This document shows positions 1 through 64,000 of a DNA stretch of 64,000 nt, one piece after another. Origin of the DNA: Micromonospora noduli (GTDB lineage Bacteria; Actinomycetota; Actinomycetes; Mycobacteriales; Micromonosporaceae); NCBI RefSeq assembly GCF_003264365.1, contig NZ_PYAK01000008.1, positions 1 through 64,000 on the forward strand, read 5' to 3'. Every line of letters starts with the position of its first letter. Positions within the stretch are counted from its first letter, which is position 1. Below the pieces are notes generated by a model. The model was not told the DNA's origin and did no database searches. It saw nothing but the letters and a program-made list of their open reading frames with translations. Made by a program: the position numbers and the translations under genes.

Positions 1-1
1 C

Positions 2-172
2 TGGGGCCGGGCGGCCGCGGCGGTCTCCGGCGGGCCGCTCGGCGCCGGTCGGCTGTCCCAGGTCGGGCCGGTGGGCTGGCAGGTCGGGGCGGTAGCGGCC
101 GGCGTCATAGCGGTCGGCGCGCTGCTCGGCGCCGCCGCCACCCGGGCGCTGACCCGCGGGCCCGCACAGTAG
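2..172 (+). CDS. C-terminal end of a membrane protein, probably DUF6350 family (partial)
   Basis: An open frame enters from the left edge and stops at TAG (170-172). The 56 visible residues are Ala/Gly/Val-rich and include one clear hydrophobic segment (VGAVAAGVIAVGALLGAAA) followed by a short polar tail, as expected for the last helix of a multi-pass membrane protein. In many actinobacteria a DUF6350 membrane protein lies directly upstream of purN-purH, which fits this position. The family call rests on context and composition because only the tail is visible. The minus-strand gene at 270-824 now lies between it and purN. Confidence 0.5.
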   Translation, partial: WGRAAAAVSGGPLGAGRLSQVGPVGWQVGAVAAGVIAVGALLGAAATRALTRGPAQ

Positions 173-269
173 AGCCCCAGCCACGCGGGCGCTGACCTGG
201 CGACCCGCGCGGTAGACGAGCGCGGGGCGCCCCGGGCGAACCCGGAGCGCCCCGTCGAATCCGAGCCCG

Positions 270-824
270 TCAGGGCTGGGTGGGCAGGTTGACCTGCGCC
301 ACGACGCTCAGGATGAGCAGCAGGATGCCCAGCCCGACGCCGACCGCGCCGCAGATCAGACCGGCCTTGGCCTGGCCGGCGTTGTTTGCCTGCCCCTGGG
401 CCACCTTCTGCTTGGCGAGGTAGCCGGTCACGATGCCCGCGATGCCGACCGGGATGCCCAGGTACAGGCAGCAGACCAGCGGGATCGACGCGATACCGAG
501 GATCATCGACACCAGGCCGAGGGTGTTGTTCTGCCCCTGTGCCTGCGGGTACCCGGCGTTCGGGTAGGTCGGGCCGGCGCCGTACGGGGGCTGCTGCTGT
601 GCGTACGGGTCCTGGTACGGCGGCTGCTGACCGTACGGCTGCCCCGAGGTGGGCTGCTGACCGTACGGGGCCTGCGGCGCGGCGTACGGGTCCTGCGGCT
701 GCTGACCGTACGGCTGGCCGGAGGTGGGCTGCTGGCCGTACGGGGCGGCCGGCGGCTGGGGAGCGGTCGGGTCCTGGTTGGGCTGCTGGCCGTACGGGTC
801 CTGACCGGGGTTACCGGGCTGCAT
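270..824 (-). CDS. Pro/Gln-rich DUF4190-like membrane protein
   Basis: A 184-residue protein in two parts. Residues 1 to about 95 are low-complexity Pro/Gln/Tyr/Gly with repeated PYGQQP units. The rest holds two hydrophobic segments: one beginning LGLVSMILGIASIPLVCC and one near the C terminus, separated by a short loop with GYLAKQ. This matches the DUF4190-type layout common in actinobacteria. The start is ATG at 822-824, preceded by an AAGGAG ribosome site. The repetitive cytoplasmic tail may mediate protein contacts, but its function is unknown. It is transcribed opposite to its neighbours and appears to be a single-gene unit. Confidence 0.8.
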   Translation of the reverse strand: MQPGNPGQDPYGQQPNQDPTAPQPPAAPYGQQPTSGQPYGQQPQDPYAAPQAPYGQQPTSGQPYGQQPPYQDPYAQQQPPYGAGPTYPNAGYPQAQGQNNTLGLVSMILGIASIPLVCCLYLGIPVGIAGIVTGYLAKQKVAQGQANNAGQAKAGLICGAVGVGLGILLLILSVVAQVNLPTQP

Positions 825-1113
825 TCGAGAAGCTCCTTGGACTGGTTCCGTCAGTTGGTGCTCTTGTTTCCATCCATGATCGCGGTCAGTCCTCCCAAAG
901 CCCAGTACAGCAACAGGACGACATGTCTCCCAAAGCAGGCAAACGGGCCCTTGTCGACCGCTTCGTGTGCCGGATCAGGGGCGGTGTGTGGGCCGGTGCG
1001 GCGTTCGGCCCGAGCGAGCGGCAGCGTACCGGGTCGACGCACGTCGGCACCGTCGAAGATCGGCGCGCCGCCCAGCCGGAGGGCGTCCCTGACCTGCCCG
1101 ATAGGGTGGCCCG
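825..1113. other. Divergent intergenic region upstream of purN
   Basis: This 289-bp stretch separates the minus-strand DUF4190-like gene from purN and must carry promoters for both. The only site I can place firmly is the AAGGAG ribosome site of the minus-strand gene (about 832-837). Open frames here lack family-like protein sequence and read as GC-rich shadows. No convincing -35/-10 pair or hairpin was found. Confidence 0.4.
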
Positions 1114-1734
1114 GTGACCGAGCCCGCGCCTGTCGCCCGCATCGTCGTCCTCATCTCCGGCTCCGGGAGCAACCTTCAGTCGCTGCTGGATGCCGCCGCC
1201 GACCCCGCGTACGGCGCACAGGTCGTCGCGGTCGGCGCGGACCGCGACGGCATCGCGGGCCTGGACCGGGCCGAGGCGGCGGGGGTGCCGACCTTCGTCG
1301 AACGGGTCCGCGACCACGACACCCGGGAGGACTGGGACCGCGCGCTCACCGCGCACGTCGCGAAGCACCAACCCGACCTGGTCATCTCCGCCGGTTTCCT
1401 CAAGCTGGTCGGTCCGCACTTCCTCGCCGCCTTCGGCGACCGCTACCTGAACACGCACAACACCCTGCTGCCGGCGTTTCCCGGCATCCACGGCCCGCGT
1501 GACGCACTCGCCTACGGCGTGAAGCTCACCGGGGCCACCCTCTTCTTCGTCGACGCCGGCATGGACACCGGGCCGATCGTCGCGCAGGTAGCGGTGCCGG
1601 TGCTGGACGACGACGACGTCGACACGCTCACCGAGCGCATCAAGGAAGCCGAGCGACGCCAGCTCGTCGAGCAGGTCGGTCGGCTGGTCCGCGAAGGCTG
1701 GACCATCACCGGAAGGAAGGTCACGGTTCCGTGA
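1114..1734 (+). CDS. purN: Phosphoribosylglycinamide formyltransferase PurN
   Basis: This enzyme transfers the formyl group of 10-formyltetrahydrofolate to GAR in de novo purine synthesis. The 206-residue protein has the normal family length. It shows the N-terminal phosphate-binding motif [15 protein letters not shown], the folate-site [10 protein letters not shown], and the catalytic [12 protein letters not shown] block, followed by the conserved [16 protein letters not shown]. The start is GTG at 1114, with AGGGTGG upstream. Its GTGA end overlaps purH by four bases, so the two are translationally coupled. The pathway link to folD (one-carbon donor recycling) lies 8 kb downstream. Confidence 0.96.
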
Positions 1735-3302
1735 GTCCCACTCAGGACGGGCGCCGCCCGATCAGGCGGGCGCTGGTCAGCGTCTACGACAAGACCGGGC
1801 TGGTCGAGCTGGCTCAGGCCCTGCACGCGGCCGGCGTGGAGATCGTGTCCACCGGCAGCACGGCGGGCACCATCGCCGCCGCCGGGGTGCCGGTCACGCC
1901 GGTGGAGACGGTGACCGGGTTCCCCGAGGTGCTCGACGGCCGGGTGAAGACCCTGCACCCGAAGGTGCACGCGGGTCTCCTCGCGGACCTGCGCAAGGAC
2001 ACGCACGTGGCGCAGCTGGACGAGCTGGGCGTGGCGGCGTTCGACCTGCTGGTCTCGAACCTCTACCCCTTCCAGGCGACCGTCGCCTCCGGCGCCGACG
2101 TCGAGGAGTGCGTGGAGCAGATCGACATCGGTGGCCCGGCCATGGTGCGGGCCGCCGCCAAGAACCACGCCTCGGTCGCCGTGCTCACCGACCCGGCCGG
2201 TTACCCGGCGCTGCTCGGCGCGCTCAGCGAGGGTGGCTTCACAATGGCCCAGCGTCGTGCGCTGGCCGCCCGGGCGTTCGCCGACATCGCCGAGTACGAC
2301 GTCGCGGTGGCCCAGTGGTGCGCCCGGGAGCTGGCCCCGGCCGACGACTCCTGGCCGGCGTTCGCGGGGCTGGCGCTGCGCAAGTCGACGGCGTTGCGGT
2401 ACGGGGAAAACCCGCACCAGCCCGCCGCGCTCTACACCGACCCGGACGCCCCGGCGGGGCTGGCCCAGGCCGAGCAGCTGCACGGCAAGGAGATGTCGTA
2501 CAACAACTACGTCGACGCCGACGCCGCCTGGCGGGCCGCGAACGACTTCGCCGACCAGCCGGCGGTGGCGATCATCAAGCACGCCAACCCGTGCGGCATC
2601 GCGGTCGGCGCGGACGTCGCCGAGGCGCACCGCAGGGCGCACGCGTGCGACCCGGTGTCGGCGTTCGGCGGTGTCATCGCGGTCAACCGGTCGGTCTCGG
2701 TCGAGCTGGCCCGGCAGGTCGCCGAGATCTTCACCGAGGTGGTGGTCGCCCCCGGCTTCGACGAGGGCGCGGTCGAGGTGTTGCAGGGCAAGAAGAACAT
2801 CCGGCTGCTGCGGGCACCGGCCTGGACGCCGGCGCTGGTGGAGTTGCGGCCGGTGACCGGTGGCGTGCTGGCCCAGGTCGCCGACCGGGTGAACGCCCCC
2901 GGCGACGACCCGGCGAGTTGGCAGTTGGCGACCGGCGAGGCCGCCGATGAGGAGTTGCTGCGGGACCTCGCGTTCGCCTGGCGGGCGGTCCGCGCGGTGA
3001 AGAGCAACGCGATCCTGCTCGCCAAGGACGGCGCCACCGTCGGCGTGGGCATGGGTCAGGTCAACCGGGTCGACTCGGCGCAGCTCGCGGTCACCCGCGC
3101 CGGCGCCGACCGGGCGCGCGGCTCGGTCGCCGCCTCGGACGCGTTCTTCCCGTTCGCCGACGGCCCGCAGATCCTCATCGACGCCGGCGTCCGCGCCATC
3201 GTGCAGCCCGGCGGCTCCATCCGCGACGAAGAAGTCATCGAGGCGGCCAAGAAGGCCAACGTGACGATGTACCTGACCGGCACCCGCCACTTCTTCCACT
3301 AA
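1731..3302 (+). CDS. purH: Bifunctional AICAR formyltransferase / IMP cyclohydrolase PurH
   Basis: PurH catalyses the last two steps to IMP. The 523-residue length is normal. The N-terminal IMP cyclohydrolase (MGS-like) domain shows [12 protein letters not shown] and the STGST..TI motif with [12 protein letters not shown]. The C-terminal formyltransferase domain shows [20 protein letters not shown], the KHANPCG catalytic lysine-histidine block, SAFGG and the final KSNAI and RDEEVIEAA motifs. The GTG start sits inside the purN stop. The gene ends 10 bp before a long inverted repeat that separates it from the convergent opp operon. Confidence 0.97.
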
Positions 3303-3312
3303 CCCCCACCGG

Positions 3313-3400
3313 GGCCAGACCCCGTCGATCATGAAGTTATTGCCCTGCACGTCGGCGTGTCAGGGCAATAACTTCATGATCAACGGCAGGGGTCTGGGCC
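3313..3400. repeat. Palindromic repeat, copy 1 (convergent purH/oppF gap)
   Basis: The core is a perfect 21-bp inverted repeat: the left arm at 3327-3347 starts GATCATGAAGTTATTGCC, and the right arm at 3361-3381 is its exact complement. The 13-nt loop can pair further (CAC/GTG). Outside the core, CCAGACCCC (3315-3323) pairs with GGGGTCTGG (3388-3396), extending the structure to about 85 nt. It fills the gap between two convergent genes, so it could end transcription from both sides. The core belongs to the same family as the repeats at 11684, 31260 and 51967. Confidence 0.9.
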
Positions 3401-3402
3401 GG

Positions 3403-4437
3403 TCAGGCCGGGGTGGGGCGGAGTTCGGCGAAGTGGCAGGCCGAGGGGTGGGGGTCCGCCGCTCTCGGGACCGTTGCCGGGTCTTCGACGGCGCAGACTT
3501 CCTGGGCCTTCCAGCAGCGGGTCCGGAAATGGCACCCGCTCGGCGGGTCGGCCGGGCTGGGCACGTCGCCGACCAGCCGGATCATGTTGCGCTGGTCGCG
3601 GGCTTCCGGGTCCGGCACCGGCACGGCAGAGAGCAGAGCCTGGGTGTACGGGTGGGTGGCCCGCTCGTAGATCTCGTCCTCGGTGCCGATCTCGACGATC
3701 CGACCGAGGTACATCACCGCGACGCGGTCGGCGATGTGCCGCACCACGGACAGGTCGTGCGCGATGAAGATGTACGAGAGCCCCAGCTCGCCCTGTAGCT
3801 GCTTGAGCAGGTTGATCACCTGGGCCTGGATGGAGACGTCGAGCGCCGACACCGGCTCGTCGCAGACGATCACCTCGGGCTTCAGCGCGAGGGCGCGGGC
3901 GATGCCGATGCGCTGACGCTGACCGCCGGAGAACTGGTGCGGGTACCGGTTGATGTGCTCCGGGTTGAGCCCGACCAGGTCCAACAGCTCCTGGACCCGC
4001 TTGGCCTTGCTGCCCTTCGGCGCGGCATCCGGGTGGATCTCGAACGGCTCGCCGATGATGTCGCCGACGGTCATCCGCGGGTTCAGCGAGGTGTACGGGT
4101 CCTGCATCACCATCTGCATGTTGCGGCGCAGCCGGCGCAGCTCACCGCCGGAGGCCTTGAACAGGTCCTTGCCCTCCAGGGTGGCGCGTCCGGAGGTGGG
4201 CGTCTCCAACCGCATCAGCAACCGGGCGAGGGTGGACTTGCCGCAGCCGGACTCGCCGACCACGCCGAGCGTCTCGCCCCGACGCAGCTCGAAGCTCACC
4301 CCGTCGACGGCCTTCACCGCCCCGATCTGCCGCTGGAACAGCACGCCCTGAGTGATCGGGAAGTGCTTCACCAGGTTGTCGACGGAGAGGATGGTCTCGC
4401 CGCGGACCTTGGTGGGGTTAGCGGGCGACGCTGTCAT
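3403..4437 (-). CDS. Oligopeptide ABC transporter ATP-binding protein, OppF/DppF type
   Basis: ATPase of a peptide importer, last gene of a five-gene operon. The 344-residue protein has Walker [10 protein letters not shown] (about residues 61-69), signature [10 protein letters not shown], Walker [13 protein letters not shown] and an H-loop [12 protein letters not shown]. It ends with the oligopeptide-transporter C-terminal domain carrying a Cys cluster ([14 protein letters not shown]), which in this family binds an Fe-S cluster. ATG at 4435-4437 is chosen because AGGAGG lies six bases upstream. It overlaps the end of the preceding ATPase gene by 20 bases, and the two ATPases should act as a heterodimer. 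Confidence 0.93.
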
Positions 4438-5449
4438 CACGGACCTCCTGCGCGAAGTGGCAAGCGCTGGTCCGGCCGTCGCCGAGGACCAGGTCGTGCG
4501 GCACCTCGTCCACGCAGACCTGCTGGACGTAGGGGCACCGGGGGTGGAACGGGCAGCCGGACGGGATACGCATCAGGTTCGGCGGCAACCCCTTGATCGT
4601 CGACAGTTCCTGGCCGCGAACGTCCAGGCGCGGGATCGACTCCAACAACCCCTTGGTGTACGGGTGGGCGGGCGCCTTGTAGAGCGAGCGGACGTCGGCG
4701 TGCTCGACGATCCGGCCGGCGTACATGACCGCGATCCGGTCCGCGACACCGGCGACCACACCCAGGTCGTGGGTGATCAGGATCATCGCCATGTTGAGTT
4801 CCCGGCGCAGGTCGGCCAGCAGGTCCATGATCTGGGCCTGCACTGTCACGTCGAGGGCCGTGGTGGGCTCGTCGGCGATCAGCACCTTCGGGTCCAGCGC
4901 CAACGCCATGGCGATCATGACGCGCTGCCGCATGCCGCCGGAGAACTGGTGCGGGTAGTCGCCGATCCGCTTGGCGGCACCGGGGATCTTGACCAGATCC
5001 ATCAGTTCGACGGCACGACGTCGAGCGTCGGCTCGGGACATGCCGGCGCGCTGGCGCAGCGTCTCACCGATCTGCCAGCCGACCGGGAAGACCGGGTTGA
5101 GGGCGGAGAGCGCGTCCTGGAAGATCATCGCGATCTCCTTGCCGCGTACCTGCCGGCGCTGCTCCTCGGAGCGGGTGAGCAGGTCCTCACCCTGGTAGAG
5201 GATCTGGCCGGAGCGGACGAACGCGGGCGGGGTGTCCAGGATGCCCATGATCGCCTGGGCGGTGACCGACTTACCCGAGCCGGATTCGCCGAGCACGGCA
5301 AGGGTCTCGCCGGCGTCCAGGTGGTACGACACACCGTTGATCACCCGGGCGACGCCCTCGTTGGTGCGGAACTCGACGTGCAGGTCCCGCAGCTCCAGCA
5401 GGTGGCCGCCCTCGGGGGTGGCAGAGGCGGGAGTTGGATTGACGGTCAT
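4418..5449 (-). CDS. Oligopeptide ABC transporter ATP-binding protein, OppD/DppD type
   Basis: The partner ATPase, 343 residues. It has Walker A GESGSGKS (about residues 54-61), Q-loop [12 protein letters not shown], signature FSGGMRQRV, Walker [13 protein letters not shown] and H-loop [14 protein letters not shown], then the oligopeptide C-terminal domain with [14 protein letters not shown]. An upstream in-frame start would overlap the permease gene by 29 bases. ATG at 5447-5449 is preferred, with GGTGAG upstream and an 8-base gap from the permease stop. It works with the neighbouring OppF-type subunit at the cytoplasmic face of the two permeases. Confidence 0.93.
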
Positions 5450-5456
5450 GGTGTTC

Positions 5457-6413
5457 TCACCGCAGCTTCGGGTCGAAGGCGTCACGGATCGCGTCGCCGA
5501 GCATGATGAACGCCAGCACGGTCAGCGCCAGGAAGGCCGACGGGACGATCAACGGAGTGGCCGCCTCCCGCATGTGGATCCGGCCGGTGTCGATGTCCTG
5601 CCCCCACGAGATGGTGGGCGCCTTCAGGCCGATGCCGAGGAAGGAGAGCGTCGCCTCGGCCGCGATGAACGAGCCGAGCGCGATGGTCAGCACGACGATC
5701 GCCGGGGCCAGCGAGTTCGGCAGAATGTGCCGCCACATGATCCGGCTGTTGCCGGCGCCGAGCATCCGGGCCGCCGCGACGTAGTCCTGCTCCTTCGCGG
5801 TGATCACCGAGGACCGGACCACGCGGGCGGCGGTGGTCCAACCGAGGAGGGCCAACACGAAGACGACCGCGCCGATCCGAGCCCACTGGCTGTCACTGGA
5901 CACCCGCTTGAGCAGCACGATCGCGGCCAGCAGCAGCGGAATGCCGAGCACCACGTCGATCACCCGGGAGAGCACCGCGTCGACCCAGCGGCCGAAGTAA
6001 CCGGCCAACATGCCGATCACCAGCGCGATGATGCCGGTGCCGAGCGCGGCGAGCGCACCGACCAGCAGCGATGCCCGGGTGCCGTAGACCGCCCGGGAGT
6101 ACGTGTCGCAGCCCTGGAAGTCGTACCCGAAGATGGCCCCGCCGGACGGCCCGGCGTGCTGCCGGGAGAGCAGGCAGTCGTTCGGGCTGTTGGCGGTGAA
6201 GACCCCGGGGAGCAGCGCCATCAGGGTGAAGATGACGACGAGCGCCAGCGAGATCCAGAAGATCGGGTTGCGGCGCAGGTCGCGCCAGGCGTCCCCGGCC
6301 AGGCTGCGGGGCTTGTTCGCGGCGCCGACCTGGTTGGGCGTGCCCGGCTCCCCCGAGGGGCCACGTCGCGCGGCCTGGTTCTCGGTGGCCGCCACAGTTT
6401 CAAAATCACTCAT
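5457..6413 (-). CDS. Oligopeptide ABC transporter permease, OppC/DppC type
   Basis: A 318-residue inner-membrane permease. A polar N-terminal stretch of about 45 residues precedes the first helix (FWISLALVVIFTLMALLPGVF). A periplasm-facing loop with two Cys (NDCLLSRQ and FQGCDT) follows, then five further helices. The cytoplasmic coupling helix carries the EAA-type motif beginning YVAAARMLGAGNSRIMWRH, and the C terminus is the usual GDAIRDAFDPKLR. It overlaps the preceding permease gene by eight bases. It pairs with the OppB-type subunit to form the translocation pore. Confidence 0.93.
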   Translation of the reverse strand: MSDFETVAATENQAARRGPSGEPGTPNQVGAANKPRSLAGDAWRDLRRNPIFWISLALVVIFTLMALLPGVFTANSPNDCLLSRQHAGPSGGAIFGYDFQGCDTYSRAVYGTRASLLVGALAALGTGIIALVIGMLAGYFGRWVDAVLSRVIDVVLGIPLLLAAIVLLKRVSSDSQWARIGAVVFVLALLGWTTAARVVRSSVITAKEQDYVAAARMLGAGNSRIMWRHILPNSLAPAIVVLTIALGSFIAAEATLSFLGIGLKAPTISWGQDIDTGRIHMREAATPLIVPSAFLALTVLAFIMLGDAIRDAFDPKLR

Positions 6414-7344
6414 AGCGGATCCTCGGGTCGAGTACGGCGTACAGGACGTCCACCACCAGGTTCGAGACCAGGTAGACCACGACGAGCACGCTGACGATGC
6501 CCACCACCAGGGGGCCGTCCTCGGTGCGGATGCCGCGGAAGAGGTTGAAGCCCACGCCGGGGATGTTGAAGACGCCCTCGGTGATGATCGCGCCGCTCAT
6601 CAGGTTGCCCAGTTCCACACCGAGGAAGGTGACCACCGGGATCAGTGAGTTGCGCAGCACGTGGACGATGACGATGCGCCGCTTGACCAGGCCCTTGGAC
6701 CGGGCGGTCCGGACGTAGTCCGCGCGCAGGTTCTCCGCCACCGAGGCCCGGGTGAGTCGTAGGGCGGTGGCCAGCGACAGCGAGCCGAGCACGATGCCCG
6801 GCAGCAGGAGCGCGTAGAACGTCGGGTCGGAGCCGGCGGTGGGTGGGAAGAGCTGCCACTTGACGCCCAGGAAGTACTGCGCCAGTGGCGCCAGCACGAT
6901 CGTCGGGATGCCCAGCACCAGCAGGGTCAGCACCAGCGTCGAGTTGTCGAAGATGCTGGCCCGGCGGATGCCGGCGAGGACCCCGGCGGTGACACCGAAG
7001 ATGATCGCCACGGCGAGCGCGATGAGCGCGAGCCGAACGGTGACCGGCCAGGCCTGCTGGAGGATGTCACCGATGCTCCGACCGGTGAGCGACTCGCCCA
7101 GGTTGCCCTGGAGCAGGTCCTTCACGTAGTCGAAGTAGCGGTAGAAGAAGCCGCCGACGCCCGTCTGATCCAGGTTGTACTTCTCGGTGAGGTAGGCCCG
7201 CTGCGCTGGCGTCACCGGCCGTTCGCCGGCGAGCGCCTGGATCGGGTCGCCCTGCCCGGCGAATGTCAGCGCGTAGACGATCAGGGTGGTCCCGAAGAAC
7301 GCCAGGACCATCTGCAGTAGGCGCCGCAGGATGTAGCGGAACAT
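6406..7344 (-). CDS. Oligopeptide ABC transporter permease, OppB/DppB type
   Basis: A 312-residue permease starting with the typical OppB N terminus MFRYILRRLLQMVLAFFG. A long external loop carries the TEKYNLD motif, and five more helices follow. The coupling motif begins DYVRTARSKGLVKRRIVIVH, and the end DVLYAVLDPRIRYE is characteristic. Within the operon it follows the binding-protein gene after a 197-bp gap that contains a strong hairpin, so it is probably transcribed by read-through from oppA. No separate promoter is obvious. Confidence 0.94.
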   Translation of the reverse strand: MFRYILRRLLQMVLAFFGTTLIVYALTFAGQGDPIQALAGERPVTPAQRAYLTEKYNLDQTGVGGFFYRYFDYVKDLLQGNLGESLTGRSIGDILQQAWPVTVRLALIALAVAIIFGVTAGVLAGIRRASIFDNSTLVLTLLVLGIPTIVLAPLAQYFLGVKWQLFPPTAGSDPTFYALLLPGIVLGSLSLATALRLTRASVAENLRADYVRTARSKGLVKRRIVIVHVLRNSLIPVVTFLGVELGNLMSGAIITEGVFNIPGVGFNLFRGIRTEDGPLVVGIVSVLVVVYLVSNLVVDVLYAVLDPRIRYE

Positions 7345-7495
7345 GCTTAGCAGTCTCTCCGGAAATGTGCGAAAGGGTCGCAGGACGGCATCTCTGGTCG
7401 TACCCGAAATATCCGAGACGTGCCGTCCGGCCCGGGGGAGCCGGCGCCACCGACGCCGGGTCCGCTGCTGCGGCCCGGCCCCGGTGGCGCGGTCG

Positions 7496-7527
7496 GGGCC
7501 ACCCGGGCATCGTCGCCCGGGTGGCCC
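7496..7527. terminator. Strong hairpin between oppA and oppB, likely attenuator
   Basis: A perfect 13-bp inverted repeat (GGGCCACCCGGGC at 7496-7508, complement at 7515-7527) with a 6-nt loop. It starts 15 bp after the oppA stop on the transcribed (minus) strand. Binding-protein genes often need more product than their permeases, and a partial terminator or 3'-stabilising hairpin in this place is a common solution. There is no U-run, as usual for high-GC actinobacteria. Confidence 0.7.
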
Positions 7528-7541
7528 GCACCATGGTCAGC

Positions 7542-9143
7542 TCAGCTGGCTGCTTCGATCTTGACGAGGTTGACCCGCTGGAACAGGTCCATCTCCACGT
7601 TCTTGACCTTGGACGAGTGGCCGAACACGTTCTCGCCGAAGCGGAGCGGGATCACCGGCATGTCCTTGGCCAGGATGTCCTCCGCCTGCTGGTACTTGGC
7701 GATCGCCTCGTCCTGCGTCTTGGCGGCGGAACCCTCCTTGACCAGCTTGTCGAACTCCGGGTTGCTGTAGCCGTAGTAGTTCGACGAGCCGTTCGTGCTG
7801 TACAGCGGGCCGAGGTAGTCCTCCATGGTCGGGTAGTCCATGACCCAACCCATCCGGAACGCACCCACCGGCGTCTTCTTCTCGACCTTGGTCAGCAGGT
7901 CGGCGAACTTCGGCTCGGCCGAGCCGACCGCGTCGACGCCCAGGTTGGCCTTGAGCTGGTTGACAGTGGCGTCGACCCAGTCCTTGTGCCCGCCGTCGCC
8001 GTTGTACGAGATGACGATCTTCGACGGACCGCCGGCGGCCTGGTAGAGCTTCTTGGCCTCGGTCGGGTTGAACTCGCCGGCCTTGCCCGCGGTGTTCTCC
8101 CGGTAGCCCGGGAGGACCGGCGAGACGAAGGAACGAGCCGACGTCTGCGAACCCTTGAAGACCGACTTGGTGATCTCGTCACGGTCGATCGCCATCGAGA
8201 TGGCCTTGCGCACGTCCGGGCTGCTGTAGTCCTTGTCGAACGTCGGGAACGCGAGGAACTGGAACGACGACATCGGGCTGGTCCTGTACCGGTCGCCCAG
8301 GTCGCTCGGCGCGGTGCTCAGGCTCTCGGTCGGGATCGTGGGCAGCACGTCCAGGTTGTCCGCCAGGACGTCCGCGTAGGCCGCGGTGAGCTGCTGGTAG
8401 ATCCGGAACTCGATGTTCTTGACCTTGGGCTTCTCGCCCGGGTACGCGTCGTAGCGCTCGACGTCGATCTTGCTGTCGTGCTGCCAGGCGCCCTTCATCT
8501 TGAAGGGGCCCTGCCCGATCGGCGCCTGCTCGTAGGAGTCCTTGAGCACGCCCGGAGCCGAGAACGCGGCGTCCGGCATCGGGTAGAACGCGTTGTAGCC
8601 CAGCGTCGTCTTGAAGTCGATGTACGGCTCGGAGAGCGTCGCGGTGAAGGTGAGGTCGTCGACCTTCTTCAGACCGGACATCTCCTTGGCCTTCGGCGCC
8701 TTGCCCTGGAGGTCGGCGTAACCAGCGATCTTCTCGAAGAAGAAGTTGCTGTCCTGGCCGTTCGGGGCGTACGCGCCGTAGTTCCACGCGTTGATGTAGT
8801 CCTCGGACGTGACCTTCTCACCGTTGTGGAAGGTGAAGCCGTCCTTGAGCTTGATCGTCCAGACCTTGTTGTCGGACGAGGTGATCGACTGCGCGGCGAC
8901 CTCGTACGGCTTGTTCTGGGCGTCGTAGTCGACGAGCGGGCTGAACAGGCCGGCGAGCACCTGCGACCCGGACGTCTCGGTGGTGTTGGTGGGAACCAGG
9001 TGCTTCGGCTCGGCGATCTGGATGCTGACCACCGAACTGTCGCTGCCACCGGATCCACCGTCTCCGCCGCTGCCGCAGGCCGCGAGGCCCAGCGTCACCG
9101 CGAGCGGGAGGGCGGTCCAGGCGGCGAGTCTACGAACTCGCAT
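7542..9143 (-). CDS. Peptide-binding lipoprotein of the ABC importer (SBP family 5)
   Basis: A 533-residue extracellular substrate-binding protein. Residues 1-22 form a lipoprotein signal (RVRR, hydrophobic core, lipobox LAAC with Cys23), followed by a Gly/Ser linker. The mature part is family 5: KHLVPTNT near the start, VWTIKLKDGFTFHNGEKVT, SEDYINAWNYG, ISMAIDRDEI, and the C-terminal domain with YSNPEFDKLV. It presumably captures oligopeptides and hands them to the B/C permeases. It is the first gene of the operon, and its promoter must lie in 9144-9627. Confidence 0.95.
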   Translation of the reverse strand: MRVRRLAAWTALPLAVTLGLAACGSGGDGGSGGSDSSVVSIQIAEPKHLVPTNTTETSGSQVLAGLFSPLVDYDAQNKPYEVAAQSITSSDNKVWTIKLKDGFTFHNGEKVTSEDYINAWNYGAYAPNGQDSNFFFEKIAGYADLQGKAPKAKEMSGLKKVDDLTFTATLSEPYIDFKTTLGYNAFYPMPDAAFSAPGVLKDSYEQAPIGQGPFKMKGAWQHDSKIDVERYDAYPGEKPKVKNIEFRIYQQLTAAYADVLADNLDVLPTIPTESLSTAPSDLGDRYRTSPMSSFQFLAFPTFDKDYSSPDVRKAISMAIDRDEITKSVFKGSQTSARSFVSPVLPGYRENTAGKAGEFNPTEAKKLYQAAGGPSKIVISYNGDGGHKDWVDATVNQLKANLGVDAVGSAEPKFADLLTKVEKKTPVGAFRMGWVMDYPTMEDYLGPLYSTNGSSNYYGYSNPEFDKLVKEGSAAKTQDEAIAKYQQAEDILAKDMPVIPLRFGENVFGHSSKVKNVEMDLFQRVNLVKIEAAS

Positions 9144-9627
9144 TGAGCCTCCTCATCTCCTCACGCTGCGCAGTCAGGCCCGACGCTGGGTTACGCTGCG
9201 CAACAAGCGGTAACGGTAGGTCGGCGACGGGCCTTCGACAACGACGCGGTTGCGGGTGGGTAACGGTCCGGGGTTGCCTCTCTTGTCGAGGGCGAGTGAA
9301 TCTGCTACCCCAAACCGGGTTTATCGACGTCGGCCTGCGGAAATTGCGATGGCGGGCGACGTGTTTGCCCCCGCTCGACCGTCCGGGCGCCGCCTGGGGC
9401 GGCCGTCCTGTCTCCGTGGAGCTGGTCTCTGCTGTCTGGTTCGAGCGTGATCGAACCCACAAATTGTCACCGAAAGTGACTAGCAACACCTCACGCACGG
9501 TGACTTCAGTAGCGATCACCCGCCCTGGCCCGGCCCGTCCGGTGGGCCGCCCCACCGCCACGGGTCGGCGGACGGCCTGGAGCGAGGTCGTCTGATCCGC
9601 GAGCGGCGGCCGTGAGACGATCTGGTC
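9144..9627. promoter_or_regulatory. Divergent regulatory region between oppA and folD, with two dyads
   Basis: This 484-bp region has lower GC than its surroundings and no credible gene. It must hold the promoters for oppA (minus) and folD (plus). Two close dyads stand out: GGTTCGA at 9438-9444 pairs with TCGAACC at 9451-9457 (6-nt spacer), and GTCAC at 9466-9470 pairs with GTGAC at 9476-9480. The AT-rich patch between them (ACAAATTG) could be part of a promoter. These look like operator sites for an unknown regulator. Exact -35/-10 elements could not be assigned. Confidence 0.45.
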
Positions 9628-10488
9628 GTGACGGCGACGCTTCTGGACGGCAAGGCAACCGCAGCGGAGATCAAGGACGAGCTGCGCATCCGGGTGAAGG
9701 CACTCGCGGAACGCGGCATCACCCCCGGGCTCGGCACGGTCCTGGTCGGTGCGGACCCGGGCAGTCAGGCGTACGTCAACGGCAAGCACCGCGACTGCGC
9801 CGAGGTGGGCATCGCCTCGATCCGCCGCGAACTGCCGGCCGACGCCACCCAACAGCAGGTCGACGACGTACTGGCCGAGCTGAACGCCGACCCGGCGTGC
9901 CACGGCTACATCGTTCAACTGCCGCTGCCGGCCCACCTCGACACCCAGCGGGTGCTTGAGTTGATCGACCCGGACAAGGACGCCGACGGCCTGCACCCGG
10001 TCAACCTGGGTCGGCTCGTGCTGGGCTACGACGGTCCGCTGCCGTGCACCCCGCGCGGCATCGTCGAGCTGCTCCGCCGGCACGACGTGGCGCTGCGCGG
10101 GGCCACCGTCGCGGTGGTCGGTCGTGGCAACACCGTCGGCCGACCGCTCGGCCTGCTGCTCACCAGGCGCAGCGAGAACGCCACTGTCACCCTCTGCCAC
10201 ACCGGCACCCTCGACCTCGCCTCGCACACCCGGGCCGCCGACATCGTCATCGTCGCGGCCGGCGTACCGGGTCTGCTCACCGCCGACATGATCAACCCCG
10301 GCGCGGTGGTGGTGGACGTCGGCATCACCCGCGTGATCGGAGCGGACGGCAAGGGTCGCTACACCGGCGACGTCGACCCGGAGGTGGCTGAGACGGCCGG
10401 CGCGCTGGTCCCCATGCCCGGCGGTGTGGGCCCGATGACCCGGGCCATGCTGCTCACCAACGTCGTCGAGCGTGCCGAGCGCGGCTGA
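9628..10488 (+). CDS. folD: Bifunctional methylenetetrahydrofolate dehydrogenase / cyclohydrolase FolD
   Basis: FolD interconverts 5,10-methylene- and 10-formyl-tetrahydrofolate using NADP and supplies the donor for PurN and PurH. The 286-residue protein has the family's normal length. The catalytic region reads [13 protein letters not shown], where Lys is the usual YxxxK-type residue. Further motifs are the substrate loop [22 protein letters not shown], the nucleotide-binding [16 protein letters not shown], and the C-terminal signature [11 protein letters not shown]. The start is GTG at 9628. It is transcribed away from oppA and appears monocistronic. Confidence 0.96.
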
Positions 10489-10581
10489 CCCGCACCTCGG
10501 TAGCGTCGAACCAGGACGGCGGTGACGTTCACCCCATCCCGGCGATGGCCGCCGCCCCTGGCCTGATCGGTGCCAGGATGA

Positions 10582-10617
10582 CTGATACGGTCCGGAAAAC
10601 CGACTGGTATCAGGGAG
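10582..10617 (+). promoter_or_regulatory. Leader hairpin and ribosome site upstream of mdh
   Basis: CTGATAC (10582-10588) is complementary to GTATCAG (10607-10613), and CGGT/ACCG pairing is possible inside. The hairpin abuts the GGGAG ribosome site (10613-10617), which lies ten bases before the mdh ATG. It could modulate mdh translation, or the dyad could be an operator in the DNA. The sequence does not say which. Confidence 0.4.
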
Positions 10618-10627
10618 TGGGACGACC

Positions 10628-11578
10628 ATGGGTAAGAAGGTCACTGTCGTCGGGGCTGGCTTCTACGGCTCCACCACCGCACAGCGCCTGGCCGAGTACG
10701 ACGTCTTCGACACCGTAGTGATCACCGACATCGTGGAGGGCAAGCCCGCGGGCCTCGCGCTCGACCTCAACCAGTCCCGGGCCATCGAGGGCTTCGAGAC
10801 CAAGGTGGTCGGCGTGACCACCGGCCCCAACGGTGAGGGCTACGAGAGCATCGAGGGCTCCGACGTCGTCGTGATCACCGCTGGTCTGCCGCGCAAGCCC
10901 GGCATGAGCCGGATGGACCTGCTGGAGACCAACGCCAAGATCGTCCGCCAGGTCGCCGAGAACGTCGCCAAGTACGCCCCGAACGCCGTCGTCATCGTGG
11001 TCTCCAACCCGCTGGACGAGATGACCGCGCTGGCCCAGCTCGCCACCCAGTTCCCGAAGAACCGGGTGCTCGGCCAGGCCGGCATGCTCGACACCGCCCG
11101 GTTCAGCAACTTCGTCGCCGAGGCGCTGAACGTGCCGGTGGCCTCGGTACGCACGCTGACCCTGGGCTCGCACGGCGACACCATGGTCCCGGTGCCGTCG
11201 AAGAGCACCGTCAACGGCAAGCCGTTGCGCGACGCCATGCCGGCCGAGCAGATCGAGGAGCTGGTCGTCAAGACCCGCAACGGTGGCGCCGAGGTGGTCG
11301 CGCTGCTCAAGACCGGTTCTGCCTACTACGCCCCGTCCGCCGCTGCGGCTCGGATGGCGAAGGCCGTCGCAGAGGACTCCGGCGAGGTCATGCCGGTCTG
11401 CGCCTGGGTTGACGGCGAGTACGGCATCTCCGGTGTCTACCTGGGTGTCGAGGCCGAGATCGGCGCCGAGGGCGTCAAGCGGGTCGTCGAGACCGACCTG
11501 GACGCCGACGAGCGTGCCAGCCTCCTGGAGGCTGCGGAAGCCGTCCGCGCCAAGCAGGGCGACATCTCCAGCATGTAG
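10628..11578 (+). CDS. mdh: Malate dehydrogenase (LDH-like type)
   Basis: NAD-dependent malate dehydrogenase of the TCA cycle, 316 residues. The Rossmann motif GAGFYG is at 9-14. Asp34 ends the second strand (VITDI), favouring NAD over NADP. The mobile loop with substrate arginines is RKPGMSRMDLLETN (about 89-102), the catalytic Asp-Arg pair is in MLDTARF, and the catalytic His182 is in LGSHGDTMVP. The length and loop type match the lactate-dehydrogenase-like malate dehydrogenases rather than the E. coli form. It stands alone with a leader hairpin and a strong terminator, 1.2 kb from icd. Confidence 0.95.
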   Translation: MGKKVTVVGAGFYGSTTAQRLAEYDVFDTVVITDIVEGKPAGLALDLNQSRAIEGFETKVVGVTTGPNGEGYESIEGSDVVVITAGLPRKPGMSRMDLLETNAKIVRQVAENVAKYAPNAVVIVVSNPLDEMTALAQLATQFPKNRVLGQAGMLDTARFSNFVAEALNVPVASVRTLTLGSHGDTMVPVPSKSTVNGKPLRDAMPAEQIEELVVKTRNGGAEVVALLKTGSAYYAPSAAAARMAKAVAEDSGEVMPVCAWVDGEYGISGVYLGVEAEIGAEGVKRVVETDLDADERASLLEAAEAVRAKQGDISSM

Positions 11579-11601
11579 TTCCCCCGAACCACAGCACCAG
11601 C

Positions 11602-11634
11602 GAAGGGCGCGCCGGCAAACCCGGCGCGCCCTTC
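11602..11634. terminator. Rho-independent-like terminator after mdh
   Basis: A perfect 14-bp stem (GAAGGGCGCGCCGG at 11602-11615, complement at 11621-11634) with loop CAAAC, starting 23 bp after the mdh stop. The symmetric stem also works from the minus side. It lacks a U-run, as is usual in this lineage. Confidence 0.85.
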
Positions 11635-11683
11635 GCCGTCCAGCCCCAACCCCGCCGACCCCGGCTCCGCCCTCCCCGCCCCC

Positions 11684-11745
11684 GGTTGATCAAGAGGTTT
11701 GCGTCAAGAATCGCGCCTGCGGTGACGCAAACCTCTTGATCAACC
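11684..11745. repeat. Palindromic repeat, copy 2 (convergent mdh/MBL gap)
   Basis: A perfect 23-bp inverted repeat: left arm 11684-11706 (starts GGTTGATCAAGAGGTTTGCG), loop of 16 nt at 11707-11722, right arm 11723-11745. C-rich sequence on the left and G-rich sequence on the right extend possible pairing. It shares arm sequence, arm length and loop length with the copy at 51967. The mdh terminator lies just upstream, so this element is not needed to end mdh transcription. Confidence 0.92.
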
Positions 11746-11797
11746 AGTTGGGGGTGGGGGTGGGGTGGGGTGGGCGTATTTCGATTGGGACCGCGCT

Positions 11798-12610
11798 TCA
11801 GGCCTGGGTGGGCTGGTGGGGGGTGAAGGGGGTGCCGAGGTGGGGGGTGGCCAGGACGGTGGGGGAGTGGGTGCGTAGGGCGGTCAGCCGGGAGGTGCGA
11901 GCCAGGTCCGGGTCTTCCTCGTGGGCGTACGCCAGGTCGGGGTTGACGAGTTGCACCATGTGCACCAGTAGGTCCCCGGTGAGCAGCATCCGTTCGTCGG
12001 CCGAGGTCAGGAGCACCGACTGGTGACCGGGCGTGTGGCCCGGGGTGGGCAGCAGACGTACCGCTGGGGTGAGGGCGGTTTCGCCGTCGACCACCCGGAG
12101 CTGGCCGGCGGCGCGCAAGGGTGCGATGAGGCCGGCCGGCAGCCCGGGGTTGAGCGTCTCCGCCGCGTCGAGTTCGGCGCGCTGCAGCAGGTAGCTCGCG
12201 TTCGGGAAGTACGGCAGCCCCGGCGTGCCGGTGACCGCCCAGCCGATGTGATCGCTGTGCAGGTGGGTCAGGACGACAGTGTCGACATCTGCGGGGTCGA
12301 TGCCCGCGGCGGCCAACTCGGCGGGCAGCCGCCCCGGCACGGGTGCCCAGCTCGCGGCGGGTGCGTCGACCGGGCCGATCCCGGCGTCGACCAGCGTGAC
12401 CGGCCCGTCGCCGACGCGGATCGCGAAGCTGCGGAACGGCAGCCACCACTGCCCGTCGGCGGTCACCGAGCCGGGGTCGCGCCGGTCGGCCTCCGCCCAG
12501 TGCCCCGCTGTGGCCTGCGGAAACGCCTCCGTGCGGGGCTGGAAGAAGGCACCCTCGCCGTCGGTGAGTGCGGTGACCGTGATAGACCCGAGGGTGCGGT
12601 TCAGTGGCAT
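11798..12610 (-). CDS. MBL-fold metallo-hydrolase
   Basis: A 270-residue metallo-beta-lactamase-fold hydrolase. The metal-binding motif HLHSDH is followed by further ligands in TPGHTPGHQS, LLTGDLLVH and ATPHLG, giving a complete two-metal set. The overall plan, with SILV-like N terminus and insertion between motifs, resembles the lactonase/AidC-like branch, but the substrate cannot be read from sequence. ATG at 12608-12610 is preferred over an upstream in-frame start because family similarity begins there (MPLNRTLGSITVTALTDG). It is divergent from icd and convergent with mdh. Confidence 0.85.
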   Translation of the reverse strand: MPLNRTLGSITVTALTDGEGAFFQPRTEAFPQATAGHWAEADRRDPGSVTADGQWWLPFRSFAIRVGDGPVTLVDAGIGPVDAPAASWAPVPGRLPAELAAAGIDPADVDTVVLTHLHSDHIGWAVTGTPGLPYFPNASYLLQRAELDAAETLNPGLPAGLIAPLRAAGQLRVVDGETALTPAVRLLPTPGHTPGHQSVLLTSADERMLLTGDLLVHMVQLVNPDLAYAHEEDPDLARTSRLTALRTHSPTVLATPHLGTPFTPHQPTQA

Positions 12611-12695
12611 CGGACGATGATTCCAGGGCATTCCTGTTCCGCGCAGCCCGGTTCCGCCGGCCGGTCGAGGCCGGCTGGGGGCTGCCGGCCCAATT

Positions 12696-12713
12696 GCAGT
12701 ACGCTCGTACTGC
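12696..12713. promoter_or_regulatory. Perfect 18-bp operator-like dyad upstream of icd
   Basis: GCAGTACG and CGTACTGC flank a 2-nt centre, forming a perfect palindrome 35 bp before the icd ATG in the region shared with the divergent MBL gene. Its short centre and position suggest a binding site for a dimeric regulator rather than an RNA hairpin. The regulator is unknown. Confidence 0.55.
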
Positions 12714-12747
12714 TTGAGCACGTGTCCCCCGAGAGGAGCGCCGGCCG

Positions 12748-13965
12748 ATGGCGAAGATCAAGGTAAACAACCCGGTCGTAGAACTCGACGGCGACGAGAT
12801 GACCCGGATCATCTGGAAGCAGATCCGGGAGCAGCTGATCCTGCCCTACCTCGACGTCGACCTGCACTACTACGACCTGTCGATCCAGCACCGCGACGAG
12901 ACCGACGACCAGGTCACGATCGACGCCGCCAACGCCATCAAGGAGCACGGCGTCGGCGTCAAGTGCGCGACCATCACCCCGGACGAGGCCCGGGTCGAGG
13001 AGTTCGGCCTGAAGAAGATGTGGCGGTCGCCAAACGGCACCATCCGCAACATCCTCGGCGGCGTCGTCTTCCGTGAGCCGATCATCATGTCCAACGTGCC
13101 GCGGCTGGTCCCCGGCTGGACCAAGCCGATCATCATCGGCCGGCACGCCCACGGTGACCAGTACAAGGCCACCGACTTCGTCGTCCCCGGCCCGGGCACG
13201 GTGACCATCACCTACACCCCGGCCGACGGCGGCGCGCCGATGGAGATGGAGGTCGCCAACTTCCCCGGCGGCGGCATCGCCATGGGCATGTACAACTACG
13301 ACGAGTCGATCCGGGACTTCGCCCGGGCGTCGTTCCGGTACGGACTGGACCGCAACTACCCGGTCTACCTGTCCACCAAGAACACCATCCTCAAGGCGTA
13401 CGACGGTCGGTTCAAGGACCTCTTCGCCGAGGTGTTCGAAGCCGAGTTCAAGGCCGAGTTCGACGCCGCCGGCATCACCTACGAGCACCGGCTCATCGAC
13501 GACATGGTCGCCGCCGCGCTCAAGTGGGAGGGCGGCTACGTCTGGGCCTGCAAGAACTACGACGGTGACGTGCAGTCCGACACCGTCGCGCAGGGCTTCG
13601 GCTCGCTGGGTCTGATGACCTCCGTCCTGCTCTCCCCGGACGGCCGGACCGTCGAGGCCGAGGCCGCGCACGGCACTGTCACCCGGCACTACCGGCAGTA
13701 CCAGAAGGGCGAGAAGACCTCGACCAACCCGATCGCGTCGATCTACGCCTGGACCCGGGGCCTCGCCCACCGGGGCAAGCTGGACGGCACGCCGGCGGTC
13801 ACCGAGTTCGCCAACACCCTGGAGCAGGTCATCGTCGACACCGTCGAGGGCGGCCAGATGACCAAGGACCTCTCGCTGCTCATCTCGCGCGACGCCCCGT
13901 GGCTGACCACCGACGAGTTCATGAACGCGCTCGACGAGAACCTGGCCCGCAAGATCGCTGCCTGA
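12748..13965 (+). CDS. icd: NADP-dependent isocitrate dehydrogenase (eukaryote-like homodimeric type)
   Basis: This enzyme oxidises isocitrate to 2-oxoglutarate in the TCA cycle. The 405-residue length matches the short homodimeric NADP class rather than the 740-residue monomeric enzyme. Visible motifs are [12 protein letters not shown] at the N terminus, the substrate loop [17 protein letters not shown] with the isocitrate Ser and Arg, [24 protein letters not shown] with a metal Asp, [20 protein letters not shown], and the NADP-site [16 protein letters not shown]. The start is ATG with GAGAGGAG upstream. It is followed by a strong terminator. Confidence 0.96.
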
Positions 13966-13984
13966 TCCAGGCGTACCGCGTCAA

Positions 13985-14018
13985 CGAAGCCCGCCGGCAC
14001 CACTGCCGGCGGGCTTCG
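13985..14018. terminator. Terminator after icd
   Basis: A 15-bp perfect stem (GAAGCCCGCCGGCA core) around a 4-nt loop, beginning 20 bp after the icd stop. This is a textbook high-GC actinobacterial hairpin. Confidence 0.85.
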
Positions 14019-14161
14019 GCGTGTCCGACACCGCCGCGCCGATCGGCGTCACTGCGGCCGGCGCGCCTCGTTGACCAGGATGGACGAGATGCCAGTCGCG
14101 TCCAAGGAAGGTTGACCACGGTCGACCCGCGGCACCCGTGCGCCGATCAGCCAGCCTTCCC

Positions 14162-14223
14162 GGCTGTGCCGTGCACAGCCAGCCGTCCCTTCCCTGCGGG
14201 GGGCCCTGTCCCGGGCCCCCCGC
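14162..14223. terminator. Two hairpins at the 3' side of galT
   Basis: The first stem is GGCTGTGC (14162-14169) with GCACAGCC (14173-14180). The second is an 11-bp perfect stem, GCGGGGGGCCC (14196-14206) with its complement at 14213-14223. They lie 67-128 bp beyond the galT stop on the minus strand and probably end the deoR-galT transcript. Confidence 0.65.
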
Positions 14224-14289
14224 GCCCTGTTTCCCGCCAAGCTCATGCCGCACCGCGCAAACTCAGGACCAGCGCACCGCAGGGGCCGC

Positions 14290-15366
14290 TCAGGCGGCGC
14301 GAAGCAACTCGGCGGCCCGCTCCGGGGCGATGTCATTGATGAAGACGCCCATCCCGGACTCGGAGCCGGCCAGGTACTTCAGCTTGTCCTGGGCCCGCCG
14401 GATGCTGAACAGCTGAAGGTGCAGGTGGCCCAGCTCGCGGTCGACCCGCACGGGCGCCTGGTGCCAGGCCGAGATGTACGGCATCGGCATGTCGAACAGG
14501 CCGTCGAAGCGGCGCAGCAGATCCAGGTAGAGCGGCCCGAAGGCGTCCCGCTCGCTGTCACTGAGCGCCGGGATGTCCGGCACCACGCGGTGCGGCGCGA
14601 CGTGCACCTCGAACGGCCAGCGGGCGGCCGCCGGGACGAACGCCGTCCAGTGTTCGTTCTCCGCGACCACCCGGTCACCGGTAGCACGCTCGGCAGCTAG
14701 CACGTCCGCGTACAGGTTGCCGCCGCCGGTCCGCTCGGCGTGCCGGCGCGCCGCGGCCAGCAGCGCGCGGGTGCGCGGCGTCACGAAGGGGTACGCGTAG
14801 ATCTGGCCGTGCGGATGGTGCAGCGTGACACCGATTTCAACGCCCCGGTTCTCGAAGCAGAAGATCTGCTCGACGCCGGGCAGCGCGCCGAGCACCTCGG
14901 TGCGGTCGGCGAGGGCGTCCAGCACGGTGCGGACCCGGCGCGGCGGCAGGCTGGCGAAGGAGGCGTTGTGATCCGACGTGAAGCAGACCACCTCGCACCG
15001 GCCGAGGCCCGGCCGGACCGGTGTGAACGGGGTGATCTCCCCGGGCTCCTCGGCCACCCGACCGCTCAGCGACGGAAACCGGTTCTCGAAGACCACCACG
15101 TCGTAGTCGGGTGCGGGGATCTCGGTCAGCCGGTCGCCCACCGACGGGTCGAGAGGGCACTCGTTCGCCGGCGGGAGGAAGATGCGGGTCTGCCGGTGCA
15201 CGGCGACCGCCACCCACTCGTCGGTCAACGGGTCGTAGCGCAGCTGCGACGCGGGGGGAGGCGGCGGCAGGTCCCGGCGGTCCGGCTGGTCGCGGACCGC
15301 GTCGTCGCGCTCGTCGAAGTAGATCAGCTCCCGGCCGTCGGCCAGGTCGATCGCGGTGCGCTTCAC
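14290..15366 (-). CDS. galT: Galactose-1-phosphate uridylyltransferase
   Basis: GalT exchanges UDP between UDP-glucose and galactose-1-phosphate in the Leloir pathway. The 358-residue protein shows the HIT-like signature TLHHPHGQIYAYP, whose second His in HPHGQ is the uridylylated nucleophile. It also shows ENRFPSL, the RHPEFE-like N-terminal substrate segment, and the C-terminal WHQAPVR and HLHLQLFS metal-site blocks. The start is GTG at 15366. It follows a DeoR regulator after 12 bases, so both form one operon. No galK or galE lies in the window. Confidence 0.94.
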   Translation of the reverse strand: MKRTAIDLADGRELIYFDERDDAVRDQPDRRDLPPPPPASQLRYDPLTDEWVAVAVHRQTRIFLPPANECPLDPSVGDRLTEIPAPDYDVVVFENRFPSLSGRVAEEPGEITPFTPVRPGLGRCEVVCFTSDHNASFASLPPRRVRTVLDALADRTEVLGALPGVEQIFCFENRGVEIGVTLHHPHGQIYAYPFVTPRTRALLAAARRHAERTGGGNLYADVLAAERATGDRVVAENEHWTAFVPAAARWPFEVHVAPHRVVPDIPALSDSERDAFGPLYLDLLRRFDGLFDMPMPYISAWHQAPVRVDRELGHLHLQLFSIRRAQDKLKYLAGSESGMGVFINDIAPERAAELLRAA

Positions 15367-15378
15367 GGCGCCGTCCCC

Positions 15379-16185
15379 TCAGTTGTCGGCGTGCGCATCA
15401 CGCGGCCCGCCCCTCGCCTTCACCATGATCAATTCGCCCACCTGTTCGCCGAGTACCCGTCGTGCGGGTGGAGGCAACCGGTCGTCGCTGACCAGTACGT
15501 GGGCCGCCGCCAACGCGACGATCGAGGAGATGCCCACCGTGCCCCACTTGGTGTGGTCGGCGAGCACCACCAGTTGGTCCGCCGCGGCCACGAGTGCCCG
15601 ATCGGTCTCCGCCTCCATCAGGTTCGGGGTGGTGAAGCCGGCCCGCTCGGTGATGCCGTGGACACCCAGGAAGAGCAGATCAAGGTGCAGTGACCGGACG
15701 GCCCCGACCGCGAGTGGACCGACCAGCGCGTCCGACGGTGTGCGTACGCCGCCGGTGAGCACCACCGTCTGGTCCGGGCGGCCGCCGGCGTGCATGATCT
15801 CGGCGACCGGCAGCGAGTTGGTGACGACGGTCAGCTCGGGCACGTCCACAAGCCGGCGGGCCAGCTCGGCGGTGGTGGTGCCGGCGGAGAGCGCGATCGC
15901 CGCTCCCGGCCGGACCAACTGGGCCGCCCGGTCGGCGATGGCCGCCTTCTCGGGCAGTTGGCGGACCGACTTGGCGTGGAAACCCGGCTCGTCGGTCGAG
16001 CTCGGCCCGGTCGTGGTGGCACCGCCGTGCACCTTGGCCAGCAGGCCACGCTCGTGCAGCGCGTCCAGGTCACGCCGGATGGTCATGTCGGACACGCCGA
16101 ACTCGCCTGCCAACTCGCTGACCCGGACGCCGCCGGTCGAGCGGACCCGCTCCAGGATGGCCGCCTGCCGCTGCTGAGCGAGCAT
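15379..16185 (-). CDS. DeoR/GlpR-family transcriptional regulator
   Basis: A 268-residue sugar-phosphate-responsive repressor. The N-terminal winged helix shows RVSELAGEFGVSDMTIRRDL with the family's TIRRDL recognition helix, then LLAKVHGGA. The C-terminal DeoRC sensor domain has ALSAGTTTAELARRL for phosphate binding and LLFLGVHGI. It is the first gene of a two-gene unit with galT, so the likely effector is a galactose-pathway sugar phosphate. This is inference from context. A dyad sits 45-66 bp upstream of its ATG. Confidence 0.9.
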   Translation of the reverse strand: MLAQQRQAAILERVRSTGGVRVSELAGEFGVSDMTIRRDLDALHERGLLAKVHGGATTTGPSSTDEPGFHAKSVRQLPEKAAIADRAAQLVRPGAAIALSAGTTTAELARRLVDVPELTVVTNSLPVAEIMHAGGRPDQTVVLTGGVRTPSDALVGPLAVGAVRSLHLDLLFLGVHGITERAGFTTPNLMEAETDRALVAAADQLVVLADHTKWGTVGISSIVALAAAHVLVSDDRLPPPARRVLGEQVGELIMVKARGGPRDAHADN

Positions 16186-16229
16186 CAGCCGTGCCTCCCC
16201 GGACGTCCACGTACCTCACGCGGTCAAAC

Positions 16230-16251
16230 GTGTTCCAACAAAGATGAACAC
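16230..16251. promoter_or_regulatory. Dyad upstream of deoR-galT, candidate autoregulatory operator
   Basis: GTGTTC (16230-16235) and its complement GAACAC (16246-16251) are ten bases apart, in an AT-richer patch (CCAACAAAGAT) that may hold the promoter. DeoR-family proteins usually bind near their own promoter, which makes this the best operator candidate for the pair. Confidence 0.5.
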
Positions 16252-16296
16252 TAGCGCGTGCCGCTCAGCGGTGGAAGGAACGGGTACGGCGACGCC

Positions 16297-17826
16297 TCAG
16301 GCGGTGGCGATCTTCAGCTCCACCCAACCGGTCTCGGTCAGATGGTGCAGCACGGCCTGCACCGCGTCCGCCACGCTCAGGTCGGTGGTGTCGAGCACCA
16401 GATCGGCGTCGGTCGGCTCCTCGTACGGGTCGTCGATGCCGGTCATCCCGGTGAGCAGGCCGGCTCGCGCTCGCGCGTACAGGCCCTTGCGGTCCCGCCG
16501 CTCGCACACCTCCAGCGGAGTAGCCACGTGCACCAGCACGAAACCCGATCCGGCGGCGAGGGCCATCTCCCGGGCGGTGGCCCGGGCCGCCGCGTACGGG
16601 GCGATCGGACAGCAGATGCCCACCCCACGGTGCCGGGCGATCTCGGCGGCCACCCAGCCGATCCGCCGGACGTTGAGATCCCGGTCGGTCTTGCTGAAGC
16701 CCAGCCCGGCGGAGAGTTCCCGGCGTACCACGTCCCCGTCGAGCAGGGTCACCGTGCGGTCGCCGCTCTCCCGTAACGCGTCCGCCAGCCCTCGGGCGAT
16801 CGTCGACTTGCCGGAGCCGGAGAGACCGGTCAGGAAGACCACCAGCCCTCGCTGCCGACGCGGCGGCCGGGCCCGGGCCAACTCCCGTGCCACAGCGGGC
16901 GGGGTGTGCCACTCCGGTAGCGGGAAGCCCCGGTCGAGCAGGTCGTCGATCTCCGGCTGGGTCAGCGCGAGCCGGCGGTTGCGCGGTGGGATGTCCTCCC
17001 GCCAACGCCACTGCCCGTCCCGGTTGTCGTAGGCGAGTTCGCGCGGCACCAGCACCCGCAGCCCGGCGCCGGAGAGCATCTCCCCGGTGGAGAGCAGGTG
17101 GGTGACCCCGTACGCGGCCGAGACCCGGGCGCGCAGCAGCGCGTCGCTGATCTCCTCGCGTCGATGCGACAGCGGCACCGCGACCAGGGTGGCGGGTGGC
17201 ATCCGGTCCCGTGCGGCGAAGATCGTACGGACCAGCGCCTCCGGCGGGAGCCCGTCTGCGCCGCCCTCGCCCACCGGGATCATCACGAGCAGATGAGCGG
17301 CCAGGGTGCGGGCGGCGTGGGCGATCTGGGCGAGCTGTGGACGATGCAGCGGCCGATCGGCAATCACCCCGAGCACCCGGCCCGGGGGCAGCAGCGCACG
17401 AACCTCCTCCGGGTTACGCCGCAGTCGCTGGAACGGACCGTGCCCACCGTCGCCCAGCCGCCGAACCTGGCCGCCCACTCCCGCCACGCCCTCGCGGACC
17501 GGCCAGACGTCGGCCACGTCCAGGGCGGCCACCGGGGCGCCCTCCCCATCGGTCAGCACGAGCGCCCGGCGGGCCGGGTCGCGCGGATCAAAGCTCTGGG
17601 CCAGGGCGGCCGGCACCTGCAGAACTACCGCGACCTGCCACGGTGTGCCGTCGGCCAGTCGGCCGCGTCGGCTGACCGAGACCAGGTCGGCGCGGGTCAT
17701 GAAACCGGTCAGAGGGGCGTACGCGCCGGTCAGCAGCAGCTCCAGATCCGCGAGCTCACCGGGACGTGGCGTGTACGCCGGTGCGTCCCGTAGCACCTCG
17801 TCGGGCAGCACCCAGCCGTTGCTCAT
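16297..17826 (-). CDS. Degenerate ATP-sulfurylase domain fused to APS kinase
   Basis: A 509-residue two-domain protein. Residues 330-505 are an APS kinase that makes PAPS: P-loop GLSGSGKST (334-342), LDGDVVRREL (362-371), GFSKTDRDLNVRRIG and KGLYARARAG, ending with FTGIDDPYE-like MTGIDDPYEEP. Residues 1-320 follow the ATP-sulfurylase plan (PLTGFM, NPEEVRALLP, PLSHRREEISDALLRA), but the catalytic HxxH motif reads RPLHRPQ, so the second His is Gln. The GRDHAG motif is replaced by STGEML. The sulfurylase part is therefore probably inactive. ATG at 17824-17826 matches family starts. It follows the glycosyltransferase gene by 88 bp. Confidence 0.85.
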   Translation of the reverse strand: MSNGWVLPDEVLRDAPAYTPRPGELADLELLLTGAYAPLTGFMTRADLVSVSRRGRLADGTPWQVAVVLQVPAALAQSFDPRDPARRALVLTDGEGAPVAALDVADVWPVREGVAGVGGQVRRLGDGGHGPFQRLRRNPEEVRALLPPGRVLGVIADRPLHRPQLAQIAHAARTLAAHLLVMIPVGEGGADGLPPEALVRTIFAARDRMPPATLVAVPLSHRREEISDALLRARVSAAYGVTHLLSTGEMLSGAGLRVLVPRELAYDNRDGQWRWREDIPPRNRRLALTQPEIDDLLDRGFPLPEWHTPPAVARELARARPPRRQRGLVVFLTGLSGSGKSTIARGLADALRESGDRTVTLLDGDVVRRELSAGLGFSKTDRDLNVRRIGWVAAEIARHRGVGICCPIAPYAAARATAREMALAAGSGFVLVHVATPLEVCERRDRKGLYARARAGLLTGMTGIDDPYEEPTDADLVLDTTDLSVADAVQAVLHHLTETGWVELKIATA

Positions 17827-17914
17827 CCACACCCCCCACTCGCTGACCGGCACACAGTTTCGCAGCCGACCGCCCATCGGTCGAGGGCGCCACTCCAAGA
17901 CCCCCGCGGGCGGA

Positions 17915-19429
17915 TCAGCGCTTGATCCGCCGGCCTACCGCCGACCGCACCCGGTTCCACACCTTCCGCTCGTCGCGGATCCGGGGTCGAGAGCCGTCGG
18001 CCCGGCAGATGAACACCAGCGGCAGTCGGGCGTCCTCGGTCCAGCCCACGTTGGTGATCCGGGCCTTGAGCTGCCAGCTGCCCCTGGTCCGGCCGCCGTT
18101 GAGGGCGGCGAAGTCGATCGTGGCGGTGGCCCGGTGCACCAGGTGGACGGTGTCCGCTCCGGTCGTACCGGTGATCCGCTCGGTCTGGAAGGTGTTCGGA
18201 ATAAAGATCTCGGCACCGGTCTCCCGGTGGCGGGCCACCAGGTCCAGGCGGGCCTTGCGCACCTGCGCGGTGGCGTCGAGGACCTCGGGGGTGACCTCCT
18301 CCATCGGCAGCATCAGCACGTCGCGGCCATCGTCGGCGCGGAACCCGACAGGCTGGTCCGCGGCGCGCAGCTCGGCGGCGACGGTCACCGTGACGGCGTG
18401 GTCGACACGTTGGAATTCGTTGACCGTGCCGTGTGCGGCGATGCCTGCCTCCCAGCGGGCAAGCCTGCGCAGGTCCGCGACGCGCCCCTGCTCCGCCAGG
18501 TACGCCACGGCTCGGAGCAGGGGTGGCAGACCACCGGCGACGCCCGGGGCGAAACGGTCCTGGATGATCTTCTGGATCTCCAGCGCGACCTGCTCCAGCC
18601 ACGCCTCGCGGGCGTTCAGCAGCCGCTTGCCGCGCAGCCGGCTGAGCATCTCGTTGCGCAGCCAGCGCCGGTGCAGCCGGTCCCGCAGCGGACCCGGCTC
18701 GGTGTTGGCGTCCACGACGTCCAGCGCCTCCCGCACGCTGGCGAAGTAGCTCGCCGGGTCCAGCTCGCTCGCGGTGACGTTGCGCGCGTCGCCCCGCTGG
18801 ACGTGGTGGTAGCAGACGTAGTCGGACAGCACTGAGGTGCGCCGGGACAGGAAGTAGGCCCGGATGACCAGTGAGTGGTCCTCCAGCCGACGCTTGCCGC
18901 CCTCCGGGAACCGCAGACCATGCTCGTTGAGGAACGACCGCCGGAACAACTTGTGACAGGTCAGGCTGTCGACCAGTGGGGAGTTGCCGAGGGTGGCGTC
19001 GAAGCGGTTCTTGCGGAACAGCTCCCGGGGCACGGGGCGTCCGTACCCGGCCATCTTCCCCACCACGATGTCGGCGTCGTTCGCCTTCGCGCAGGCATAG
19101 AGCCGCTCCAGTGCCTCGTCGGCGAACCAGTCGTCGTCGTCGGCGAAGAAGACGTACTCGCCGCGGGCGTGGTCGACTCCGAGGTTGCGCGGACGCGACG
19201 GCCAACCGGAGTTCTCGATGTGCAGCACCTTGATGTGCGGGTGCTCGGCGGCCAGCCGGTCCAGCCGCTTCGCGGTGTCGTCGGTCGAGCCGTCGTCGAC
19301 GAAGATGGCTTCGAACTCGTCGGCGGGCAGCGACTGCCGCAGCAGCGAGGCAGCGAGCTTCTCGATGTGTGGGCCGCAGTTGTACGCCGGCACCACGACG
19401 CTCACCTTGGGGACGCCCACCTCGGCCAT
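17915..19429 (-). CDS. Family-2 glycosyltransferase, two-domain
   Basis: A 504-residue cytoplasmic GT-A enzyme. The N-terminal catalytic domain (about 1-230) has VSVVVPAYNCG, the nucleotide-binding DDGSTDD (45-51), SRPRNLGVDHARGEYVFF and the metal-binding DDDD (97-100), followed by RLEDHSL. The C-terminal half (about 330-500) is a separate mainly-beta region with no clear catalytic motif, similar in plan to teichoic-acid-type transferases that carry binding or trimerisation domains. Acceptor and sugar are unknown. It is upstream of, and probably cotranscribed with, the sulfurylase-like/APS-kinase gene. Confidence 0.85.
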   Translation of the reverse strand: MAEVGVPKVSVVVPAYNCGPHIEKLAASLLRQSLPADEFEAIFVDDGSTDDTAKRLDRLAAEHPHIKVLHIENSGWPSRPRNLGVDHARGEYVFFADDDDWFADEALERLYACAKANDADIVVGKMAGYGRPVPRELFRKNRFDATLGNSPLVDSLTCHKLFRRSFLNEHGLRFPEGGKRRLEDHSLVIRAYFLSRRTSVLSDYVCYHHVQRGDARNVTASELDPASYFASVREALDVVDANTEPGPLRDRLHRRWLRNEMLSRLRGKRLLNAREAWLEQVALEIQKIIQDRFAPGVAGGLPPLLRAVAYLAEQGRVADLRRLARWEAGIAAHGTVNEFQRVDHAVTVTVAAELRAADQPVGFRADDGRDVLMLPMEEVTPEVLDATAQVRKARLDLVARHRETGAEIFIPNTFQTERITGTTGADTVHLVHRATATIDFAALNGGRTRGSWQLKARITNVGWTEDARLPLVFICRADGSRPRIRDERKVWNRVRSAVGRRIKR

Positions 19430-19668
19430 CAGGATCCCTCCCGCGTCGTCGGTCGATCACCGGGCGGGTCGACGCCTGGTGAACGGGAGGTGAATGGTGT
19501 CACCTTGGACGGGTCTTTCCGAAGGCGGGGTCGGGTCGAACGCGGGACCGGCGGAAACGTCCCGGGAGCCTCAGCGGGGGACCTTAGGGGTCCGGCGGGG
19601 AAAGGATCAGGGGAGGGCCGGGGGCGTGCCGGTGTCCCTGCTGGGCATCGACTCCCTACGCTGGGCGC

Positions 19669-20583
19669 GTGACACTGATCGCGACCCAGTCGCTCACCAA
19701 GACGTACGGAGGTCGGGTCACCGCGCTGGCCGACCTCACCGTCGCCGTCGAGCCCGGGATCATCGGCCTGGTGGGCGCGAACGGCGCCGGAAAATCCACC
19801 TTGATCAAGATCCTGCTCGGCCTGATCGCACCAACCAGCGGTCAGGTCTCGGTGCTCGGCATCGACCCGACCGCAGACCCGGCGGCTGTCCGCAACCGGG
19901 TCGGCTACATGCCGGAACACGACTGCCTCCCACCGGACCTGTCCGCCGCCGAACTGGTCACCCACCTTGGTCGAATGAGCGGCCTTCCCCGCACCGCGGC
20001 TCGCGAGCGAGCCTCGGAGGCGCTGCGGCACGTGGGGCTCTACGAGGAGCGCTATCGCCCGGTCGGTGGCTACTCGACCGGCATGAAGCAGCGCGTCAAG
20101 CTGGCCCAGGCGCTGGTGCACGACCCCGACCTGCTGTTGCTGGACGAACCGACCAACGGCCTGGACCCGGCCGGGCGCGACGCCATGCTGGCCCTGGTGC
20201 ACCGGATCGGCACCGAGTTCGGCATCTCCGTGCTGGTCTGTTCGCACCTGCTCGGCGAGGTGGAGCGGATCTGCGACACGCTGATCGCCATCGACGGCGG
20301 CCGGTTGCTGCGCGCTGACAACATCTCCGCGATGACCTCGGCCACCGACGTGCTCGCCGTGGAGGTCAGCGAGGGCACCGAGGAGCTCGCCGCCCGGCTC
20401 GCCGAGCTGAAACTGCCTGTCGCCCGGGACGGGCGACTGCTCCTCGTGCCGCTCGCCGACGACGGCACCTACGACCTGATCCTCGGTGCGGTCGCCGAAC
20501 TGGACCTGCCACTGCACCGACTGGACCAGCGCCGGCACCGGGTGGCCGAACTCTTCGCCACGAGGGAGCTCACTCATGCCTGA
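19669..20583 (+). CDS. ABC-2 type exporter ATP-binding protein (1)
   Basis: A 304-residue ATPase. Walker A is GANGAGKST, the signature YSTGMKQRVK replaces LSGGQ as in many drug/polysaccharide ABC-2 ATPases, Walker B is LLLLDEPTNGLD and the H-loop is CSHLLGEVERI. A C-terminal domain of about 80 residues follows. The start is GTG at 19669. Its end overlaps the following permease by eight bases. It is the first gene of an ATPase-permease-ATPase-permease operon. Confidence 0.92.
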   Translation: MTLIATQSLTKTYGGRVTALADLTVAVEPGIIGLVGANGAGKSTLIKILLGLIAPTSGQVSVLGIDPTADPAAVRNRVGYMPEHDCLPPDLSAAELVTHLGRMSGLPRTAARERASEALRHVGLYEERYRPVGGYSTGMKQRVKLAQALVHDPDLLLLDEPTNGLDPAGRDAMLALVHRIGTEFGISVLVCSHLLGEVERICDTLIAIDGGRLLRADNISAMTSATDVLAVEVSEGTEELAARLAELKLPVARDGRLLLVPLADDGTYDLILGAVAELDLPLHRLDQRRHRVAELFATRELTHA

Positions 20584-21481
20584 GCCGTCCACCGCCGCCG
20601 TGCGCCCCACGCCGACCGGCGTCATTCACGACATCGGCTATCAACGCTACGAGGGCCCGAGGCTCGGCCGCCGGCAGGTCTTCGGCGCGCTCTACCTGCA
20701 CGGTCTGCGTACCGCGTTCGGTTTCGGTCGCAGCGCCAAGGCCAAGATCTTCCCGTGGCTGGTGGTCGGCATCGTCACCCTGGTCGCGGTGGCCCTGGCC
20801 GCGGTACGCAGCCAGATCGGCGAGCCGGTCGCCACGTACGCCCAGTTCGCCGACGCGATGAGCTGGCTGGTCATCTTCTTCGTCGCGGTCGTCGCTCCGG
20901 AGCTGGTCTCCCGGGATCTGCGCAGCGGCGTGCTGCCGCTGTACTTCTCCCGGCCGCTGCCGCGTTCCGACTACGCGTTGGCCAAGCTGCTGGCGCTGGT
21001 CACCGCACTCTGGCTGCTCCTCGGCGGGCCGCAGCTGCTGATGTTCCTGGGCGCCGCGTTCACCACCAAGCAGGGCATGCGCGGGGTGTGGAACGAGCTG
21101 CTCGACCTGCTGCCCGGGCTGCTCTACGCCGGGCTGTGGGCGGTGGTCTTCGCCTCGGTCGGCCTGCTGGTCGCGTCGCTGACCGGCAAGCGCGCCTTCG
21201 CCGCCGGCGGCGTGGTCGCGGTCTTCCTGATGACCACCCCGATCGTGGGCGTGCTGAGCATCCTGCCGTCGCGCGCCGCCAACGAGCTGGCCGGGCTCGC
21301 CTCCCCCTCCACGCTGGTGCAGGGGGTGGGCATCTGGTCGCTGGGTGACCTGCTGGTCGAGGGCGATCCGGGCGAGATGATGATCGGCGGGTTCGGCCCG
21401 GTCTACGCCCTGGCAGCGGTGCTGCTGGTCGCCGGCGCGACCGCCCTCCTGCTGGCCCGCTACCGGAAGGTCGCCTCCTGA
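20576..21481 (+). CDS. ABC-2 type transporter permease (1)
   Basis: A 301-residue membrane protein. A cytoplasmic N terminus (VIHDIGYQRYEGPRLGRR) is followed by about six hydrophobic segments, the first being FPWLVVGIVTLVAVALAAV. The segment LRSGVLPLYFSRPLPRSDY, with reversed-charge ends, is the usual ABC-2 coupling element. ATG at 20576 inside the ATPase stop region is chosen over a longer frame because the upstream residues lack family character. It shares one base with the next ATPase start (TGATG). Confidence 0.9.
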   Translation: MPEPSTAAVRPTPTGVIHDIGYQRYEGPRLGRRQVFGALYLHGLRTAFGFGRSAKAKIFPWLVVGIVTLVAVALAAVRSQIGEPVATYAQFADAMSWLVIFFVAVVAPELVSRDLRSGVLPLYFSRPLPRSDYALAKLLALVTALWLLLGGPQLLMFLGAAFTTKQGMRGVWNELLDLLPGLLYAGLWAVVFASVGLLVASLTGKRAFAAGGVVAVFLMTTPIVGVLSILPSRAANELAGLASPSTLVQGVGIWSLGDLLVEGDPGEMMIGGFGPVYALAAVLLVAGATALLLARYRKVAS

Positions 21482-22392
21482 TGAGCACGCTGAGCCTGAC
21501 CGGGGTGTCCCGGTGGTACGGCAACGTGGTCGCGGTCAACGACATCAGCATGGCCCTGGGGCCGGGCGTGACCGGGCTGCTCGGCCCGAACGGCGCCGGC
21601 AAGACCACGCTGCTGCACATGATGGCCGGGTTCCTCGCCCCGTCGCGCGGCACCGTCACCCTCGACGACGAGCCGACCTGGCGCAATCCCGACGTCTACC
21701 GGCGGCTGGGGCTGGTCAGCGAGCGGGAGGCGGTGCAGGGTTTCCTCACCGCGTACGAGTTCGTGCTGGCCAGCGCGAAGCTGCACCGGTTGCCCGATCC
21801 GGCGGCCGCGGCCCGACGGGCGATTGATCTGGTGGAGCTGGAGTCGGCGCAGGACCGCCGGATCGGCACGTACTCCAAGGGCATGCGCCAGCGTGCCCGG
21901 GTGGCCGCCGCGCTGGTGCACGACCCGCAGGTGCTGCTGCTCGACGAGCCGTTCAACGGCATGGACCCGCGCCAGCGGCTGCACATGATGCAGCTGCTGC
22001 ACACCCTGGGCGACGCTGGCCGGACGATCCTGTTCAGCTCGCACATCCTGGAGGAGGTCGAACAGGTCTCCGGAACGGTGCAGGTGATGGTGGCCGGCCG
22101 GTTGGCCGCCTCCGGCGACTTCCGGACCATCCGCCGGTTGATGACCAACCGCCCGCACGTCTTCGCGGTGCGCTCCACAGATGACCGGGCGTTGGCCGTC
22201 GCGCTGATCGCGGAGGCGTCGGTGAGTGGGGTCGAGTTGGACCCGACCGGCTTGACCGTGCGGGCCGGTGACTACGGCGCGTTCACCCGGGCGCTGCCCC
22301 GGATCGCGCTGAACAAAGGCATCCGGGTGCGCCAGTTGGTGCCGTCCGACGAGTCCCTGGAGAGTGTCTTCTCCTACCTGGTGGAGGCCTGA
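21481..22392 (+). CDS. ABC-2 type exporter ATP-binding protein (2)
   Basis: A second ATPase, 303 residues. It has Walker A GPNGAGKTT, signature YSKGMRQRARVA, Walker B VLLLDEPFNGMD and H-loop SSHILEEVEQV. Having two ATPases and two permeases in alternate order suggests two related exporters or one heteromeric one. Both ATPases keep complete catalytic motifs. Nothing here identifies the substrate. Confidence 0.92.
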   Translation: MSTLSLTGVSRWYGNVVAVNDISMALGPGVTGLLGPNGAGKTTLLHMMAGFLAPSRGTVTLDDEPTWRNPDVYRRLGLVSEREAVQGFLTAYEFVLASAKLHRLPDPAAAARRAIDLVELESAQDRRIGTYSKGMRQRARVAAALVHDPQVLLLDEPFNGMDPRQRLHMMQLLHTLGDAGRTILFSSHILEEVEQVSGTVQVMVAGRLAASGDFRTIRRLMTNRPHVFAVRSTDDRALAVALIAEASVSGVELDPTGLTVRAGDYGAFTRALPRIALNKGIRVRQLVPSDESLESVFSYLVEA

Positions 22393-22393
22393 C

Positions 22394-23104
22394 ATGTCGA
22401 CAGTTACCTGGATCACCGCGCGCGGGTTGTTCGGCCGACGTCGGTTCCTGCTGCTGCTACCGCTGCCGTTGGTGCTGCTCGGGCTGGCCGTGCTCTGCCG
22501 GTCGCTGGGAGTGGACCCGGGCCAGTGGGGGCCGCCGGTGCTGGTCGGCCTCGGGCTGGCCGTGGTGCTGCCGGTGGTCGCGCTGATCATCGGAACGGGC
22601 GTGCTGGGCGCCGAGATCGACGACGGCACCGTGGTGCACATCCTGACCAAGCCGCTGCCGCGCTGGCAGATCGTGCTGCCGAAGCTCGCGGTGGCCGCCG
22701 GGGTCACCGCGGTCACCGTGGCGGTGCCGCTCTACGTCGCGGGCGTGCTCGCCGACTCGGTACGCCTCGGACTGGCGCTGGCGGTCGCGGCGGCGCTCGG
22801 CGCGCTGGCGTACTCGGCGTTGTTCCTCGCGCTCAGCCTGGTCACCAGGCGGCCGGTGCTGCTCGGGCTGGTCTACGTGCTGATCTGGGAGGGGCTGCTG
22901 GGCAACTTCGTCAGCGGCACCAAGGTGCTCTCCATCCAGCAGTACGTGATCGCCCTCGCCGACCGGATCGCCCCCACCGGGTTGCTGGAGACCAGCGTGT
23001 CGGTGCCGGTGGCGTCGGTGATGACCGCGCTGGTCAGCGTCGGCTTCACAGTGCTCGCCATCGACCGCCTGCGCTCGTTCAGCGTGGCCGGCGAGACGAG
23101 CTGA
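22394..23104 (+). CDS. ABC-2 type transporter permease (2)
   Basis: A 236-residue permease starting at ATG 22394, one base after the preceding stop, and shorter than permease 1. It shows about six hydrophobic segments (for example FLLLLPLPLVLLGLAVL) and the coupling segment IDDGTVVHILTKPLPRWQI, parallel to the LYFSRPLPR segment of permease 1. This similarity suggests the two half-operons arose by duplication. Confidence 0.9.
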   Translation: MSTVTWITARGLFGRRRFLLLLPLPLVLLGLAVLCRSLGVDPGQWGPPVLVGLGLAVVLPVVALIIGTGVLGAEIDDGTVVHILTKPLPRWQIVLPKLAVAAGVTAVTVAVPLYVAGVLADSVRLGLALAVAAALGALAYSALFLALSLVTRRPVLLGLVYVLIWEGLLGNFVSGTKVLSIQQYVIALADRIAPTGLLETSVSVPVASVMTALVSVGFTVLAIDRLRSFSVAGETS

Positions 23105-23191
23105 CGGCGGTGCGAGACGCTGTTCCGGCCAGCCCCCGCGCGGCGGTAGGGCTGGCCGGATGGACCGGTCGGGCCACCTCGGGCCAGGCTG

Positions 23192-23842
23192 GTGGACGTG
23201 AGCGTCGAAGCGGAGCGGACGTCGTTGGCTGAGCCATACTCCCGGAGCAGCCGGCCGTGGCTGACCAGCCTGGCCGTCGCCGGGCTGGCCTGTGCCACGG
23301 TCGCCACGGCGGCTCAGGGCAGCGGCCAGTTCCACTGGTGGGCGGTGTTCATCCTGATCCCGGCCGCGTTGATCGCGGCCAGCGGTGGGCCGTTGCTGGC
23401 TCGCGGTGGCGGCCGGGCCTTCGCCGGGTACATGCTCGCCTGCGTCGGCACGATGGTCTTCGCGGTCGGCGCGCTGCTGATGTTCGGCGTGATGGGACGG
23501 GGTTGGCCGCTCATGGTGGTGCTGCCCTGCCTGGCGGTGGCCGGCACCTACGGCTGGCGCGCGGCCCACCCGCTGGCCCGGGGCCTGCACCGGGCGGTGG
23601 CCCTGCTCGCGCTGACCGGAGCACTGCTCGGTCTGACCCTGCAACTGATCCGGGTGGAGCTGATCCACCTGGAGACCGGTTGGTGGGGTGCGTTCCTGAT
23701 GCTGGCCGGGGCCATCGTGCTGGGCAACGCGGGGGAGTTGACCCGGCACCGGATGCCGTACCGCCTCCAGGCGATCACCCTGCTGGTCGGGCCCGCCGTG
23801 ATCGCGTTCCTGCTCGGGCTGCGCTTCCTGCGCGGCTGGTGA
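23192..23842 (+). CDS. Hypothetical multi-pass membrane protein
   Basis: A 216-residue protein with about six predicted membrane segments, including SLAVAGLACATVATAA, WWAVFILIPAALIAAS and LLVGPAVIAFLLGLRFL. No family motif is recognised. GTG at 23192 or 23198 could be the start. It lies 87 bp after the ABC-2 operon in the same direction and ends just before a bidirectional hairpin, so it may be the operon's last gene. Confidence 0.7.
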   Translation: MDVSVEAERTSLAEPYSRSSRPWLTSLAVAGLACATVATAAQGSGQFHWWAVFILIPAALIAASGGPLLARGGGRAFAGYMLACVGTMVFAVGALLMFGVMGRGWPLMVVLPCLAVAGTYGWRAAHPLARGLHRAVALLALTGALLGLTLQLIRVELIHLETGWWGAFLMLAGAIVLGNAGELTRHRMPYRLQAITLLVGPAVIAFLLGLRFLRGW

Positions 23843-23848
23843 CCCGCC

Positions 23849-23882
23849 GGTCCGCCGCCGCCCGAGCGGGCGGCGGCGGACC
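23849..23882. terminator. Bidirectional terminator between the export operon and valS
   Basis: A perfect 16-bp palindrome arm pair (23849-23864 and 23867-23882, core CCGCCGCCGCCCG) around a 2-nt centre. It fills the 44-bp gap between two convergent stop codons, so one structure serves both transcripts. Confidence 0.88.
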
Positions 23883-23886
23883 CCTG

Positions 23887-26505
23887 TCAGAAGGCGCAGG
23901 CGATGACCAACTCCGGGGTACGGTCCGGGAGCAGGTCGAGTTTGCCGATCCGGCCCGCCGCCCGTAGGTCGTCGGCGACCAGCGTGAGCTGCTCCAGCAG
24001 CGCCGCCGGGCCGAGCGCCTCCGCCAACGGCACCTCCGCCTTCATCGACAGCTTCCGCTCCGACTTGGCCCGTCGCACCTGGCTCAACGCGTCACCGGCG
24101 AGCCGCAGCAGCGCCGGGTCACCCGAGCCCTCGATCGTCCGGGCCACCTCGTGGGTGGTGGGCCACGGCGCCTGGTGCACCGAGCCGTACCGCCACCACG
24201 ACCAGGCCTCCTCGGTCACGTACGGCAGCACCGGGGCGAACAACCGCAGCTGCACCGACAGCGCCGAGGCCAGCGCCGCCCGCGCGGAGTCGGCCGCCGC
24301 GCCGGTGCCGTAGGCCCGCTCCTTGACCAGCTCGATGTAGTCGTCGCAGAACCGCCAGAAGAACGCCTCGGTGACCTGCAGGGCCGCCGTGTGGTCGTAC
24401 GAGTCGAAGGCGGCGCCCGCGGCGGTGACCACGGTGGCCAGCTCGGCGAGCATGGCCCGGTCCAGTGGTGTGGTGGCCGACAGCTCCAGGTCGCGGCGTG
24501 GCGTCAGACGCGCCGAGCTGGAGTTGTCGTACGGGGCGCGCAACGCGTCCGCAGCGCCCAGCCCGAGCGCGAACTTGGACGCGTTGAGCAGTTTGGTGGC
24601 CAGTCGCCGGCCGACCTTGATCTGCGCCGGGTCGAAGGCCAGGTCCATGCCGGGCTTACCGCTGGCCGCCCAGTAGCGCACCGCGTCCGAGCCGTGCTGC
24701 TCCAACAGGGCCAGCGGGGTGACCACGTTCCCCTTGGACTTGGCCATCTTCTTGTGGTCCGGGTCGAGGATCCAGCCCGAGAGCACTGTGTCCCGCCAGG
24801 GCAGCACCCCGTGCTCGAAGTGCGAGCGGACCACGCTGTCGAAGAGCCAGGTCCGGATAATCTCCTGCCCCTGCGGGCGGAGGTCCATCGGGAAGACCCG
24901 GGCGAACAGGTCCGGGTCGGTCTCCCAGCCACCGACGATCTGCGGGGTCACCGAGGACGTGGCCCAGGTGTCCAGCACGTCCGGGTCGCCGATGAAGCCG
25001 CCCGGTCGCCCGCGTTGCGACTCGTCGTAACCGGGCGCCGGATCGCTGGATGGATCGACCGGCAGCGCGGACTCGTCCGGCGTGAGAGGGTGGGACCAGT
25101 CCGGCTCGCCAGTGTCGTCGAGCCGGTACCACACCGGCACCGGCACCCCGAAGAAGCGTTGGCGGCTGACCAGCCAGTCCCCGTTGAGGCCGCCGACCCA
25201 GTTGTCGTAGCGGTGTTTCATGTGCGCCGGCACCCAGTGCAGCTGCTCGCCCCTGCCCAGCAGCGTGGCTCGCAGAGCCTCGTCCCGGCCGCCGTTGCGC
25301 AGATACCACTGTCGAGTCGAGACGATCTCCAGTGGCCGGTCGCCGCGTTCGTAGAACTTGACCGGGTGGGTGATCGGGCGCGGCTCGCCGATCAGGTCAC
25401 CGGCGTCGGCCAGCATCCCGACGATCTCCCGGCGGGCGCCGTTGACGGTCTGCCCGGCCAGCGCCGCGTACGGCTGGGCCGGCACCCCGTGCGGCGGCTC
25501 GGGGAGCAACCGACCGTCCCGGCCGATCACCACTCGGGTGTCCAGTCCCAGCTCACGCCACCAGGTCACGTCGGTCAGGTCACCGAAGGTGCAGACCATC
25601 GCGACGCCGGTGCCCTTGCCGGGCTCGGCGAGGGGATGGGCGTACACGGGCACCTCGACGTCGAACAGCGGGCTGCGCACGGTGCCGCCCACCAGGTCGG
25701 CGTACCGCTCGTCGTCGGGGTGGCAGACCAGCGCCACACAGGCCGGTAGCAGCTCTGGCCGGGTGGTGTCGATGAGCACCTCACGCCCGTCGGCCGCGGT
25801 GAACCGCAGACGGTGGTACGCGCCGGGGCGCTCCCGGTCCTCCAGCTCCGCCTGGGCGACAGCGGTGGCGAAGCCGACATCCCAGAGGGTCGGCGCCTCC
25901 GACTGGTACGCCTCGCCGCGGCGCAGGTTGCGGACGAACGCCCGTTGGCTGGTGGTCCGGGCGATCCGGCCGATGGTCGTGTACGTCAGGGACCAGTCCA
26001 CCGAGAGCCCGAGCCGCCGCCACAGCGCCTCGAAGGACTGCTCGTCGGTGACCGTCAGCCGTTCGCACAGCTCGATGAAGTTTCGCCGGGAGATCGGGGT
26101 GGGGTTGCGGCGGGCCGCGTCGTCGACCGGACCCGCCGGTGGCCGCCACACCGGGTCGTACGGCAGTGCCGGATCACAGCGCACCCCGTACACGTTCTGC
26201 GCTCGACGCTCGGTGGGCAGCCCGTTGTCGTCCCAGCCCATCGGGTAGAAGACGGCCTTGCCACGCATCCGCTGGTACCGCGCCGTGGTGTCGGTGTGGG
26301 TGTACGAGAAGACGTGCCCCATGTGCAACTCGCCCGATACGGTCGGCGGCGGGGTGTCGATCGAGAACACGTCGCTCCGCTGCTTCGAGCGGTCGAACGC
26401 GTACGTGCCTTCCTCCTGCCAGCGGCGTGCCCAGCTCTCCTCGAGCCCGTCCAGGGTCGGACGCTCGGGAACGCCGGCGCGGGCCGTCCTCGCCGTATCG
26501 GTCAT
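23887..26505 (-). CDS. valS: Valyl-tRNA synthetase
   Basis: A class Ia synthetase that charges tRNA-Val, 872 residues. It has the HIGH-type motif HMGH (61-64, after TPPPTVSGEL), the ValS-typical GWDDNGLPTERR, a CP1 editing domain with the GTG-like GTGVAMVCTFGD segment, and the KMSKS-type loop KMAKSKGNVV. The helical anticodon-binding domain and a charged C terminus follow. The length and motif style match the actinobacterial/archaeal-like branch. ATG at 26505 is chosen because the 18 codons upstream lack conservation. No T-box leader is visible. Confidence 0.95.
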   Translation of the reverse strand: MTDTARTARAGVPERPTLDGLEESWARRWQEEGTYAFDRSKQRSDVFSIDTPPPTVSGELHMGHVFSYTHTDTTARYQRMRGKAVFYPMGWDDNGLPTERRAQNVYGVRCDPALPYDPVWRPPAGPVDDAARRNPTPISRRNFIELCERLTVTDEQSFEALWRRLGLSVDWSLTYTTIGRIARTTSQRAFVRNLRRGEAYQSEAPTLWDVGFATAVAQAELEDRERPGAYHRLRFTAADGREVLIDTTRPELLPACVALVCHPDDERYADLVGGTVRSPLFDVEVPVYAHPLAEPGKGTGVAMVCTFGDLTDVTWWRELGLDTRVVIGRDGRLLPEPPHGVPAQPYAALAGQTVNGARREIVGMLADAGDLIGEPRPITHPVKFYERGDRPLEIVSTRQWYLRNGGRDEALRATLLGRGEQLHWVPAHMKHRYDNWVGGLNGDWLVSRQRFFGVPVPVWYRLDDTGEPDWSHPLTPDESALPVDPSSDPAPGYDESQRGRPGGFIGDPDVLDTWATSSVTPQIVGGWETDPDLFARVFPMDLRPQGQEIIRTWLFDSVVRSHFEHGVLPWRDTVLSGWILDPDHKKMAKSKGNVVTPLALLEQHGSDAVRYWAASGKPGMDLAFDPAQIKVGRRLATKLLNASKFALGLGAADALRAPYDNSSSARLTPRRDLELSATTPLDRAMLAELATVVTAAGAAFDSYDHTAALQVTEAFFWRFCDDYIELVKERAYGTGAAADSARAALASALSVQLRLFAPVLPYVTEEAWSWWRYGSVHQAPWPTTHEVARTIEGSGDPALLRLAGDALSQVRRAKSERKLSMKAEVPLAEALGPAALLEQLTLVADDLRAAGRIGKLDLLPDRTPELVIACAF

Positions 26506-26596
26506 CCTGCGATCGTAGGCACGTAGCGGGTGCGGGGCGACGTAGTTGCGGCCGAACACACCGGCCGGCGGTTGTGGCCGCGACCGGCCGGCCCGG

Positions 26597-28477
26597 CTAG
26601 ATCAGCGAGTCACGCCACTGGCGGTGCAGGGCGGCGTACCGGCCGTCGGCCTCGGCGAGCACGGCGGGTGGGCCGTCCTCGACGACCCTTCCGCCGTCGA
26701 GGACGAGCACCCGGTCGGCTGTCTCCACTGTGGAGAGGCGATGTGCGATCACCAGTGCGGTGCGGTCGCGCAGGATGGTTCCGAGTGCCCGCTGCACCAG
26801 ACGTTCCGTCGGCACGTCCAGCGACGACGTCGCCTCGTCCAGGATGAGCACTGTCGGGTCGGCCAGGAACGCGCGGGCGAACGCCACCAGCTGCCGCTGC
26901 CCGGCGGAGAGCCGGCCGCCGCGCCGGTGCACCTGAGTGGCGTACCCCTCGGGTAGTGCGGCGATGAAGTCGTGCGCGCCGATCGCCCGCGCGGCGGCCT
27001 GGACGGCGTCGTCGTCGGCCCCCGGGCGACCGAACCGGATGTTCTCCGCGACGGTTCCGCTGAACAGGTGGTTCTCCTGCGTCACCAGCACCACAGCGCG
27101 GCGCAGGTCGGCGTCGCGTACGTCGCGCAGGTCGACCCCGTCCAGCCGGACCGTGCCGGTGTCGGGGTCGTGGAACCGGGCGACAAGCTTCGCGATCGTC
27201 GACTTGCCCGCCCCGGTGGGGCCGATCAGCGCCACGGTCTGCCCGGCCGGCACTGTCAACTCCAGCCGGCAGAGAATCGGGGTGTCGGCCCGGTAGCCGA
27301 AGCCGACCGAGCGGAAGATCAACTCACCGCGGCCGGGACCGGTCGGCAGCGGTGTGGGCCGGGCCGGTTCGGCGACGGCCGGTCGTTCGTCGAGCACCCC
27401 GGCCAGCTTCTCCAGCGCGGCGGTGGCCGACTGCAACGAGTTGTAGAACTGGCTCAGCTCCTGCATCGGCTCGAAGAAGCGGCGCAGGTAGAGCAGGAAC
27501 GCCGCGAGCACACCGATCTCGGTCTGCCCGCCGAGCACCCGCCAACCGCCGTAGCAGAGCACCACCGCCACGGTTACGTTGCCGATCAGCTTGATCGCGG
27601 GCGAATACGTGGCGATCAGCCGGAACGCGTGCAGGCTGCTCCGCCGGTAGTCGTCGCCGAGCGCCACGAAGATCCGTTGGTTGCGAGGCTCCCGGCGGAA
27701 CGCCTGCACCGCCCGGATGCCCCGCATCGACTCGACGAAGTGCACGATGACCAGCGCGACCGCGTCCCGGGTCCGTCGGTACGCGCTGGCCGACGATCGG
27801 GCGAACCAGCGGGAGAGCCAGAACAGGAAAGGGAAGGCGAACAGCGTCACGGCCGCCAGCGGCAGGTCCAGCCAGAGCAGGATGGCGGCCACCGACAGGA
27901 TCGAGAGCCCGGCCAGCACCAGGCTGTCGATCCCACCGTCGACCAGCTCGGCGATCGAGTCCAGGTCACTGGTGAGCCGGGAGACCATCCGGCCGGACGT
28001 GTACCGCTCGTGGAAGCCCACCGAGAGCCGCAGGAAGTGCCCGAACACCCGCTGCCGCAGGTCGAGCAGGACGGCCTGGCCGATCCGGGCGGAGAGGGTG
28101 AGGAAGCCGCGGCGGGCCGCGTACTCGGTCACCGCGGCCACCGCGAACGCCCCGGCAACGGTGACCAGCGGGCCGGCGTCGCCGGCGCGCAACGGCGGGA
28201 TGGCCCGGTCGATGCCGATCATGACCAGGTACGGGCCGGCCATCGCGGCGGCGTTCTGGGCCAGCAGCAGCGCGACCGCCGCGGCGAGACGCCTCCGATG
28301 CGGCCGGAGCAGACCGCCCAGCAGGGTGCGGCTGAGCCGGCGCAGCCGGGCCACGGCCTCGGGGCTGGTGTCCTCGGCTCGACTGCGGTCAGCCTCAGGG
28401 TCGGTGGCGGTTCCGCGCCAGCGGGTGAGCTCGGGCTCCTCCTCGGGAGGTGGGTCGGCCTGCTCCGGCACGCTCAC
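26597..28477 (-). CDS. ABC exporter half-transporter with consensus catalytic Glu
   Basis: A 626-residue fusion of a six-helix membrane domain (about 45-345) and an ATPase. Walker A is GPTGAGKST, Q-loop VTQENHLFSG, signature LSAGQRQ (Ser-Ala instead of Ser-Gly), Walker B ILDEATSSLD with catalytic Glu, and H-loop IAHRLSTV. The GTG start overlaps the stop of the preceding exporter gene (GTGA). The two proteins therefore most likely form a heterodimer. Substrate is unknown; drug or lipid export is typical. Confidence 0.9.
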   Translation of the reverse strand: MSVPEQADPPPEEEPELTRWRGTATDPEADRSRAEDTSPEAVARLRRLSRTLLGGLLRPHRRRLAAAVALLLAQNAAAMAGPYLVMIGIDRAIPPLRAGDAGPLVTVAGAFAVAAVTEYAARRGFLTLSARIGQAVLLDLRQRVFGHFLRLSVGFHERYTSGRMVSRLTSDLDSIAELVDGGIDSLVLAGLSILSVAAILLWLDLPLAAVTLFAFPFLFWLSRWFARSSASAYRRTRDAVALVIVHFVESMRGIRAVQAFRREPRNQRIFVALGDDYRRSSLHAFRLIATYSPAIKLIGNVTVAVVLCYGGWRVLGGQTEIGVLAAFLLYLRRFFEPMQELSQFYNSLQSATAALEKLAGVLDERPAVAEPARPTPLPTGPGRGELIFRSVGFGYRADTPILCRLELTVPAGQTVALIGPTGAGKSTIAKLVARFHDPDTGTVRLDGVDLRDVRDADLRRAVVLVTQENHLFSGTVAENIRFGRPGADDDAVQAAARAIGAHDFIAALPEGYATQVHRRGGRLSAGQRQLVAFARAFLADPTVLILDEATSSLDVPTERLVQRALGTILRDRTALVIAHRLSTVETADRVLVLDGGRVVEDGPPAVLAEADGRYAALHRQWRDSLI

Positions 28478-30330
28478 GAACGCACCAGCCCCCACCCGTC
28501 CGAAGGGGACGAACTCGGGCCACTGGCCCCAGCCGGCGGTGGGCGCCCCGCGGGCGGCTCGGCGGCGAGCAGTGCCCGGTACGCCGGAACGGTGGCCAGC
28601 AGGTCGGAGTGCCGACCGGTCGCTGTGATCCGCCCGTCCTCCAGCAGGGCGACCCGGTCGGCCAGCGCGATCGTCGACGGCCGGTGCACCACCAGCAGCG
28701 CGGTGCTGTCGCGCAGGACCCGCCGTAGCGCCGCCTCGACCAGGGCCTCGGTGTGCACGTCGAGGGCGGAGAGCGGATCGTCCAGCACCAGCACCGCCGG
28801 TCGGCCGAGCACGGCCCGTGCCAACGCGAGCCGTTGCCGTTGCCCGCCGGAGAGGGACAACCCCTGCTCGCCCACCCGGGTCGCCAACCCCCAGGGCAGG
28901 TCGTACGCGAAGTCGGCCTGGGCCAGCGCGAGGGCCGCATGGATCTCGTCGTCACCGGCGTCCGGGCGACCCAGGGTGAGGTTCTCCCGCACCGACATGG
29001 AGAAGAGGGTGGGCTCCTCGAACGCCACGCCGACCAGCCGGCGCAGCGAGGCCAGCCGCAGCTCGCGCAGATCGTGCCCGTCCAGGGTGATCCGGCCGCT
29101 GGTCACGTCGTGCAGCCGGGGCACCAGGGAGAGCAGGGTGCTCTTGCCGGAGCCGGTGGCGCCGACCAGGGCCAGCGTCTCGCCCGGCTCGATGGTCAGG
29201 TCGATCTCGCGCAGCACCCCCGTGGTGGCACCCGGATAGCTGAACGCGACCCGCTCGAAGCGCAGCCGACCGTGCACCGCGTTGCGCGGCAACGCGACAG
29301 CGCCGGCAGAATCCACGATCTCCGGTGGAGTGTCCAGCACCTCCTGGATCCGGTCGGCGGCGGTGGCCGCCTCCTGACCGTTGGCGATGATCCAACCCAG
29401 CGACTGCACCGGCCAGATGAGCATCAGTTGGAGACTGACGAACGCGACCAGCTCGCCGATGGTGAGCGCGCCCTGCGCGGCGGCGGCCGCCCCGGCCGCC
29501 AGCACCACGCCAAGGGTCACGTTGGGTACCAGGTCGAGCAGCGCCGAGGTGTTCGCCAGCAGCCGCCCCTTGCCGACGCCCGTGTCGTGCAGGCGGCGGG
29601 CCGCACCGGCGAAGCGAGCGGCCAGTTCGGGCCCCCGCCCGTAAGCCTTCATGGTGCGCAGGCCCTGCGCGGTCTCCTCGACCAGCGTCGCCACGTCGCC
29701 CTGCTGATCCTGCATCCGGCGGGACGCGGCGTGGTAGTGCCGGCCGAACCGGCGACTGATCAGCAGCAGTGGCACCGCGCTGGCCGCGACCAGCACCCCG
29801 AGCGCCGGGTGCAGGTTGATCAGCAGCACCACCACGACCACGTACGTGGTCAGGTTGAGCACCAGGAAGAAGACGCCGAAGGAGAGAAACCGGCGGATCA
29901 CCGACAGGTCGCTGGTGATCCGGGAGAGCAACTGGCCGGACTGCCAGCGGTCGTGGAAGCTGGTCGGCAGCCGTTGCAGGTGGGCGTAGACGTCGGCGCG
30001 CAGCGCCGCCTCCATGCCCACCGCCGAGGACGACTGCACCCACCGGCGGATGAAGATGAGCACCGCCTCGACGACGCCGAGCAGCAGCGCCAGACCGCCG
30101 AGCTGGAGCAGCCCGGCCGGTTCGTGTCGGGCCACCGGCCCGTCCACGACCCGCTGCACGACCAGTGGTACGGCGATCCCGGCCGCGGTGCCGGCGAGGC
30201 CCGCGACGAGCAGCCAGGCGAACTCGGCGGCGTACGGGCGCAGGTAGGGGCGCAGCCGCCAGAGGTTGTGCACGGGGTGGGTGCCCGCGGCGGCCCGGGC
30301 GGCCGGGTCGCCGTCGCTCTCCACAGGCAC
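28474..30330 (-). CDS. ABC exporter half-transporter with degenerate Walker B
   Basis: The partner exporter subunit, 618 residues: a six-helix domain (about 30-320), then an ATPase. Walker A is GATGSGKST and the signature is canonical LSLSGGQRQR, but Walker B reads VLVLDDPLSALD. The catalytic Glu is thus Asp, the mark of the degenerate site in heterodimeric exporters such as TM287/288. The H-loop His is kept (VVHRPSTI). It is the first gene of the pair. A Pro-rich tail follows the ATPase. Confidence 0.9.
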   Translation of the reverse strand: MPVESDGDPAARAAAGTHPVHNLWRLRPYLRPYAAEFAWLLVAGLAGTAAGIAVPLVVQRVVDGPVARHEPAGLLQLGGLALLLGVVEAVLIFIRRWVQSSSAVGMEAALRADVYAHLQRLPTSFHDRWQSGQLLSRITSDLSVIRRFLSFGVFFLVLNLTTYVVVVVLLINLHPALGVLVAASAVPLLLISRRFGRHYHAASRRMQDQQGDVATLVEETAQGLRTMKAYGRGPELAARFAGAARRLHDTGVGKGRLLANTSALLDLVPNVTLGVVLAAGAAAAAQGALTIGELVAFVSLQLMLIWPVQSLGWIIANGQEAATAADRIQEVLDTPPEIVDSAGAVALPRNAVHGRLRFERVAFSYPGATTGVLREIDLTIEPGETLALVGATGSGKSTLLSLVPRLHDVTSGRITLDGHDLRELRLASLRRLVGVAFEEPTLFSMSVRENLTLGRPDAGDDEIHAALALAQADFAYDLPWGLATRVGEQGLSLSGGQRQRLALARAVLGRPAVLVLDDPLSALDVHTEALVEAALRRVLRDSTALLVVHRPSTIALADRVALLEDGRITATGRHSDLLATVPAYRALLAAEPPAGRPPPAGASGPSSSPSDGWGLVRS

Positions 30331-30367
30331 TACCCGACGGTAGCGTCAATGAGTGTCGATGCTCCTG

Positions 30368-30877
30368 TCAGCTTGTTGTCAAGCGTCGCTCATGACCGAG
30401 AAGCCACTTCTTCACGTCCAGCCCCCAGCGGTAGCCACCGAGCGTGCCGTCGGTGCGAAGTACCCGGTGGCAGGGCACGAAGAGGGCTGCCGCGTTCCGG
30501 GCGCAGGCGGCCGCGGCGGCCCGCACCGCCGGTGGTCGACCGGCCAGCGCGGCGTACCCGGTGTAGGTGACCGGGGTGCCCGGCGGCACCTCGCGCAGCA
30601 CCTGCCAGGCATGCGCCATGAACTCTCCACCGGTGCGTTGACGCACCGGCACCGCGTCGATGGCGGCGAGGTCACCGTCCAGGTAGGAGTGGACCGCCGC
30701 ACTGACCGGGCCGAGGTCGGCCCGCTCGCGTAGCGGTGCCCGCAGGGCCGGGTGGACCAGGGGCAGCAGCGCCGCCGGGTCCGGGGTGAAGCCGGCGGCC
30801 CGTACGTCACCGTCGGGGCCGGCGAGGATGCTCAGTGGGCCGGCCGGTGTGCTCAGTACGGTGCTGTCGATGTTCAT
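30368..30877 (-). CDS. ogt: Methylated-DNA--protein-cysteine methyltransferase
   Basis: A suicide DNA-repair protein that removes O6-alkyl groups from guanine. The 169-residue length is normal for single-domain Ogt. The C-terminal active-site block reads VPCHRVLRTDGTLGGYRWG with Cys136 as acceptor. VTYTGYAALAGRP and ARNAAALF form the recognition helix and Asn hinge. ATG at 30875-30877 overlaps the stop of the ada-alkA gene (ATGA), so the two are coupled. Confidence 0.94.
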   Translation of the reverse strand: MNIDSTVLSTPAGPLSILAGPDGDVRAAGFTPDPAALLPLVHPALRAPLRERADLGPVSAAVHSYLDGDLAAIDAVPVRQRTGGEFMAHAWQVLREVPPGTPVTYTGYAALAGRPPAVRAAAAACARNAAALFVPCHRVLRTDGTLGGYRWGLDVKKWLLGHERRLTTS

Positions 30878-32352
30878 GCCGCTCTCCAGAGTCTGATCGT
30901 GGCGTAGGACCGCCAGGGACGCCAACGCTCGGCGTACCTGTCGAGGGTTGGTTGGGTGTCGGGCAGGCCGAGTGCGGCGGCGCCGCGCCGGACCGCGAGG
31001 TCGGAGCTGAGGAGGACGTCCGGGTCGCCGAAGGCGCGCATGGCCAGGTAGTTGGCGGTCCACGGGCCGATGCCGGGGAGCGCGAGCAGCCCCCGAACGA
31101 CCTCCCCCCGGTCCGTTCCAGCGGCGAGGTCGACAGACCCGTCCACCACGGCCCGAGCCAACCCCCGCAATGCCTCCCGCCGCCCCACAGGCATCCCGAA
31201 CCCCGAGTCCGGCAGGCCCAAAAGGTCCTCCGCGCTCAAAAACCCCCGCAGCTCACCCCGTTGATCATGAGGTTGACCTGGGGTTCGATCTTCATCGGCC
31301 GGGTCAACCTCATGATCGACGCGGTGGGAGAGGAGGCGGGTGAGGGTTGTTCTTGCGGAGGTCACCGAGACCTGTTGGCCGATGATGGCGCGGACGGCCT
31401 GCTCGAAACCGTCGACGGCGCGGGGGACGCGGATGCCGGGTTCGGCGGCGACCACCGGGGCCAGCGCCGGGTCGGCGGCCAGCGTTGCGTCGATGGCCGC
31501 CGGGTCCGCGTCCAGGTCGAGCAACCGGCGGCAGCGGGCCACCGCAGGCGCCAGGTCGCGCAGGTCGGCGAGCCGCAACGTCGCCGCCACGTGCCCGTCC
31601 GCCGGGGTCAGCGCCACCTGGCCGGTGCCGTGCGGCAACCGCAGACCCCGGTGGTACGCCCCGTCGCGGACGGCCTCCACACCGGGCAACGCCCGCACCG
31701 CGAGGAAGTCCAGCAGCGCCCGGGCGTGCAGCGGCGGGCGGTACGCCAGCCGGAGCGCGATGGTCCCCGCCCCGGCCGGCGCCTGCTGGCGGCCACGGGC
31801 CGTGCGCAGGTCCGACGGGGCGCTCGCGTACACCTCGCGAAGCGTGTCGTTGAACTGCCGCACGCTGCCGAAGCCGGCGGCGAACGCGATCTCGGCCATC
31901 GCCAGGTCGGTCGTCTCGATCAGGATCCGGGCGGTCTGGGCGCGCTGGGCGCGGGCCAGCGCGAGCGGCCCGGCGCCCATCTCGGCGCTCAGCATCCGGT
32001 GCAGGTGCCGCTCGGTGTAGCCCAGCCGGGAGGCCAACCCCGGTACGCCGTCCCGGTCGACAACCCCGTCGGCGATGAGCCGCATCGCCCGACCGACCAC
32101 GTCCGCGCGGACGTCCCAGAGCGGGGAGCCGGGCGCGGCGTCCGGCCGGCAGCGACGGCAGGCGCGCAGCCCGGCGCCCTGCGCGGCGGCGGCGGACGGG
32201 AAGAATCGGACGTTCTGCCGCTTCGGTGTGATCGCCGGGCAGGACGGCCGGCAGTAGATCCCGGTGGACGTCACACCGGTGTAGAACCAGCCGTCGAACC
32301 GCTGGTCACGGCTGTCCACAGCCCGGTAACACCGCTCGAAGTCCATCTCCAT
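30874..32352 (-). CDS. Ada-type regulator fused to AlkA DNA-3-methyladenine glycosylase
   Basis: A 492-residue three-part protein. Residues 1-75 are the Ada zinc domain with Cys34, Cys38, Cys65 and Cys68 in the correct spacing; Cys34 is the phosphotriester acceptor. Residues 82-185 are an AraC-type helix-turn-helix (GVPGLASRLGYTERHLHRML). Residues 195-492 are an AlkA glycosylase with IIGQQVSVTSARTTL, the helix-hairpin-helix LPGIGPWTANYLAMRA and catalytic Asp451 (SSDLAVRRG). Residues 345-365 are encoded by a palindromic repeat inserted in frame. Together with ogt it forms an alkylation-repair operon, probably self-activated after methylation. Confidence 0.92.
   Translation of the reverse strand: MEMDFERCYRAVDSRDQRFDGWFYTGVTSTGIYCRPSCPAITPKRQNVRFFPSAAAAQGAGLRACRRCRPDAAPGSPLWDVRADVVGRAMRLIADGVVDRDGVPGLASRLGYTERHLHRMLSAEMGAGPLALARAQRAQTARILIETTDLAMAEIAFAAGFGSVRQFNDTLREVYASAPSDLRTARGRQQAPAGAGTIALRLAYRPPLHARALLDFLAVRALPGVEAVRDGAYHRGLRLPHGTGQVALTPADGHVAATLRLADLRDLAPAVARCRRLLDLDADPAAIDATLAADPALAPVVAAEPGIRVPRAVDGFEQAVRAIIGQQVSVTSARTTLTRLLSHRVDHEVDPADEDRTPGQPHDQRGELRGFLSAEDLLGLPDSGFGMPVGRREALRGLARAVVDGSVDLAAGTDRGEVVRGLLALPGIGPWTANYLAMRAFGDPDVLLSSDLAVRRGAAALGLPDTQPTLDRYAERWRPWRSYATIRLWRAA
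31260..31320. repeat. Palindromic repeat, copy 3, inside the ada-alkA coding sequence
   Basis: The left arm 31260-31278 (GTTGATCATGAGGTTGACC) pairs with 31302-31320 over 19 positions with a single G/T mismatch, around a 23-nt loop. It is read in frame as about 20 residues (VDHEVDPADEDR... to ...PHDQ) between the QQVSV helix and the next AlkA helix. The arm matches copy 1 (GATCATGA) and, with one change, copies 2 and 4. Confidence 0.9.
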
Positions 32353-32427
32353 ATCACCGATGATGCCCCGCTCGACCGGTCATCGGCTGGCGGGAATCGG
32401 ACCTGGGTGTGCGCGCCGAGCCTGCGG

Positions 32428-33852
32428 TCAGCGGCGGCGTCGGTGCGGCTGACCGGACCGGCCGGCGCGGGAGCCCTGACTGGTTCGGTCGGCCTGGCCG
32501 GCGCGGCCCGACCGGTTGCCCTGGCCGGCGCGGTTGGCCTGGCCGGTCAGCAGGGCCGATCGGAACACGCCGTCCGGGTCGTACCGCTTCCACAGCCGCC
32601 GGACCCGGGCCCCGGTCTCGCCCGGGTAGATCCGGGCGAACGCGGCCGGGTCCGGCCGGCTCTCGAAGTTGACGTACGCGCCGTCGGCGCGTGCCCCGGC
32701 GGCCCGCCAGGCGGCGTTCAGCGCGGCGTCGGCCTGCGGCGGAAACACCGAGGCCACGATCAGCGTGTCCTGGTGACGATGCGGGTACGCGGTCGCGTCG
32801 GAAGCGACGTCGTTGACCGCCCCACCCAACGAGCGGAGCTGGATCACCGCCCGCCCCGGCCCGGTCACCGCTCGCGTCACGGCCCGCGCCCCGGCGTCGT
32901 CCAGCGCGGTGAACAGACCGTTGGTGGTCGTGCCACGCTGCTGCCCGACGTTGGGGTTGAGGTGCGCGGTCGGCACCAGCGTCGGGTAGGGCAGCAGGTC
33001 GGTCCGGTGTTCGAGCACCTTGCCGATGGCGAGCAGCGGCTCCACCGCCGGCCGGGCCCGGCGCAGGCTCTCGGCGGCCACCACGGCGGTGATGGACATG
33101 AGGACCGACCGACCCTCGGCGTACACCACGGCGGCCGCTGACAGCTCCCGTGGGGCCTGCGCGAGGTAGCTCGTCCACTCCCGGACGGTGCGACCGTCCG
33201 GATGCGCCTCGACGACCAACTGCGCGACACCGACGTTGCGCTGCTCGGCAGCCTCGATCTCGAAGGCCACCACGATCCCCGCCCCGGCCCCGGCCCCGCG
33301 GATCAGCCAGAACAGCTCCGGCTCGTGGTCGGCGTCAGCGCGTACCAGCGTCCCGTCCGCCAGCACCGCCTCGACGGCGCGGACCCTGTCGATGGTGAGG
33401 CCGTGGGCGCGGACCAGCCAGCCGACACCACCGCCGGTGGCCAGGCCGCCGACGCCGACACCGCCGTAGTCACCCGAGCTGATCACCAGGCCGTACGGGG
33501 CCAGCGCCTTCGCGACGTTCGCCCAGCGGGCCCCGGCCTCGACCCGGACCAGCCCGGCCCGCTCGTCGATCACCTGAACCCGGTTGAGCATGGAGAGGTC
33601 GATGACCACCCCACCGTTGTTGGAGGAGGCCCCGGAGAAGCCGTGCCCGCCGCTGCGGACCGCGATGGGCAGCCGCTGCTCCCGCGCGTAGCGGAGCGCG
33701 TCGACCACCTGCGCGGTGGTCTTCGGCAGCAGCACGGCAGCCGGCGACGCCGACCTGGTGTACGTCGAGCGCAGGTTCGCGTACCGGCGGTCGCCGGGCG
33801 TGACGATCTGCCCCCGGAGGGAGTCGGGCACCCGGGCCATGGCGGTGCTCAT
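32428..33852 (-). CDS. FAD-binding oxidoreductase (BBE-like, PCMH fold)
   Basis: A 474-residue flavoprotein oxidase. The N-terminal FAD domain shows LPIAVRSGGHGFSG, with the His that normally carries FAD covalently, and GDYGGVGVGGLATGGGVGWL. In the second motif the Cys used for bicovalent attachment is Val, so single attachment is expected. The C-terminal BBE element is RIYPGETGARVRRLWKRYDPDGVF. A basic Gly/Arg/Gln-rich tail of about 40 residues follows, unusual for the family. No signal peptide is seen. The substrate is unknown. Confidence 0.85.
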   Translation of the reverse strand: MSTAMARVPDSLRGQIVTPGDRRYANLRSTYTRSASPAAVLLPKTTAQVVDALRYAREQRLPIAVRSGGHGFSGASSNNGGVVIDLSMLNRVQVIDERAGLVRVEAGARWANVAKALAPYGLVISSGDYGGVGVGGLATGGGVGWLVRAHGLTIDRVRAVEAVLADGTLVRADADHEPELFWLIRGAGAGAGIVVAFEIEAAEQRNVGVAQLVVEAHPDGRTVREWTSYLAQAPRELSAAAVVYAEGRSVLMSITAVVAAESLRRARPAVEPLLAIGKVLEHRTDLLPYPTLVPTAHLNPNVGQQRGTTTNGLFTALDDAGARAVTRAVTGPGRAVIQLRSLGGAVNDVASDATAYPHRHQDTLIVASVFPPQADAALNAAWRAAGARADGAYVNFESRPDPAAFARIYPGETGARVRRLWKRYDPDGVFRSALLTGQANRAGQGNRSGRAGQADRTSQGSRAGRSGQPHRRRR

Positions 33853-33964
33853 CGTTGCCCCCGCAGCTCGCACCGCGGGTGTCCGGGATCGGTCATGGCC
33901 CAAGAATGAGCGGGCATGCCGGCCTCGACAAATTCGGTGGACCAATGCTCGCCGGTCGCCGCAG

Positions 33965-34065
33965 CGCGCGACGCTCGCCGGTACGGGGAGCGTCGCGCGA
34001 AGGTGACCGGAATCTCCTGGGTTGACCGGTCAGGCCGGGGCGGAAGAACCACCGACCTGACCGGT
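33965..34065. terminator. Two hairpins after the sigma-factor operon
   Basis: Stem 1 is 12 bp, CGCGCGACGCTC (33965-33976) with its complement at 33988-33999. Stem 2 is 10 bp, ACCGGTCAGG (34025-34034) with CCTGACCGGT (34056-34065), only 6 bp beyond the stop of the minus-strand gene that starts at 34580. Stem 2 is a good terminator for that operon. Stem 1 may act on the same read-through or belong to the leader region of the FAD oxidase gene. Confidence 0.6.
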
Positions 34066-34070
34066 GATGC

Positions 34071-34580
34071 TCAACGTGACGGGCTCGGCGTGACAATCGG
34101 CCGTCCCGGCACACCGGGCGGGCCCAGCGGAGTCGTCGGGGTTGGTGAGACAGTCGGCCGGCCCGGTACACCGGGCGGGCCCGGCGGAGTCGCCGGGCTC
34201 GGCGTGACAGTCGGCCGGCCCGGGACGCCGGGCGGGCCCGGCGTGATCGACGGGTCCCCGGGCGCGCCTCCGGGGCTCGGCTCGACCGTCGGCACCGCGG
34301 TGGGCGCGGACGGGGTGGGTTCGGGTGGGCTGGGCACTGCCGCCGGACCGGCCGGGCTGGGCACGGCCGGGGGAGGTCCGTCCGAGCCGGTCGCGGCCAG
34401 GGCGAGCGGGGTGGCGATCAGGATCGCCGCCAGGGTGCCCACCGCCCCCACCGCCACCGTGGCGCGACGTCTGTTGCGCACCCGCCGTTCCGCTCGGCTC
34501 AACTGGTCATGCACGATCGGTGCCTCCTCGGCCAGGTCGGTGAGGGTGGAGCGGATGAGGTGCTCGAAGGGTTCGGTCAT
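34071..34580 (-). CDS. Single-pass membrane protein with Pro-rich tandem repeats, sigma-factor partner
   Basis: A 169-residue protein whose ATG overlaps the stop of the sigma-factor gene (ATGA). Residues 1-40 are cytoplasmic and charged, residues 42-63 form one membrane helix (VAVGAVGTLAAILIATPLAL), and the exterior is Pro/Ser/Thr-rich. It ends in three copies of a 19-residue unit (GPPGVPGRPTVTPSPATP form). This layout fits an anti-sigma factor, but no HxxxCxxC zinc motif is present, so that role is only inferred from the operon. Confidence 0.75.
   Translation of the reverse strand: MTEPFEHLIRSTLTDLAEEAPIVHDQLSRAERRVRNRRRATVAVGAVGTLAAILIATPLALAATGSDGPPPAVPSPAGPAAVPSPPEPTPSAPTAVPTVEPSPGGAPGDPSITPGPPGVPGRPTVTPSPATPPGPPGVPGRPTVSPTPTTPLGPPGVPGRPIVTPSPSR
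34084..34254. repeat. Three tandem 57-bp repeats in the sigma-partner gene
   Basis: Units at 34084-34140, 34141-34197 and 34198-34254 share the core CGGCCGGCCCGG.AC.CCGGG. The 57-bp period is exactly 19 codons, so copy-number change keeps the reading frame. The copies differ at several positions. Confidence 0.85.
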
Positions 34581-35110
34581 CGCCGTACCTCCAGCATGTC
34601 GACGTCCGGCAGCAGGTCGCGTAGTCGCTTCACCGCTCGATGGGTACGGCTGCGCACGGTGCCCACCGAGCAGCCCAGCAACTCGGCCACCCGGGCTTCG
34701 GGCAGGTCCTCGTAGTAGCGGAGGACCACCACCGCCCGCTGCGTCGGTGGCAGGTGGCGCAGCGCGGCCCGCATCGCCAACCGCACGTCGGAGCCGCCGC
34801 TCGGGTCGCCGCCGACCGGTTCGTCCGCCGGGTTGAGCGGTGTCTCCCGCCACCGGCGAAGTCGCCGCCACCAGCTGATCTGCTCGCGGTACATCACCAC
34901 CCGCAGGTAGCCCTCGGGATCGGCGTGCCGGATGGTGCCCCACTTCGGGATGGTCCGCGCCAACGCCGACTGGAACAGGTCCTCGGCGGCGTTGCGGTCC
35001 CCGGTCAACAGGTACGCGACCCGCATCAGCGCCGGAGTCCGGCTGCCGACGAACTCGGCCAGCCGCGCGCGCTCGTCCTCGTCCACCCACCACCCCCGTT
35101 TCGTTGTCAC
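34577..35110 (-). CDS. SigE-family RNA polymerase sigma factor (ECF-like)
   Basis: A 177-residue ECF-type sigma factor. Region 2 includes LMRVAYLLTGDRNAAEDLFQSAL and YLRVVMYREQISWWRR for -10 binding. Region 4 includes LRHLPPTQRAVVVLRYYEDLPEARVAELL and the recognition helix CSVGTVRSRTHRAVKRLR. It resembles the Streptomyces/Micromonospora 'SigE family' (SigM-like 170-180 residues). It is first in a two-gene unit with a membrane protein that may control it. No cognate promoter could be assigned. Confidence 0.93.
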   Translation of the reverse strand: MTTKRGWWVDEDERARLAEFVGSRTPALMRVAYLLTGDRNAAEDLFQSALARTIPKWGTIRHADPEGYLRVVMYREQISWWRRLRRWRETPLNPADEPVGGDPSGGSDVRLAMRAALRHLPPTQRAVVVLRYYEDLPEARVAELLGCSVGTVRSRTHRAVKRLRDLLPDVDMLEVRR

Positions 35111-35225
35111 AGATACAGACGTCCCAGGTCATCGTCGCTATCCACGATCGGTGGGGTTTTTCGGCCCGAAAGTGTCGGTCGTGCCGGGTAGCGTCCGGCC
35201 ACCAACTGAAGAAGGGGTGCGGCGG

Positions 35226-35729
35226 ATGACGAGCGTGGCGGGTTGGGCGGCGGCGTCGACAGCGGGTGCGTTCCCGCCGCTGCCCCGCGCGGTGGCGCAG
35301 TCCTTCTACCGCCGGATGCGGGCTGTCGCGCCGGCCGCCGTGGGCGCCATCGAACGGGACCGGGCGGGCGACCCCGAGCAGAGCTTCCCCGACACGGCCT
35401 GCGGCCGGTTGGCCGGCTCCCTTGACGACGCGGGCCTGCGGGCGCTCGGGATGTGGACGCACCACTGGTGCATGCGCTTCTACGACGACGACACGAGGGT
35501 CGGCCGGCGGTTGATCCGCGAGATCGCCGCGCGGCCGGGGCTGGGTTGGACGGCCGACGAGGTGCGCTGGATGCTGCGCGAGTCGGTCTCGGCCGGCCCG
35601 GCCGCCGCCGACCGGTTCACCCTGCCCCGCGCCGCCGCCGGGCAACTGACGCCGGCCGACCGTCGAGCCCTGGGCCGTTGGCCCGAGGTCGAGGTGCCCC
35701 GCCAACGGCGGCCCGACCAGGCTGGTTGA
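35226..35729 (+). CDS. Hypothetical protein
   Basis: A 167-residue protein with no recognised family. It is soluble, rich in Ala/Arg, with aromatic clusters (THHWCMRFYDDDTRVGRRL and WTADEVRWML). It looks helical and acid/base mixed. ATG at 35226 has GAAGGGG upstream. It is divergent from the sigma-factor gene across 115 bp, so it may share control with it. Its stop lies inside the half-element GGTTGATCATGAGG. Confidence 0.65.
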   Translation: MTSVAGWAAASTAGAFPPLPRAVAQSFYRRMRAVAPAAVGAIERDRAGDPEQSFPDTACGRLAGSLDDAGLRALGMWTHHWCMRFYDDDTRVGRRLIREIAARPGLGWTADEVRWMLRESVSAGPAAADRFTLPRAAAGQLTPADRRALGRWPEVEVPRQRRPDQAG

Positions 35730-35778
35730 TCATGAGGCTGGCGCGGCCCGACCACCACCTGCGCGTGGCGGTCGGGCC
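35724..35778. repeat. Half palindromic element plus hairpin
   Basis: GGTTGATCATGAGG (35724-35737) equals the outer arm of the long palindromic repeats, but no complementary right arm follows. Instead GGCCCGACC (35745-35753) pairs with GGTCGGGCC (35770-35778). It may be a decayed copy whose other half was lost, now followed by an ordinary terminator for the upstream gene. A chance match of 14 bases cannot be excluded. Confidence 0.45.
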
Positions 35779-35850
35779 CCGCACCGAGCAAACCGGAGAC
35801 CGGCTACGGCAGGATGGACGCCGCACCGCCCCCGACGGAAGGACGCTTCG

Positions 35851-36585
35851 ATGCCCGCCAGCGAACCGACCATCATCGCCACCAGCATGGGCTTCTTCCG
35901 GGGCGACCGCGGGCCCTACGACCTGCGCCCCAGCCCGGTCTTCGAGCTGGCGGCCGAGTTGGCCGAGGCCGGTCCGCAGCCGCGGGTCTGCTACCTCGGG
36001 CAGGCCGTCGGCGACCAGCCCACCTCGCTGACCGCCGTCTACGGCGCGTTCGCCGACACCCGGTTCCGGCTGTCACACCTCGCCCTGTTCCCGATGCCGA
36101 ACGTCGAGGACGTCCGCGCCCACCTGCTCGCCCAGGACGTGATCTGGGTCGGCGGCGGCAGCGTGGCCAACCTGGTCGCGGTGTGGCGGGTGCACGGGCT
36201 CGACGAGATCCTGCACGAGTGCTGGCAGGCCGGCGTGGTGCTGGCCGGCGTCTCCGCGGGCTCGATCTGCTGGCATGTCGGCGGTGCCACCGACAGCTTC
36301 GGCCCCCGGCTGCGCGGCTTCACCGAGGGCCTGGCCTGGCTGCCGTACGGCAACGGGGTGCACTACGACAGCGAGGGCCAGCGCCGCCCGCTCATGCACG
36401 ATCTGGTCGGTGACGGCACGCTCCCCACCAGCCACTGCACCGACGACGGCGTCGGCCTGGTCTACCGGGGCACCCGGCTGGTCGAGGCGATCGCAGACCG
36501 CGAGGGCGTCTCGGCGTACGAGGTCAGCCGCGGCGCGGACGGCAGCGTCCGGGAGGCCGTCATCGCCCCCCGCCTGCTCGGCTGA
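35851..36585 (+). CDS. Peptidase E-like protein (family S51)
   Basis: A 244-residue serine peptidase of the S51 (aspartyl dipeptidase/cyanophycinase) family. The nucleophile elbow GVSAGSICW, the upstream VGGGSVANLVAVWRVHG and the downstream SHCTDDGVGLVYRG segment with the expected His are all present. Such enzymes cleave Asp-X dipeptides, which would fit use of imported peptides, but the substrate is not shown. It ends three bases from the convergent exonuclease gene. Confidence 0.88.
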   Translation: MPASEPTIIATSMGFFRGDRGPYDLRPSPVFELAAELAEAGPQPRVCYLGQAVGDQPTSLTAVYGAFADTRFRLSHLALFPMPNVEDVRAHLLAQDVIWVGGGSVANLVAVWRVHGLDEILHECWQAGVVLAGVSAGSICWHVGGATDSFGPRLRGFTEGLAWLPYGNGVHYDSEGQRRPLMHDLVGDGTLPTSHCTDDGVGLVYRGTRLVEAIADREGVSAYEVSRGADGSVREAVIAPRLLG

Positions 36586-36588
36586 GCG

Positions 36589-37158
36589 TCACGCCTCGTC
36601 GACGGCCTGTCGGCGGCGGAGCACCGCGTCGAAGACCTGCGCCAGCTCGGCGGCGTCCTCCCCGGCGTGGTGCGTGTGCGGCAGGTCGTGCAGGCCCAGC
36701 TCCTGCTTGATGGTGCCCTTGCGGGTTCGGACCCACTCGCTGCCGGTCAACCCCATCCAGTAGCTGCGGAGATCAACACCGGAGCCGGTCGCACCGAACG
36801 GGCTGTGCCCGACGAAGCGGACGAAGTACCAGTGCACGAACATGCCGTCCCAGACGGCCGGGGCGGCGAGGAAGACCGGACGGCCGACCCGGCGCAGCCC
36901 GTTGACCCAGGCTGCCGCTGCGGACATCGCCTCCTGCGCGGTGGGCGCCTCCCGCAGCAGCCGGTCCCGGTCCAGGCCCGAGACGGCCAGCGCCGCCGGG
37001 ACGAACTCGTCGGAGATGGGACGTAGCTCGGTGTAGAAGGTGAGGTCCGGGCGGCCGGCCACGGCCATGCCCAGCGAGATCATGCTGTACGGCCCGGGGA
37101 TCGGCCCGTCCGCCTCCACATCGACGGCGATGTACAGCTCAGGCAATGTCGAGGTCAT
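36589..37158 (-). CDS. DnaQ/RNase T-like 3'-5' exonuclease
   Basis: A 189-residue DEDDh-type exonuclease fold. Motif I is AVDVEADGPIPGPYSMISLG with Asp and Glu, the middle motif is around AAAWVNGLRR..FLAAPAVWDGMF, and motif III is HTHHAGEDAAELAQVF with His and Asp. It resembles small actinobacterial exonucleases acting on DNA or RNA ends; the exact substrate is unknown. ATG at 37156-37158 is preceded by a strong GGAGGTGAG site. Confidence 0.82.
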   Translation of the reverse strand: MTSTLPELYIAVDVEADGPIPGPYSMISLGMAVAGRPDLTFYTELRPISDEFVPAALAVSGLDRDRLLREAPTAQEAMSAAAAWVNGLRRVGRPVFLAAPAVWDGMFVHWYFVRFVGHSPFGATGSGVDLRSYWMGLTGSEWVRTRKGTIKQELGLHDLPHTHHAGEDAAELAQVFDAVLRRRQAVDEA

Positions 37159-37301
37159 CTCACCTCCAGCAGCGGAACATCGAACCGGGAGATTAGCAAC
37201 GCCTGCCGCCGTGCGGGGGGAGCGACGATCGACCACCTGCGCAGTGCCGAATCGGAGCCGCCTGGACCGGCCCGGCCGGGACCGGCGTAAGCTGGCCCGT
37301 C

Positions 37302-38387
<1,086 letters not shown>

Positions 38388-38429
38388 ACCTCTCCTGTAG
38401 TCGCGGGACAGGCGGTTGGGGGAAATCGG

Positions 38430-38459
38430 CGAGTCGGTCGCGCGAGGCCGACCGACTCG
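38430..38459. terminator. Terminator after ychF
   Basis: A perfect 11-bp stem, CGAGTCGGTCG (38430-38440) with its complement (38449-38459), 8-nt loop, 42 bp past the ychF stop. Confidence 0.78.
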
Positions 38460-38520
38460 GACGTTCGCCGGCAGGTAGGGTGCGTGCGTTTGTGCGCGGC
38501 CGAAGACCTGGAGGAGCGAC

Positions 38521-39194
38521 GTGGGCGCGAAGACAGCCCTGCTGGCATTCGCCGATGGAGATCTGCGTCCCGCGTTGTACGGCGCGACGCGATCGGAGCT
38601 GTCCGAGACCGAAACGCTGGTACGTCAGATCCATCCGGGGCCGAGCTGTACTGCGACCGGCGACTGGTGCTCGACCGTCCGTCGGAGCTGCCGGAGCACC
38701 TGCGCGAAGCGGGGGCGGGCAGGCGGATCATCATGCACGGGATGCACTCGGTCGTGGACTGGCTCAGTTTCGCGGTCTGGGAAGACGGCCTGCTCATCAG
38801 GTCGCTGAGCCTGTCGCCCGACGGCGGCATCCGGGAGAACATCGGCAAGCCGTACGACTTCGAGCTGCCCTACTGGGCAGGCGAGCATCCTGTTGAGCCC
38901 GTACCGGGGTGGCCCAACCAAGCACCGTACCCATTGCCGTTCCATCCCCTCGCGCTGGGCGAGCAGGCATTGCGCGCGCTGTTCGGCTTCGTCGTCGAGG
39001 GGCACCCCGAGTCGGACGACATCGACGCCGAAGCTGTTCACCTGCACGGCTTCCGCGTGACCGACCCGTCCGGCGAGGAACAGGCCGCGCGTGAAGCCGC
39101 ATACGCGCAGGCACGGCGGGCCATGAGTTTGCCGCGGAGGTTCCGGTTGGGACCGGACGGGGCGATGCACGAGGTCAGCCTCGAAAGCTCCTGA
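38521..39194 (+). pseudogene. DUF6928-like gene broken by an internal deletion with frameshift
   Basis: The start frame (GTG 38521: MGAKTALLAFADGDLRPAL up to LVRQIHPG) reads like the N terminus of an actinobacterial DUF6928-type protein, but near 38640 it runs into nonsense. From GAELYCDRRLVLDRPSELP onward the homologous sequence continues in another frame to 39194 (HGMHSVVDWLSFAVWEDG, NIGKPYDFELPYWAGE). Compared with the family as I remember it, about 30 residues between HPG and GAELYCDRR are missing. A deletion of length not divisible by three, at a CCGGGG microhomology, would explain both. The remainder could still be made from internal starts, but the intact protein is lost. Confidence 0.75.
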
Positions 39195-39235
39195 TTCGCC
39201 TGTCCCTCGGCCGGCAGAGTGTCACCCATCAAGTG

Positions 39236-39727
39236 CTAGCCGTAGTCTCGTTCGCACGATGCGTACAGAGAGAGAACCGCTAGACGGCCGGATGCCACGA
39301 GAGCTCGCTCGTCGGTGGACAGCTTCCAGTTATCAAACGGTTCGCGGTCACGTTGGTACCGGTACACCACCACCCGGCAGTTACCGCTCGCCTTGCTGGC
39401 TCCTTCACCCTCAAGGAGTCGGTCCCAAACTGCGACGGATCCATCCGTGGGTTGAAGGGTAAGCGCAGGGCCTGAAAAGACCCGTGCTGGATCCGTGTGG
39501 CCGGGGCCGATATAGAAGTACTCCAGGTTGCAGTTGCAGTTGCCCTGACCGCCCTGACCCACTTGCCGGTACGCGGGATCCATCTGCACCTGATCCAGAT
39601 ACCGGTGCGCATGCTTTGGGCCGTCCGGGAGCAGCACAAGTGCGCCAAGGCAGCACAGGAGCCCTACCACCGAAGAGCCGGCTAGGACGCAACCAATGAT
39701 GATCCCGGCCGCCTTGCGCTGGCTCAT
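39236..39727 (-). CDS. Hypothetical membrane-anchored protein
   Basis: A 163-residue protein with a short basic N terminus (MSQRKAA) and one hydrophobic segment (IIIGCVLAGSSVVGLLCC), then a soluble exported part with Cys in GNCNCNLEYFY and NCRVVVYRYQ. ATG at 39725-39727 is chosen because the upstream codons overlap the transposase remnant. No family is recognised. Lower GC than average in this patch hints at foreign origin. Confidence 0.6.
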   Translation of the reverse strand: MSQRKAAGIIIGCVLAGSSVVGLLCCLGALVLLPDGPKHAHRYLDQVQMDPAYRQVGQGGQGNCNCNLEYFYIGPGHTDPARVFSGPALTLQPTDGSVAVWDRLLEGEGASKASGNCRVVVYRYQRDREPFDNWKLSTDERALVASGRLAVLSLYASCERDYG

Positions 39728-39773
39728 GATTGGCCCCTTCGTGCTCGGAGCAGGCAGGCTACCAATCCACTGG

Positions 39774-40270
39774 TCAATTGCTCGCCGGCTGGTGCACAGC
39801 TCGTGTGCGTTCGGGTTTGCGAGCCTTGAACCGGGCGATCGGTTTGACACTGGTGCGGGCTACCTCGGTGACGAGTTGGTCGCCGTCGTGGACGCGGAAG
39901 GTGATGTCGGCGGCTTCGACGGTGAGCGTTGCTCCGAAGTGGACGAGGCCAACATGGATACGTTGGCCGGCGATGACCAGGGATCCCTGGCAGCTGGCGC
40001 GGCGTTCAACCCGTACCGGTTCTGAACTTGGGGTGGGCCGTGGTCCGGCGGTGGGCGTCGTGGATACGGGCGATCTTCGTAGCGCTGAGCGGGCTGGGCA
40101 GGCTGCACAGTAGGACCCGTCGGGCGGTGATCCGCACGAGGCCGCGGTCGAGCCGAACGATCACGCGTCTGCCGGCGAAGTGGTAGCCGACGGGGTGTTG
40201 TCGGCCGGCGAGACCGATCAGGCCGGTGGGGTCAGCTGGTCCCACCCTCACCTGTGGTCGTCGAACCGCA
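39774..40270 (-). pseudogene. C-terminal remnant of an IS481-type integrase/transposase
   Basis: Two minus-strand frames give adjoining parts of one protein end: GLIGLAGRQHPVGYHFAGRRV and SLPSPLSATKIARIHDAH in the upstream frame, then EPVRVERRASCQGSLVIAGQ and KPIARFKARKPE down to a stop at 39774. I recognise this as the C-terminal part of the IS481-like transposases common in actinobacteria. The frames join near 40030 by a one-base shift at a C-run. The catalytic DDE core, the rest of the element and any terminal repeats are absent, so it is a dead fragment. Confidence 0.75.
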
Positions 40271-40277
40271 GGAGCTG

Positions 40278-40637
40278 TCATTGTTCGTCCCGGACCGACG
40301 AGTCAGGTGCGGCCTGCTGTTCCAGCTGCCGACGAGCGTCCCGCCACAGGCGCTCGAACTCCTCCGAGGGCAGGCTTTCCAGAGTGGGTTCCAACGCCGA
40401 GTCGGGTAGCGGGAACGGGGCCTCCGGCACAATTCCGTACCGCTGTTCGTACTGGGTCGCCGCGCCCTGGGTCCCCGAGTCTCGGGCGGTGAGCACATCC
40501 GCGAGCGCCGCCGCCGCCATGAAGACCCCGTCCGAGCCGCGTAGCTCGATGTGGCGCAGCGCCGACCGGTCGGCGTCCAGCTCGTCGTAGTTCCAGCGGT
40601 CCTCATCCGGCCAGTACCAACGGACGTAGGTGAGCAT
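40278..40637 (-). CDS. Hypothetical protein
   Basis: A 119-residue soluble protein (starts MLTYVRWYWPDEDRWNYDEL) with an acidic C terminus rich in Glu/Arg. It probably forms an alpha/beta fold with a ligand-independent structural role, and no family is recognised. The stop lies just beside the transposase remnant, so the C terminus may have been altered by the old insertion. ATG at 40635-40637. Confidence 0.6.
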   Translation of the reverse strand: MLTYVRWYWPDEDRWNYDELDADRSALRHIELRGSDGVFMAAAALADVLTARDSGTQGAATQYEQRYGIVPEAPFPLPDSALEPTLESLPSEEFERLWRDARRQLEQQAAPDSSVRDEQ

Positions 40638-40657
40638 GTGGCTAGTGTTGCGCGTCG

Positions 40658-41230
40658 TCAGTCCTGGTTCGGCCGTCGCCGGCTCGGCTTGCGTTTTCTT
40701 CCGGCCCTGGCGTTTGCGAACTGTCGTTGGCGCTGTTCGCGTTGCTGCCGCTGCCAGTCGTTTCGCCGGCGGTCGCGTCGTCGCTGGTAAAGCCGGGCGA
40801 TCACGGCTAACACCATTACCCCGAACAGCATGAGGCCTGCCGCCCCGACCACCCCTTGCAGCCGACCCCGATTCCCGCTCAACGTCCCGAACTCAGTCAC
40901 GAAATCATCCGGGTCGTTGGGGTTGACCCAGACCCGTACCGCACTGCCAGCCGGTAGGCAGACCTCCCAACAGCCAACCTCGGCCTGACGCTGGGCCCCG
41001 GCAAGCTCGTAGCGCAGGTGCATCGTGTTGCTGTTCCGCCGCTTGTGCACGAATTCATCGATGACTGCCTGGGCTGGCACGCCGTCGACGCGCAGTCGAC
41101 TCTCCCACGCGTCGTTGTCCTGGGAGGTCTTGATGGGCAGCCACATCATGACCATCCCGACCGCGAGGCCGAGTATGTAGACCGGGTAGCGGACGCGCCA
41201 CCAGCTTCGCAAGATCTGCACGGTGGCCAT
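40658..41230 (-). CDS. DUF3592-like membrane protein
   Basis: A 190-residue protein with two membrane helices (PVYILGLAVGMVMMWLPI and VVGAAGLMLFGVMVLAVIARL) flanking an exterior beta-rich domain with the VWVNPNDPDDFV motif typical of DUF3592. The C terminus is strongly basic (RRRDRRRNDWQRQQREQRQ), probably cytoplasmic. ATG at 41230 is preferred over an upstream TTG, which would leave only 19 bp to the divergent methyltransferase gene. Confidence 0.75.
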   Translation of the reverse strand: MATVQILRSWWRVRYPVYILGLAVGMVMMWLPIKTSQDNDAWESRLRVDGVPAQAVIDEFVHKRRNSNTMHLRYELAGAQRQAEVGCWEVCLPAGSAVRVWVNPNDPDDFVTEFGTLSGNRGRLQGVVGAAGLMLFGVMVLAVIARLYQRRRDRRRNDWQRQQREQRQRQFANARAGRKRKPSRRRPNQD

Positions 41231-41270
41231 GGTCGCAGTCAATGTCGACAAGCGGCGGTACGTTGACCGG

Positions 41271-42041
41271 ATGACGGAACAGCTGCTCCGATCGTCGTTC
41301 GGCGCGGCGGCGACCGCGTACGCCGAGCACCGCCCGGACTATGCGCAGGCCGCGGTGCGGTGGGCTCTGGAACCCGCGCCCGGCCTGCGCGTGCTCGACC
41401 TGGGCGCCGGCACCGGCAAGCTGTCCGCGACGTTGGCGGCGGTGGGCGCGGACGTCGTAGCGGTCGAACCCGACCCGGCGATGCTCACCGAGCTACGCCG
41501 TGCGCTGCCGGCTGTGCGTGCCCTGCCAGGTAGCGCGGAGGCGATCCCGTTGCCGGACGCTTCCGTCGACGCCGTGCTGGCCGGCAACGCCCTGCACTGG
41601 TTCGACATGACTGTCGCGGGGGCGGAGATCGCCCGGGTCCTCGCACCCGGCGGTGTCCTGGCCGGTCTGTGGAACATCATGGACGACCGGATCGACTGGG
41701 TTGTCGGGCTCGAACGGGTCAGCGGGAGTGCGGCCATCGGCCCGCGTGACACGTTGAGCAGCTGGCGCACGACTACGGCGGACATGCTCGTTCCGAGCGC
41801 CGGCCTGATCGCCCTGTTCGGGTCGGCGGAGCAGGTCGAGTTCCCGCACGGGCAGCGCCGTACCGCCGACTCGCTCGTCGCGACGCTCGCGACGCGGGCC
41901 GGGATGCTGGTCATGCCGGACGAGCAGCGGGCCGCCACCCTCGGCCGGATCCGCTCCTTCCTGGGGAGCCGACCCGAAACGGCACACGGCGAGTTCACGC
42001 TGCCGATGCTGACCGGCGTGCTGCGCGCCCGCCGGAGCTGA
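41271..42041 (+). CDS. Class I SAM-dependent methyltransferase
   Basis: A 256-residue enzyme with Rossmann motif I LRVLDLGAGTGKLSATLA, an acidic end of strand 2 (VVAVEPDPAML) and motif IV/post-motif ALHWFDM..AGAEIARVLAPGGVLAG. The N terminus (LLRSSFGAAATAYAEHRPDY) is typical of the methyltransf_11 small-molecule group. The substrate is unknown. ATG at 41271 directly follows GTTGACCGG; the ribosome site is weak. Confidence 0.88.
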   Translation: MTEQLLRSSFGAAATAYAEHRPDYAQAAVRWALEPAPGLRVLDLGAGTGKLSATLAAVGADVVAVEPDPAMLTELRRALPAVRALPGSAEAIPLPDASVDAVLAGNALHWFDMTVAGAEIARVLAPGGVLAGLWNIMDDRIDWVVGLERVSGSAAIGPRDTLSSWRTTTADMLVPSAGLIALFGSAEQVEFPHGQRRTADSLVATLATRAGMLVMPDEQRAATLGRIRSFLGSRPETAHGEFTLPMLTGVLRARRS

Positions 42042-42055
42042 CGGTCGGAGGCTCG

Positions 42056-42436
42056 GTGAACCGGCATCGCTCCGGGGCGTTGAACGCTGTGCTGGCAGGT
42101 GCCGAGGTGGCACTGGTGGGCCTGTTCTCAGCGAAGGACAAGAGGTTCGACAGCAAACTCAATCTGCTGGCCAGCTTGGTGGAAGCCCACGGCGGTCAGG
42201 TCGTGAGCCGGCACGTGCAGCGGCGGGGTGTCTCGTCCGGTGGAGCGGACAAGATGGGCGGCCCGTTCTCGCGGCGGACTCTGCTCAGCCTCGGTAGGGC
42301 CCGCGAAGTCGCCGAGGCCTGCCGGCAGCGCGGGGTCGCCGTCGCGGTGTTCGCGAACCCCTTGACCGACCACCAGAGGGCCGTCCTCACGGACATGTTC
42401 GGCTGTCCCGTCCTGACTGGCGAGGACCTCCGATAG
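42056..42436 (+). CDS. Stand-alone HflX N-terminal-like domain
   Basis: A 126-residue protein resembling only the N-terminal domain of HflX ribosome-splitting GTPases: VALVGLFSAKDKRFDSKLNLLASLVEA, GGQVVSRHVQRR, a VAVFANPLTDHQRAVLTDMF segment and CPVLTGEDL. The helical linker and GTPase domain (no G1 GxxxxGKS) are absent, and the next gene is on the other strand. It may be a truncated copy or a deliberate single-domain protein. GTG start at 42056, 14 bp after the methyltransferase stop, so probably cotranscribed. Confidence 0.65.
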   Translation: MNRHRSGALNAVLAGAEVALVGLFSAKDKRFDSKLNLLASLVEAHGGQVVSRHVQRRGVSSGGADKMGGPFSRRTLLSLGRAREVAEACRQRGVAVAVFANPLTDHQRAVLTDMFGCPVLTGEDLR

Positions 42437-42437
42437 T

Positions 42438-43244
42438 TCAGGGACGGAGGGCCTTCTCGCCATGGACGACTGCGTACTCGGCGGCGAGCCAGGGCCCGAG
42501 GTCGTCGATGAGTTCGCGGAGCACACCCGGAACCGGCGAGGGCGTGCGGCCGATAGCGGCAGCTCTACGCATCTGCCCGGCACGTTCCGGATAGTGGAGC
42601 CCGAACGCCTCGGCGGACTCAGTGAGGTCGCTCGTCCAGCCTCCCCAGCGCGGCATGATCAGTGTGAACCCCGTCCTGACGATGCGCCGAGCGACGACCC
42701 GGCTGAGTGCCTTCCGTTGCTGGTCGTTGTTCGCTTCGGCTGCCTGGCGGCGCCATCCCGGAAGGGCAAGGGACAGGTCGCCGTTCGTCTCGCGGGCGAG
42801 CAGGGGAGTGGGCCGGTAGCGGGGGAGTTGGTCGGCGAGGTCGTCGCCCAGCAGAGGGGTGCACAGGCAGGCGACGAAGAAGCCGAGGTCGTGCCGCTCA
42901 AGCTCGCTGAGCAGCGTACGCGCACTGAACAACAGGATGCCCACGCCGTCGATCTGCGAAAAGGACCGGTCGAGGTCTTGCTCGATCCTGGTGGCAGCCG
43001 CCCGGTCGGCCTCGGTTGGTTCGGTGTGCAGGGCGAGGAGCAGGTCGAGATCGGAGACGCCGAGGATGGCGGTGCCACGCGGGATGCTGCCGTAGATGTA
43101 GGCGCTGTGCAGCCGACCACCGTCGAACGACTCGGCTATCCGAGCGCGTGCCACGTCGACAACACCGGCGAACGCCGCCGGGACCCGACTCAGCGCACCC
43201 TCGCGCGCAATCCAGCCCTCGACGTCCAGTCCTGTTCCGGCCAT
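42438..43244 (-). CDS. Nucleotidyltransferase-domain protein
   Basis: A 268-residue protein with the Pol-beta-like core YIYGSIPRGTAILGVSDLDLL: Gly52-Ser53 and the metal-binding Asp65 and Asp67 (DLD). A helical C-terminal half (about 120-260) resembles the substrate domain of antibiotic-adenylating or DNA-polymerase-beta-like nucleotidyltransferases. Substrate unknown. No adjacent HEPN gene is present, so a toxin-antitoxin pair is not supported. It converges on the HflX-like gene with a one-base gap. Confidence 0.8.
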   Translation of the reverse strand: MAGTGLDVEGWIAREGALSRVPAAFAGVVDVARARIAESFDGGRLHSAYIYGSIPRGTAILGVSDLDLLLALHTEPTEADRAAATRIEQDLDRSFSQIDGVGILLFSARTLLSELERHDLGFFVACLCTPLLGDDLADQLPRYRPTPLLARETNGDLSLALPGWRRQAAEANNDQQRKALSRVVARRIVRTGFTLIMPRWGGWTSDLTESAEAFGLHYPERAGQMRRAAAIGRTPSPVPGVLRELIDDLGPWLAAEYAVVHGEKALRP

Positions 43245-43303
43245 GGCGACACTCTGCCGGAGCTGGCGAGGACGCTCAGCCCCGCCCGGGCGACCTCGGC
43301 GTC

Positions 43304-43678
43304 CTACTGCTCGGCCCAGGCGCCCAACTCGTTGCCGCTGGGGTCGGTGAAGTGGAACCGGCGGCCACCGGGGAACTCGTACGGCCCGTTCACCACCTGG
43401 CCGCCGGCCTCCTTCACGGCCTGCACGGACCGGTCCAGGTCGGCGGAGTAGAGCAGCACGAGTGGGCCGCCCGCCCGAACCTCACTGTCCACACGGAGAC
43501 CGCCCACCTCGGGCGCGGCGTCGCCGTGTGGGCTGCGGATGCCGGCGTACTCCGGCCCGTAGTCGTTGAACTGCCAACCGAACGCGTCGGCGTAGAAGCG
43601 CTTGGCCACGGCGAGGTCGGTCACCGTGAGCTCGACGTAGTCGATGGCGTGGTGTCGGTGCGGCGATGGCTCAGACAT
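43304..43678 (-). CDS. VOC-family protein
   Basis: A 124-residue vicinal-oxygen-chelate domain protein: HAIDYVELTVTDLAVAKRFY, then FGWQFNDYGPEYAGI and the second half with PYEFPGGRRFHFTDPSGNELG. These end in metal-ligand-like His/Glu residues (first His, final Glu), as in glyoxalase or resistance proteins. The start is ATG at 43676-43678. It is divergent from the SRPBCC/ArsR operon and 41 bp from its first operator-like repeat, so it may belong to the same regulon. Confidence 0.86.
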   Translation of the reverse strand: MSEPSPHRHHAIDYVELTVTDLAVAKRFYADAFGWQFNDYGPEYAGIRSPHGDAAPEVGGLRVDSEVRAGGPLVLLYSADLDRSVQAVKEAGGQVVNGPYEFPGGRRFHFTDPSGNELGAWAEQ

Positions 43679-43718
43679 GCGCCGATCGTGCACCCCGGGT
43701 ACGACGAAACCGCGACGT

Positions 43719-43787
43719 GCAACGAAAGGTTGCGCGATGGGTGTACGCTGTCGTAGGTTGAGTGCAACCAAAGGTTGCGAAAGGTTG
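43719..43787. promoter_or_regulatory. Promoter and repeated operators of the SRPBCC-ArsR operon
   Basis: Two 15-bp dyads, GCAACGAAAGGTTGC (43719-43733) and GCAACCAAAGGTTGC (43764-43778), are followed by a third half-site AAAGGTTG at 43780-43787. Between the dyads, TTGCGC (43730-43735) and GTAGGT (43753-43758) have a 17-bp spacing and could be the -35/-10 pair, so a bound repressor would cover both edges of the promoter. The ArsR-type gene downstream is the obvious regulator. The nearer site ends 14 bp before the first ATG. Confidence 0.75.
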
Positions 43788-43792
43788 TGGGC

Positions 43793-44251
43793 ATGGAACA
43801 GGGAACGATCGAACGCGACATCCACGTCAACGCGTCCCCCGAAGTCGTCTTCGAGGTGGTCAGCCAACCCGAGCACATGCGGGAGTGGTGGCCCGACGAC
43901 GCGCGGTTCGAGTCCGTCTCCGGCGCGCCCGGTGAGCTGGTGTGGCGCGACGCCGACACCGGGGAGACGAAGACCGTCGCGCTCGCCGTCGTCGAGGTCG
44001 ACCCGCCGAAGCGGTTCTCGTTCCGGTGGTGCTTCACCGAGCCGGACCGGAGCGGGCAGGCGCTGTTCGTCACCTTCGACCTGGTGCCCAGCGGCGGCGG
44101 GACGCTGATCCGGATGACCGAGACCGGGTTCCGCGAGCTGGGTTGGGAGGTCGCTGTCCTGGAAGAGCAGTACCGCGACCACGAGAACGGTTGGGACCAC
44201 TACATGCCCCGGCTGGGCGAGTACGTCGCGCGGCTGGTCGCGACCCCGTGA
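43793..44251 (+). CDS. SRPBCC (AHSA1-like) protein 1
   Basis: A 152-residue START/Bet v1-fold protein with the AHSA1 hallmarks IHVNASPEVVFEVVSQPEHMREWWPD, FRWCFTEPDRS and a C-terminal helix GWDHYMPRLGEYV. It forms a hydrophobic-ligand pocket; ligand unknown. ATG at 43793 follows the operator region by a few bases, giving a very short leader. The stop overlaps the regulator gene start (GTGA). Confidence 0.88.
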   Translation: MEQGTIERDIHVNASPEVVFEVVSQPEHMREWWPDDARFESVSGAPGELVWRDADTGETKTVALAVVEVDPPKRFSFRWCFTEPDRSGQALFVTFDLVPSGGGTLIRMTETGFRELGWEVAVLEEQYRDHENGWDHYMPRLGEYVARLVATP

Positions 44252-44598
44252 GCGCGGCGGTCGACGACGAGTTGTGGTCGGCGATCGGCGACCCCATTCG
44301 GCGTACGATGATCGATCTTCTTCTCGCCGACGGGCCGGGTACCGCCACCTCGTTGAGCAGGCGGCTACCCGTCACCCGTCAGGCCGTCTCGAAGCACCTG
44401 GCGGTCCTCGACCGGGTTGGGCTGATCCACGCCGAGCCGGCCGGTCGGGAGCGTCACTACCAGGTGGACGAGGCGCAGCTCGCCCGCGCGGTCGCCCAGT
44501 TGTCGGCGGTCGGCTCCACCTGGGACGCCCGACTCCGCCGGATCAAGCGCATCGCCGAGACGATCGAACGCCACCGCACCACCAACCAGGGAGGCTGA
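44248..44598 (+). CDS. ArsR-family transcriptional regulator
   Basis: A 116-residue winged-helix repressor: LWSAIGDPIRRTMIDLLL, then TSLSRRLPVTRQAVSKHLAV (recognition helix) and DRVGLIHAEPAGRERHYQVD for the wing. No metal-binding Cys motif is present, so it belongs to the non-metal ArsR group that often accompanies AHSA1 genes. The start is GTG at 44248. It probably represses its own operon through the GCAAC...GTTGC repeats. Confidence 0.9.
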   Translation: MSAAVDDELWSAIGDPIRRTMIDLLLADGPGTATSLSRRLPVTRQAVSKHLAVLDRVGLIHAEPAGRERHYQVDEAQLARAVAQLSAVGSTWDARLRRIKRIAETIERHRTTNQGG

Positions 44599-44600
44599 AA

Positions 44601-45044
44601 ATGGTCGACATTCTGCACCGGGTCGGCGTCGTCGCTCCGCTCGACGACGTCTACCGAGCGGTGGCAACGCCGGAGGGCCTCGCCGCCTGGTGGACCACCG
44701 ACACGGTGGGCAAGAGCGAAGTCGGTGGACAGCTGGCCTTCCGGTTCGGCGATGCCGGCGGCTTCGACATGGAGGTCCTGGAGCTGAACCCCGCCGGGCG
44801 GGTGCGGTGGCGCGTCGTCGACGGCCCCGAGGAGTGGGTCGGCACCGAGGTCGACTGGCGTCTCGACCAGCGCGGCGAGTACACCATCGTCCAGTTTGCG
44901 CACCAGGGCTGGCGCGAGCCGGTCGAGTTCATGCACCACTGCAGCACCAAGTGGGCGCTGTTCCTGATGAGCCTCAAGGAGCAGGTGGAGACCGGCCACG
45001 GCCGACCGGCCCCGGACGACGTCCGGATCAGCGACTGGCACTGA
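44601..45044 (+). CDS. SRPBCC (AHSA1-like) protein 2
   Basis: A 147-residue protein of the same fold as protein 1 (DILHRVGVVAPLDDVYRAVA, PEGLAAWWTTDTVG, WALFLMSLKEQVETG), but the two sequences are only distantly alike. The start is ATG at 44601, two bases after the regulator stop, with GGGAGG upstream. It ends 17 bases inside the convergent MFS gene. Having two AHSA1 proteins flank one ArsR regulator suggests they sense or handle related small molecules. Confidence 0.88.
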   Translation: MVDILHRVGVVAPLDDVYRAVATPEGLAAWWTTDTVGKSEVGGQLAFRFGDAGGFDMEVLELNPAGRVRWRVVDGPEEWVGTEVDWRLDQRGEYTIVQFAHQGWREPVEFMHHCSTKWALFLMSLKEQVETGHGRPAPDDVRISDWH

Positions 45045-46305
45045 CCTCGGTGACGGCTGCATCGCCGGGCAATCGCGAGCTCCGCCTGGAGATCGCGATT
45101 GCCCCGGCGATCAGGCCGAGGGCCACGATCGCCACGGCGCACAGCAGCAGCGTCGGGCGTGCACCGATGGCACCCACCAGTGGCCCGCCGAGCATGGTGC
45201 CCAGCGGCACCGCCAGCACGAGGATGGCGCCGTTCGCGGCGAGCACCGCCGGTAGCTGCGCGATGGACGTGCTGCGCTGGAACAGCGCCATCGACGTGGC
45301 CATGTACGGTGCCCAGATCAGGCCTGCCACGGCGAAGGCGGGCAGCGACAGGCTGACAGGTGCTCCCAGGCCGAGCGGCAGCATGGCGACGCCGAACCCG
45401 ACGACGATGCTGATGGTGGTGGCACGCAGCGGCCAGCGACGTAGATGGCCGGCGACCACACCACCGACCAGACCGCCGACGCCGAACGCGGTGTAGTAGC
45501 CGCCGAGCAGCGTCGCGGAGGCGTGCAGGTCGTCGGTGACGTGGATCGGCATGGCCACGTACACCGGCCCGAAGAGGAAGAAGAACCAGAGGCTCAGCAC
45601 CAGCAGGCCCAGCAGCGCGGGGTTGCGGCGGATGACGGCGAAGCCTTCGGTCCGCGAGGCGCCGCGCTCACGCCGGTGGTCGCTCTTGCGTGCAGGGAGG
45701 GCGAGACGGTACGTGAGGGCCAGCGCGGCGAAGGTGGCAGCGTCGATGGCGATGACCCATACCGGCCCAACCCAGGCGATCAGGAGGCCCGCCAGTGGCG
45801 GACCGACGATGGTGGCGAACCCGGCGATGCTGGCGAGCACGGCGTTGGCCGGCAGGTGGTGTCGCTGCGGCAGCAGCTCGGCGATCAGTGTGAAACGCCC
45901 GGCGGAACCCCACGAGTGCAGCAATGCGGACGCGGCGAGCAGGACGACGTACAGCCCGATGGTCAGTGCGCCGAGGAGGTAGGCGAGGGGGATCGCCCCG
46001 AGCGCACTGGCCCGCAGAATCGCGTCCCACCCGGCGAGTTGGGCGCCGCTGCGCCCACGTAGCAGCCGGCCGAAGACGACAGTCCCGGCCGCGCTGGGCA
46101 GCGTGTACGCCGCCATGGCCAGCGCGATCCAGGTGCCTCGCTGATCGTGCGGGGCGAGTTGGATGGCGAGCCAGGTCACCGCGACCACCGCCAGGCCGTC
46201 GCCCAAAGCGGAGACGGCCAGCCCGGGCAGTACGCGTCGGAGCTGAGGGTGACTGACCACCGGCCAGTACGGAGAGGAGCGCGGGAATCGGGAGTCGTCC
46301 GGCAT
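45028..46305 (-). CDS. MFS transporter, probable exporter
   Basis: A 425-residue protein with about 12 membrane helices. The N half shows LPGLAVSALGDGLAVVAVTW and loop 2-3 GRLLRGRSGAQLAGWD (MFS signature). The central loop is basic (PARKSDHRRERGAS). The fold resembles the 'enterobactin exporter EntS' type of MFS proteins in actinobacteria. Substrate is unknown. It overlaps the convergent SRPBCC gene by 17 bases. Confidence 0.88.
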   Translation of the reverse strand: MPDDSRFPRSSPYWPVVSHPQLRRVLPGLAVSALGDGLAVVAVTWLAIQLAPHDQRGTWIALAMAAYTLPSAAGTVVFGRLLRGRSGAQLAGWDAILRASALGAIPLAYLLGALTIGLYVVLLAASALLHSWGSAGRFTLIAELLPQRHHLPANAVLASIAGFATIVGPPLAGLLIAWVGPVWVIAIDAATFAALALTYRLALPARKSDHRRERGASRTEGFAVIRRNPALLGLLVLSLWFFFLFGPVYVAMPIHVTDDLHASATLLGGYYTAFGVGGLVGGVVAGHLRRWPLRATTISIVVGFGVAMLPLGLGAPVSLSLPAFAVAGLIWAPYMATSMALFQRSTSIAQLPAVLAANGAILVLAVPLGTMLGGPLVGAIGARPTLLLCAVAIVALGLIAGAIAISRRSSRLPGDAAVTEVSASR

Positions 46306-46385
46306 GCTGTCAGCTCACCCGGCGCGGGACCCGCGGATCAACACCTACTGCTACCAGCAGAATCAGCCGAGGGTGAAAGGCCGGA

Positions 46386-46670
46386 TCACCGGCTCGGGCG
46401 GTCGTCTTCGCCGGGAGGACGGTCCGGGCGCTCGTCTGCTCCCGTTGTGGTGGGGCTGCCGAGCAGCGCCGCGCGTAGCCGGTCGTTCTCGCGCTTGCCG
46501 CGACGGGACTGGCTGAAACCGGCGACGATGCAACAGATCCAGCCGAGGGGCACCAGCACCCGGCCGACCGTATGGGCGCTGCCGTGCTCGTTGTCCCGAA
46601 GGACCCAGCCGACAATTAGCAGGCCGAGCGCCAGCCCCAGGACGGCTCGTTCGACTCGTTTGGTCATCAT
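46386..46670 (-). CDS. Small hypothetical membrane protein
   Basis: 94 residues with two hydrophobic segments (AVLGLALGLLIVGWVL and VLVPLGWICCIVAGFS) and a charged Arg/Asp-rich tail. Two adjacent ATG codons (46670, 46667) are possible starts. Unknown function; same direction as the small gene at 46849-47049. Confidence 0.5.
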   Translation of the reverse strand: MMTKRVERAVLGLALGLLIVGWVLRDNEHGSAHTVGRVLVPLGWICCIVAGFSQSRRGKRENDRLRAALLGSPTTTGADERPDRPPGEDDRPSR

Positions 46671-46848
46671 GGGCACCCGCTTCCAATGACCGAGATCGAC
46701 CCAGGTCACACGGTGACAGGTCGTCGTGCCCACAGTGACACATCCACGCCCATGCCCTCGGGGATCGAAGCCCAGCCACCGCTGCTGCTGGCCGCGCTCC
46801 ACACCTCGGCCCGGCGTGTCCGTCTGATCGGACAGCGAACTGGCCGGA

Positions 46849-47049
46849 TCACCGTTGCGGGCCGTCGTTTCCGCGCGTATTGCGGAAGGACGAGCCGATG
46901 GTCGCCACGATCGAACCCACCGAGGCGAGCGACACCGCCACCGTGCCGGCCGTGTCGGCCCCGCCGTCCCCGGTCACCTTGAGGATGATGCCGGTGACCA
47001 TCAGGACGACCGACAGGGCCAGGACTACCTGGATGGCTCGTCTGCTCAT
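46849..47049 (-). CDS. Small two-helix membrane protein
   Basis: 66 residues: MSRRAIQVVLALSVVLMVTG begins a first helix, then a Gly/Ala turn and a second helix (VAVSLASVGSIVATIGSSF), followed by a polar Asn/Arg tail. No family is recognised. The ATG start is clear. It may be cotranscribed with the next small membrane protein 178 bp away. Confidence 0.5.
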   Translation of the reverse strand: MSRRAIQVVLALSVVLMVTGIILKVTGDGGADTAGTVAVSLASVGSIVATIGSSFRNTRGNDGPQR

Positions 47050-47148
47050 GGCGGCATCTCACCTTTCCGGCGGCGGCAGATCGACTCGGGTTCCTTGACG
47101 TCGGGGCGATGACACCCGGACTTTCCGGAACCCGAGCCGATCAAACCG

Positions 47149-47880
47149 CTACTCCGCCCGGTAGACGGAGATGTGCGACGGGCTGTCGGTCTGGAACGGT
47201 CGTCGGTGCCAGTCGGCGTACCGCTCGGCGAGCTGGAGCCCGGCCTGCTGCGCCATCTCGTCGATCTGGTGCGGCCAGGCGTACCGCATGGCGAACGGCT
47301 TCAGGTGCACACCGTCCGCGTCGAACGTGATCGTCTGCCGGATGAACCGCTGCGCCGGCCGGTCGTACCGGTGCAGTCGGATCGTCGCGGAGTCCTCGGT
47401 GACCTCACGCACCTGCACCTGCTCGTCCGAGTCGAAGCTGCGCGGGTCGGGCACGAACGTCTCGATGACGAACGCGCCGCCCGGCGACAGCACCCGGGCG
47501 ACGTTGCGGAAGCAGTCCGCCTGCCGCTCGGCATCCACCAGGTTGAACAGGGTGTTGAAGACCAGGTACGCGAGCCGGAACTCACCGGCCACCGGCACAT
47601 CCGCCATGTCGGCGACGACCACCGGGATCCGGTCACCGCCGGGTTTCGCCCGCAACTGCGCGAGCATCTCCTCGGACGCCTCGACGCCGTGCACGGCGAG
47701 GCCGCGTTCGGCCAGCGGCAGCGCGACCCGGCCGGTGCCGATCGCCAGTTCGAGAACCGGACCTCCGTCGGCCAGTTCGGCCAGGAAGTCCACGGCGGGC
47801 GCCGGGTCGGGGTTGCCCGGGCCGTCGTAGTCGGCGGCCCACAGTCGGCCGAAGAGGCCGGGATCGTCGAAGACCGACAT
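47149..47880 (-). CDS. Class I SAM-dependent methyltransferase
   Basis: A 243-residue enzyme. Motif I reads VLELAIGTGRVALPLA (Ala-Ile for the more usual Gly-Cys), the acidic residue is in VHGVEASEEML, motif II/III is VVVADMADVPV, and a beta-rich C terminus covers the substrate site (FIRQTITFDADGVHLKPF). The start ATG overlaps by one base the stop of a short upstream frame. Substrate unknown. Confidence 0.86.
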   Translation of the reverse strand: MSVFDDPGLFGRLWAADYDGPGNPDPAPAVDFLAELADGGPVLELAIGTGRVALPLAERGLAVHGVEASEEMLAQLRAKPGGDRIPVVVADMADVPVAGEFRLAYLVFNTLFNLVDAERQADCFRNVARVLSPGGAFVIETFVPDPRSFDSDEQVQVREVTEDSATIRLHRYDRPAQRFIRQTITFDADGVHLKPFAMRYAWPHQIDEMAQQAGLQLAERYADWHRRPFQTDSPSHISVYRAE

Positions 47881-47901
47881 CAGCGGCCTCCGAGGTTGGT
47901 G

Positions 47902-48003
47902 TCAGTGGCGCCCAGCAGCGCCAGGGGAACAGTTCTGCTCACGAAGTCTCGATTCCTCGGGTCGGATGACGGTTGGTTCGGGGGACTTCGTCGTGTTGGG
48001 CAT
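47902..48003 (-). CDS. Possible 33-residue peptide gene upstream of a methyltransferase
   Basis: ATG at 48001-48003 with a good GGGAGC ribosome site nine bases upstream opens a 33-codon frame (starts MPNTTKSPEPTVIRPEESR). The region otherwise has no gene. In another frame, GTG 47939 gives a 19-codon peptide ending at TGA 47880-47882, which overlaps the methyltransferase ATG. Both are too short for statistics. They could be a leader peptide or nothing. Confidence 0.25.
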   Translation of the reverse strand: MPNTTKSPEPTVIRPEESRLREQNCSPGAAGRH

Positions 48004-48103
48004 GGCGGCTGCTCCCTTCGCGCGGCTGTCGACCGAGGACACCAGAGACGCCGCGGGCCCGGCAAGGCAATTACGCCAGCCGGGCCCACGACGGGACGTG
48101 CGG

Positions 48104-48466
48104 TCAGGAGATGTGGTGCAGGATCACGTTGTGCACGTGGTGGCTCTTCTGCGCGCCACGGAACTCCACCTCATAGGTGTGCGTGCCGACGTGGATGGCG
48201 ATGGCGCCGGTGGAGAAGAACGAACCACCCCACGACTTGTTGCTGACCACGCTCACGCTGGTGATCTTCGAGTACGGGATGCTGGTGATCGCGAACCGCT
48301 TCCCGACGAAGGACCGGTCCTGGATGATCACGCGGCGGTCGGTCAGCCCGATGAACCCGGTGCCGGTGCCGACGGCGTCGTAGACGGCGATGATCTGCTC
48401 GCCTTCGAGGAGGCCACTCTCAATCTGCTGGACCTGCTCTTTGCGGTCGTACGCGATGTTCGCCAT
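48104..48466 (-). CDS. Bacterial PH-domain-like protein
   Basis: A 120-residue protein with the bPH plan: GLLEGEQIIAVYDAVGTG, GLTDRRVIIQDRSF, PYSKITSVSVV, SFFSTGAIAIHVGTHTYEVEF and a final helix. These small actinobacterial domains are usually soluble and of unknown ligand. ATG at 48464-48466, ten bases after the methyltransferase gene, same strand, so probably cotranscribed. Confidence 0.8.
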   Translation of the reverse strand: MANIAYDRKEQVQQIESGLLEGEQIIAVYDAVGTGTGFIGLTDRRVIIQDRSFVGKRFAITSIPYSKITSVSVVSNKSWGGSFFSTGAIAIHVGTHTYEVEFRGAQKSHHVHNVILHHIS

Positions 48467-48476
48467 GTGATCCAGG

Positions 48477-49232
48477 CTAGAAAACCGGTGCCAACGTGCC
48501 CACCCGGGCGAGGACCACGAACTCGCCGTCGCCATGGCCGACGGGCTCGCCGTGCCAGCCCCCGTGAACGCGATCCACGATGAAGCCCGCTCTGGTCAGA
48601 GAGGTGCGTAGCTCGGCCTCGGTGCGGAAGCGCAGGCTCGCCGAGCTCAGGAGCTCTTCCCCGTCGTCGAAGTGGTAGTGGTGGGTGAAGTCGACCACTC
48701 CGTCGCGTACCCCGGTGACCTCGGTCCACGCGCGGACCTCGCCGCCGTCGGGCAGCGTGACCAACCGGTGCGAATCCACCGGGTTCCACAGCTCCCAGCG
48801 ACGGTCCGCCGGGTCGCGGGCGTCGAACACCAGCCGGCCGTCGGGCACCAGCGCCCGGGCCAGGTCGGCGAGGGTACGCGCCCACTCCGCATCGTCCACG
48901 AAGAACTGCGCGACGTGGCTGGTCAGCACCGCCACGTCGAACGCCCGCTCCGGCAGCAGCGCCGACGTGCCCGCGAGCCAGGTCACCCGCTCACCACCCG
49001 GCTTGGCGCGGGCGGCGGCCACTGACGCGTCGGCCGGGTCCACACCGGTGACGGTGTGGCCGGCGGCGGCGAGGGCAATGGTCAGCCGGCCGGTGCCGCA
49101 GCCGAGGTCGAGCACCCGGGCGGCCGGGGTCTCGTCGACCACCTTCTGGAAGAAGTCGTCGTCCGGCCCCCACCGGCACTCCGCGTCGTACACCTGGACC
49201 AGCCGGTGGTGGCGGAACTCGGCGTGCCTCAT
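48477..49232 (-). CDS. Class I SAM-dependent methyltransferase
   Basis: A 251-residue enzyme with motif I ARVLDLGCGTGRLTIALAA, acidic VTGVDPADASV, and PDGRLVFDARDPADRRWELW. It is followed by a beta-rich half (GVVDFTHHYHF, LLSSASLRFRTEAELRTSL) typical of the methyltransf_25 group. Its ATG overlaps the LysR stop (ATGA), which couples the two. Substrate unknown. Confidence 0.87.
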   Translation of the reverse strand: MRHAEFRHHRLVQVYDAECRWGPDDDFFQKVVDETPAARVLDLGCGTGRLTIALAAAGHTVTGVDPADASVAAARAKPGGERVTWLAGTSALLPERAFDVAVLTSHVAQFFVDDAEWARTLADLARALVPDGRLVFDARDPADRRWELWNPVDSHRLVTLPDGGEVRAWTEVTGVRDGVVDFTHHYHFDDGEELLSSASLRFRTEAELRTSLTRAGFIVDRVHGGWHGEPVGHGDGEFVVLARVGTLAPVF

Positions 49233-50113
49233 CGGGGGTTCGCGTCGGTCGCGGCGCGGACGAACTCGCGTACCCGGGTGGTGTTGTTGCTGGGCAGCCA
49301 GACCGGCCCTCGTTCAATCGGTGGCGCGTCGTGGATGGGCACGTACGCCACGTCGGGGCGCGGGTAGTAGCGCCGCGTGTGCTCGCCCACCGGCAGCACT
49401 CCCCGGCCGAGCGCGACCAGGGACAGCATCTCGGAGAAGGTGTTCCCGGCGGGCCCCTTCGGCACCGCCCGGCCGGACGGGGTGCGCTCCGGTGTGCGGT
49501 CCCGCTTGAACTCCACCGAGGTCACTGTCGGGTACTGCACCACCGGGTGGTCGGCGAGCACCTCCAACGACACCGACCGCTCCCGGGTGAGCGGGTGACC
49601 CGCCGCCACCGCCAGCGCCCGGTCCTCGGAGAGCAGCGCCGGGCCGGTGGCCATCCCGTCGAACGGGTACGAGGCGATCAACACGTCGGTCTCGCCGTCG
49701 AGCAGCCCCGATCGGGTGGTGGACAACTGCGCCTCGTGCACCTCCACCCGGCAGTCGGGGTGCCGTTCACCGAACAGGGCCACCGCCCGGAGCAGCACCG
49801 GCGCGGTCCACTCGCCGAGGAACGCCACCCGTAGCGTCCCGGTCACGCCCCGGGCGGCGTCGGTCGCGCGGCGGACGGCCTCGTCCATGCCTGCCACCAG
49901 CGGGGCCAGCTCGTCGGCGAGCTGCCGGCCGATCGGGGTGAGCCGGACGACCCGACTGGTGCGGGCGAACAGCGGTGCGCCGATCCGGCGCTCCAGCTTC
50001 TTCACGATGTGGCTGACCCGGCCGGTGCTGACGGTCAACCGCTCGGCGGTCCGGCCGAAGTGCAGTTCCTCCGCGAGGGTCAGGAACGTCTCGACCTCGT
50101 ACCGCTCCAGCAC
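49229..50113 (-). CDS. LysR-family transcriptional regulator
   Basis: A 294-residue regulator. The N-terminal helix-turn-helix reads YEVETFLTLAEELHFGRTAERL and STGRVSHIVKKLERRIGAPLF. The C-terminal effector domain has VTGTLRVAFLGEWTAPVLL and a DVLIASYPF region. GTG at 50111-50113 matches the usual LysR N terminus. It is divergent from the DUF1801 gene across 114 bp, which is the normal LysR arrangement, and it heads the unit with the methyltransferase and PH-domain genes. Confidence 0.9.
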   Translation of the reverse strand: MLERYEVETFLTLAEELHFGRTAERLTVSTGRVSHIVKKLERRIGAPLFARTSRVVRLTPIGRQLADELAPLVAGMDEAVRRATDAARGVTGTLRVAFLGEWTAPVLLRAVALFGERHPDCRVEVHEAQLSTTRSGLLDGETDVLIASYPFDGMATGPALLSEDRALAVAAGHPLTRERSVSLEVLADHPVVQYPTVTSVEFKRDRTPERTPSGRAVPKGPAGNTFSEMLSLVALGRGVLPVGEHTRRYYPRPDVAYVPIHDAPPIERGPVWLPSNNTTRVREFVRAATDANPR

Positions 50114-50227
50114 ACCGTTCCCATCGTTGACCTGTGGGCAACGATCGTAGCGGCATCGGGTCTTGGTCGGCGTCCCTCGTCCGGGGATCGTGAACGCGGC
50201 AGGGAACACCGAGCGAAAGGCTCTGAC

Positions 50228-50581
50228 GTGAGCATTGACGACTACCTGGCCGGCCTGGCCGGCCCACTGCGCGAGATCGGCGAGAAGCTGACGCCGATCA
50301 TCGCGGCGGCCCTGCCCGGGGCGACCGGCGCGATGTGGCACGGGCACCCGGTCTGGGGCCTGGGCGACCGGCCCGGCCAGCGCCCGGTCTGCCTGGTCAA
50401 GGCGTACGGGTCGTACGTCACCTTCGGGCTGTGGCGGGGGCAGGAGATCGTCGACCCGTCGGGGCGGCTGATCCCCGGTGCGCGGGCGATGGCGGCGGTG
50501 AAGCTGCGCGACGTCGCCGACGTCGACCCAGCCCTGTTCAGCGACTGGCTGCGCGCGGCGGCCCACCTGGAGGAGGCGTGA
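50228..50581 (+). CDS. DUF1801-family protein
   Basis: A 117-residue protein of the DUF1801 (YdhG/frataxin-like fold) family: ALPGATGAMWHGHPVWGLGD and a LVKAYGSYVTFGLWRG segment. The fold is known to bind small ligands or iron in some relatives, but no function is shown here. GTG start with GAAAGG upstream. The stop overlaps the VOC gene start (GTGA). Likely target of the divergent LysR regulator. Confidence 0.8.
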   Translation: MSIDDYLAGLAGPLREIGEKLTPIIAAALPGATGAMWHGHPVWGLGDRPGQRPVCLVKAYGSYVTFGLWRGQEIVDPSGRLIPGARAMAAVKLRDVADVDPALFSDWLRAAAHLEEA

Positions 50582-51000
50582 GCGCGGTGCGGGTAACCGG
50601 TTTCGACCACCTGGTGCTGACCGTCGCCGACGTGGAACGGTCAGTGGACTTCTACTGCGGCCGGCTCGGGCTGGCACCGGTACGGGTCGACGAGTGGCGC
50701 GCGGGCACCGCCCCGTTCCCGTCGGTGCGGATCAGCCCCGACAGCATCATCGACCTCGTCCGAGGTGAGCCGCAGGGCGCGAACGTGGACCACTTCTGCC
50801 TGGTGGTGGCACCACTGGACTGGAAACAGGTGATCGAGTCGGGGGTCTTCACGGTGCTGACCGGCCCGGTCAGCCGGTTCGGTGCCCGCGGTTCGGCGAC
50901 CTCGATCTACGTGCGGGACCCGGACGGCAACTCGGTGGAGCTGCGCTGGTACCCGCAGGACGCCGGGTCGGATTCGGAGACGGAAGTCAGGCCTCGGTGA
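50578..51000 (+). CDS. VOC-family (glyoxalase/bleomycin-resistance-like) protein
   Basis: A 140-residue VOC protein: FDHLVLTVADVERSVDFYCG, VDHFCLVV, and IYVRDPDGNSVELRWY, giving the usual His/Glu metal ligands. The start is GTG at 50578 overlapping the DUF1801 stop, so the pair is coupled. Its end overlaps the convergent PCD-like gene by 14 bases. Substrate unknown. Confidence 0.87.
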   Translation: MSAVRVTGFDHLVLTVADVERSVDFYCGRLGLAPVRVDEWRAGTAPFPSVRISPDSIIDLVRGEPQGANVDHFCLVVAPLDWKQVIESGVFTVLTGPVSRFGARGSATSIYVRDPDGNSVELRWYPQDAGSDSETEVRPR

Positions 51001-51295
51001 CCGCCCGGTAGGCGTCCTCGATGCGGGCGGCCAACAGCACCTCGCCCTCGGTCAGCGGCTCGCCGCTGCCGTGCCCGACCCGGATCTGGGTGCTGTCGGC
51101 CCGGCGGCTGATCTCGGGTCGCAGATGCAGCGCATCCGCGACGACCTTGACCCGTTCAGTTAGTGCGGCGTGTTGGGTATCGTCGATCACGAGCGTCCGT
51201 CGGATCTGCTCGCCCTCGCGCGTCCAACCAGATAGCAAGGTCAACGCGTCGGAAAGGTAGTCGTGCTTGGCCCTGCTGTTGAACAGCACGCGCAT
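50987..51295 (-). CDS. Pterin-4a-carbinolamine-dehydratase-like protein (divergent)
   Basis: A 102-residue protein whose length and helix-strand plan (GWTREGEQIRRTL, HAALTERVKVVADALHLRPE, LTEGEVLLAARIEDAY) match small PCD/DCoH proteins. The catalytic HHP motif is replaced by LRPE, so dehydratase activity is doubtful. Similar short proteins in actinobacteria are often annotated as 4a-hydroxytetrahydrobiopterin dehydratase. Divergent from the Nudix gene. Confidence 0.5.
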   Translation of the reverse strand: MRVLFNSRAKHDYLSDALTLLSGWTREGEQIRRTLVIDDTQHAALTERVKVVADALHLRPEISRRADSTQIRVGHGSGEPLTEGEVLLAARIEDAYRAVTEA

Positions 51296-51479
51296 CACCG
51301 CACCCCCCAAGCGCCGTTGCCGGCTTGTGGCCAAATCGTCGCCATCCCGTGTCTTGTCGGTGTCTCCTAGTCTCTCGCTGCTCGGAGGGGGGTGTCCACG
51401 CCCACACTTCCGTGTCTTGTTGGCCTAGCGGACGGCTACGGTACCCAAACCGCCGATTGATCTGGCACCCTGGACGCCC

Positions 51480-51923
51480 GTGCGGACCGAACGGGCGAAT
51501 GATGGCGGGCAGGCCGAACGACGGGACCTGAAGGTGATCGTCGGTGCAGCGATCATCCGGGATGGGCGGGTGCTCGCCTGTGCGCGTTCCGCCCCACCCG
51601 AGGTAGCGGGCATGTGGGAGTTTCCGGGCGGAAAGGTCGAGCCGGGGGAGGCTGAGACCGACGCGTTGATCCGGGAGTGCGCCGAGGAGTTGGCCGTACG
51701 CGTCGAGATCGGCGCCCGGGTCGGCCGCAACGTACGGATGGCGCACGGCCGCTCGGTGCTCAAGGTGTACGCGGCCCGCCTGCTCGGCGGCGACCAGCCC
51801 CAGGCGCTGGAGCACGAGGCGCTCCGCTGGCTCACCGCCGACGAACTGGACTCGGTCACCTGGCTCCCCGCCGACGCCCCCATCGTGGCCGCCCTCCGCC
51901 CCCTCCTAACCCCAACCCCGTAA
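51480..51923 (+). CDS. Nudix hydrolase, MutT-like
   Basis: A 147-residue Nudix protein. The Nudix box starts GGKVEPGEAETDALIRECAE and ends ELAV, matching GX5EX7REUXEE with the catalytic Glu residues. The MutT/(deoxy)nucleotide context is supported by MWEFPGG before the box and by KVYAARL after it. It would clean up oxidised or non-canonical NTPs. GTG start at 51480; the next in-frame ATG is later, and the N terminus is not fixed. Confidence 0.88.
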   Translation: MRTERANDGGQAERRDLKVIVGAAIIRDGRVLACARSAPPEVAGMWEFPGGKVEPGEAETDALIRECAEELAVRVEIGARVGRNVRMAHGRSVLKVYAARLLGGDQPQALEHEALRWLTADELDSVTWLPADAPIVAALRPLLTPTP

Positions 51924-51966
51924 CCCCATCTCCGGGGCCCGACCTCAGGGCCCCCTACGCCCGGAT

Positions 51967-52020
51967 GATCAAGAGGTTTTGGTCACGATCACGCCTTCAG
52001 ATGACCGAAAGCTCTTGATC
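51967..52020. repeat. Palindromic repeat, copy 4 (convergent mutT-like/sdhB gap)
   Basis: Left arm 51967-51985 (GATCAAGAGGTTTTGGTCA) pairs with right arm 52002-52020 at 17 of 19 positions; the loop is 16 nt, the same length as copy 2. G-rich sequence follows on the right. The arm has the GATCAAGAGGTTT core of copy 2 but a different inner end. Confidence 0.88.
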
Positions 52021-52071
52021 GCCGGGGTGATGGGGTGGGGTGGGGTGGGCGCTGGGGGTGCGGGAAGTGGG

Positions 52072-52103
52072 ACGGGGGCCGTGGCAACTGCCACGACCCC
52101 CGT
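52072..52103. terminator. Terminator after sdhB
   Basis: A 14-bp stem with one mismatch (ACGGGGGCCGTGGC at 52072-52085; 52090-52103) and loop AACT, 15 bp beyond the sdhB stop on the minus strand. Confidence 0.8.
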
Positions 52104-52117
52104 TGTTGTTCAGGTGG

Positions 52118-53182
52118 TTAGTGCTTGTTGTCCTGCTCCGGGTGAGCGAAGTTGAGGTGCTCCGGAGGCAGCGGGAAGGTCACGTCGTCGCCGAACGGCG
52201 ACGGCGCGGCGGCCCGGTCGAAGGTGAGCTCGGTCAGCGGCAGCTTGCCCCGGTCGTCGACCGCCGGCGCGGTCGGGTGGGGCACCTCCCGGTGCCAGTT
52301 GACGCCGCTCTGCGCCTGCGCCTCAGCCCGCGAGTCGTGGGAGCCACCCGCGTGCGAGTGCAACCCACCCCGGGCGGAGCCCGGCGTCGCCGAGCCCTGA
52401 CGGGCGGTGGTCACGCTGGTCTGGGGCGTCTCGCCCCGACGGAAGATCTTGCTACCAAGCCACACAAGGGGATCGTACCTGCGGTCGACGACCCGTTCCT
52501 TCATGGGGATGATCCCGTTGTCGGTGATCTTGATGTGCTCGGGGCAGACCTCGGTGCAGCACTTGGTGATGTTGCAGAATCCGAGGCCCTGTTCGGCCTG
52601 CGCGTACTCCTTGCGGTCGGTCCGGGCGTCCAGCGGGTGCATGTCCAGCTCGGCCGCCCGGATGAAGTACCGCGGGCCGGAGAACGCCTGCTTGTTCTCC
52701 TCGTGATCGCGGATCACGTGGCAGACGGTCTGGCACAGGAAGCACTCGATGCACTTGCGGAACTCCTGCGAGCGCTCCACGTCGACCTGCTGCATCCGGT
52801 AGTCACCCGGGGCCACGTCCGCCGGAGGGGCGAACGCCGGGGTCTCCCGTGCCTTCTCGTAGTTGAACGAGACGTCGGTGACCAGGTCCCGGATGACCGG
52901 GAAGGTACGCAGCGGGGTGACCGTGACGGTCTCGTCGTCGCCGAAGGTCGACATCCGCGTCATGCAACCCAGCCGCGGCTTGCCGTTGATCTCCATGGAG
53001 CAGGAGCCGCACTTGCCGGCCTTGCAGTTCCACCGGCAGGCCAGATCGGGCGCGTCGGTGGCCTGCAGGCGGTGGATGACGTCGAGGACGACCTCGCCCT
53101 CGTTCACCTCCACCATGTAGTCCTGGAGGTCACCGCCACTCTCGTCGCCCCGCCAGATCCGGAACTGACGCTTCCCGCTCAT
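52118..53182 (-). CDS. sdhB: Succinate dehydrogenase iron-sulfur subunit with C-terminal extension
   Basis: A 354-residue SdhB, about 100 residues longer than usual. Ligands are complete: 2Fe-2S Cys49, 53 and 58, with Cys61 in KCGSC, and Cys73 in LGC; 4Fe-4S CIECFLC plus Cys154; 3Fe-4S Cys203 and the CCTEVCP block. The canonical fold ends near residue 250. Residues 250-354 are Pro/Ser/His/Ala-rich without a recognisable domain. ATG at 53180-53182 overlaps the sdhA stop. Last gene of sdhCAB. Confidence 0.93.
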   Translation of the reverse strand: MSGKRQFRIWRGDESGGDLQDYMVEVNEGEVVLDVIHRLQATDAPDLACRWNCKAGKCGSCSMEINGKPRLGCMTRMSTFGDDETVTVTPLRTFPVIRDLVTDVSFNYEKARETPAFAPPADVAPGDYRMQQVDVERSQEFRKCIECFLCQTVCHVIRDHEENKQAFSGPRYFIRAAELDMHPLDARTDRKEYAQAEQGLGFCNITKCCTEVCPEHIKITDNGIIPMKERVVDRRYDPLVWLGSKIFRRGETPQTSVTTARQGSATPGSARGGLHSHAGGSHDSRAEAQAQSGVNWHREVPHPTAPAVDDRGKLPLTELTFDRAAAPSPFGDDVTFPLPPEHLNFAHPEQDNKH

Positions 53183-55107
53183 CGGTTGTCCGCCTCTCCA
53201 GCGTCGGCAACGAGGGCGTCGAAGTCGGCGAGCTCCTCGTCGGTGAGGTACTTGGCCAGCTCGGCCCGGTCGAAGAGGCCGATCAGCTCCGGCCGCATCT
53301 TCGGCAGCGGCTTGCGGGTCAGCTGCACGGTGTCGCCGTCCAGCGCGCAGACCAGGTTGACCTGCCGCCACTTTGGCTCCATCGCCGGGTAGTCCTCCCG
53401 GGTGTGCCCGCCGCGCGACTCCTGCCGCTCCAGCGCCGCCTTCGCGGTGCACTCCGAGACCACCAGCATGTTGCGCAGATCCAGGGCCAGGTGCCAGCCC
53501 GGGTTGTAGCGTCGGCCGCCGGCCGCGCTCACCTTGGCCACCCGCTCACGCAGCTCGGCGAGCCGGACCAACGCGTCGGCCAGCTCACCCTCCCTGCGGA
53601 TGATGCCCACCAGGTCACCCATGACCGCCTGGAGGTCCTGCTGAAGGGTGTACGGGTTCTCGCCGGTGTCCCGTTGCAGCGGCGCGAGGGCGGTCTCCAC
53701 GGCCGCCTCGACCTCGTGCACGGCCACCTTCGGCCGGGCGGTCAGCCCGTCGGCGTAGCTGGCCGCGTGCCCGCCCGCCCGCTTGCCGAAGACCAGCAGG
53801 TCGGACAGGGAGTTACCACCGAGTCGGTTGGAGCCGTGCATGCCACCGGAGACCTCACCGGCGGCGAACAGCCCGCGTACGTGGCCGAAGGCGGCACCCG
53901 AATCCGGGTCAACCTCGACACCGCCCATCACGTAGTGACAGGTCGGGCCGACCTCCATCGGCTCGGCCGTGATGTCGACGTCGGCCAACTCCTTGAACTG
54001 GTGGTACATCGACGGCAGTCGACGGCGGATCTCGTCGGCCGAACGTCGGCTTGCGATGTCCAGGAAGACACCTCCGGCGGGGGAGCCCCGGCCGGCCTTA
54101 ACCTCGCTGTTGATGGCGCGGGCCACCTCGTCGCGGGGCAGCAGCTCCGGTGGACGCCGGTTGTTGTCCGGGTCGGTGTACCAGCGGTCCGCCTCCTCCT
54201 CGGTCTCCGCGTACTGCTTGCGGAAGACGTCGGGGACGTAGTCGAACATGAACCGCTTGCCTTCGGAGTTCTTCAGGACGCCACCGTCACCACGCACCGA
54301 CTCGGTGACCAGGATGCCCTTCACCGAGGGCGGCCAGACCATGCCGGTCGGGTGGAACTGGAGGAACTCCATGTTGATCAGCGTCGCCCCGGCCCGCAGC
54401 GCCAGCGCGTGCCCGTCCCCGGTGTACTCCCAGGAGTTCGAGGTGACCTTGTAGGAGCGCCCGACGCCGCCGGTGGCCAGCACGACCGCCGGCGCCTCGA
54501 AGAGGATGAACTCGCCCGACTCGCGGTAGTAGCCGAACGCGCCGGCCACCCGGTCGCCGTCGAGCAGCAGCTCGGTGATGGTCGTCTCGGAAAACACCCT
54601 GATCCGGGCGTCGTACGAGCCGAACTCCCGCTGGTCCTCCTGCTGGAGCGAGACGATCTTCTGCTGGAGGGTGCGGATCAGCTCCAGGCCGGTCCGGTCG
54701 CCCACGTGCGCCAGGCGCGGGTACTCGTGGCCACCGAAGTTGCGCTGCGAGATCTTGCCGTCCTTGGTGCGGTCGAAGAGCGCACCGTACGTCTCCAGCT
54801 CCCAGATCCGCTGCGGCGACTCCTTCGCGTGCAGCTCGGCCATCCGGAAGTTGTTGAGGAACTTGCCGCCACGCATGGTGTCGCGGAAGTGCACCTGCCA
54901 GTTGTCCCGGCTGTTCACATTGCCCATCGCGGCGGCCGCGCCGCCCTCGGCCATCACCGTGTGCGCCTTGCCGAACAGCGACTTGGAGATGATCGCGGTC
55001 TTCTTGCCGGCCAGCCGGGCCTCGATCGCCGCGCGCAGACCGGCGCCGCCGGCCCCGATGACGACGACGTCGTAGTGGTGTCGTTCGATGCGAGTGGTTG
55101 TGGTCAT
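53179..55107 (-). CDS. sdhA: Succinate dehydrogenase flavoprotein subunit
   Basis: A 642-residue flavoprotein. It has the FAD motif VIGAGGAGLRAA, His49 for covalent FAD in SLFGKAHTVMAEGG, LVLATGGVGRSY-like ATGGVG, HPTGM, and the active-site RSADEIRRRLP region with further Arg/His motifs (THYVMGG-like CHYVMGGVEV and SGGMHGSNRLGGNSL). It takes electrons from succinate to FAD and on to SdhB. The four-base overlap with sdhB and the 12-bp gap from sdhC show an operon. Confidence 0.96.
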   Translation of the reverse strand: MTTTTRIERHHYDVVVIGAGGAGLRAAIEARLAGKKTAIISKSLFGKAHTVMAEGGAAAAMGNVNSRDNWQVHFRDTMRGGKFLNNFRMAELHAKESPQRIWELETYGALFDRTKDGKISQRNFGGHEYPRLAHVGDRTGLELIRTLQQKIVSLQQEDQREFGSYDARIRVFSETTITELLLDGDRVAGAFGYYRESGEFILFEAPAVVLATGGVGRSYKVTSNSWEYTGDGHALALRAGATLINMEFLQFHPTGMVWPPSVKGILVTESVRGDGGVLKNSEGKRFMFDYVPDVFRKQYAETEEEADRWYTDPDNNRRPPELLPRDEVARAINSEVKAGRGSPAGGVFLDIASRRSADEIRRRLPSMYHQFKELADVDITAEPMEVGPTCHYVMGGVEVDPDSGAAFGHVRGLFAAGEVSGGMHGSNRLGGNSLSDLLVFGKRAGGHAASYADGLTARPKVAVHEVEAAVETALAPLQRDTGENPYTLQQDLQAVMGDLVGIIRREGELADALVRLAELRERVAKVSAAGGRRYNPGWHLALDLRNMLVVSECTAKAALERQESRGGHTREDYPAMEPKWRQVNLVCALDGDTVQLTRKPLPKMRPELIGLFDRAELAKYLTDEELADFDALVADAGEADNR

Positions 55108-55119
55108 GTCAGGGGCCCT

Positions 55120-55926
55120 TTAGTTGATGAACCGCAGGTCGGAGAACCAGCCGGCCGCGAGCGCCATGATGTAGAAGTCGGCCAGCGCCAGGGTGCCGAG
55201 GGTGATCCAGGCGAGCTGCATGTGCCGGACGTTCAACGCCGAGACGAAGGTCCAGGCCTTGTACCGCACCGGGTGCTTGGAGAAGTGCTTGAGCCGGCCG
55301 CCGATGATGTGTCGGCAGGAGTGGCAGGAGATCGTGTACGCCCAGAGCATCACCACGTTGAGCAGCAGGATGATGTTGCCCAGCCCGAAGCCGAAGCCCT
55401 TCGGCGAGTGGAAGGCGAGGATCGCGTCCCAGGTGTTGATCAGCGAGATGATCGCGGCGGCGTAGAAGAAGTAGCGGTGCAGGTTCTGCCCGAGCAGCGG
55501 GAAACGGGTCTCACCGCCGTACTCCTTGTGACCGTCCGGGACCGCGCAGGCCGGTGGCGACAGCCAGAACGACCGGTAGTAGGCCTTGCGGTAGTAGTAG
55601 CAGGTGAGCCGGAACAGCAGCAGGAACGGCAGGGTCAGCGCGGCGTCCGGGATGATCCACCAGCCGGGCAGGAACCGGCCGAAGTGCGAGGCTTCCTCGA
55701 CACACCGGTCGGTCACGCACGGGGAGTAGAACGGGGTCAGGTAGTGGAACTGGTCCACCCAGTACCACTTGTGCATGAAGACCCGGACGGTCGCGTACGC
55801 GACCCAGGCGCTGAGCCCGATCACGGTGATCAGCGGGGCGAACCACCATCGGTCGGTACGCAACGTCTTCGCCGCGATGGCGGCGCGCGCCCGCGCCCCC
55901 CTCGGCCTCGTTGCCGTTGAAGTCAT
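55120..55926 (-). CDS. sdhC: Succinate dehydrogenase membrane anchor, five-helix single-subunit type
   Basis: A 268-residue membrane protein with about five helices. The heme-type His residues lie in SLNTWDAI-adjacent NLHRYFFYAAAII and AYTISCHSCRHIIGG. A large external loop has two Cys (SPCVTDRCVEE). The single-subunit anchor replaces separate SdhC/SdhD, as in the mycobacterial Sdh1 type. ATG at 55924-55926; the upstream codons are low-complexity. First gene of the operon. Confidence 0.9.
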   Translation of the reverse strand: MTSTATRPRGARARAAIAAKTLRTDRWWFAPLITVIGLSAWVAYATVRVFMHKWYWVDQFHYLTPFYSPCVTDRCVEEASHFGRFLPGWWIIPDAALTLPFLLLFRLTCYYYRKAYYRSFWLSPPACAVPDGHKEYGGETRFPLLGQNLHRYFFYAAAIISLINTWDAILAFHSPKGFGFGLGNIILLLNVVMLWAYTISCHSCRHIIGGRLKHFSKHPVRYKAWTFVSALNVRHMQLAWITLGTLALADFYIMALAAGWFSDLRFIN

Positions 55927-56171
55927 TCGAGTCGTCTCCTCGACGGGCCCGTACGGGCGGGCTGGTCTCTCTCCGGTCGGCACGCGGACCGGCGAACCCG
56001 CACCCGCTGCCACGTCATGCGCACACCAACGACCACGCCGGATCGACCGACGCAGCTAAGTGACACACGTTACGCCGATCTCTGCGAGCCGTCCGCGCAA
56101 GGGAGTGTCCCGTGTGTCTGGCCTGCGGAAAAGCCCTCGACACGCCGGTTTGGCGCCTGCGGTCGAGAACG

Positions 56172-57578
56172 TCAGCCGGAGGCGCCTCCGGTGAAGTGCC
56201 AGGACGCCAGCCGCAGTGAGGGCGCCGCCCACCAGGCACCGTCCACCCGCTCCGGTTGGCGCACCGCCCGCGCCCCCAGCCCCAGCACCGCCCCCGGCCC
56301 GAGCGCCCGCGGGTACGACTCGGTGAACCGCAGGTCACGGACCGCCCGGACGACAGTGCCGTCCTCGATCAGCCAGACGCCGTTGCGGGTCAACCCGGTG
56401 ACGACGAGGCTCTTCGGGTCGAGCACCCGCGTGTACCAGAGGTCGGTGACCAGCAGCCCTCGGCGTACGCCGGCCACCAACGCGGCGGTGTCCGCGTCGA
56501 CGACAGCCCCGGCCGCCGCGCCGGTGGTGCTCCGGCCCACCGCACTCGCCGGACCCGCCACCGCGCCGGTCAGCCGCAGGTTACGGGGCATCGGGCCCCA
56601 GGTGGCACCCCCCGCGACCGCGTGCCCGGTGGACTCCGCGCCCGCCTCGGCGGCGGTTCGGCGATCGTGCGCCACCGCCCGGGTGGTGCCCGCCTCGACC
56701 AGTGTCAGCGCCCGTCGGCCGGTGCCCTCCGCGTCGAACGGCAACCCGGACCCGCCCAGCGGGTCGTCCACCAGGGTCACCGCCCGGTCGAACTGGGCCG
56801 CGCCCGGCTCGGCGAACGACTGCCGCTCGGCGTAGCGCTTGCCGTTGAAGCCGTAGAAGGACAGGTTCTGCAGGAGGTCCGCCACGGCGGCCGGCTCGAA
56901 CACCACCTCGTAGTGCCCCGGCGGCAGCTCGACCGGGTCGGCCGCCGCCTGCGCCTTCGCGGCCGCCTGCGCGCCCAACTCGGCGCCGTCGACGTCGGAC
57001 AGCCGGTCGGTGCTGCGCCGGGCCACCCCGTCCGCGCCATCACGGCGGGCGATGCCGTCCATCGCAGCCTCCACCGAGCGGCCGTACGCCGAGTGCCCGG
57101 CCGAGTTGGCGAACGCCGACGAGCGGTGCGCGGTGCGGCAGTAACCGGCGGTGCTGAGGCCCCCGGCGGCGGCCACGAACGCCCCCACCCGATCGGCCCG
57201 CTGATCCGGCTCGGCGTGCGCGGTGGCCTCGTCGACGGGCGGGGCGTCCGGCATGGGCATGGGCGGGGTCAGCCCCGGCCAACCCGGGTCGGGCGGGCAG
57301 AGCCGGGCCGCAGTCAGGGTGCGCTCCACCAGGGCGGACAACCCGTCGGCGGTGACCACGCTGCCGCCACCGGCAGCCGTCCGACCGTCGACGTGCACCC
57401 GCAGCCGGACCCCGACAGTGGACTCGGAGACGTTCTGGTGGATGCCCGAGTTGGCGAACCGGGTCAGCGCCAGGTCCGCCCGCGTCACCACCGCCTCGGC
57501 CTGCGCGGCCGGCCCGCCAAGACGCCGAACCAGCTCCACGACCTGCCCGGCCAGCTCCAACTCCGTCTGCCCGCTCAT
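56172..57578 (-). CDS. TldE/PmbA-like subunit
   Basis: A 468-residue member of the TldD/PmbA family, the subunit without the zinc motif. It shows the N-terminal GVRLRVHVDGRTAAGG, the central VFEPAAVADLLQNL, and a C-terminal Gly-rich barrel (DLWYTRVLDPKSLVVTGLTR). It is encoded next to TldD and should form the heteromeric protease with it. Such proteases degrade unfolded peptides or process RiPP precursors, and no RiPP cluster is seen here. Confidence 0.88.
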   Translation of the reverse strand: MSGQTELELAGQVVELVRRLGGPAAQAEAVVTRADLALTRFANSGIHQNVSESTVGVRLRVHVDGRTAAGGGSVVTADGLSALVERTLTAARLCPPDPGWPGLTPPMPMPDAPPVDEATAHAEPDQRADRVGAFVAAAGGLSTAGYCRTAHRSSAFANSAGHSAYGRSVEAAMDGIARRDGADGVARRSTDRLSDVDGAELGAQAAAKAQAAADPVELPPGHYEVVFEPAAVADLLQNLSFYGFNGKRYAERQSFAEPGAAQFDRAVTLVDDPLGGSGLPFDAEGTGRRALTLVEAGTTRAVAHDRRTAAEAGAESTGHAVAGGATWGPMPRNLRLTGAVAGPASAVGRSTTGAAAGAVVDADTAALVAGVRRGLLVTDLWYTRVLDPKSLVVTGLTRNGVWLIEDGTVVRAVRDLRFTESYPRALGPGAVLGLGARAVRQPERVDGAWWAAPSLRLASWHFTGGASG

Positions 57579-57702
57579 GCCGAGCCACCTTTCGTTCGCG
57601 ACTGCGGGGCTCGCAAACCCGGCTCACTCCTCGCGCTCACGCCGAGCCGCCTTTCGTTCGCGACTGCGGGGCTCGCAAACCCGGCTCACTCCTCGCGCTC
57701 AC
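57579..57702. repeat. 62-bp tandem duplication between tldD and tldE
   Basis: Two copies (57579-57640 and 57641-57702) differ at a single base. Each contains TTTCGTTCGCGACTGCGGGG and CTCGCAAACCCGGCTCACTC. The second copy includes the stop of tldD; the first abuts the tldE ATG. The duplicated unit carries the coding-end/ribosome-site segment (GAGCGCGAGGAGTGAGCCGG on the minus strand), so it may change coupling between the genes. A third GCCGAG follows. Confidence 0.88.
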
Positions 57703-59135
57703 GCCGAGACCCCCACCCGGACGTTGCGGAACCGGGCCGGCGCGGCCGGGTGGCCGGTGTGCCCGACCTGGCCGGGTTGGCCCTTGCCGCAGTTGGGCGT
57801 GCCCCAGGAGACCGTCTCGCTGGAGAGCATGTCCATCGAGCGCCAGAACAGCGGACCGATCCCGGTGTACGTGGGGTTGCGCAGCATCCGCCCCCGCCGC
57901 CCCTTCTTGATCTCCCAGCCGACCTCGCAGCCGAACTGGAAGTTGAGCCGCTTGTCGTCGATCGACCAGGACCGGTTGAGGTCCATCAACACGCCGTCGT
58001 CGGTAGCCGCGATGATCTCCTCCAGCGTGTGTGGGCCGGGTTCCAGGCCGACGTTGGTCATCCGCACCATCGGCAGCCGGGCCCACCCGTCGGCCCGTAC
58101 GCTGCCGCCGTAGTCCAGGTTTGCCATCGCGGCGGAATCCCGGCCGGCGAGCACACCCACCCAGCGACCGTCGCGGACCGCGTCCCGCTTGACCGCCGGG
58201 GAGCCCTCGTCGTCGAAACCGAAGCTGCCCAGAGCACCCGGGATGGTCGGGTCGATGGTGATGTTCATCAGCTCCGAGCCGTAACGCAGCGAGCCGAGCT
58301 GGGCCAGGTCCAGCCAGGACGTGCCGGCGAACGCCGCCTCCCAGCCGAGGATCCGGTCCAGTTCGATGGCGTGCCCGACCGACTCGTGGATCTGCAGGGC
58401 CAACTGCTCGCCGCCGAGGATCAGATCGGTCTCGCCGGCCGGGCAGGGCGGCGCGGTGAGCAGCGCCCGGGACTCCTCGGCGATCTGCGCGGCGTGCGCG
58501 GCCAGATCCAGCGACTCGACCAGCTCCCACCCGGTGGTGCCGTACTGGCCGCGGTAGCTCGGCCAGGACCGGCGCTGCGTCTCGCCGTCACCGATCGAGG
58601 TGGCCGAGATGCCGCCACCGCACTCGCGGATGCGCTGGTCGATCCGGTGGCCCTCGCTGGAGACGAACCACTTCGCGGTGTCCCAGATCTGGTACAGGCC
58701 CTCGGCCAGGTCCGCGCCGTGCTCGGCCATCGTGCGGGTCGCGTCGACCAGCAGATCGCCCTTGTCCGACAGGGGCACCCCGAGCGGATCGATCTGGCAG
58801 CCGGAGGCCCAGCTCGCGGTGACCGCCTGGACCGGCACCAGGTCGACCGGAGGGCCCGGCACCCGCGCGCTCGCCATGGCGGTCCGCGTCGCGCGCCGGC
58901 CGGCGTCGCGGGCGGCGGCATCGGACAGATCGGGTACGGCGTGGAAGCCCCAACTCGCCCCGACCAACGCTCGGACCCCGAGCCCGATGCTCTCGTCCTG
59001 CGTCAGCTCCTCCACGTCACCGTTGCGCGCCGTCATCGACTCGTAGCGGCGGTGCATCACCCGGGCGTCGGCGTACCGCGCGCCCGCGTCGAGGGCGGCC
59101 TGGACGGCGGCGGCGGCCGCGTCGAACTCGGTCAT
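57699..59135 (-). CDS. TldD-like zinc metalloprotease subunit
   Basis: A 478-residue protease subunit. The zinc site HESVGHAIELDR matches HExxxH, and a Cys ligand lies in TPNCGKGQPG. The N-terminal GVRALVGASWGF and a C-terminal Gly-rich barrel complete the fold. It acts with the TldE-like subunit in the cytoplasm. The duplicated 62-bp unit spans its stop codon. Confidence 0.9.
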   Translation of the reverse strand: MTEFDAAAAAVQAALDAGARYADARVMHRRYESMTARNGDVEELTQDESIGLGVRALVGASWGFHAVPDLSDAAARDAGRRATRTAMASARVPGPPVDLVPVQAVTASWASGCQIDPLGVPLSDKGDLLVDATRTMAEHGADLAEGLYQIWDTAKWFVSSEGHRIDQRIRECGGGISATSIGDGETQRRSWPSYRGQYGTTGWELVESLDLAAHAAQIAEESRALLTAPPCPAGETDLILGGEQLALQIHESVGHAIELDRILGWEAAFAGTSWLDLAQLGSLRYGSELMNITIDPTIPGALGSFGFDDEGSPAVKRDAVRDGRWVGVLAGRDSAAMANLDYGGSVRADGWARLPMVRMTNVGLEPGPHTLEEIIAATDDGVLMDLNRSWSIDDKRLNFQFGCEVGWEIKKGRRGRMLRNPTYTGIGPLFWRSMDMLSSETVSWGTPNCGKGQPGQVGHTGHPAAPARFRNVRVGVSA

Positions 59136-59167
59136 GGACCGACCCTAGGCCAGCCGACCGACACCCG

Positions 59168-59284
59168 TCAGGCCAGCAGATCCTCCGGCCGAATGGTGGC
59201 TCGCACCGGCTCCGCCAACTCCAACACCTCGCCGGCCTTGGCCGTCGACCGCTCCACGTAGTGGGAGGGTCCGACTCGGTCCAT
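59168..59284 (-). pseudogene. Possible C-terminal remnant, Uma2-like
   Basis: The frame ending at 59168 encodes VERSTAKAGEVLELAEPV and RATIRPEDLLA, which has the 'GEVLxLxEP...PxxLL' shape of the end of Uma2-family (DUF820) endonuclease-like proteins. No start or core (PD-(D/E)xK) can be found. The call is weak. Confidence 0.3.
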
Positions 59285-59505
59285 GGCACCGCGTGGCCAG
59301 GAATGCCGGCGGGAGTCACCTGCCGAGTGCAGCTCACGCCGGATCGACGAGGTCGCAGCCGACGTGCGAGCACAAGATCGCGCAACATCCTGGTTGTAGT
59401 GGTATCGGCGCGTCGGCGATGCCACTAGATCCTGGTTCGAGCGCGACCTTGGTGGCGGTGGGCGCACCAGACCCCGCTCCTGCTCTCGGGGGCGGTGTCT
59501 GTCGT

Positions 59506-59585
59506 CAAGATCCGCGCAGTATCAGGGATGTTGCTGTCTCTGGCGCGTCGGAGGCAGCAACTTCAGGGAAGGTGCGGAGATCTTG
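59506..59585. repeat. Long imperfect inverted repeat
   Basis: The left arm from CAAGATC (59506-59512) to GTTGCTG (59530-59536) faces the right arm CAGCAAC (59555-59561) to GATCTTG (59579-59585). The outer seven and inner seven bases pair exactly, with a partly matching middle including CAGGGA-type segments. Same general size as the GATCA(A/T)GAGG palindromes but with different sequence, so a separate or diverged family. Confidence 0.65.
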
Positions 59586-59690
59586 GCGCGGGACGCGGGA
59601 CGCGGGACGCGGGGCGCCTGGCGCGGGGCGCCTGGCGCCTGGCGCGGGGCGCGGTGCGTGAGGCGCGGGGGCGCGGGCGTGAGGCGCGAC
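59580..59690. repeat. GC-rich short tandem repeats
   Basis: Successive GCGGGAC-type heptamers followed by GCGCCTGGCGCGGG-type units give a low-complexity tract of about 110 bp. No coding function is apparent. Confidence 0.7.
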
Positions 59691-59838
59691 ATGAATGGGC
59701 GTGGATGGCGAGGTGAGGGGGGTGCGGGGCCGATGCCGACTCGTTACGCTCGGGCCCGCTGACACGTGCCGACTTTGTAGCTTATTTTCACCCTCGGGAC
59801 TTTCCTGTAAGTTCCCTTCGTCACTGAGGGAGGTGGCC

Positions 59839-60954
59839 GTGGACAGCTCGGAACCCTCGCCGTCCGGCGAACCGGACGACCGCCCCGTCGTGCCGGCACA
59901 GCGCTCCGACCAGGACGCCTACCTGCGGGTGCGTGATCTTCGGGTCCGGTTCGACACCGAGGACGGCGTGGTGCGCGCGGTCGACGGGGTGTCGTTCGCC
60001 GTCGAGCGGGGCCGCACCCTCGGCATCGTTGGTGAGTCCGGCTCCGGCAAGAGCGTCACCTCGTTGGCCATTCTCGGCCTGCACGACCCGAAGCGGACCA
60101 CCATCACCGGGGAGATCTCCGTGGGTGGCCGGCAGGTGGTCGGCCTCGCCGACGAGGAGGTACGCCGGCTGCGCGGCCGGGACATGGCGATGATCTTCCA
60201 GGATCCGCTGTCGGCGCTGCACCCGTACTACACGGTGGGCCGGCAGATCGCCGAGGCGTACCGGGTGCACCACCCGAAGGCCAACCGGCGCGAGGCCCGC
60301 CAGCGGGCGGTCGACATGTTGGACCGGGTCGGCATCCCGCAGCCGGCGCGCCGCTTCGACCAGTACCCGCACGAGTTCTCCGGCGGCATGCGCCAACGGG
60401 CGATGATCGCGATGTCCCTGGTCAACGACCCGGCGCTGCTGATCGCCGACGAGCCGACCACCGCGCTGGACGTCACCGTCCAGGCGCAGATCCTGGACCT
60501 GCTCGCCGACCTCCAGGCCGAGTTCCACTCCGCGATCATCCTGATCACCCACGATCTCGGCGTGGTCGGCCAGGTCGCCGACGACGTGCTGGTCATGTAC
60601 GGCGGGCGGGCCGTCGAGCGGGGCAGCGTCGAGCAGGTGCTCCGGGCGCCGCAGCATCCGTACACCTGGGGTCTGCTCTCCAGCGTGCCGTCGCTGCACG
60701 GCGACGCGGACGCGGACCTGGTGCCCATCCCTGGCAACCCGCCCAGCCTGATCAACCTGCCGCCGGGCTGCGCGTTCCACCCCCGCTGCCGGTACGCGGA
60801 CCGCGCCGGCAGCCGCTCCCGCACCGAGGTGCCCGAGCTGCGCCCGGCGGGGGAGGGCGATTCGGCCGGCCATCTGGTCGCCTGTCACCTGAGCGCCGAG
60901 GAGCGCGCCACGTTCTACGCCGAGGACATCGCATCCGTGGGGGTGGCCCGATGA
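59839..60954 (+). CDS. Oligopeptide ABC transporter ATP-binding protein, OppD/DppD type (locus 2)
   Basis: A 371-residue ATPase. It has Walker [10 protein letters not shown]-loop [12 protein letters not shown], signature [10 protein letters not shown], Walker [14 protein letters not shown]-loop [14 protein letters not shown], and the C-terminal oligopeptide domain with [15 protein letters not shown]. That segment has only one internal Cys, so the cluster motif is weaker than in locus 1. GTG at 59839 is preferred, with GGGAGG five bases upstream. First gene of the second opp operon. Confidence 0.92.
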
Positions 60955-62012
60955 CCGATGAACCACTGCTGCGGGTACGCGGCCTGAGCAAGCACTTCCC
61001 GGTACGCCAGGGGCTGCGTGCCACCGGTCTGGTGCGGGCGGTGGACGGGCTCGACTTCGACGTGCGCCCCGGCGAGACGCTCGGCCTGGTGGGGGAGTCG
61101 GGCTGCGGCAAGACCACCACCGGTCGGATGCTGGTGCGGCTGCTGGAACCGACGAGCGGCAGCATCGAGTTCGACGGGCGGGACATCACGCACGCCGGCC
61201 GCCGGGAGTTGCGCCCGCTGCGCCAGGAACTCCAGATCATCTTCCAGGACCCGTACGCCTCGCTGAACCCCCGGCACACAGTGGGCCGGATCGTGGCGAT
61301 GCCGCTACAGGTCAACGGGATCAAGCCGCCGGGTGGGATCAAGGCCCGGGTGCAGGAGTTGCTGGAGCTGGTCGGGCTGAACCCGGAGCACTACAACCGG
61401 TACCCGCACGAGTTCTCCGGTGGTCAGCGCCAGCGCATCGGTATCGCCCGCGCGTTGGCCCTGCGGCCGAAGCTGATCGTCGCGGACGAGCCGGTGAGCG
61501 CGCTGGACGTCTCGATCCAGGCGCAGGTCGTCAACCTGCTGCGCGACCTGCAACGCGAGCTTGGCCTGGCCTTCGTGTTCATCGCGCACGACCTGGCCGT
61601 GGTCCGGCACTTCTGCCAGCGGGTCGCTGTCATGTACCTGGGGCGGATCGTGGAGATCGGCGACCGGGCGGACATCTACGAGCGCCCGCAGCACCCGTAC
61701 ACGCGGGCGTTGCTCTCGGCGATCCCGGACGTCACCCAGCTCGGTCCGGCGGGTCGGATCCGGCTGACCGGTGACGTGCCCACCCCGTTGGACCCGCCGT
61801 CGGGCTGCCGGTTCCGTACCCGCTGCTGGAAGGCGCAGGACGTCTGTGCCACCGAGGAGCCCGCGCTGGTGCCGCGCGACGGCGGCAACCAGGCCACCGC
61901 GTGCCACTTCCCGGAACCAGCCGGCGCCGGCCTGGTGGCGGAGGCCGCCGCGATCGGCGTCGAGCCGGAGGGCCGCGGGGTCGAAGCGAACGTCGAGGAG
62001 GTGCCGTCGTGA
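60951..62012 (+). CDS. Oligopeptide ABC transporter ATP-binding protein, OppF/DppF type (locus 2)
   Basis: A 353-residue ATPase with Walker [10 protein letters not shown], signature [10 protein letters not shown], Walker [13 protein letters not shown] and H-loop [11 protein letters not shown]. Its C-terminal domain has [17 protein letters not shown] overlaps the previous stop by four bases. It is very similar in plan to the OppF of locus 1 ([18 protein letters not shown] versus [18 protein letters not shown]). Confidence 0.93.
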
Positions 62013-63016
62013 GCCTGTCCCCGGTGGAGGGTGTCGCGCTGGCCGAGATCGAGTCCGGTGGCGACGAGGGCGGAGCCGCGACCAAGGGCGTCGTCGGTCG
62101 CTCGCCCGGTCAGCTCGCCTGGCTGCGGCTGCGCCGCGACCGTACGGCCGTGGTCAGCGGCGTACTCCTGGTCTTTTTCCTGCTGTTGGGGTTGGCCGCC
62201 CCGCTGATCGAGATGGTCTACGGGATCGGCCCGCGGGAGCAGTTCCAGAACATGCTGGACGGCTTCGGCATGCCGCTGGGGTACGCCGGCGGGGTCAGCG
62301 GCGAGCACTGGTTCGGTCTGGAGCCGGGGCTGGGCCGGGACATCTTCATCCGGCTGATCTACGGGCTGCGGACCTCGCTGTTCATCGCGTTCGCAGCGGC
62401 CCTGATCACCGCGACGATCGGGATCGTGCTGGGCGCGCTCGCCGGCTACCTCGGCGGCTGGCTCGACGCGGTGATCAACTGGATCACCGACCTGACCCTG
62501 GCTATGCCCTTCCTGATCATCGCGTTGGCGCTCACTCCCACCATCACGCTGCGCTTCTACGGCGAGCGGGGGCAGGTGTCGTCCGCCTTCGGGGTGGGCG
62601 TGCTGATCGCCGTCTTCGCCATCTTCGGCTGGACCAGCACGGCCCGGCTGGTCCGCGGGCAGGTGATCGCGCTGCGCGAGCGGGAGTTCGTGGAGGCGGC
62701 CCGGGCCAGCGGGGCCGGGCTGGGGCACATGCTCTTCCGGCAGTTGCTGCCGAACATCTGGGCGCCGATCCTGGTGTCGTTCTCCCTGGCGGTGCCGCAG
62801 TTCATCACCAGCGAGGCGGCGCTGTCGTTCATCGGCGTCGGTCTCAGCGACGAGACGCCGAGCTTCGGCCGAATGATCTACCGCAGTCTGGACTTCCTCC
62901 AGACCGACCCGGCGTACGTGTTCTTCCCGGGCATCACGATCTTCGCGCTGGTGTTCGCCTTCAACCTCTTCGGCGACGCGTTGCGGGACGCGCTCGACCC
63001 GAAGTCGTCCCGGTAG
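62009..63016 (+). CDS. Oligopeptide ABC transporter permease, OppC/DppC type (locus 2)
   Basis: A 335-residue permease. A cytoplasmic N terminus of about 45 residues is followed by the first helix ([20 protein letters not shown]), a long exterior loop and five more helices. The coupling motif begins [20 protein letters not shown], and the C terminus is [17 protein letters not shown] at 62009 overlaps the OppF stop (GTGA). Confidence 0.93.
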
Positions 63017-63027
63017 GGGTCAAAATC

Positions 63028-64000
63028 ATGGCGCGATTTCTGCTCAAGCGACTCTTCTCCGCCACGCTGACCCTCTTCGCGGTGAGCGTGTTGACCTTCC
63101 TGATGTTCTTCGCCCTGCCGCGTGACCCGGTCAGCAGCATCTGCTCGAAGAACTGCAACCCGGAGCGGCTGGAGCGGGTCCGCGACGACCTGGGCCTGAA
63201 CGACCCGCTGATCAGCCAGTACGCCGGTTACATGAAGGGCATCGTGACCGGTCGGGACCTGGGCAGCGCCCAGGGCGGCCGGTGCGACGCACCCTGCCTG
63301 GGCTGGTCGTACGTCACCAACGAGGCCGTCTCGGACACCATCGCCCGGGTGCTGCCGGTGACGCTGAGCATCGTGATCCCTGCGGCCATCCTCTGGTTGC
63401 TGCTCGGCGTGGGGCTCGGCATGGTGTCCGCGCTGCGTCGGGGCACCTGGCTGGATCGGCTGGCGATCGGATTCTCGCTGACCGGCGCGTCGTTGCAGCT
63501 GTACTTCGTGGGCGCGGTGCTGCTGCTGGTGTTCGTCTACAACCTGCGGCTGTTGCCGGTGCCGAGCTACACCTCAATCTTCGACAACCCGGCGAAGTGG
63601 GCCAGCGGATTGGTGCTGGCCTGGGTGGCGCTGGCCTTCCTCTTCTCGGCCATCTACGCCAGGTTGTCGCGGGCGCAGATGTTGGAGACGCTGTCGGAGG
63701 ACTTCGTCCGGACCGCGCGGGCCAAGGGCCTGGCCAAACCCAAGGTGTACGGGCGACACGCGCTGCGCGCGGCGATCACCCCGGTGGTGACCATCGCGGG
63801 GCTGGACGTGGGCGGGGCGCTGGGCGGGACGGTGATCACCGAGACGACGTTCGGCATCCAGGGGTTGGGGCGTACGGCGGTGGACGCGGTGCGCTCGGGC
63901 GATCTGCCCACCATCATGGCCACCGTGCTGATCGCCGCGGTCTTCGTGGTGTTGGCGAACGTACTGGTGGACCTGCTCTACGCGGCCATCGACCCCCGGG
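63028..64000 (+). CDS. Oligopeptide ABC transporter permease, OppB/DppB type (locus 2), 3' end cut
   Basis: ATG at 63028 opens a frame (MARFLLKRLFSATLTLFAVS) that runs to the window end without a stop, 324 codons. It has the OppB plan: first helix, exterior loop with two Cys in SICSKNCNPERL, five further helices, coupling motif beginning DFVRTARAKGLAKPKVYGRH, and the end DLLYAAIDPR. Only a few residues should be missing. A binding-protein gene would be expected beyond the edge. Confidence 0.92.
   Translation, partial: MARFLLKRLFSATLTLFAVSVLTFLMFFALPRDPVSSICSKNCNPERLERVRDDLGLNDPLISQYAGYMKGIVTGRDLGSAQGGRCDAPCLGWSYVTNEAVSDTIARVLPVTLSIVIPAAILWLLLGVGLGMVSALRRGTWLDRLAIGFSLTGASLQLYFVGAVLLLVFVYNLRLLPVPSYTSIFDNPAKWASGLVLAWVALAFLFSAIYARLSRAQMLETLSEDFVRTARAKGLAKPKVYGRHALRAAITPVVTIAGLDVGGALGGTVITETTFGIQGLGRTAVDAVRSGDLPTIMATVLIAAVFVVLANVLVDLLYAAIDPR

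Follow-up and report, generated by a model that had tools for sequence, protein, structure and literature searches.

REP-like repeats are best known in the company of GTAG tags and Y1 transposases. According to the sections of the published accounts cited here, REPINs have inverted conserved ends, a spacer kept in length and compensatory changes (PMC3116915), and REPs are mostly extragenic, lie downstream of genes, often convergent ones, and also occur in E. coli genomes that have no RAYT (PMC3116915; PMC3733652; PMC8049555). In the same sections, relief of supercoiling between convergent genes is proposed for REPs (PMC1525189; PMC3733652), REPs are placed inside genes for DNA repair, uvrA and uvrB among them (PMC3733652), and RPEs are described as mostly intragenic elements of ~150 bp (PMC10969869).

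The window analyzed here is a 64-kb stretch of Micromonospora DNA (64,000 nucleotides) with four long hairpins, which are members of a family of 54/55-bp palindromes.

The palindrome family

Exact hairpins numbered 47 in the 7.2-Mb genome (G000), against 0 for a reversed-pattern control. The set studied consisted of 68 G000 elements, imperfect ones included. The unit is laid out as GTT-GATCAWGARGTT...AACYTCWTGATC-AAC: its two inverted arms are conserved, and the loop between them is fixed in length and variable in sequence. Of 341 distinct elements, 302 measure 54 or 55 nt. Three main sub-families were distinguished where two sub-types had been described: A, with the arm GATCAAGAGGTTTGCGTCA; B, with the arm GATCATGAAGTTRTTGCC and a loop with CGGCGTGTCG; and C, with the arm GATCATGRGGTTGRCGG. 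The labels B and C grade into one another, and the split between A and not-A is clean.

The two arms covary. A and T are mixed at arm position 6 in 0 of 315 elements, with ~132 expected, which disfavors piecemeal gene conversion between sub-families; in 11 same-type pairs compared between G000 and a second species (G201), 7 arm changes were double-sided versus 10 one-sided. Exact arms lie in exact pairs in 94 of 124 cases in G000. The arm matches listed cover 100 of the 124 and one list of elements covers 50 of 72; among the 24 unpaired arms listed, 20 have a second arm with a few mismatches and 4 are truly single. Pairing beyond the arms stands out at offset 2 (z 3.1), with z 2.1 at offset 4 and other offsets near expectation. 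The outer ends are mostly GTT-, GGT- or GTC-GATC, and CGTC is found only in type A arms, at the end facing the loop.

The four hairpins of the window

All four copies reported originally were present, with cores of 54 or 55 nt and RNA-fold z-scores of -5.8 to -11.3. With ≤1 mismatch, GATCAWGARGTT matched the window 10 times, against 0.14 expected and ≤2 in each of 100 shuffles.

Copy 1 (3327-3381, sub-family B, 55 nt, in an extended palindrome at 3322-3386) lies 24 nt from purH (1731-3302, plus strand) and 21 nt from an ABC-transporter ATPase gene (3403-4440, minus strand); the comparison of the purH end used the 19 of 30 loci that were read, leaving out minus-strand loci and contig ends. Copy 2 (11688-11741, sub-family A, 54 nt) has a malate/lactate dehydrogenase-family gene (10628-11578, plus strand) 109 nt upstream and a metallo-beta-lactamase-fold gene (11798-12610, minus strand) facing it. 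The separate GC-rich hairpin noted ahead of copy 2 was confirmed at 11600-11636 as a perfect structure with arms of 16 and a loop of 5. It is probably the ordinary 3′ hairpin of the gene upstream of copy 2; among the plus-strand loci compared at this position, 11 of 15 have a similar hairpin, and minus-strand loci were read by eye.

Copy 3 (31263-31317, sub-family C, 55 nt) occupies, in frame, a length-variable stretch in the AlkA part of ada-alkA (30874-32352, minus strand, 492 aa, with Ada_Zn_binding, HTH_18 and AlkA_N). Copy 4 (51967-52020, sub-family A, 54 nt) has hybrid arms, TTTTGG and TTTCGG, with one core mismatch, and lies between a small, weakly supported ORF (51612-51923, plus strand) and a 2Fe-2S/4Fe-4S protein gene (52118-53182, minus strand). 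The intergenic copies were said to lie between convergent genes, which is true of copies 1, 2 and 4, copy 3 being intragenic; the loop said to be common to copies 2 and 4 is so in length (16 nt) and only partly in sequence.

Copying between loci and sub-family switching

The genome of G201, a species ~94% identical to G000, contains element pairs with 53-54 of 55 bases identical and unrelated flanks. Judged from sequence alone, these pairs show that in this relative sharp-ended units were copied from one locus to another. Nine near-identical pairs were listed, and 9 of their 15 elements lie where G000 has type A; for one of these nine, site 7, the probable source is locus L200, the G000 orthologue of which (L385) is of the same kind. 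Within G000, no recent copies were found among 54 elements: loop similarity was at best 0.79 and shuffled loops reached 0.74, and copying among the present G000 copies was not seen. No target-site duplications were found: short direct repeats (2-6 nt) bordering the 68 elements were no commoner than in shuffled sequence. In a search for a longer autonomous element, long shared flanks were found among the extracted G000 loci for only one pair, two paralogous HTH genes.

Empty sites, which had been proposed as a comparison between strains, were found at 6 of 46 comparable G000 junctions in G201. The other sites carry an element (40 of 46, probably an overestimate in that the G201 loci were for the most part chosen for bearing one, and 40 of 68 if all 22 uncompared sites are empty); one G201 element, L168, was used for two paralogous G000 genes. 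In the sole contiguous block, 7 of 7 sites are occupied in G201; a random-placement test treated all seven as junctions, one of them being inside ada-alkA. As read from the paired loci, many of the gene junctions common to both species differ in sub-family: the type is not that of G000 at 26 of the 40 occupied G201 sites. Similarity of the adjacent flanks was 0.69 at switched sites, 0.66 for the null and 0.79 at same-type sites, and a few sites keep one flank right to the element edge. Since the flanks of most switched sites are thus also near the null, precise in-place exchange is not generally shown.

We consider it fairly probable that the hairpins make up a Micromonospora family of non-autonomous palindromic elements of the REP/REPIN-like sort, with a protein, sub-family switching and 3′-end roles as described below. 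The mobile REP/MITE kind was the best of the classes first put forward, favored by sharp-ended copying, empty junctions and clustering at gene 3′ ends; the Y1 link was not supported, and no target-site duplication was found. A protein acting in trans, and probably other than a Y1 RAYT, would recognize the arms in duplex DNA and copy or insert the unit. The sub-family active in a lineage would supersede older copies at the same junctions: a new unit would insert next to the old copy or replace it, the old copy would then be lost, and positions would thereby be older than sequences.

Helical phasing of neighboring hairpins

In relatives, the distances between neighboring hairpins (85 gaps from 20 genomes) cluster in peaks of 18, 28-29 and 39 bp. 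Of the further peaks predicted in advance, those at 49.5 and 70.5 bp were seen and that at 60 bp was weak; in a pre-stated test, 29 of 43 gaps fell near predicted peaks versus 15.3 expected, the gaps being phylogenetically non-independent (P = 0.085 with one gap per genome). Phasing was strong where the preceding element was of type A (statistic 0.946, n = 56) and weak for B/C (0.376, n = 29, P = 0.002). In 27 doublets compared, spacers were mostly unrelated in sequence. Some doublets have a common spacer sequence, as judged by eye. No phased neighbors were found in G000 (exact cores, gaps of 15-76 bp).

The ~10.5-bp phasing of gaps suggests that a protein reads the arms as duplex DNA, and the phasing may be the footprint of the trans-acting protein postulated above. 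The protein-binding site, also among the original suggestions, gains support from this pattern in relatives. It is conceivable, if on the unlikely side, that the hairpins are duplex binding sites of a putative, probably multimerizing protein that would both use them (in helical register and at gene ends, perhaps as roadblocks or supercoil sinks) and drive their copying, with a shift in the dominant specificity of a lineage leading to genome-wide concerted replacement of the units at unchanged positions.

Rather doubtful is the proposal that they are chromosomal sites of a sequence-specific DNA-binding protein (a nucleoid organizer, a roadblock or a topoisomerase-loading site) selected in place, with mobility old or incidental and switches tracking changes in the protein. 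Arms that are conserved while loops diverge, the few truly single arms (4 of the 24 unpaired arms listed), the phasing of neighbors at 10.5 bp and the positions common to genomes at 94% identity agree with such sites, as does a preference for convergent genes, which fits the supercoil relief proposed for REPs in the cited parts of two accounts (PMC1525189; PMC3733652). The near-identical G201 copies with unrelated flanks, however, show copying, several sub-families occur together in one genome, some sites are empty in relatives and three copies lie inside genes.

Placement relative to genes

Of the 68 G000 elements, 31 are in convergent, 27 in tandem and 3 in divergent contexts and 3 are inside ORFs, with a median distance of 30 nt to gene 3′ ends; gene calls were made with our own codon-usage script. 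The intragenic copies, in ada-alkA and two HTH genes, are in frame, which argues against efficient termination, at least at those sites. On each strand, the 50-60 nt ahead of the hairpin are C-rich and G-poor, resembling a Rho-utilization sequence, and this halo stays symmetric where the flanking genes are in tandem (12 pairs). Of the two features of an intrinsic terminator, a GC-rich stem followed by a T-run, the stem was present and the T-run absent in all four window copies, and the terminators named by a scan of positions 1-20000 did not include copy 1 or copy 2.

It is improbable that the hairpins are bidirectional terminators or mRNA 3′-end stabilizers shaped by selection and spread by ordinary recombination only. 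Their high stability, their location a median of 30 nt past stops, their rarity in divergent spacers and the C-rich, G-poor tracts on both strands would suit such a function, but the stem is followed by no T-run in the window copies, the halo is symmetric at tandem pairs, the arm sequence is common across loci and unneeded for termination, copy 2 comes after another hairpin, and both the in-frame copies and the phased neighbors speak against it. The bidirectional terminator of the original prediction, taken alone, leaves in-frame copies, common arm sequences and sub-family switching unaccounted for. For REP/REPIN-like elements, resident copies would serve as symmetric 3′-end hairpins or barriers for the transcripts on either side, and they may also relieve supercoiling, a role that has been proposed for the REPs of E. 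coli.

Distribution and the Y1 link

In a draw of 200 genomes from the order, the family was present in 23 of 23 Micromonospora genomes at 1-66 copies each, and Blastococcus has a 66-bp form of the hairpin. At least 119 matching stretches were found, and among 80 listed named matches, 72 were titled Micromonospora. Some draft assemblies stop near hairpin sites, which is of practical interest. Phage or plasmid carriage was disfavored, as viral contigs held no exact match to the hairpin and plasmids no match for copy 2; with a 1.6-kb query against plasmids, the best 20 of 71 records all matched the neighboring gene. Rfam gave 0 matches above the gathering cut-off in the window; the models matching copy 2 at E values up to 1 were of miRNA hairpins, and every one scored far under its cut-off. 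The literature matches listed for the arm sequences were, by title, unrelated primers and similar, and among the matches listed for palindromic repeats of Micromonospora or actinobacteria, in coverage that leaves out subscription journals, no title or abstract describes the family.

PF01797 (Y1) had no match in G000, in seven copy-rich genomes (G015, G091, G047, G189, G206, G296 and G241) or in G248, and matched 10 of 35 distinct genus genomes tested, among them G201 (one match), G223 and copy-rich G098 (with an internal stop). The G201 gene is not beside an element, its 3-kb stretch containing no exact arm. The Y1 (RAYT) link that had been proposed thus lost ground, and REPIN-type elements mobilized by a RAYT (Y1 tyrosine transposase), now or formerly, are very unlikely: the architecture is REPIN-like, judging by the cited part of one account (PMC3116915), but there is no GTAG end tag and the gene is absent from G000 and several copy-rich genomes. 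We call a Y1 mobilizer disfavored and go no further because 10 of 35 genomes have such a gene; a role in trans is conceivable in G201, since one is present in this genome, where recent copies are seen. Uptake signals of the kind that pair up as terminators in Neisseria or Haemophilus DNA would place a short core, repeated in inverted orientation, at the ends of genes; they are barely credible here, since single arms are scarce (exact pairs account for 94 of 124 exact arms, and 20 of the 24 others listed have a few-mismatch partner).

Comparison with known systems

The hairpins form an abundant actinobacterial family without GTAG tags and, in many genomes, without the Y1 transposase. Copying of the family has taken place in one species or more, and its positions appear to outlast its sequences, which makes it a natural experiment on repeat retention at gene ends. 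The binding protein to which helical phasing points can be tested for, and pairs of species that differ in sub-family at the same sites are ready controls.

DNA uptake sequences are mostly single, whereas here 94 of 124 arms lie in exact pairs and 4 of the 24 unpaired arms listed are truly single. Like bacterial MITEs, the hairpins are short non-autonomous inverted-repeat units copied between loci, but without target-site duplication (68 elements). In-frame copies, including that in the DNA-repair gene ada-alkA, recall Rickettsia palindromic elements and intragenic REPs, although in-gene insertion, the main habit of RPEs, accounts for 3 of 68 copies here. Regular spacing at gene ends in some Micromonospora relatives is reminiscent of BIMEs, the mosaic REP arrays of E. 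coli, a hallmark of which is binding of DNA gyrase, IHF or Pol I; each Micromonospora unit, however, is a complete 54/55-bp palindrome, spacers are mostly unrelated yet phased at 10.5 bp, and no arrays were found in G000 among exact cores at gaps of 15-76 bp. The closest likeness is to REPs and REPINs, which are present in tens to hundreds of mostly extragenic copies (here 47 exact, with 3 of 68 in ORFs). Inverted conserved ends, a fixed-length spacer and compensatory changes are likewise found in the Micromonospora hairpins, and the near-identical, sharp-ended G201 copies at unrelated loci indicate similar behavior as a discrete unit. The hairpins differ from REPs and REPINs in having no GTAG or CGTC tag at the outer ends, in that G000 and several genomes rich in copies lack a Y1 gene, in arms that form one long stem instead of two REP stem-loops, and in the replacement of one sub-family by another at common junctions.

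Element family and sub-families

The elements are discrete units at gene ends, with copying in a relative, sub-family replacement at shared sites and phased neighbors. All four hairpins of the original prediction were present: copy 1 (3327–3381, sub-family B, after purH), copy 2 (11688–11741, A, after a malate/lactate dehydrogenase-family gene), copy 3 (31263–31317, C, in ada-alkA) and copy 4 (51967–52020, A). In the M. noduli genome (G000; 7,203,851 bases, 223 contigs), the pattern GATCAWGARGTT-N15..45-AACYTCWTGATC matched 47 times and the reversed pattern 0 times. Single arms matched 124 times, 94 of them within the 47 pattern pairs; a second arm with few mismatches lay beside 20 of the 24 listed among the 30 other arms, and beside 4 there was none. 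The 68 distinct G000 elements analyzed were assigned to sub-family A (GATCAAGAGGTTTGCGTCA-16-TGACGCAAACCTCTTGATC; 41 elements), B (GATCATGAAGTTRTTGCC..., with a loop containing CGGCGTGTCG; 20) or C (GATCATGRGGTTGRCGG..., GATC present in most loops; 7), and a fourth type, D, of about 69 nt, was seen in a complete relative (G201). Over all fetched loci, 302/341 distinct elements were exactly 54 or 55 nt long. Oriented loops were more similar than shuffled loops, with a highest loop-to-loop similarity of 0.79 (54 G000 elements compared). Type D group elements in G201 (L161, L171, L177 and G201:C1:6552892-6553054) had about 70–115 nt of flank in common, and one lay 27 nt from a GATCTTG-type palindrome in a composite, BIME-like unit.

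At arm position 6, A/T mixing between the two arms was found in 0/315 type-assigned elements (about 132 expected if independent), several further positions covaried in this set, and arm changes in 11 same-type G000/G201 pairs were two-sided at 7 positions and one-sided at 10. Pairing, arm-to-arm correction and paired recognition would each account for this covariation, which does not discriminate among them.

Distribution among genomes

In a 200-genome sample of the order, the pattern matched 26 genomes: 23/23 of the genus (1–66 copies each), 1/1 of a sister genus, 0/5 from two further genera in the family, and 2 from another family. A scan of named contigs using the GATCATGAAGTT form only matched at least 119 stretches; among the 80 matches listed, 72 were titled Micromonospora, 2 Micromonosporaceae bacterium, 1 Verrucosispora and 5 Blastococcus (all five 66 nt). 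The viral contigs searched gave no match. Two genus members, G112 and G139, held just 1 and 4 exact copies versus 20–66 in other sampled members, and would be useful for finding a trans factor through gene presence. In 7/30 genomes (L086, L089, L091, L092, L098, L106, L113), the contig terminated within about 110 nt past the copy 2 gene, near the hairpin position of other species. Because draft assemblies may fragment at long palindromes, copy numbers taken from them, the G000 draft included, may be too low.

Genomic placement

With genes called by our own caller, the 68 G000 elements were convergent (31), tandem (27), divergent (3), within an ORF (3), partly overlapping (1) or at an edge (3); convergent, tandem and divergent spacers made up 21%, 51% and 27%, respectively, of the intergenic space of contig C8. 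Elements lay a median of 30 nt from gene 3′ ends (≤60 nt in 77/89) and 125 nt from 5′ ends (n = 33). On each strand, the 50–60 nt preceding the hairpin were rich in C and poor in G, also between 12 tandem gene pairs, and this bias was greater than at 17 element-free convergent junctions.

Copy 3 is in frame within ada-alkA (Pfam), and this stretch was occupied by type C in G000, G201 and G219 and by type A in G206, and was unoccupied in G215. At the copy 2 site, 12/30 loci carried an element, whose type (A, B or C) depended on the species. Two paralogous helix-turn-helix genes (L018:2435-3748 and L020:2498-3808) each had one element in the ORF, one with type A and the other with type C arms despite related loops and genes. 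At the purH 3′ end, G028, G213, G203 and G077 (L072, L073, L074, L079) had different palindromes (GCGATATACCTCAGAG..., GTTAGGAAGGGCCCC..., CGCGGATCTTGGTAC...), perhaps additional families with the same habit.

Copying and replacement

G201 contained near-identical elements at several unrelated loci (e.g., 54/55 and 53/55 bases), with identity stopping at GTT|GATC...GATC|AAC; in nine such pairs (15 elements), 9 elements occupied sites where G000 has type A. The probable source of the element at G201 site 7 is L200, whose G000 orthologue (L385) is still of the same kind, and we infer that copying ran from L200 to site 7.

G000 and G201 are 93.7% identical across 192 aligned kb. Within 199 kb of colinear sequence, G000 has 7 elements, 6 at junctions plus the ada-alkA copy, and each was matched by a G201 element in the same place, with a different sub-family at 4/7; the probability of sharing 7 sites by random placement among 125 junctions is about 1e-10, the in-gene ada-alkA copy being counted as a junction. 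Over all loci, 46/68 sites were comparable, 40 occupied and 6 empty in G201. Most G201 loci had been fetched because they carried an element, which skews this occupancy upward. The label was the same at 14 occupied sites and different at 26, and 24/26 G000 type A elements at the occupied sites stood opposite a non-A element. At 10 G000 sites without a listed partner, checked in G201, G223 and G219, G201 had an element at 4, and L038:13562 had no counterpart in any of the three.

Eleven of the 14 same-label pairs were alignable and differed at 51/604 bases, two pairs being identical; two unequal-length pairs and L041:6558, as divergent as a switched pair, were left out. On these figures, replacement rather than drift accounts for most of the switching; in the in-gene L018/L168 pair, change looks more gradual. 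Flank identity was 0.69 beside switched, 0.79 beside same-type and 0.66 at unrelated sites, so in most switches the adjacent spacer also changed, as would follow if a new element entered that junction and the older copy was lost. One flank was nevertheless unbroken up to the element edge at a few switched sites. The loop was inverted in place in 2/8 comparable pairs of G000 with G223, G219 or G222 (a ninth, of unequal length, was left out). L042:3027 and L047:2989 had orthologous elements in G219 (L215, L209) with an inverted loop and flanking genes in the same orientation.

Helical phasing

Some relatives had runs of two or more adjoining elements. A search of 151 genus genomes gave 85 distinct gaps of 15–45 bp in 20 genomes, with a 10.5-bp power of 0.754 (maximum of 2000 uniform simulations, 0.431). 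By our typed labels, 56/56 gaps after a type A element fell at 18–19, 27–29 or 38–40 bp; the signal was weak after types B/C (0.376, n = 29, P = 0.002). Peaks at 49.5, 60 and 70.5 bp were predicted in writing before gaps of 46–76 bp were searched, and 29 of 43 such gaps (18 genomes) lay ≤1.5 bp from a predicted peak versus 15.3 expected, with 0/20,000 simulations equally phased (A alone, P = 0.00005, n = 21; B/C, P = 0.003, n = 22; single gap per genome, P = 0.085, n = 18). The peaks were clear at 49 and 70 and weak at 60. G000 had no doublets in either range.

The spacers of 27 doublets from fetched loci, mixed types among them, were mutually unrelated save one similar pair. By eye, some doublets had spacer sequence in common (e.g., G206:3335791 and 3803148; G296 C4 and C12). 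Such doublets probably spread or were inherited whole, so not all gaps arose independently. Duplex DNA viewed from one face has a 10.5-bp register as its signature, which points to a binding protein or transposition complex.

Mechanism and relation to known repeats

The best overall explanation, which we hold somewhat probable, is a REP/REPIN-like family with an arm-recognizing trans factor. A protein acting in trans would recognize the arms, turnover would occur at favored sites, and a resident copy could, at a guess, serve as a two-sided 3′ hairpin or supercoil-relief site. That a Y1 (RAYT) transposase mobilizes the elements, now or in the past, is very improbable: PF01797 matches in G201, which has recent copies, G223 and G098 (58 copies; internal stop) speak for it, whereas none was found in G000, G015 (66 copies), G091 (61), G047 (50), G189 (48), G206, G296 or G241, and no exact arm lay in the 3 kb surrounding the G201 gene. 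PF01797 matched in 8/26 and 2/11 genus genomes (two in both sets; 10/35 distinct), and on these matches Y1 may act in trans in some species.

No description of the REP/REPIN-like family was found among the listed titles and abstracts on Micromonospora or actinobacterial palindromic repeats (subscription journals outside coverage). In passages of PMC1525189 and PMC3733652, E. coli REPs are gyrase, IHF and Pol I sites and REPs lie frequently between convergent genes. CGTC-type REP families are tabulated in part of PMC3733652 without transposase gene association, so a missing transposase is not unique to the Micromonospora family. REPINs, as outlined in part of PMC3116915, have the same architecture. 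The Micromonospora family works like REP/REPIN but departs from it in lacking the GTAG/CGTC end tag and, in G000, a RAYT gene, and we class it as a variant of that kind.
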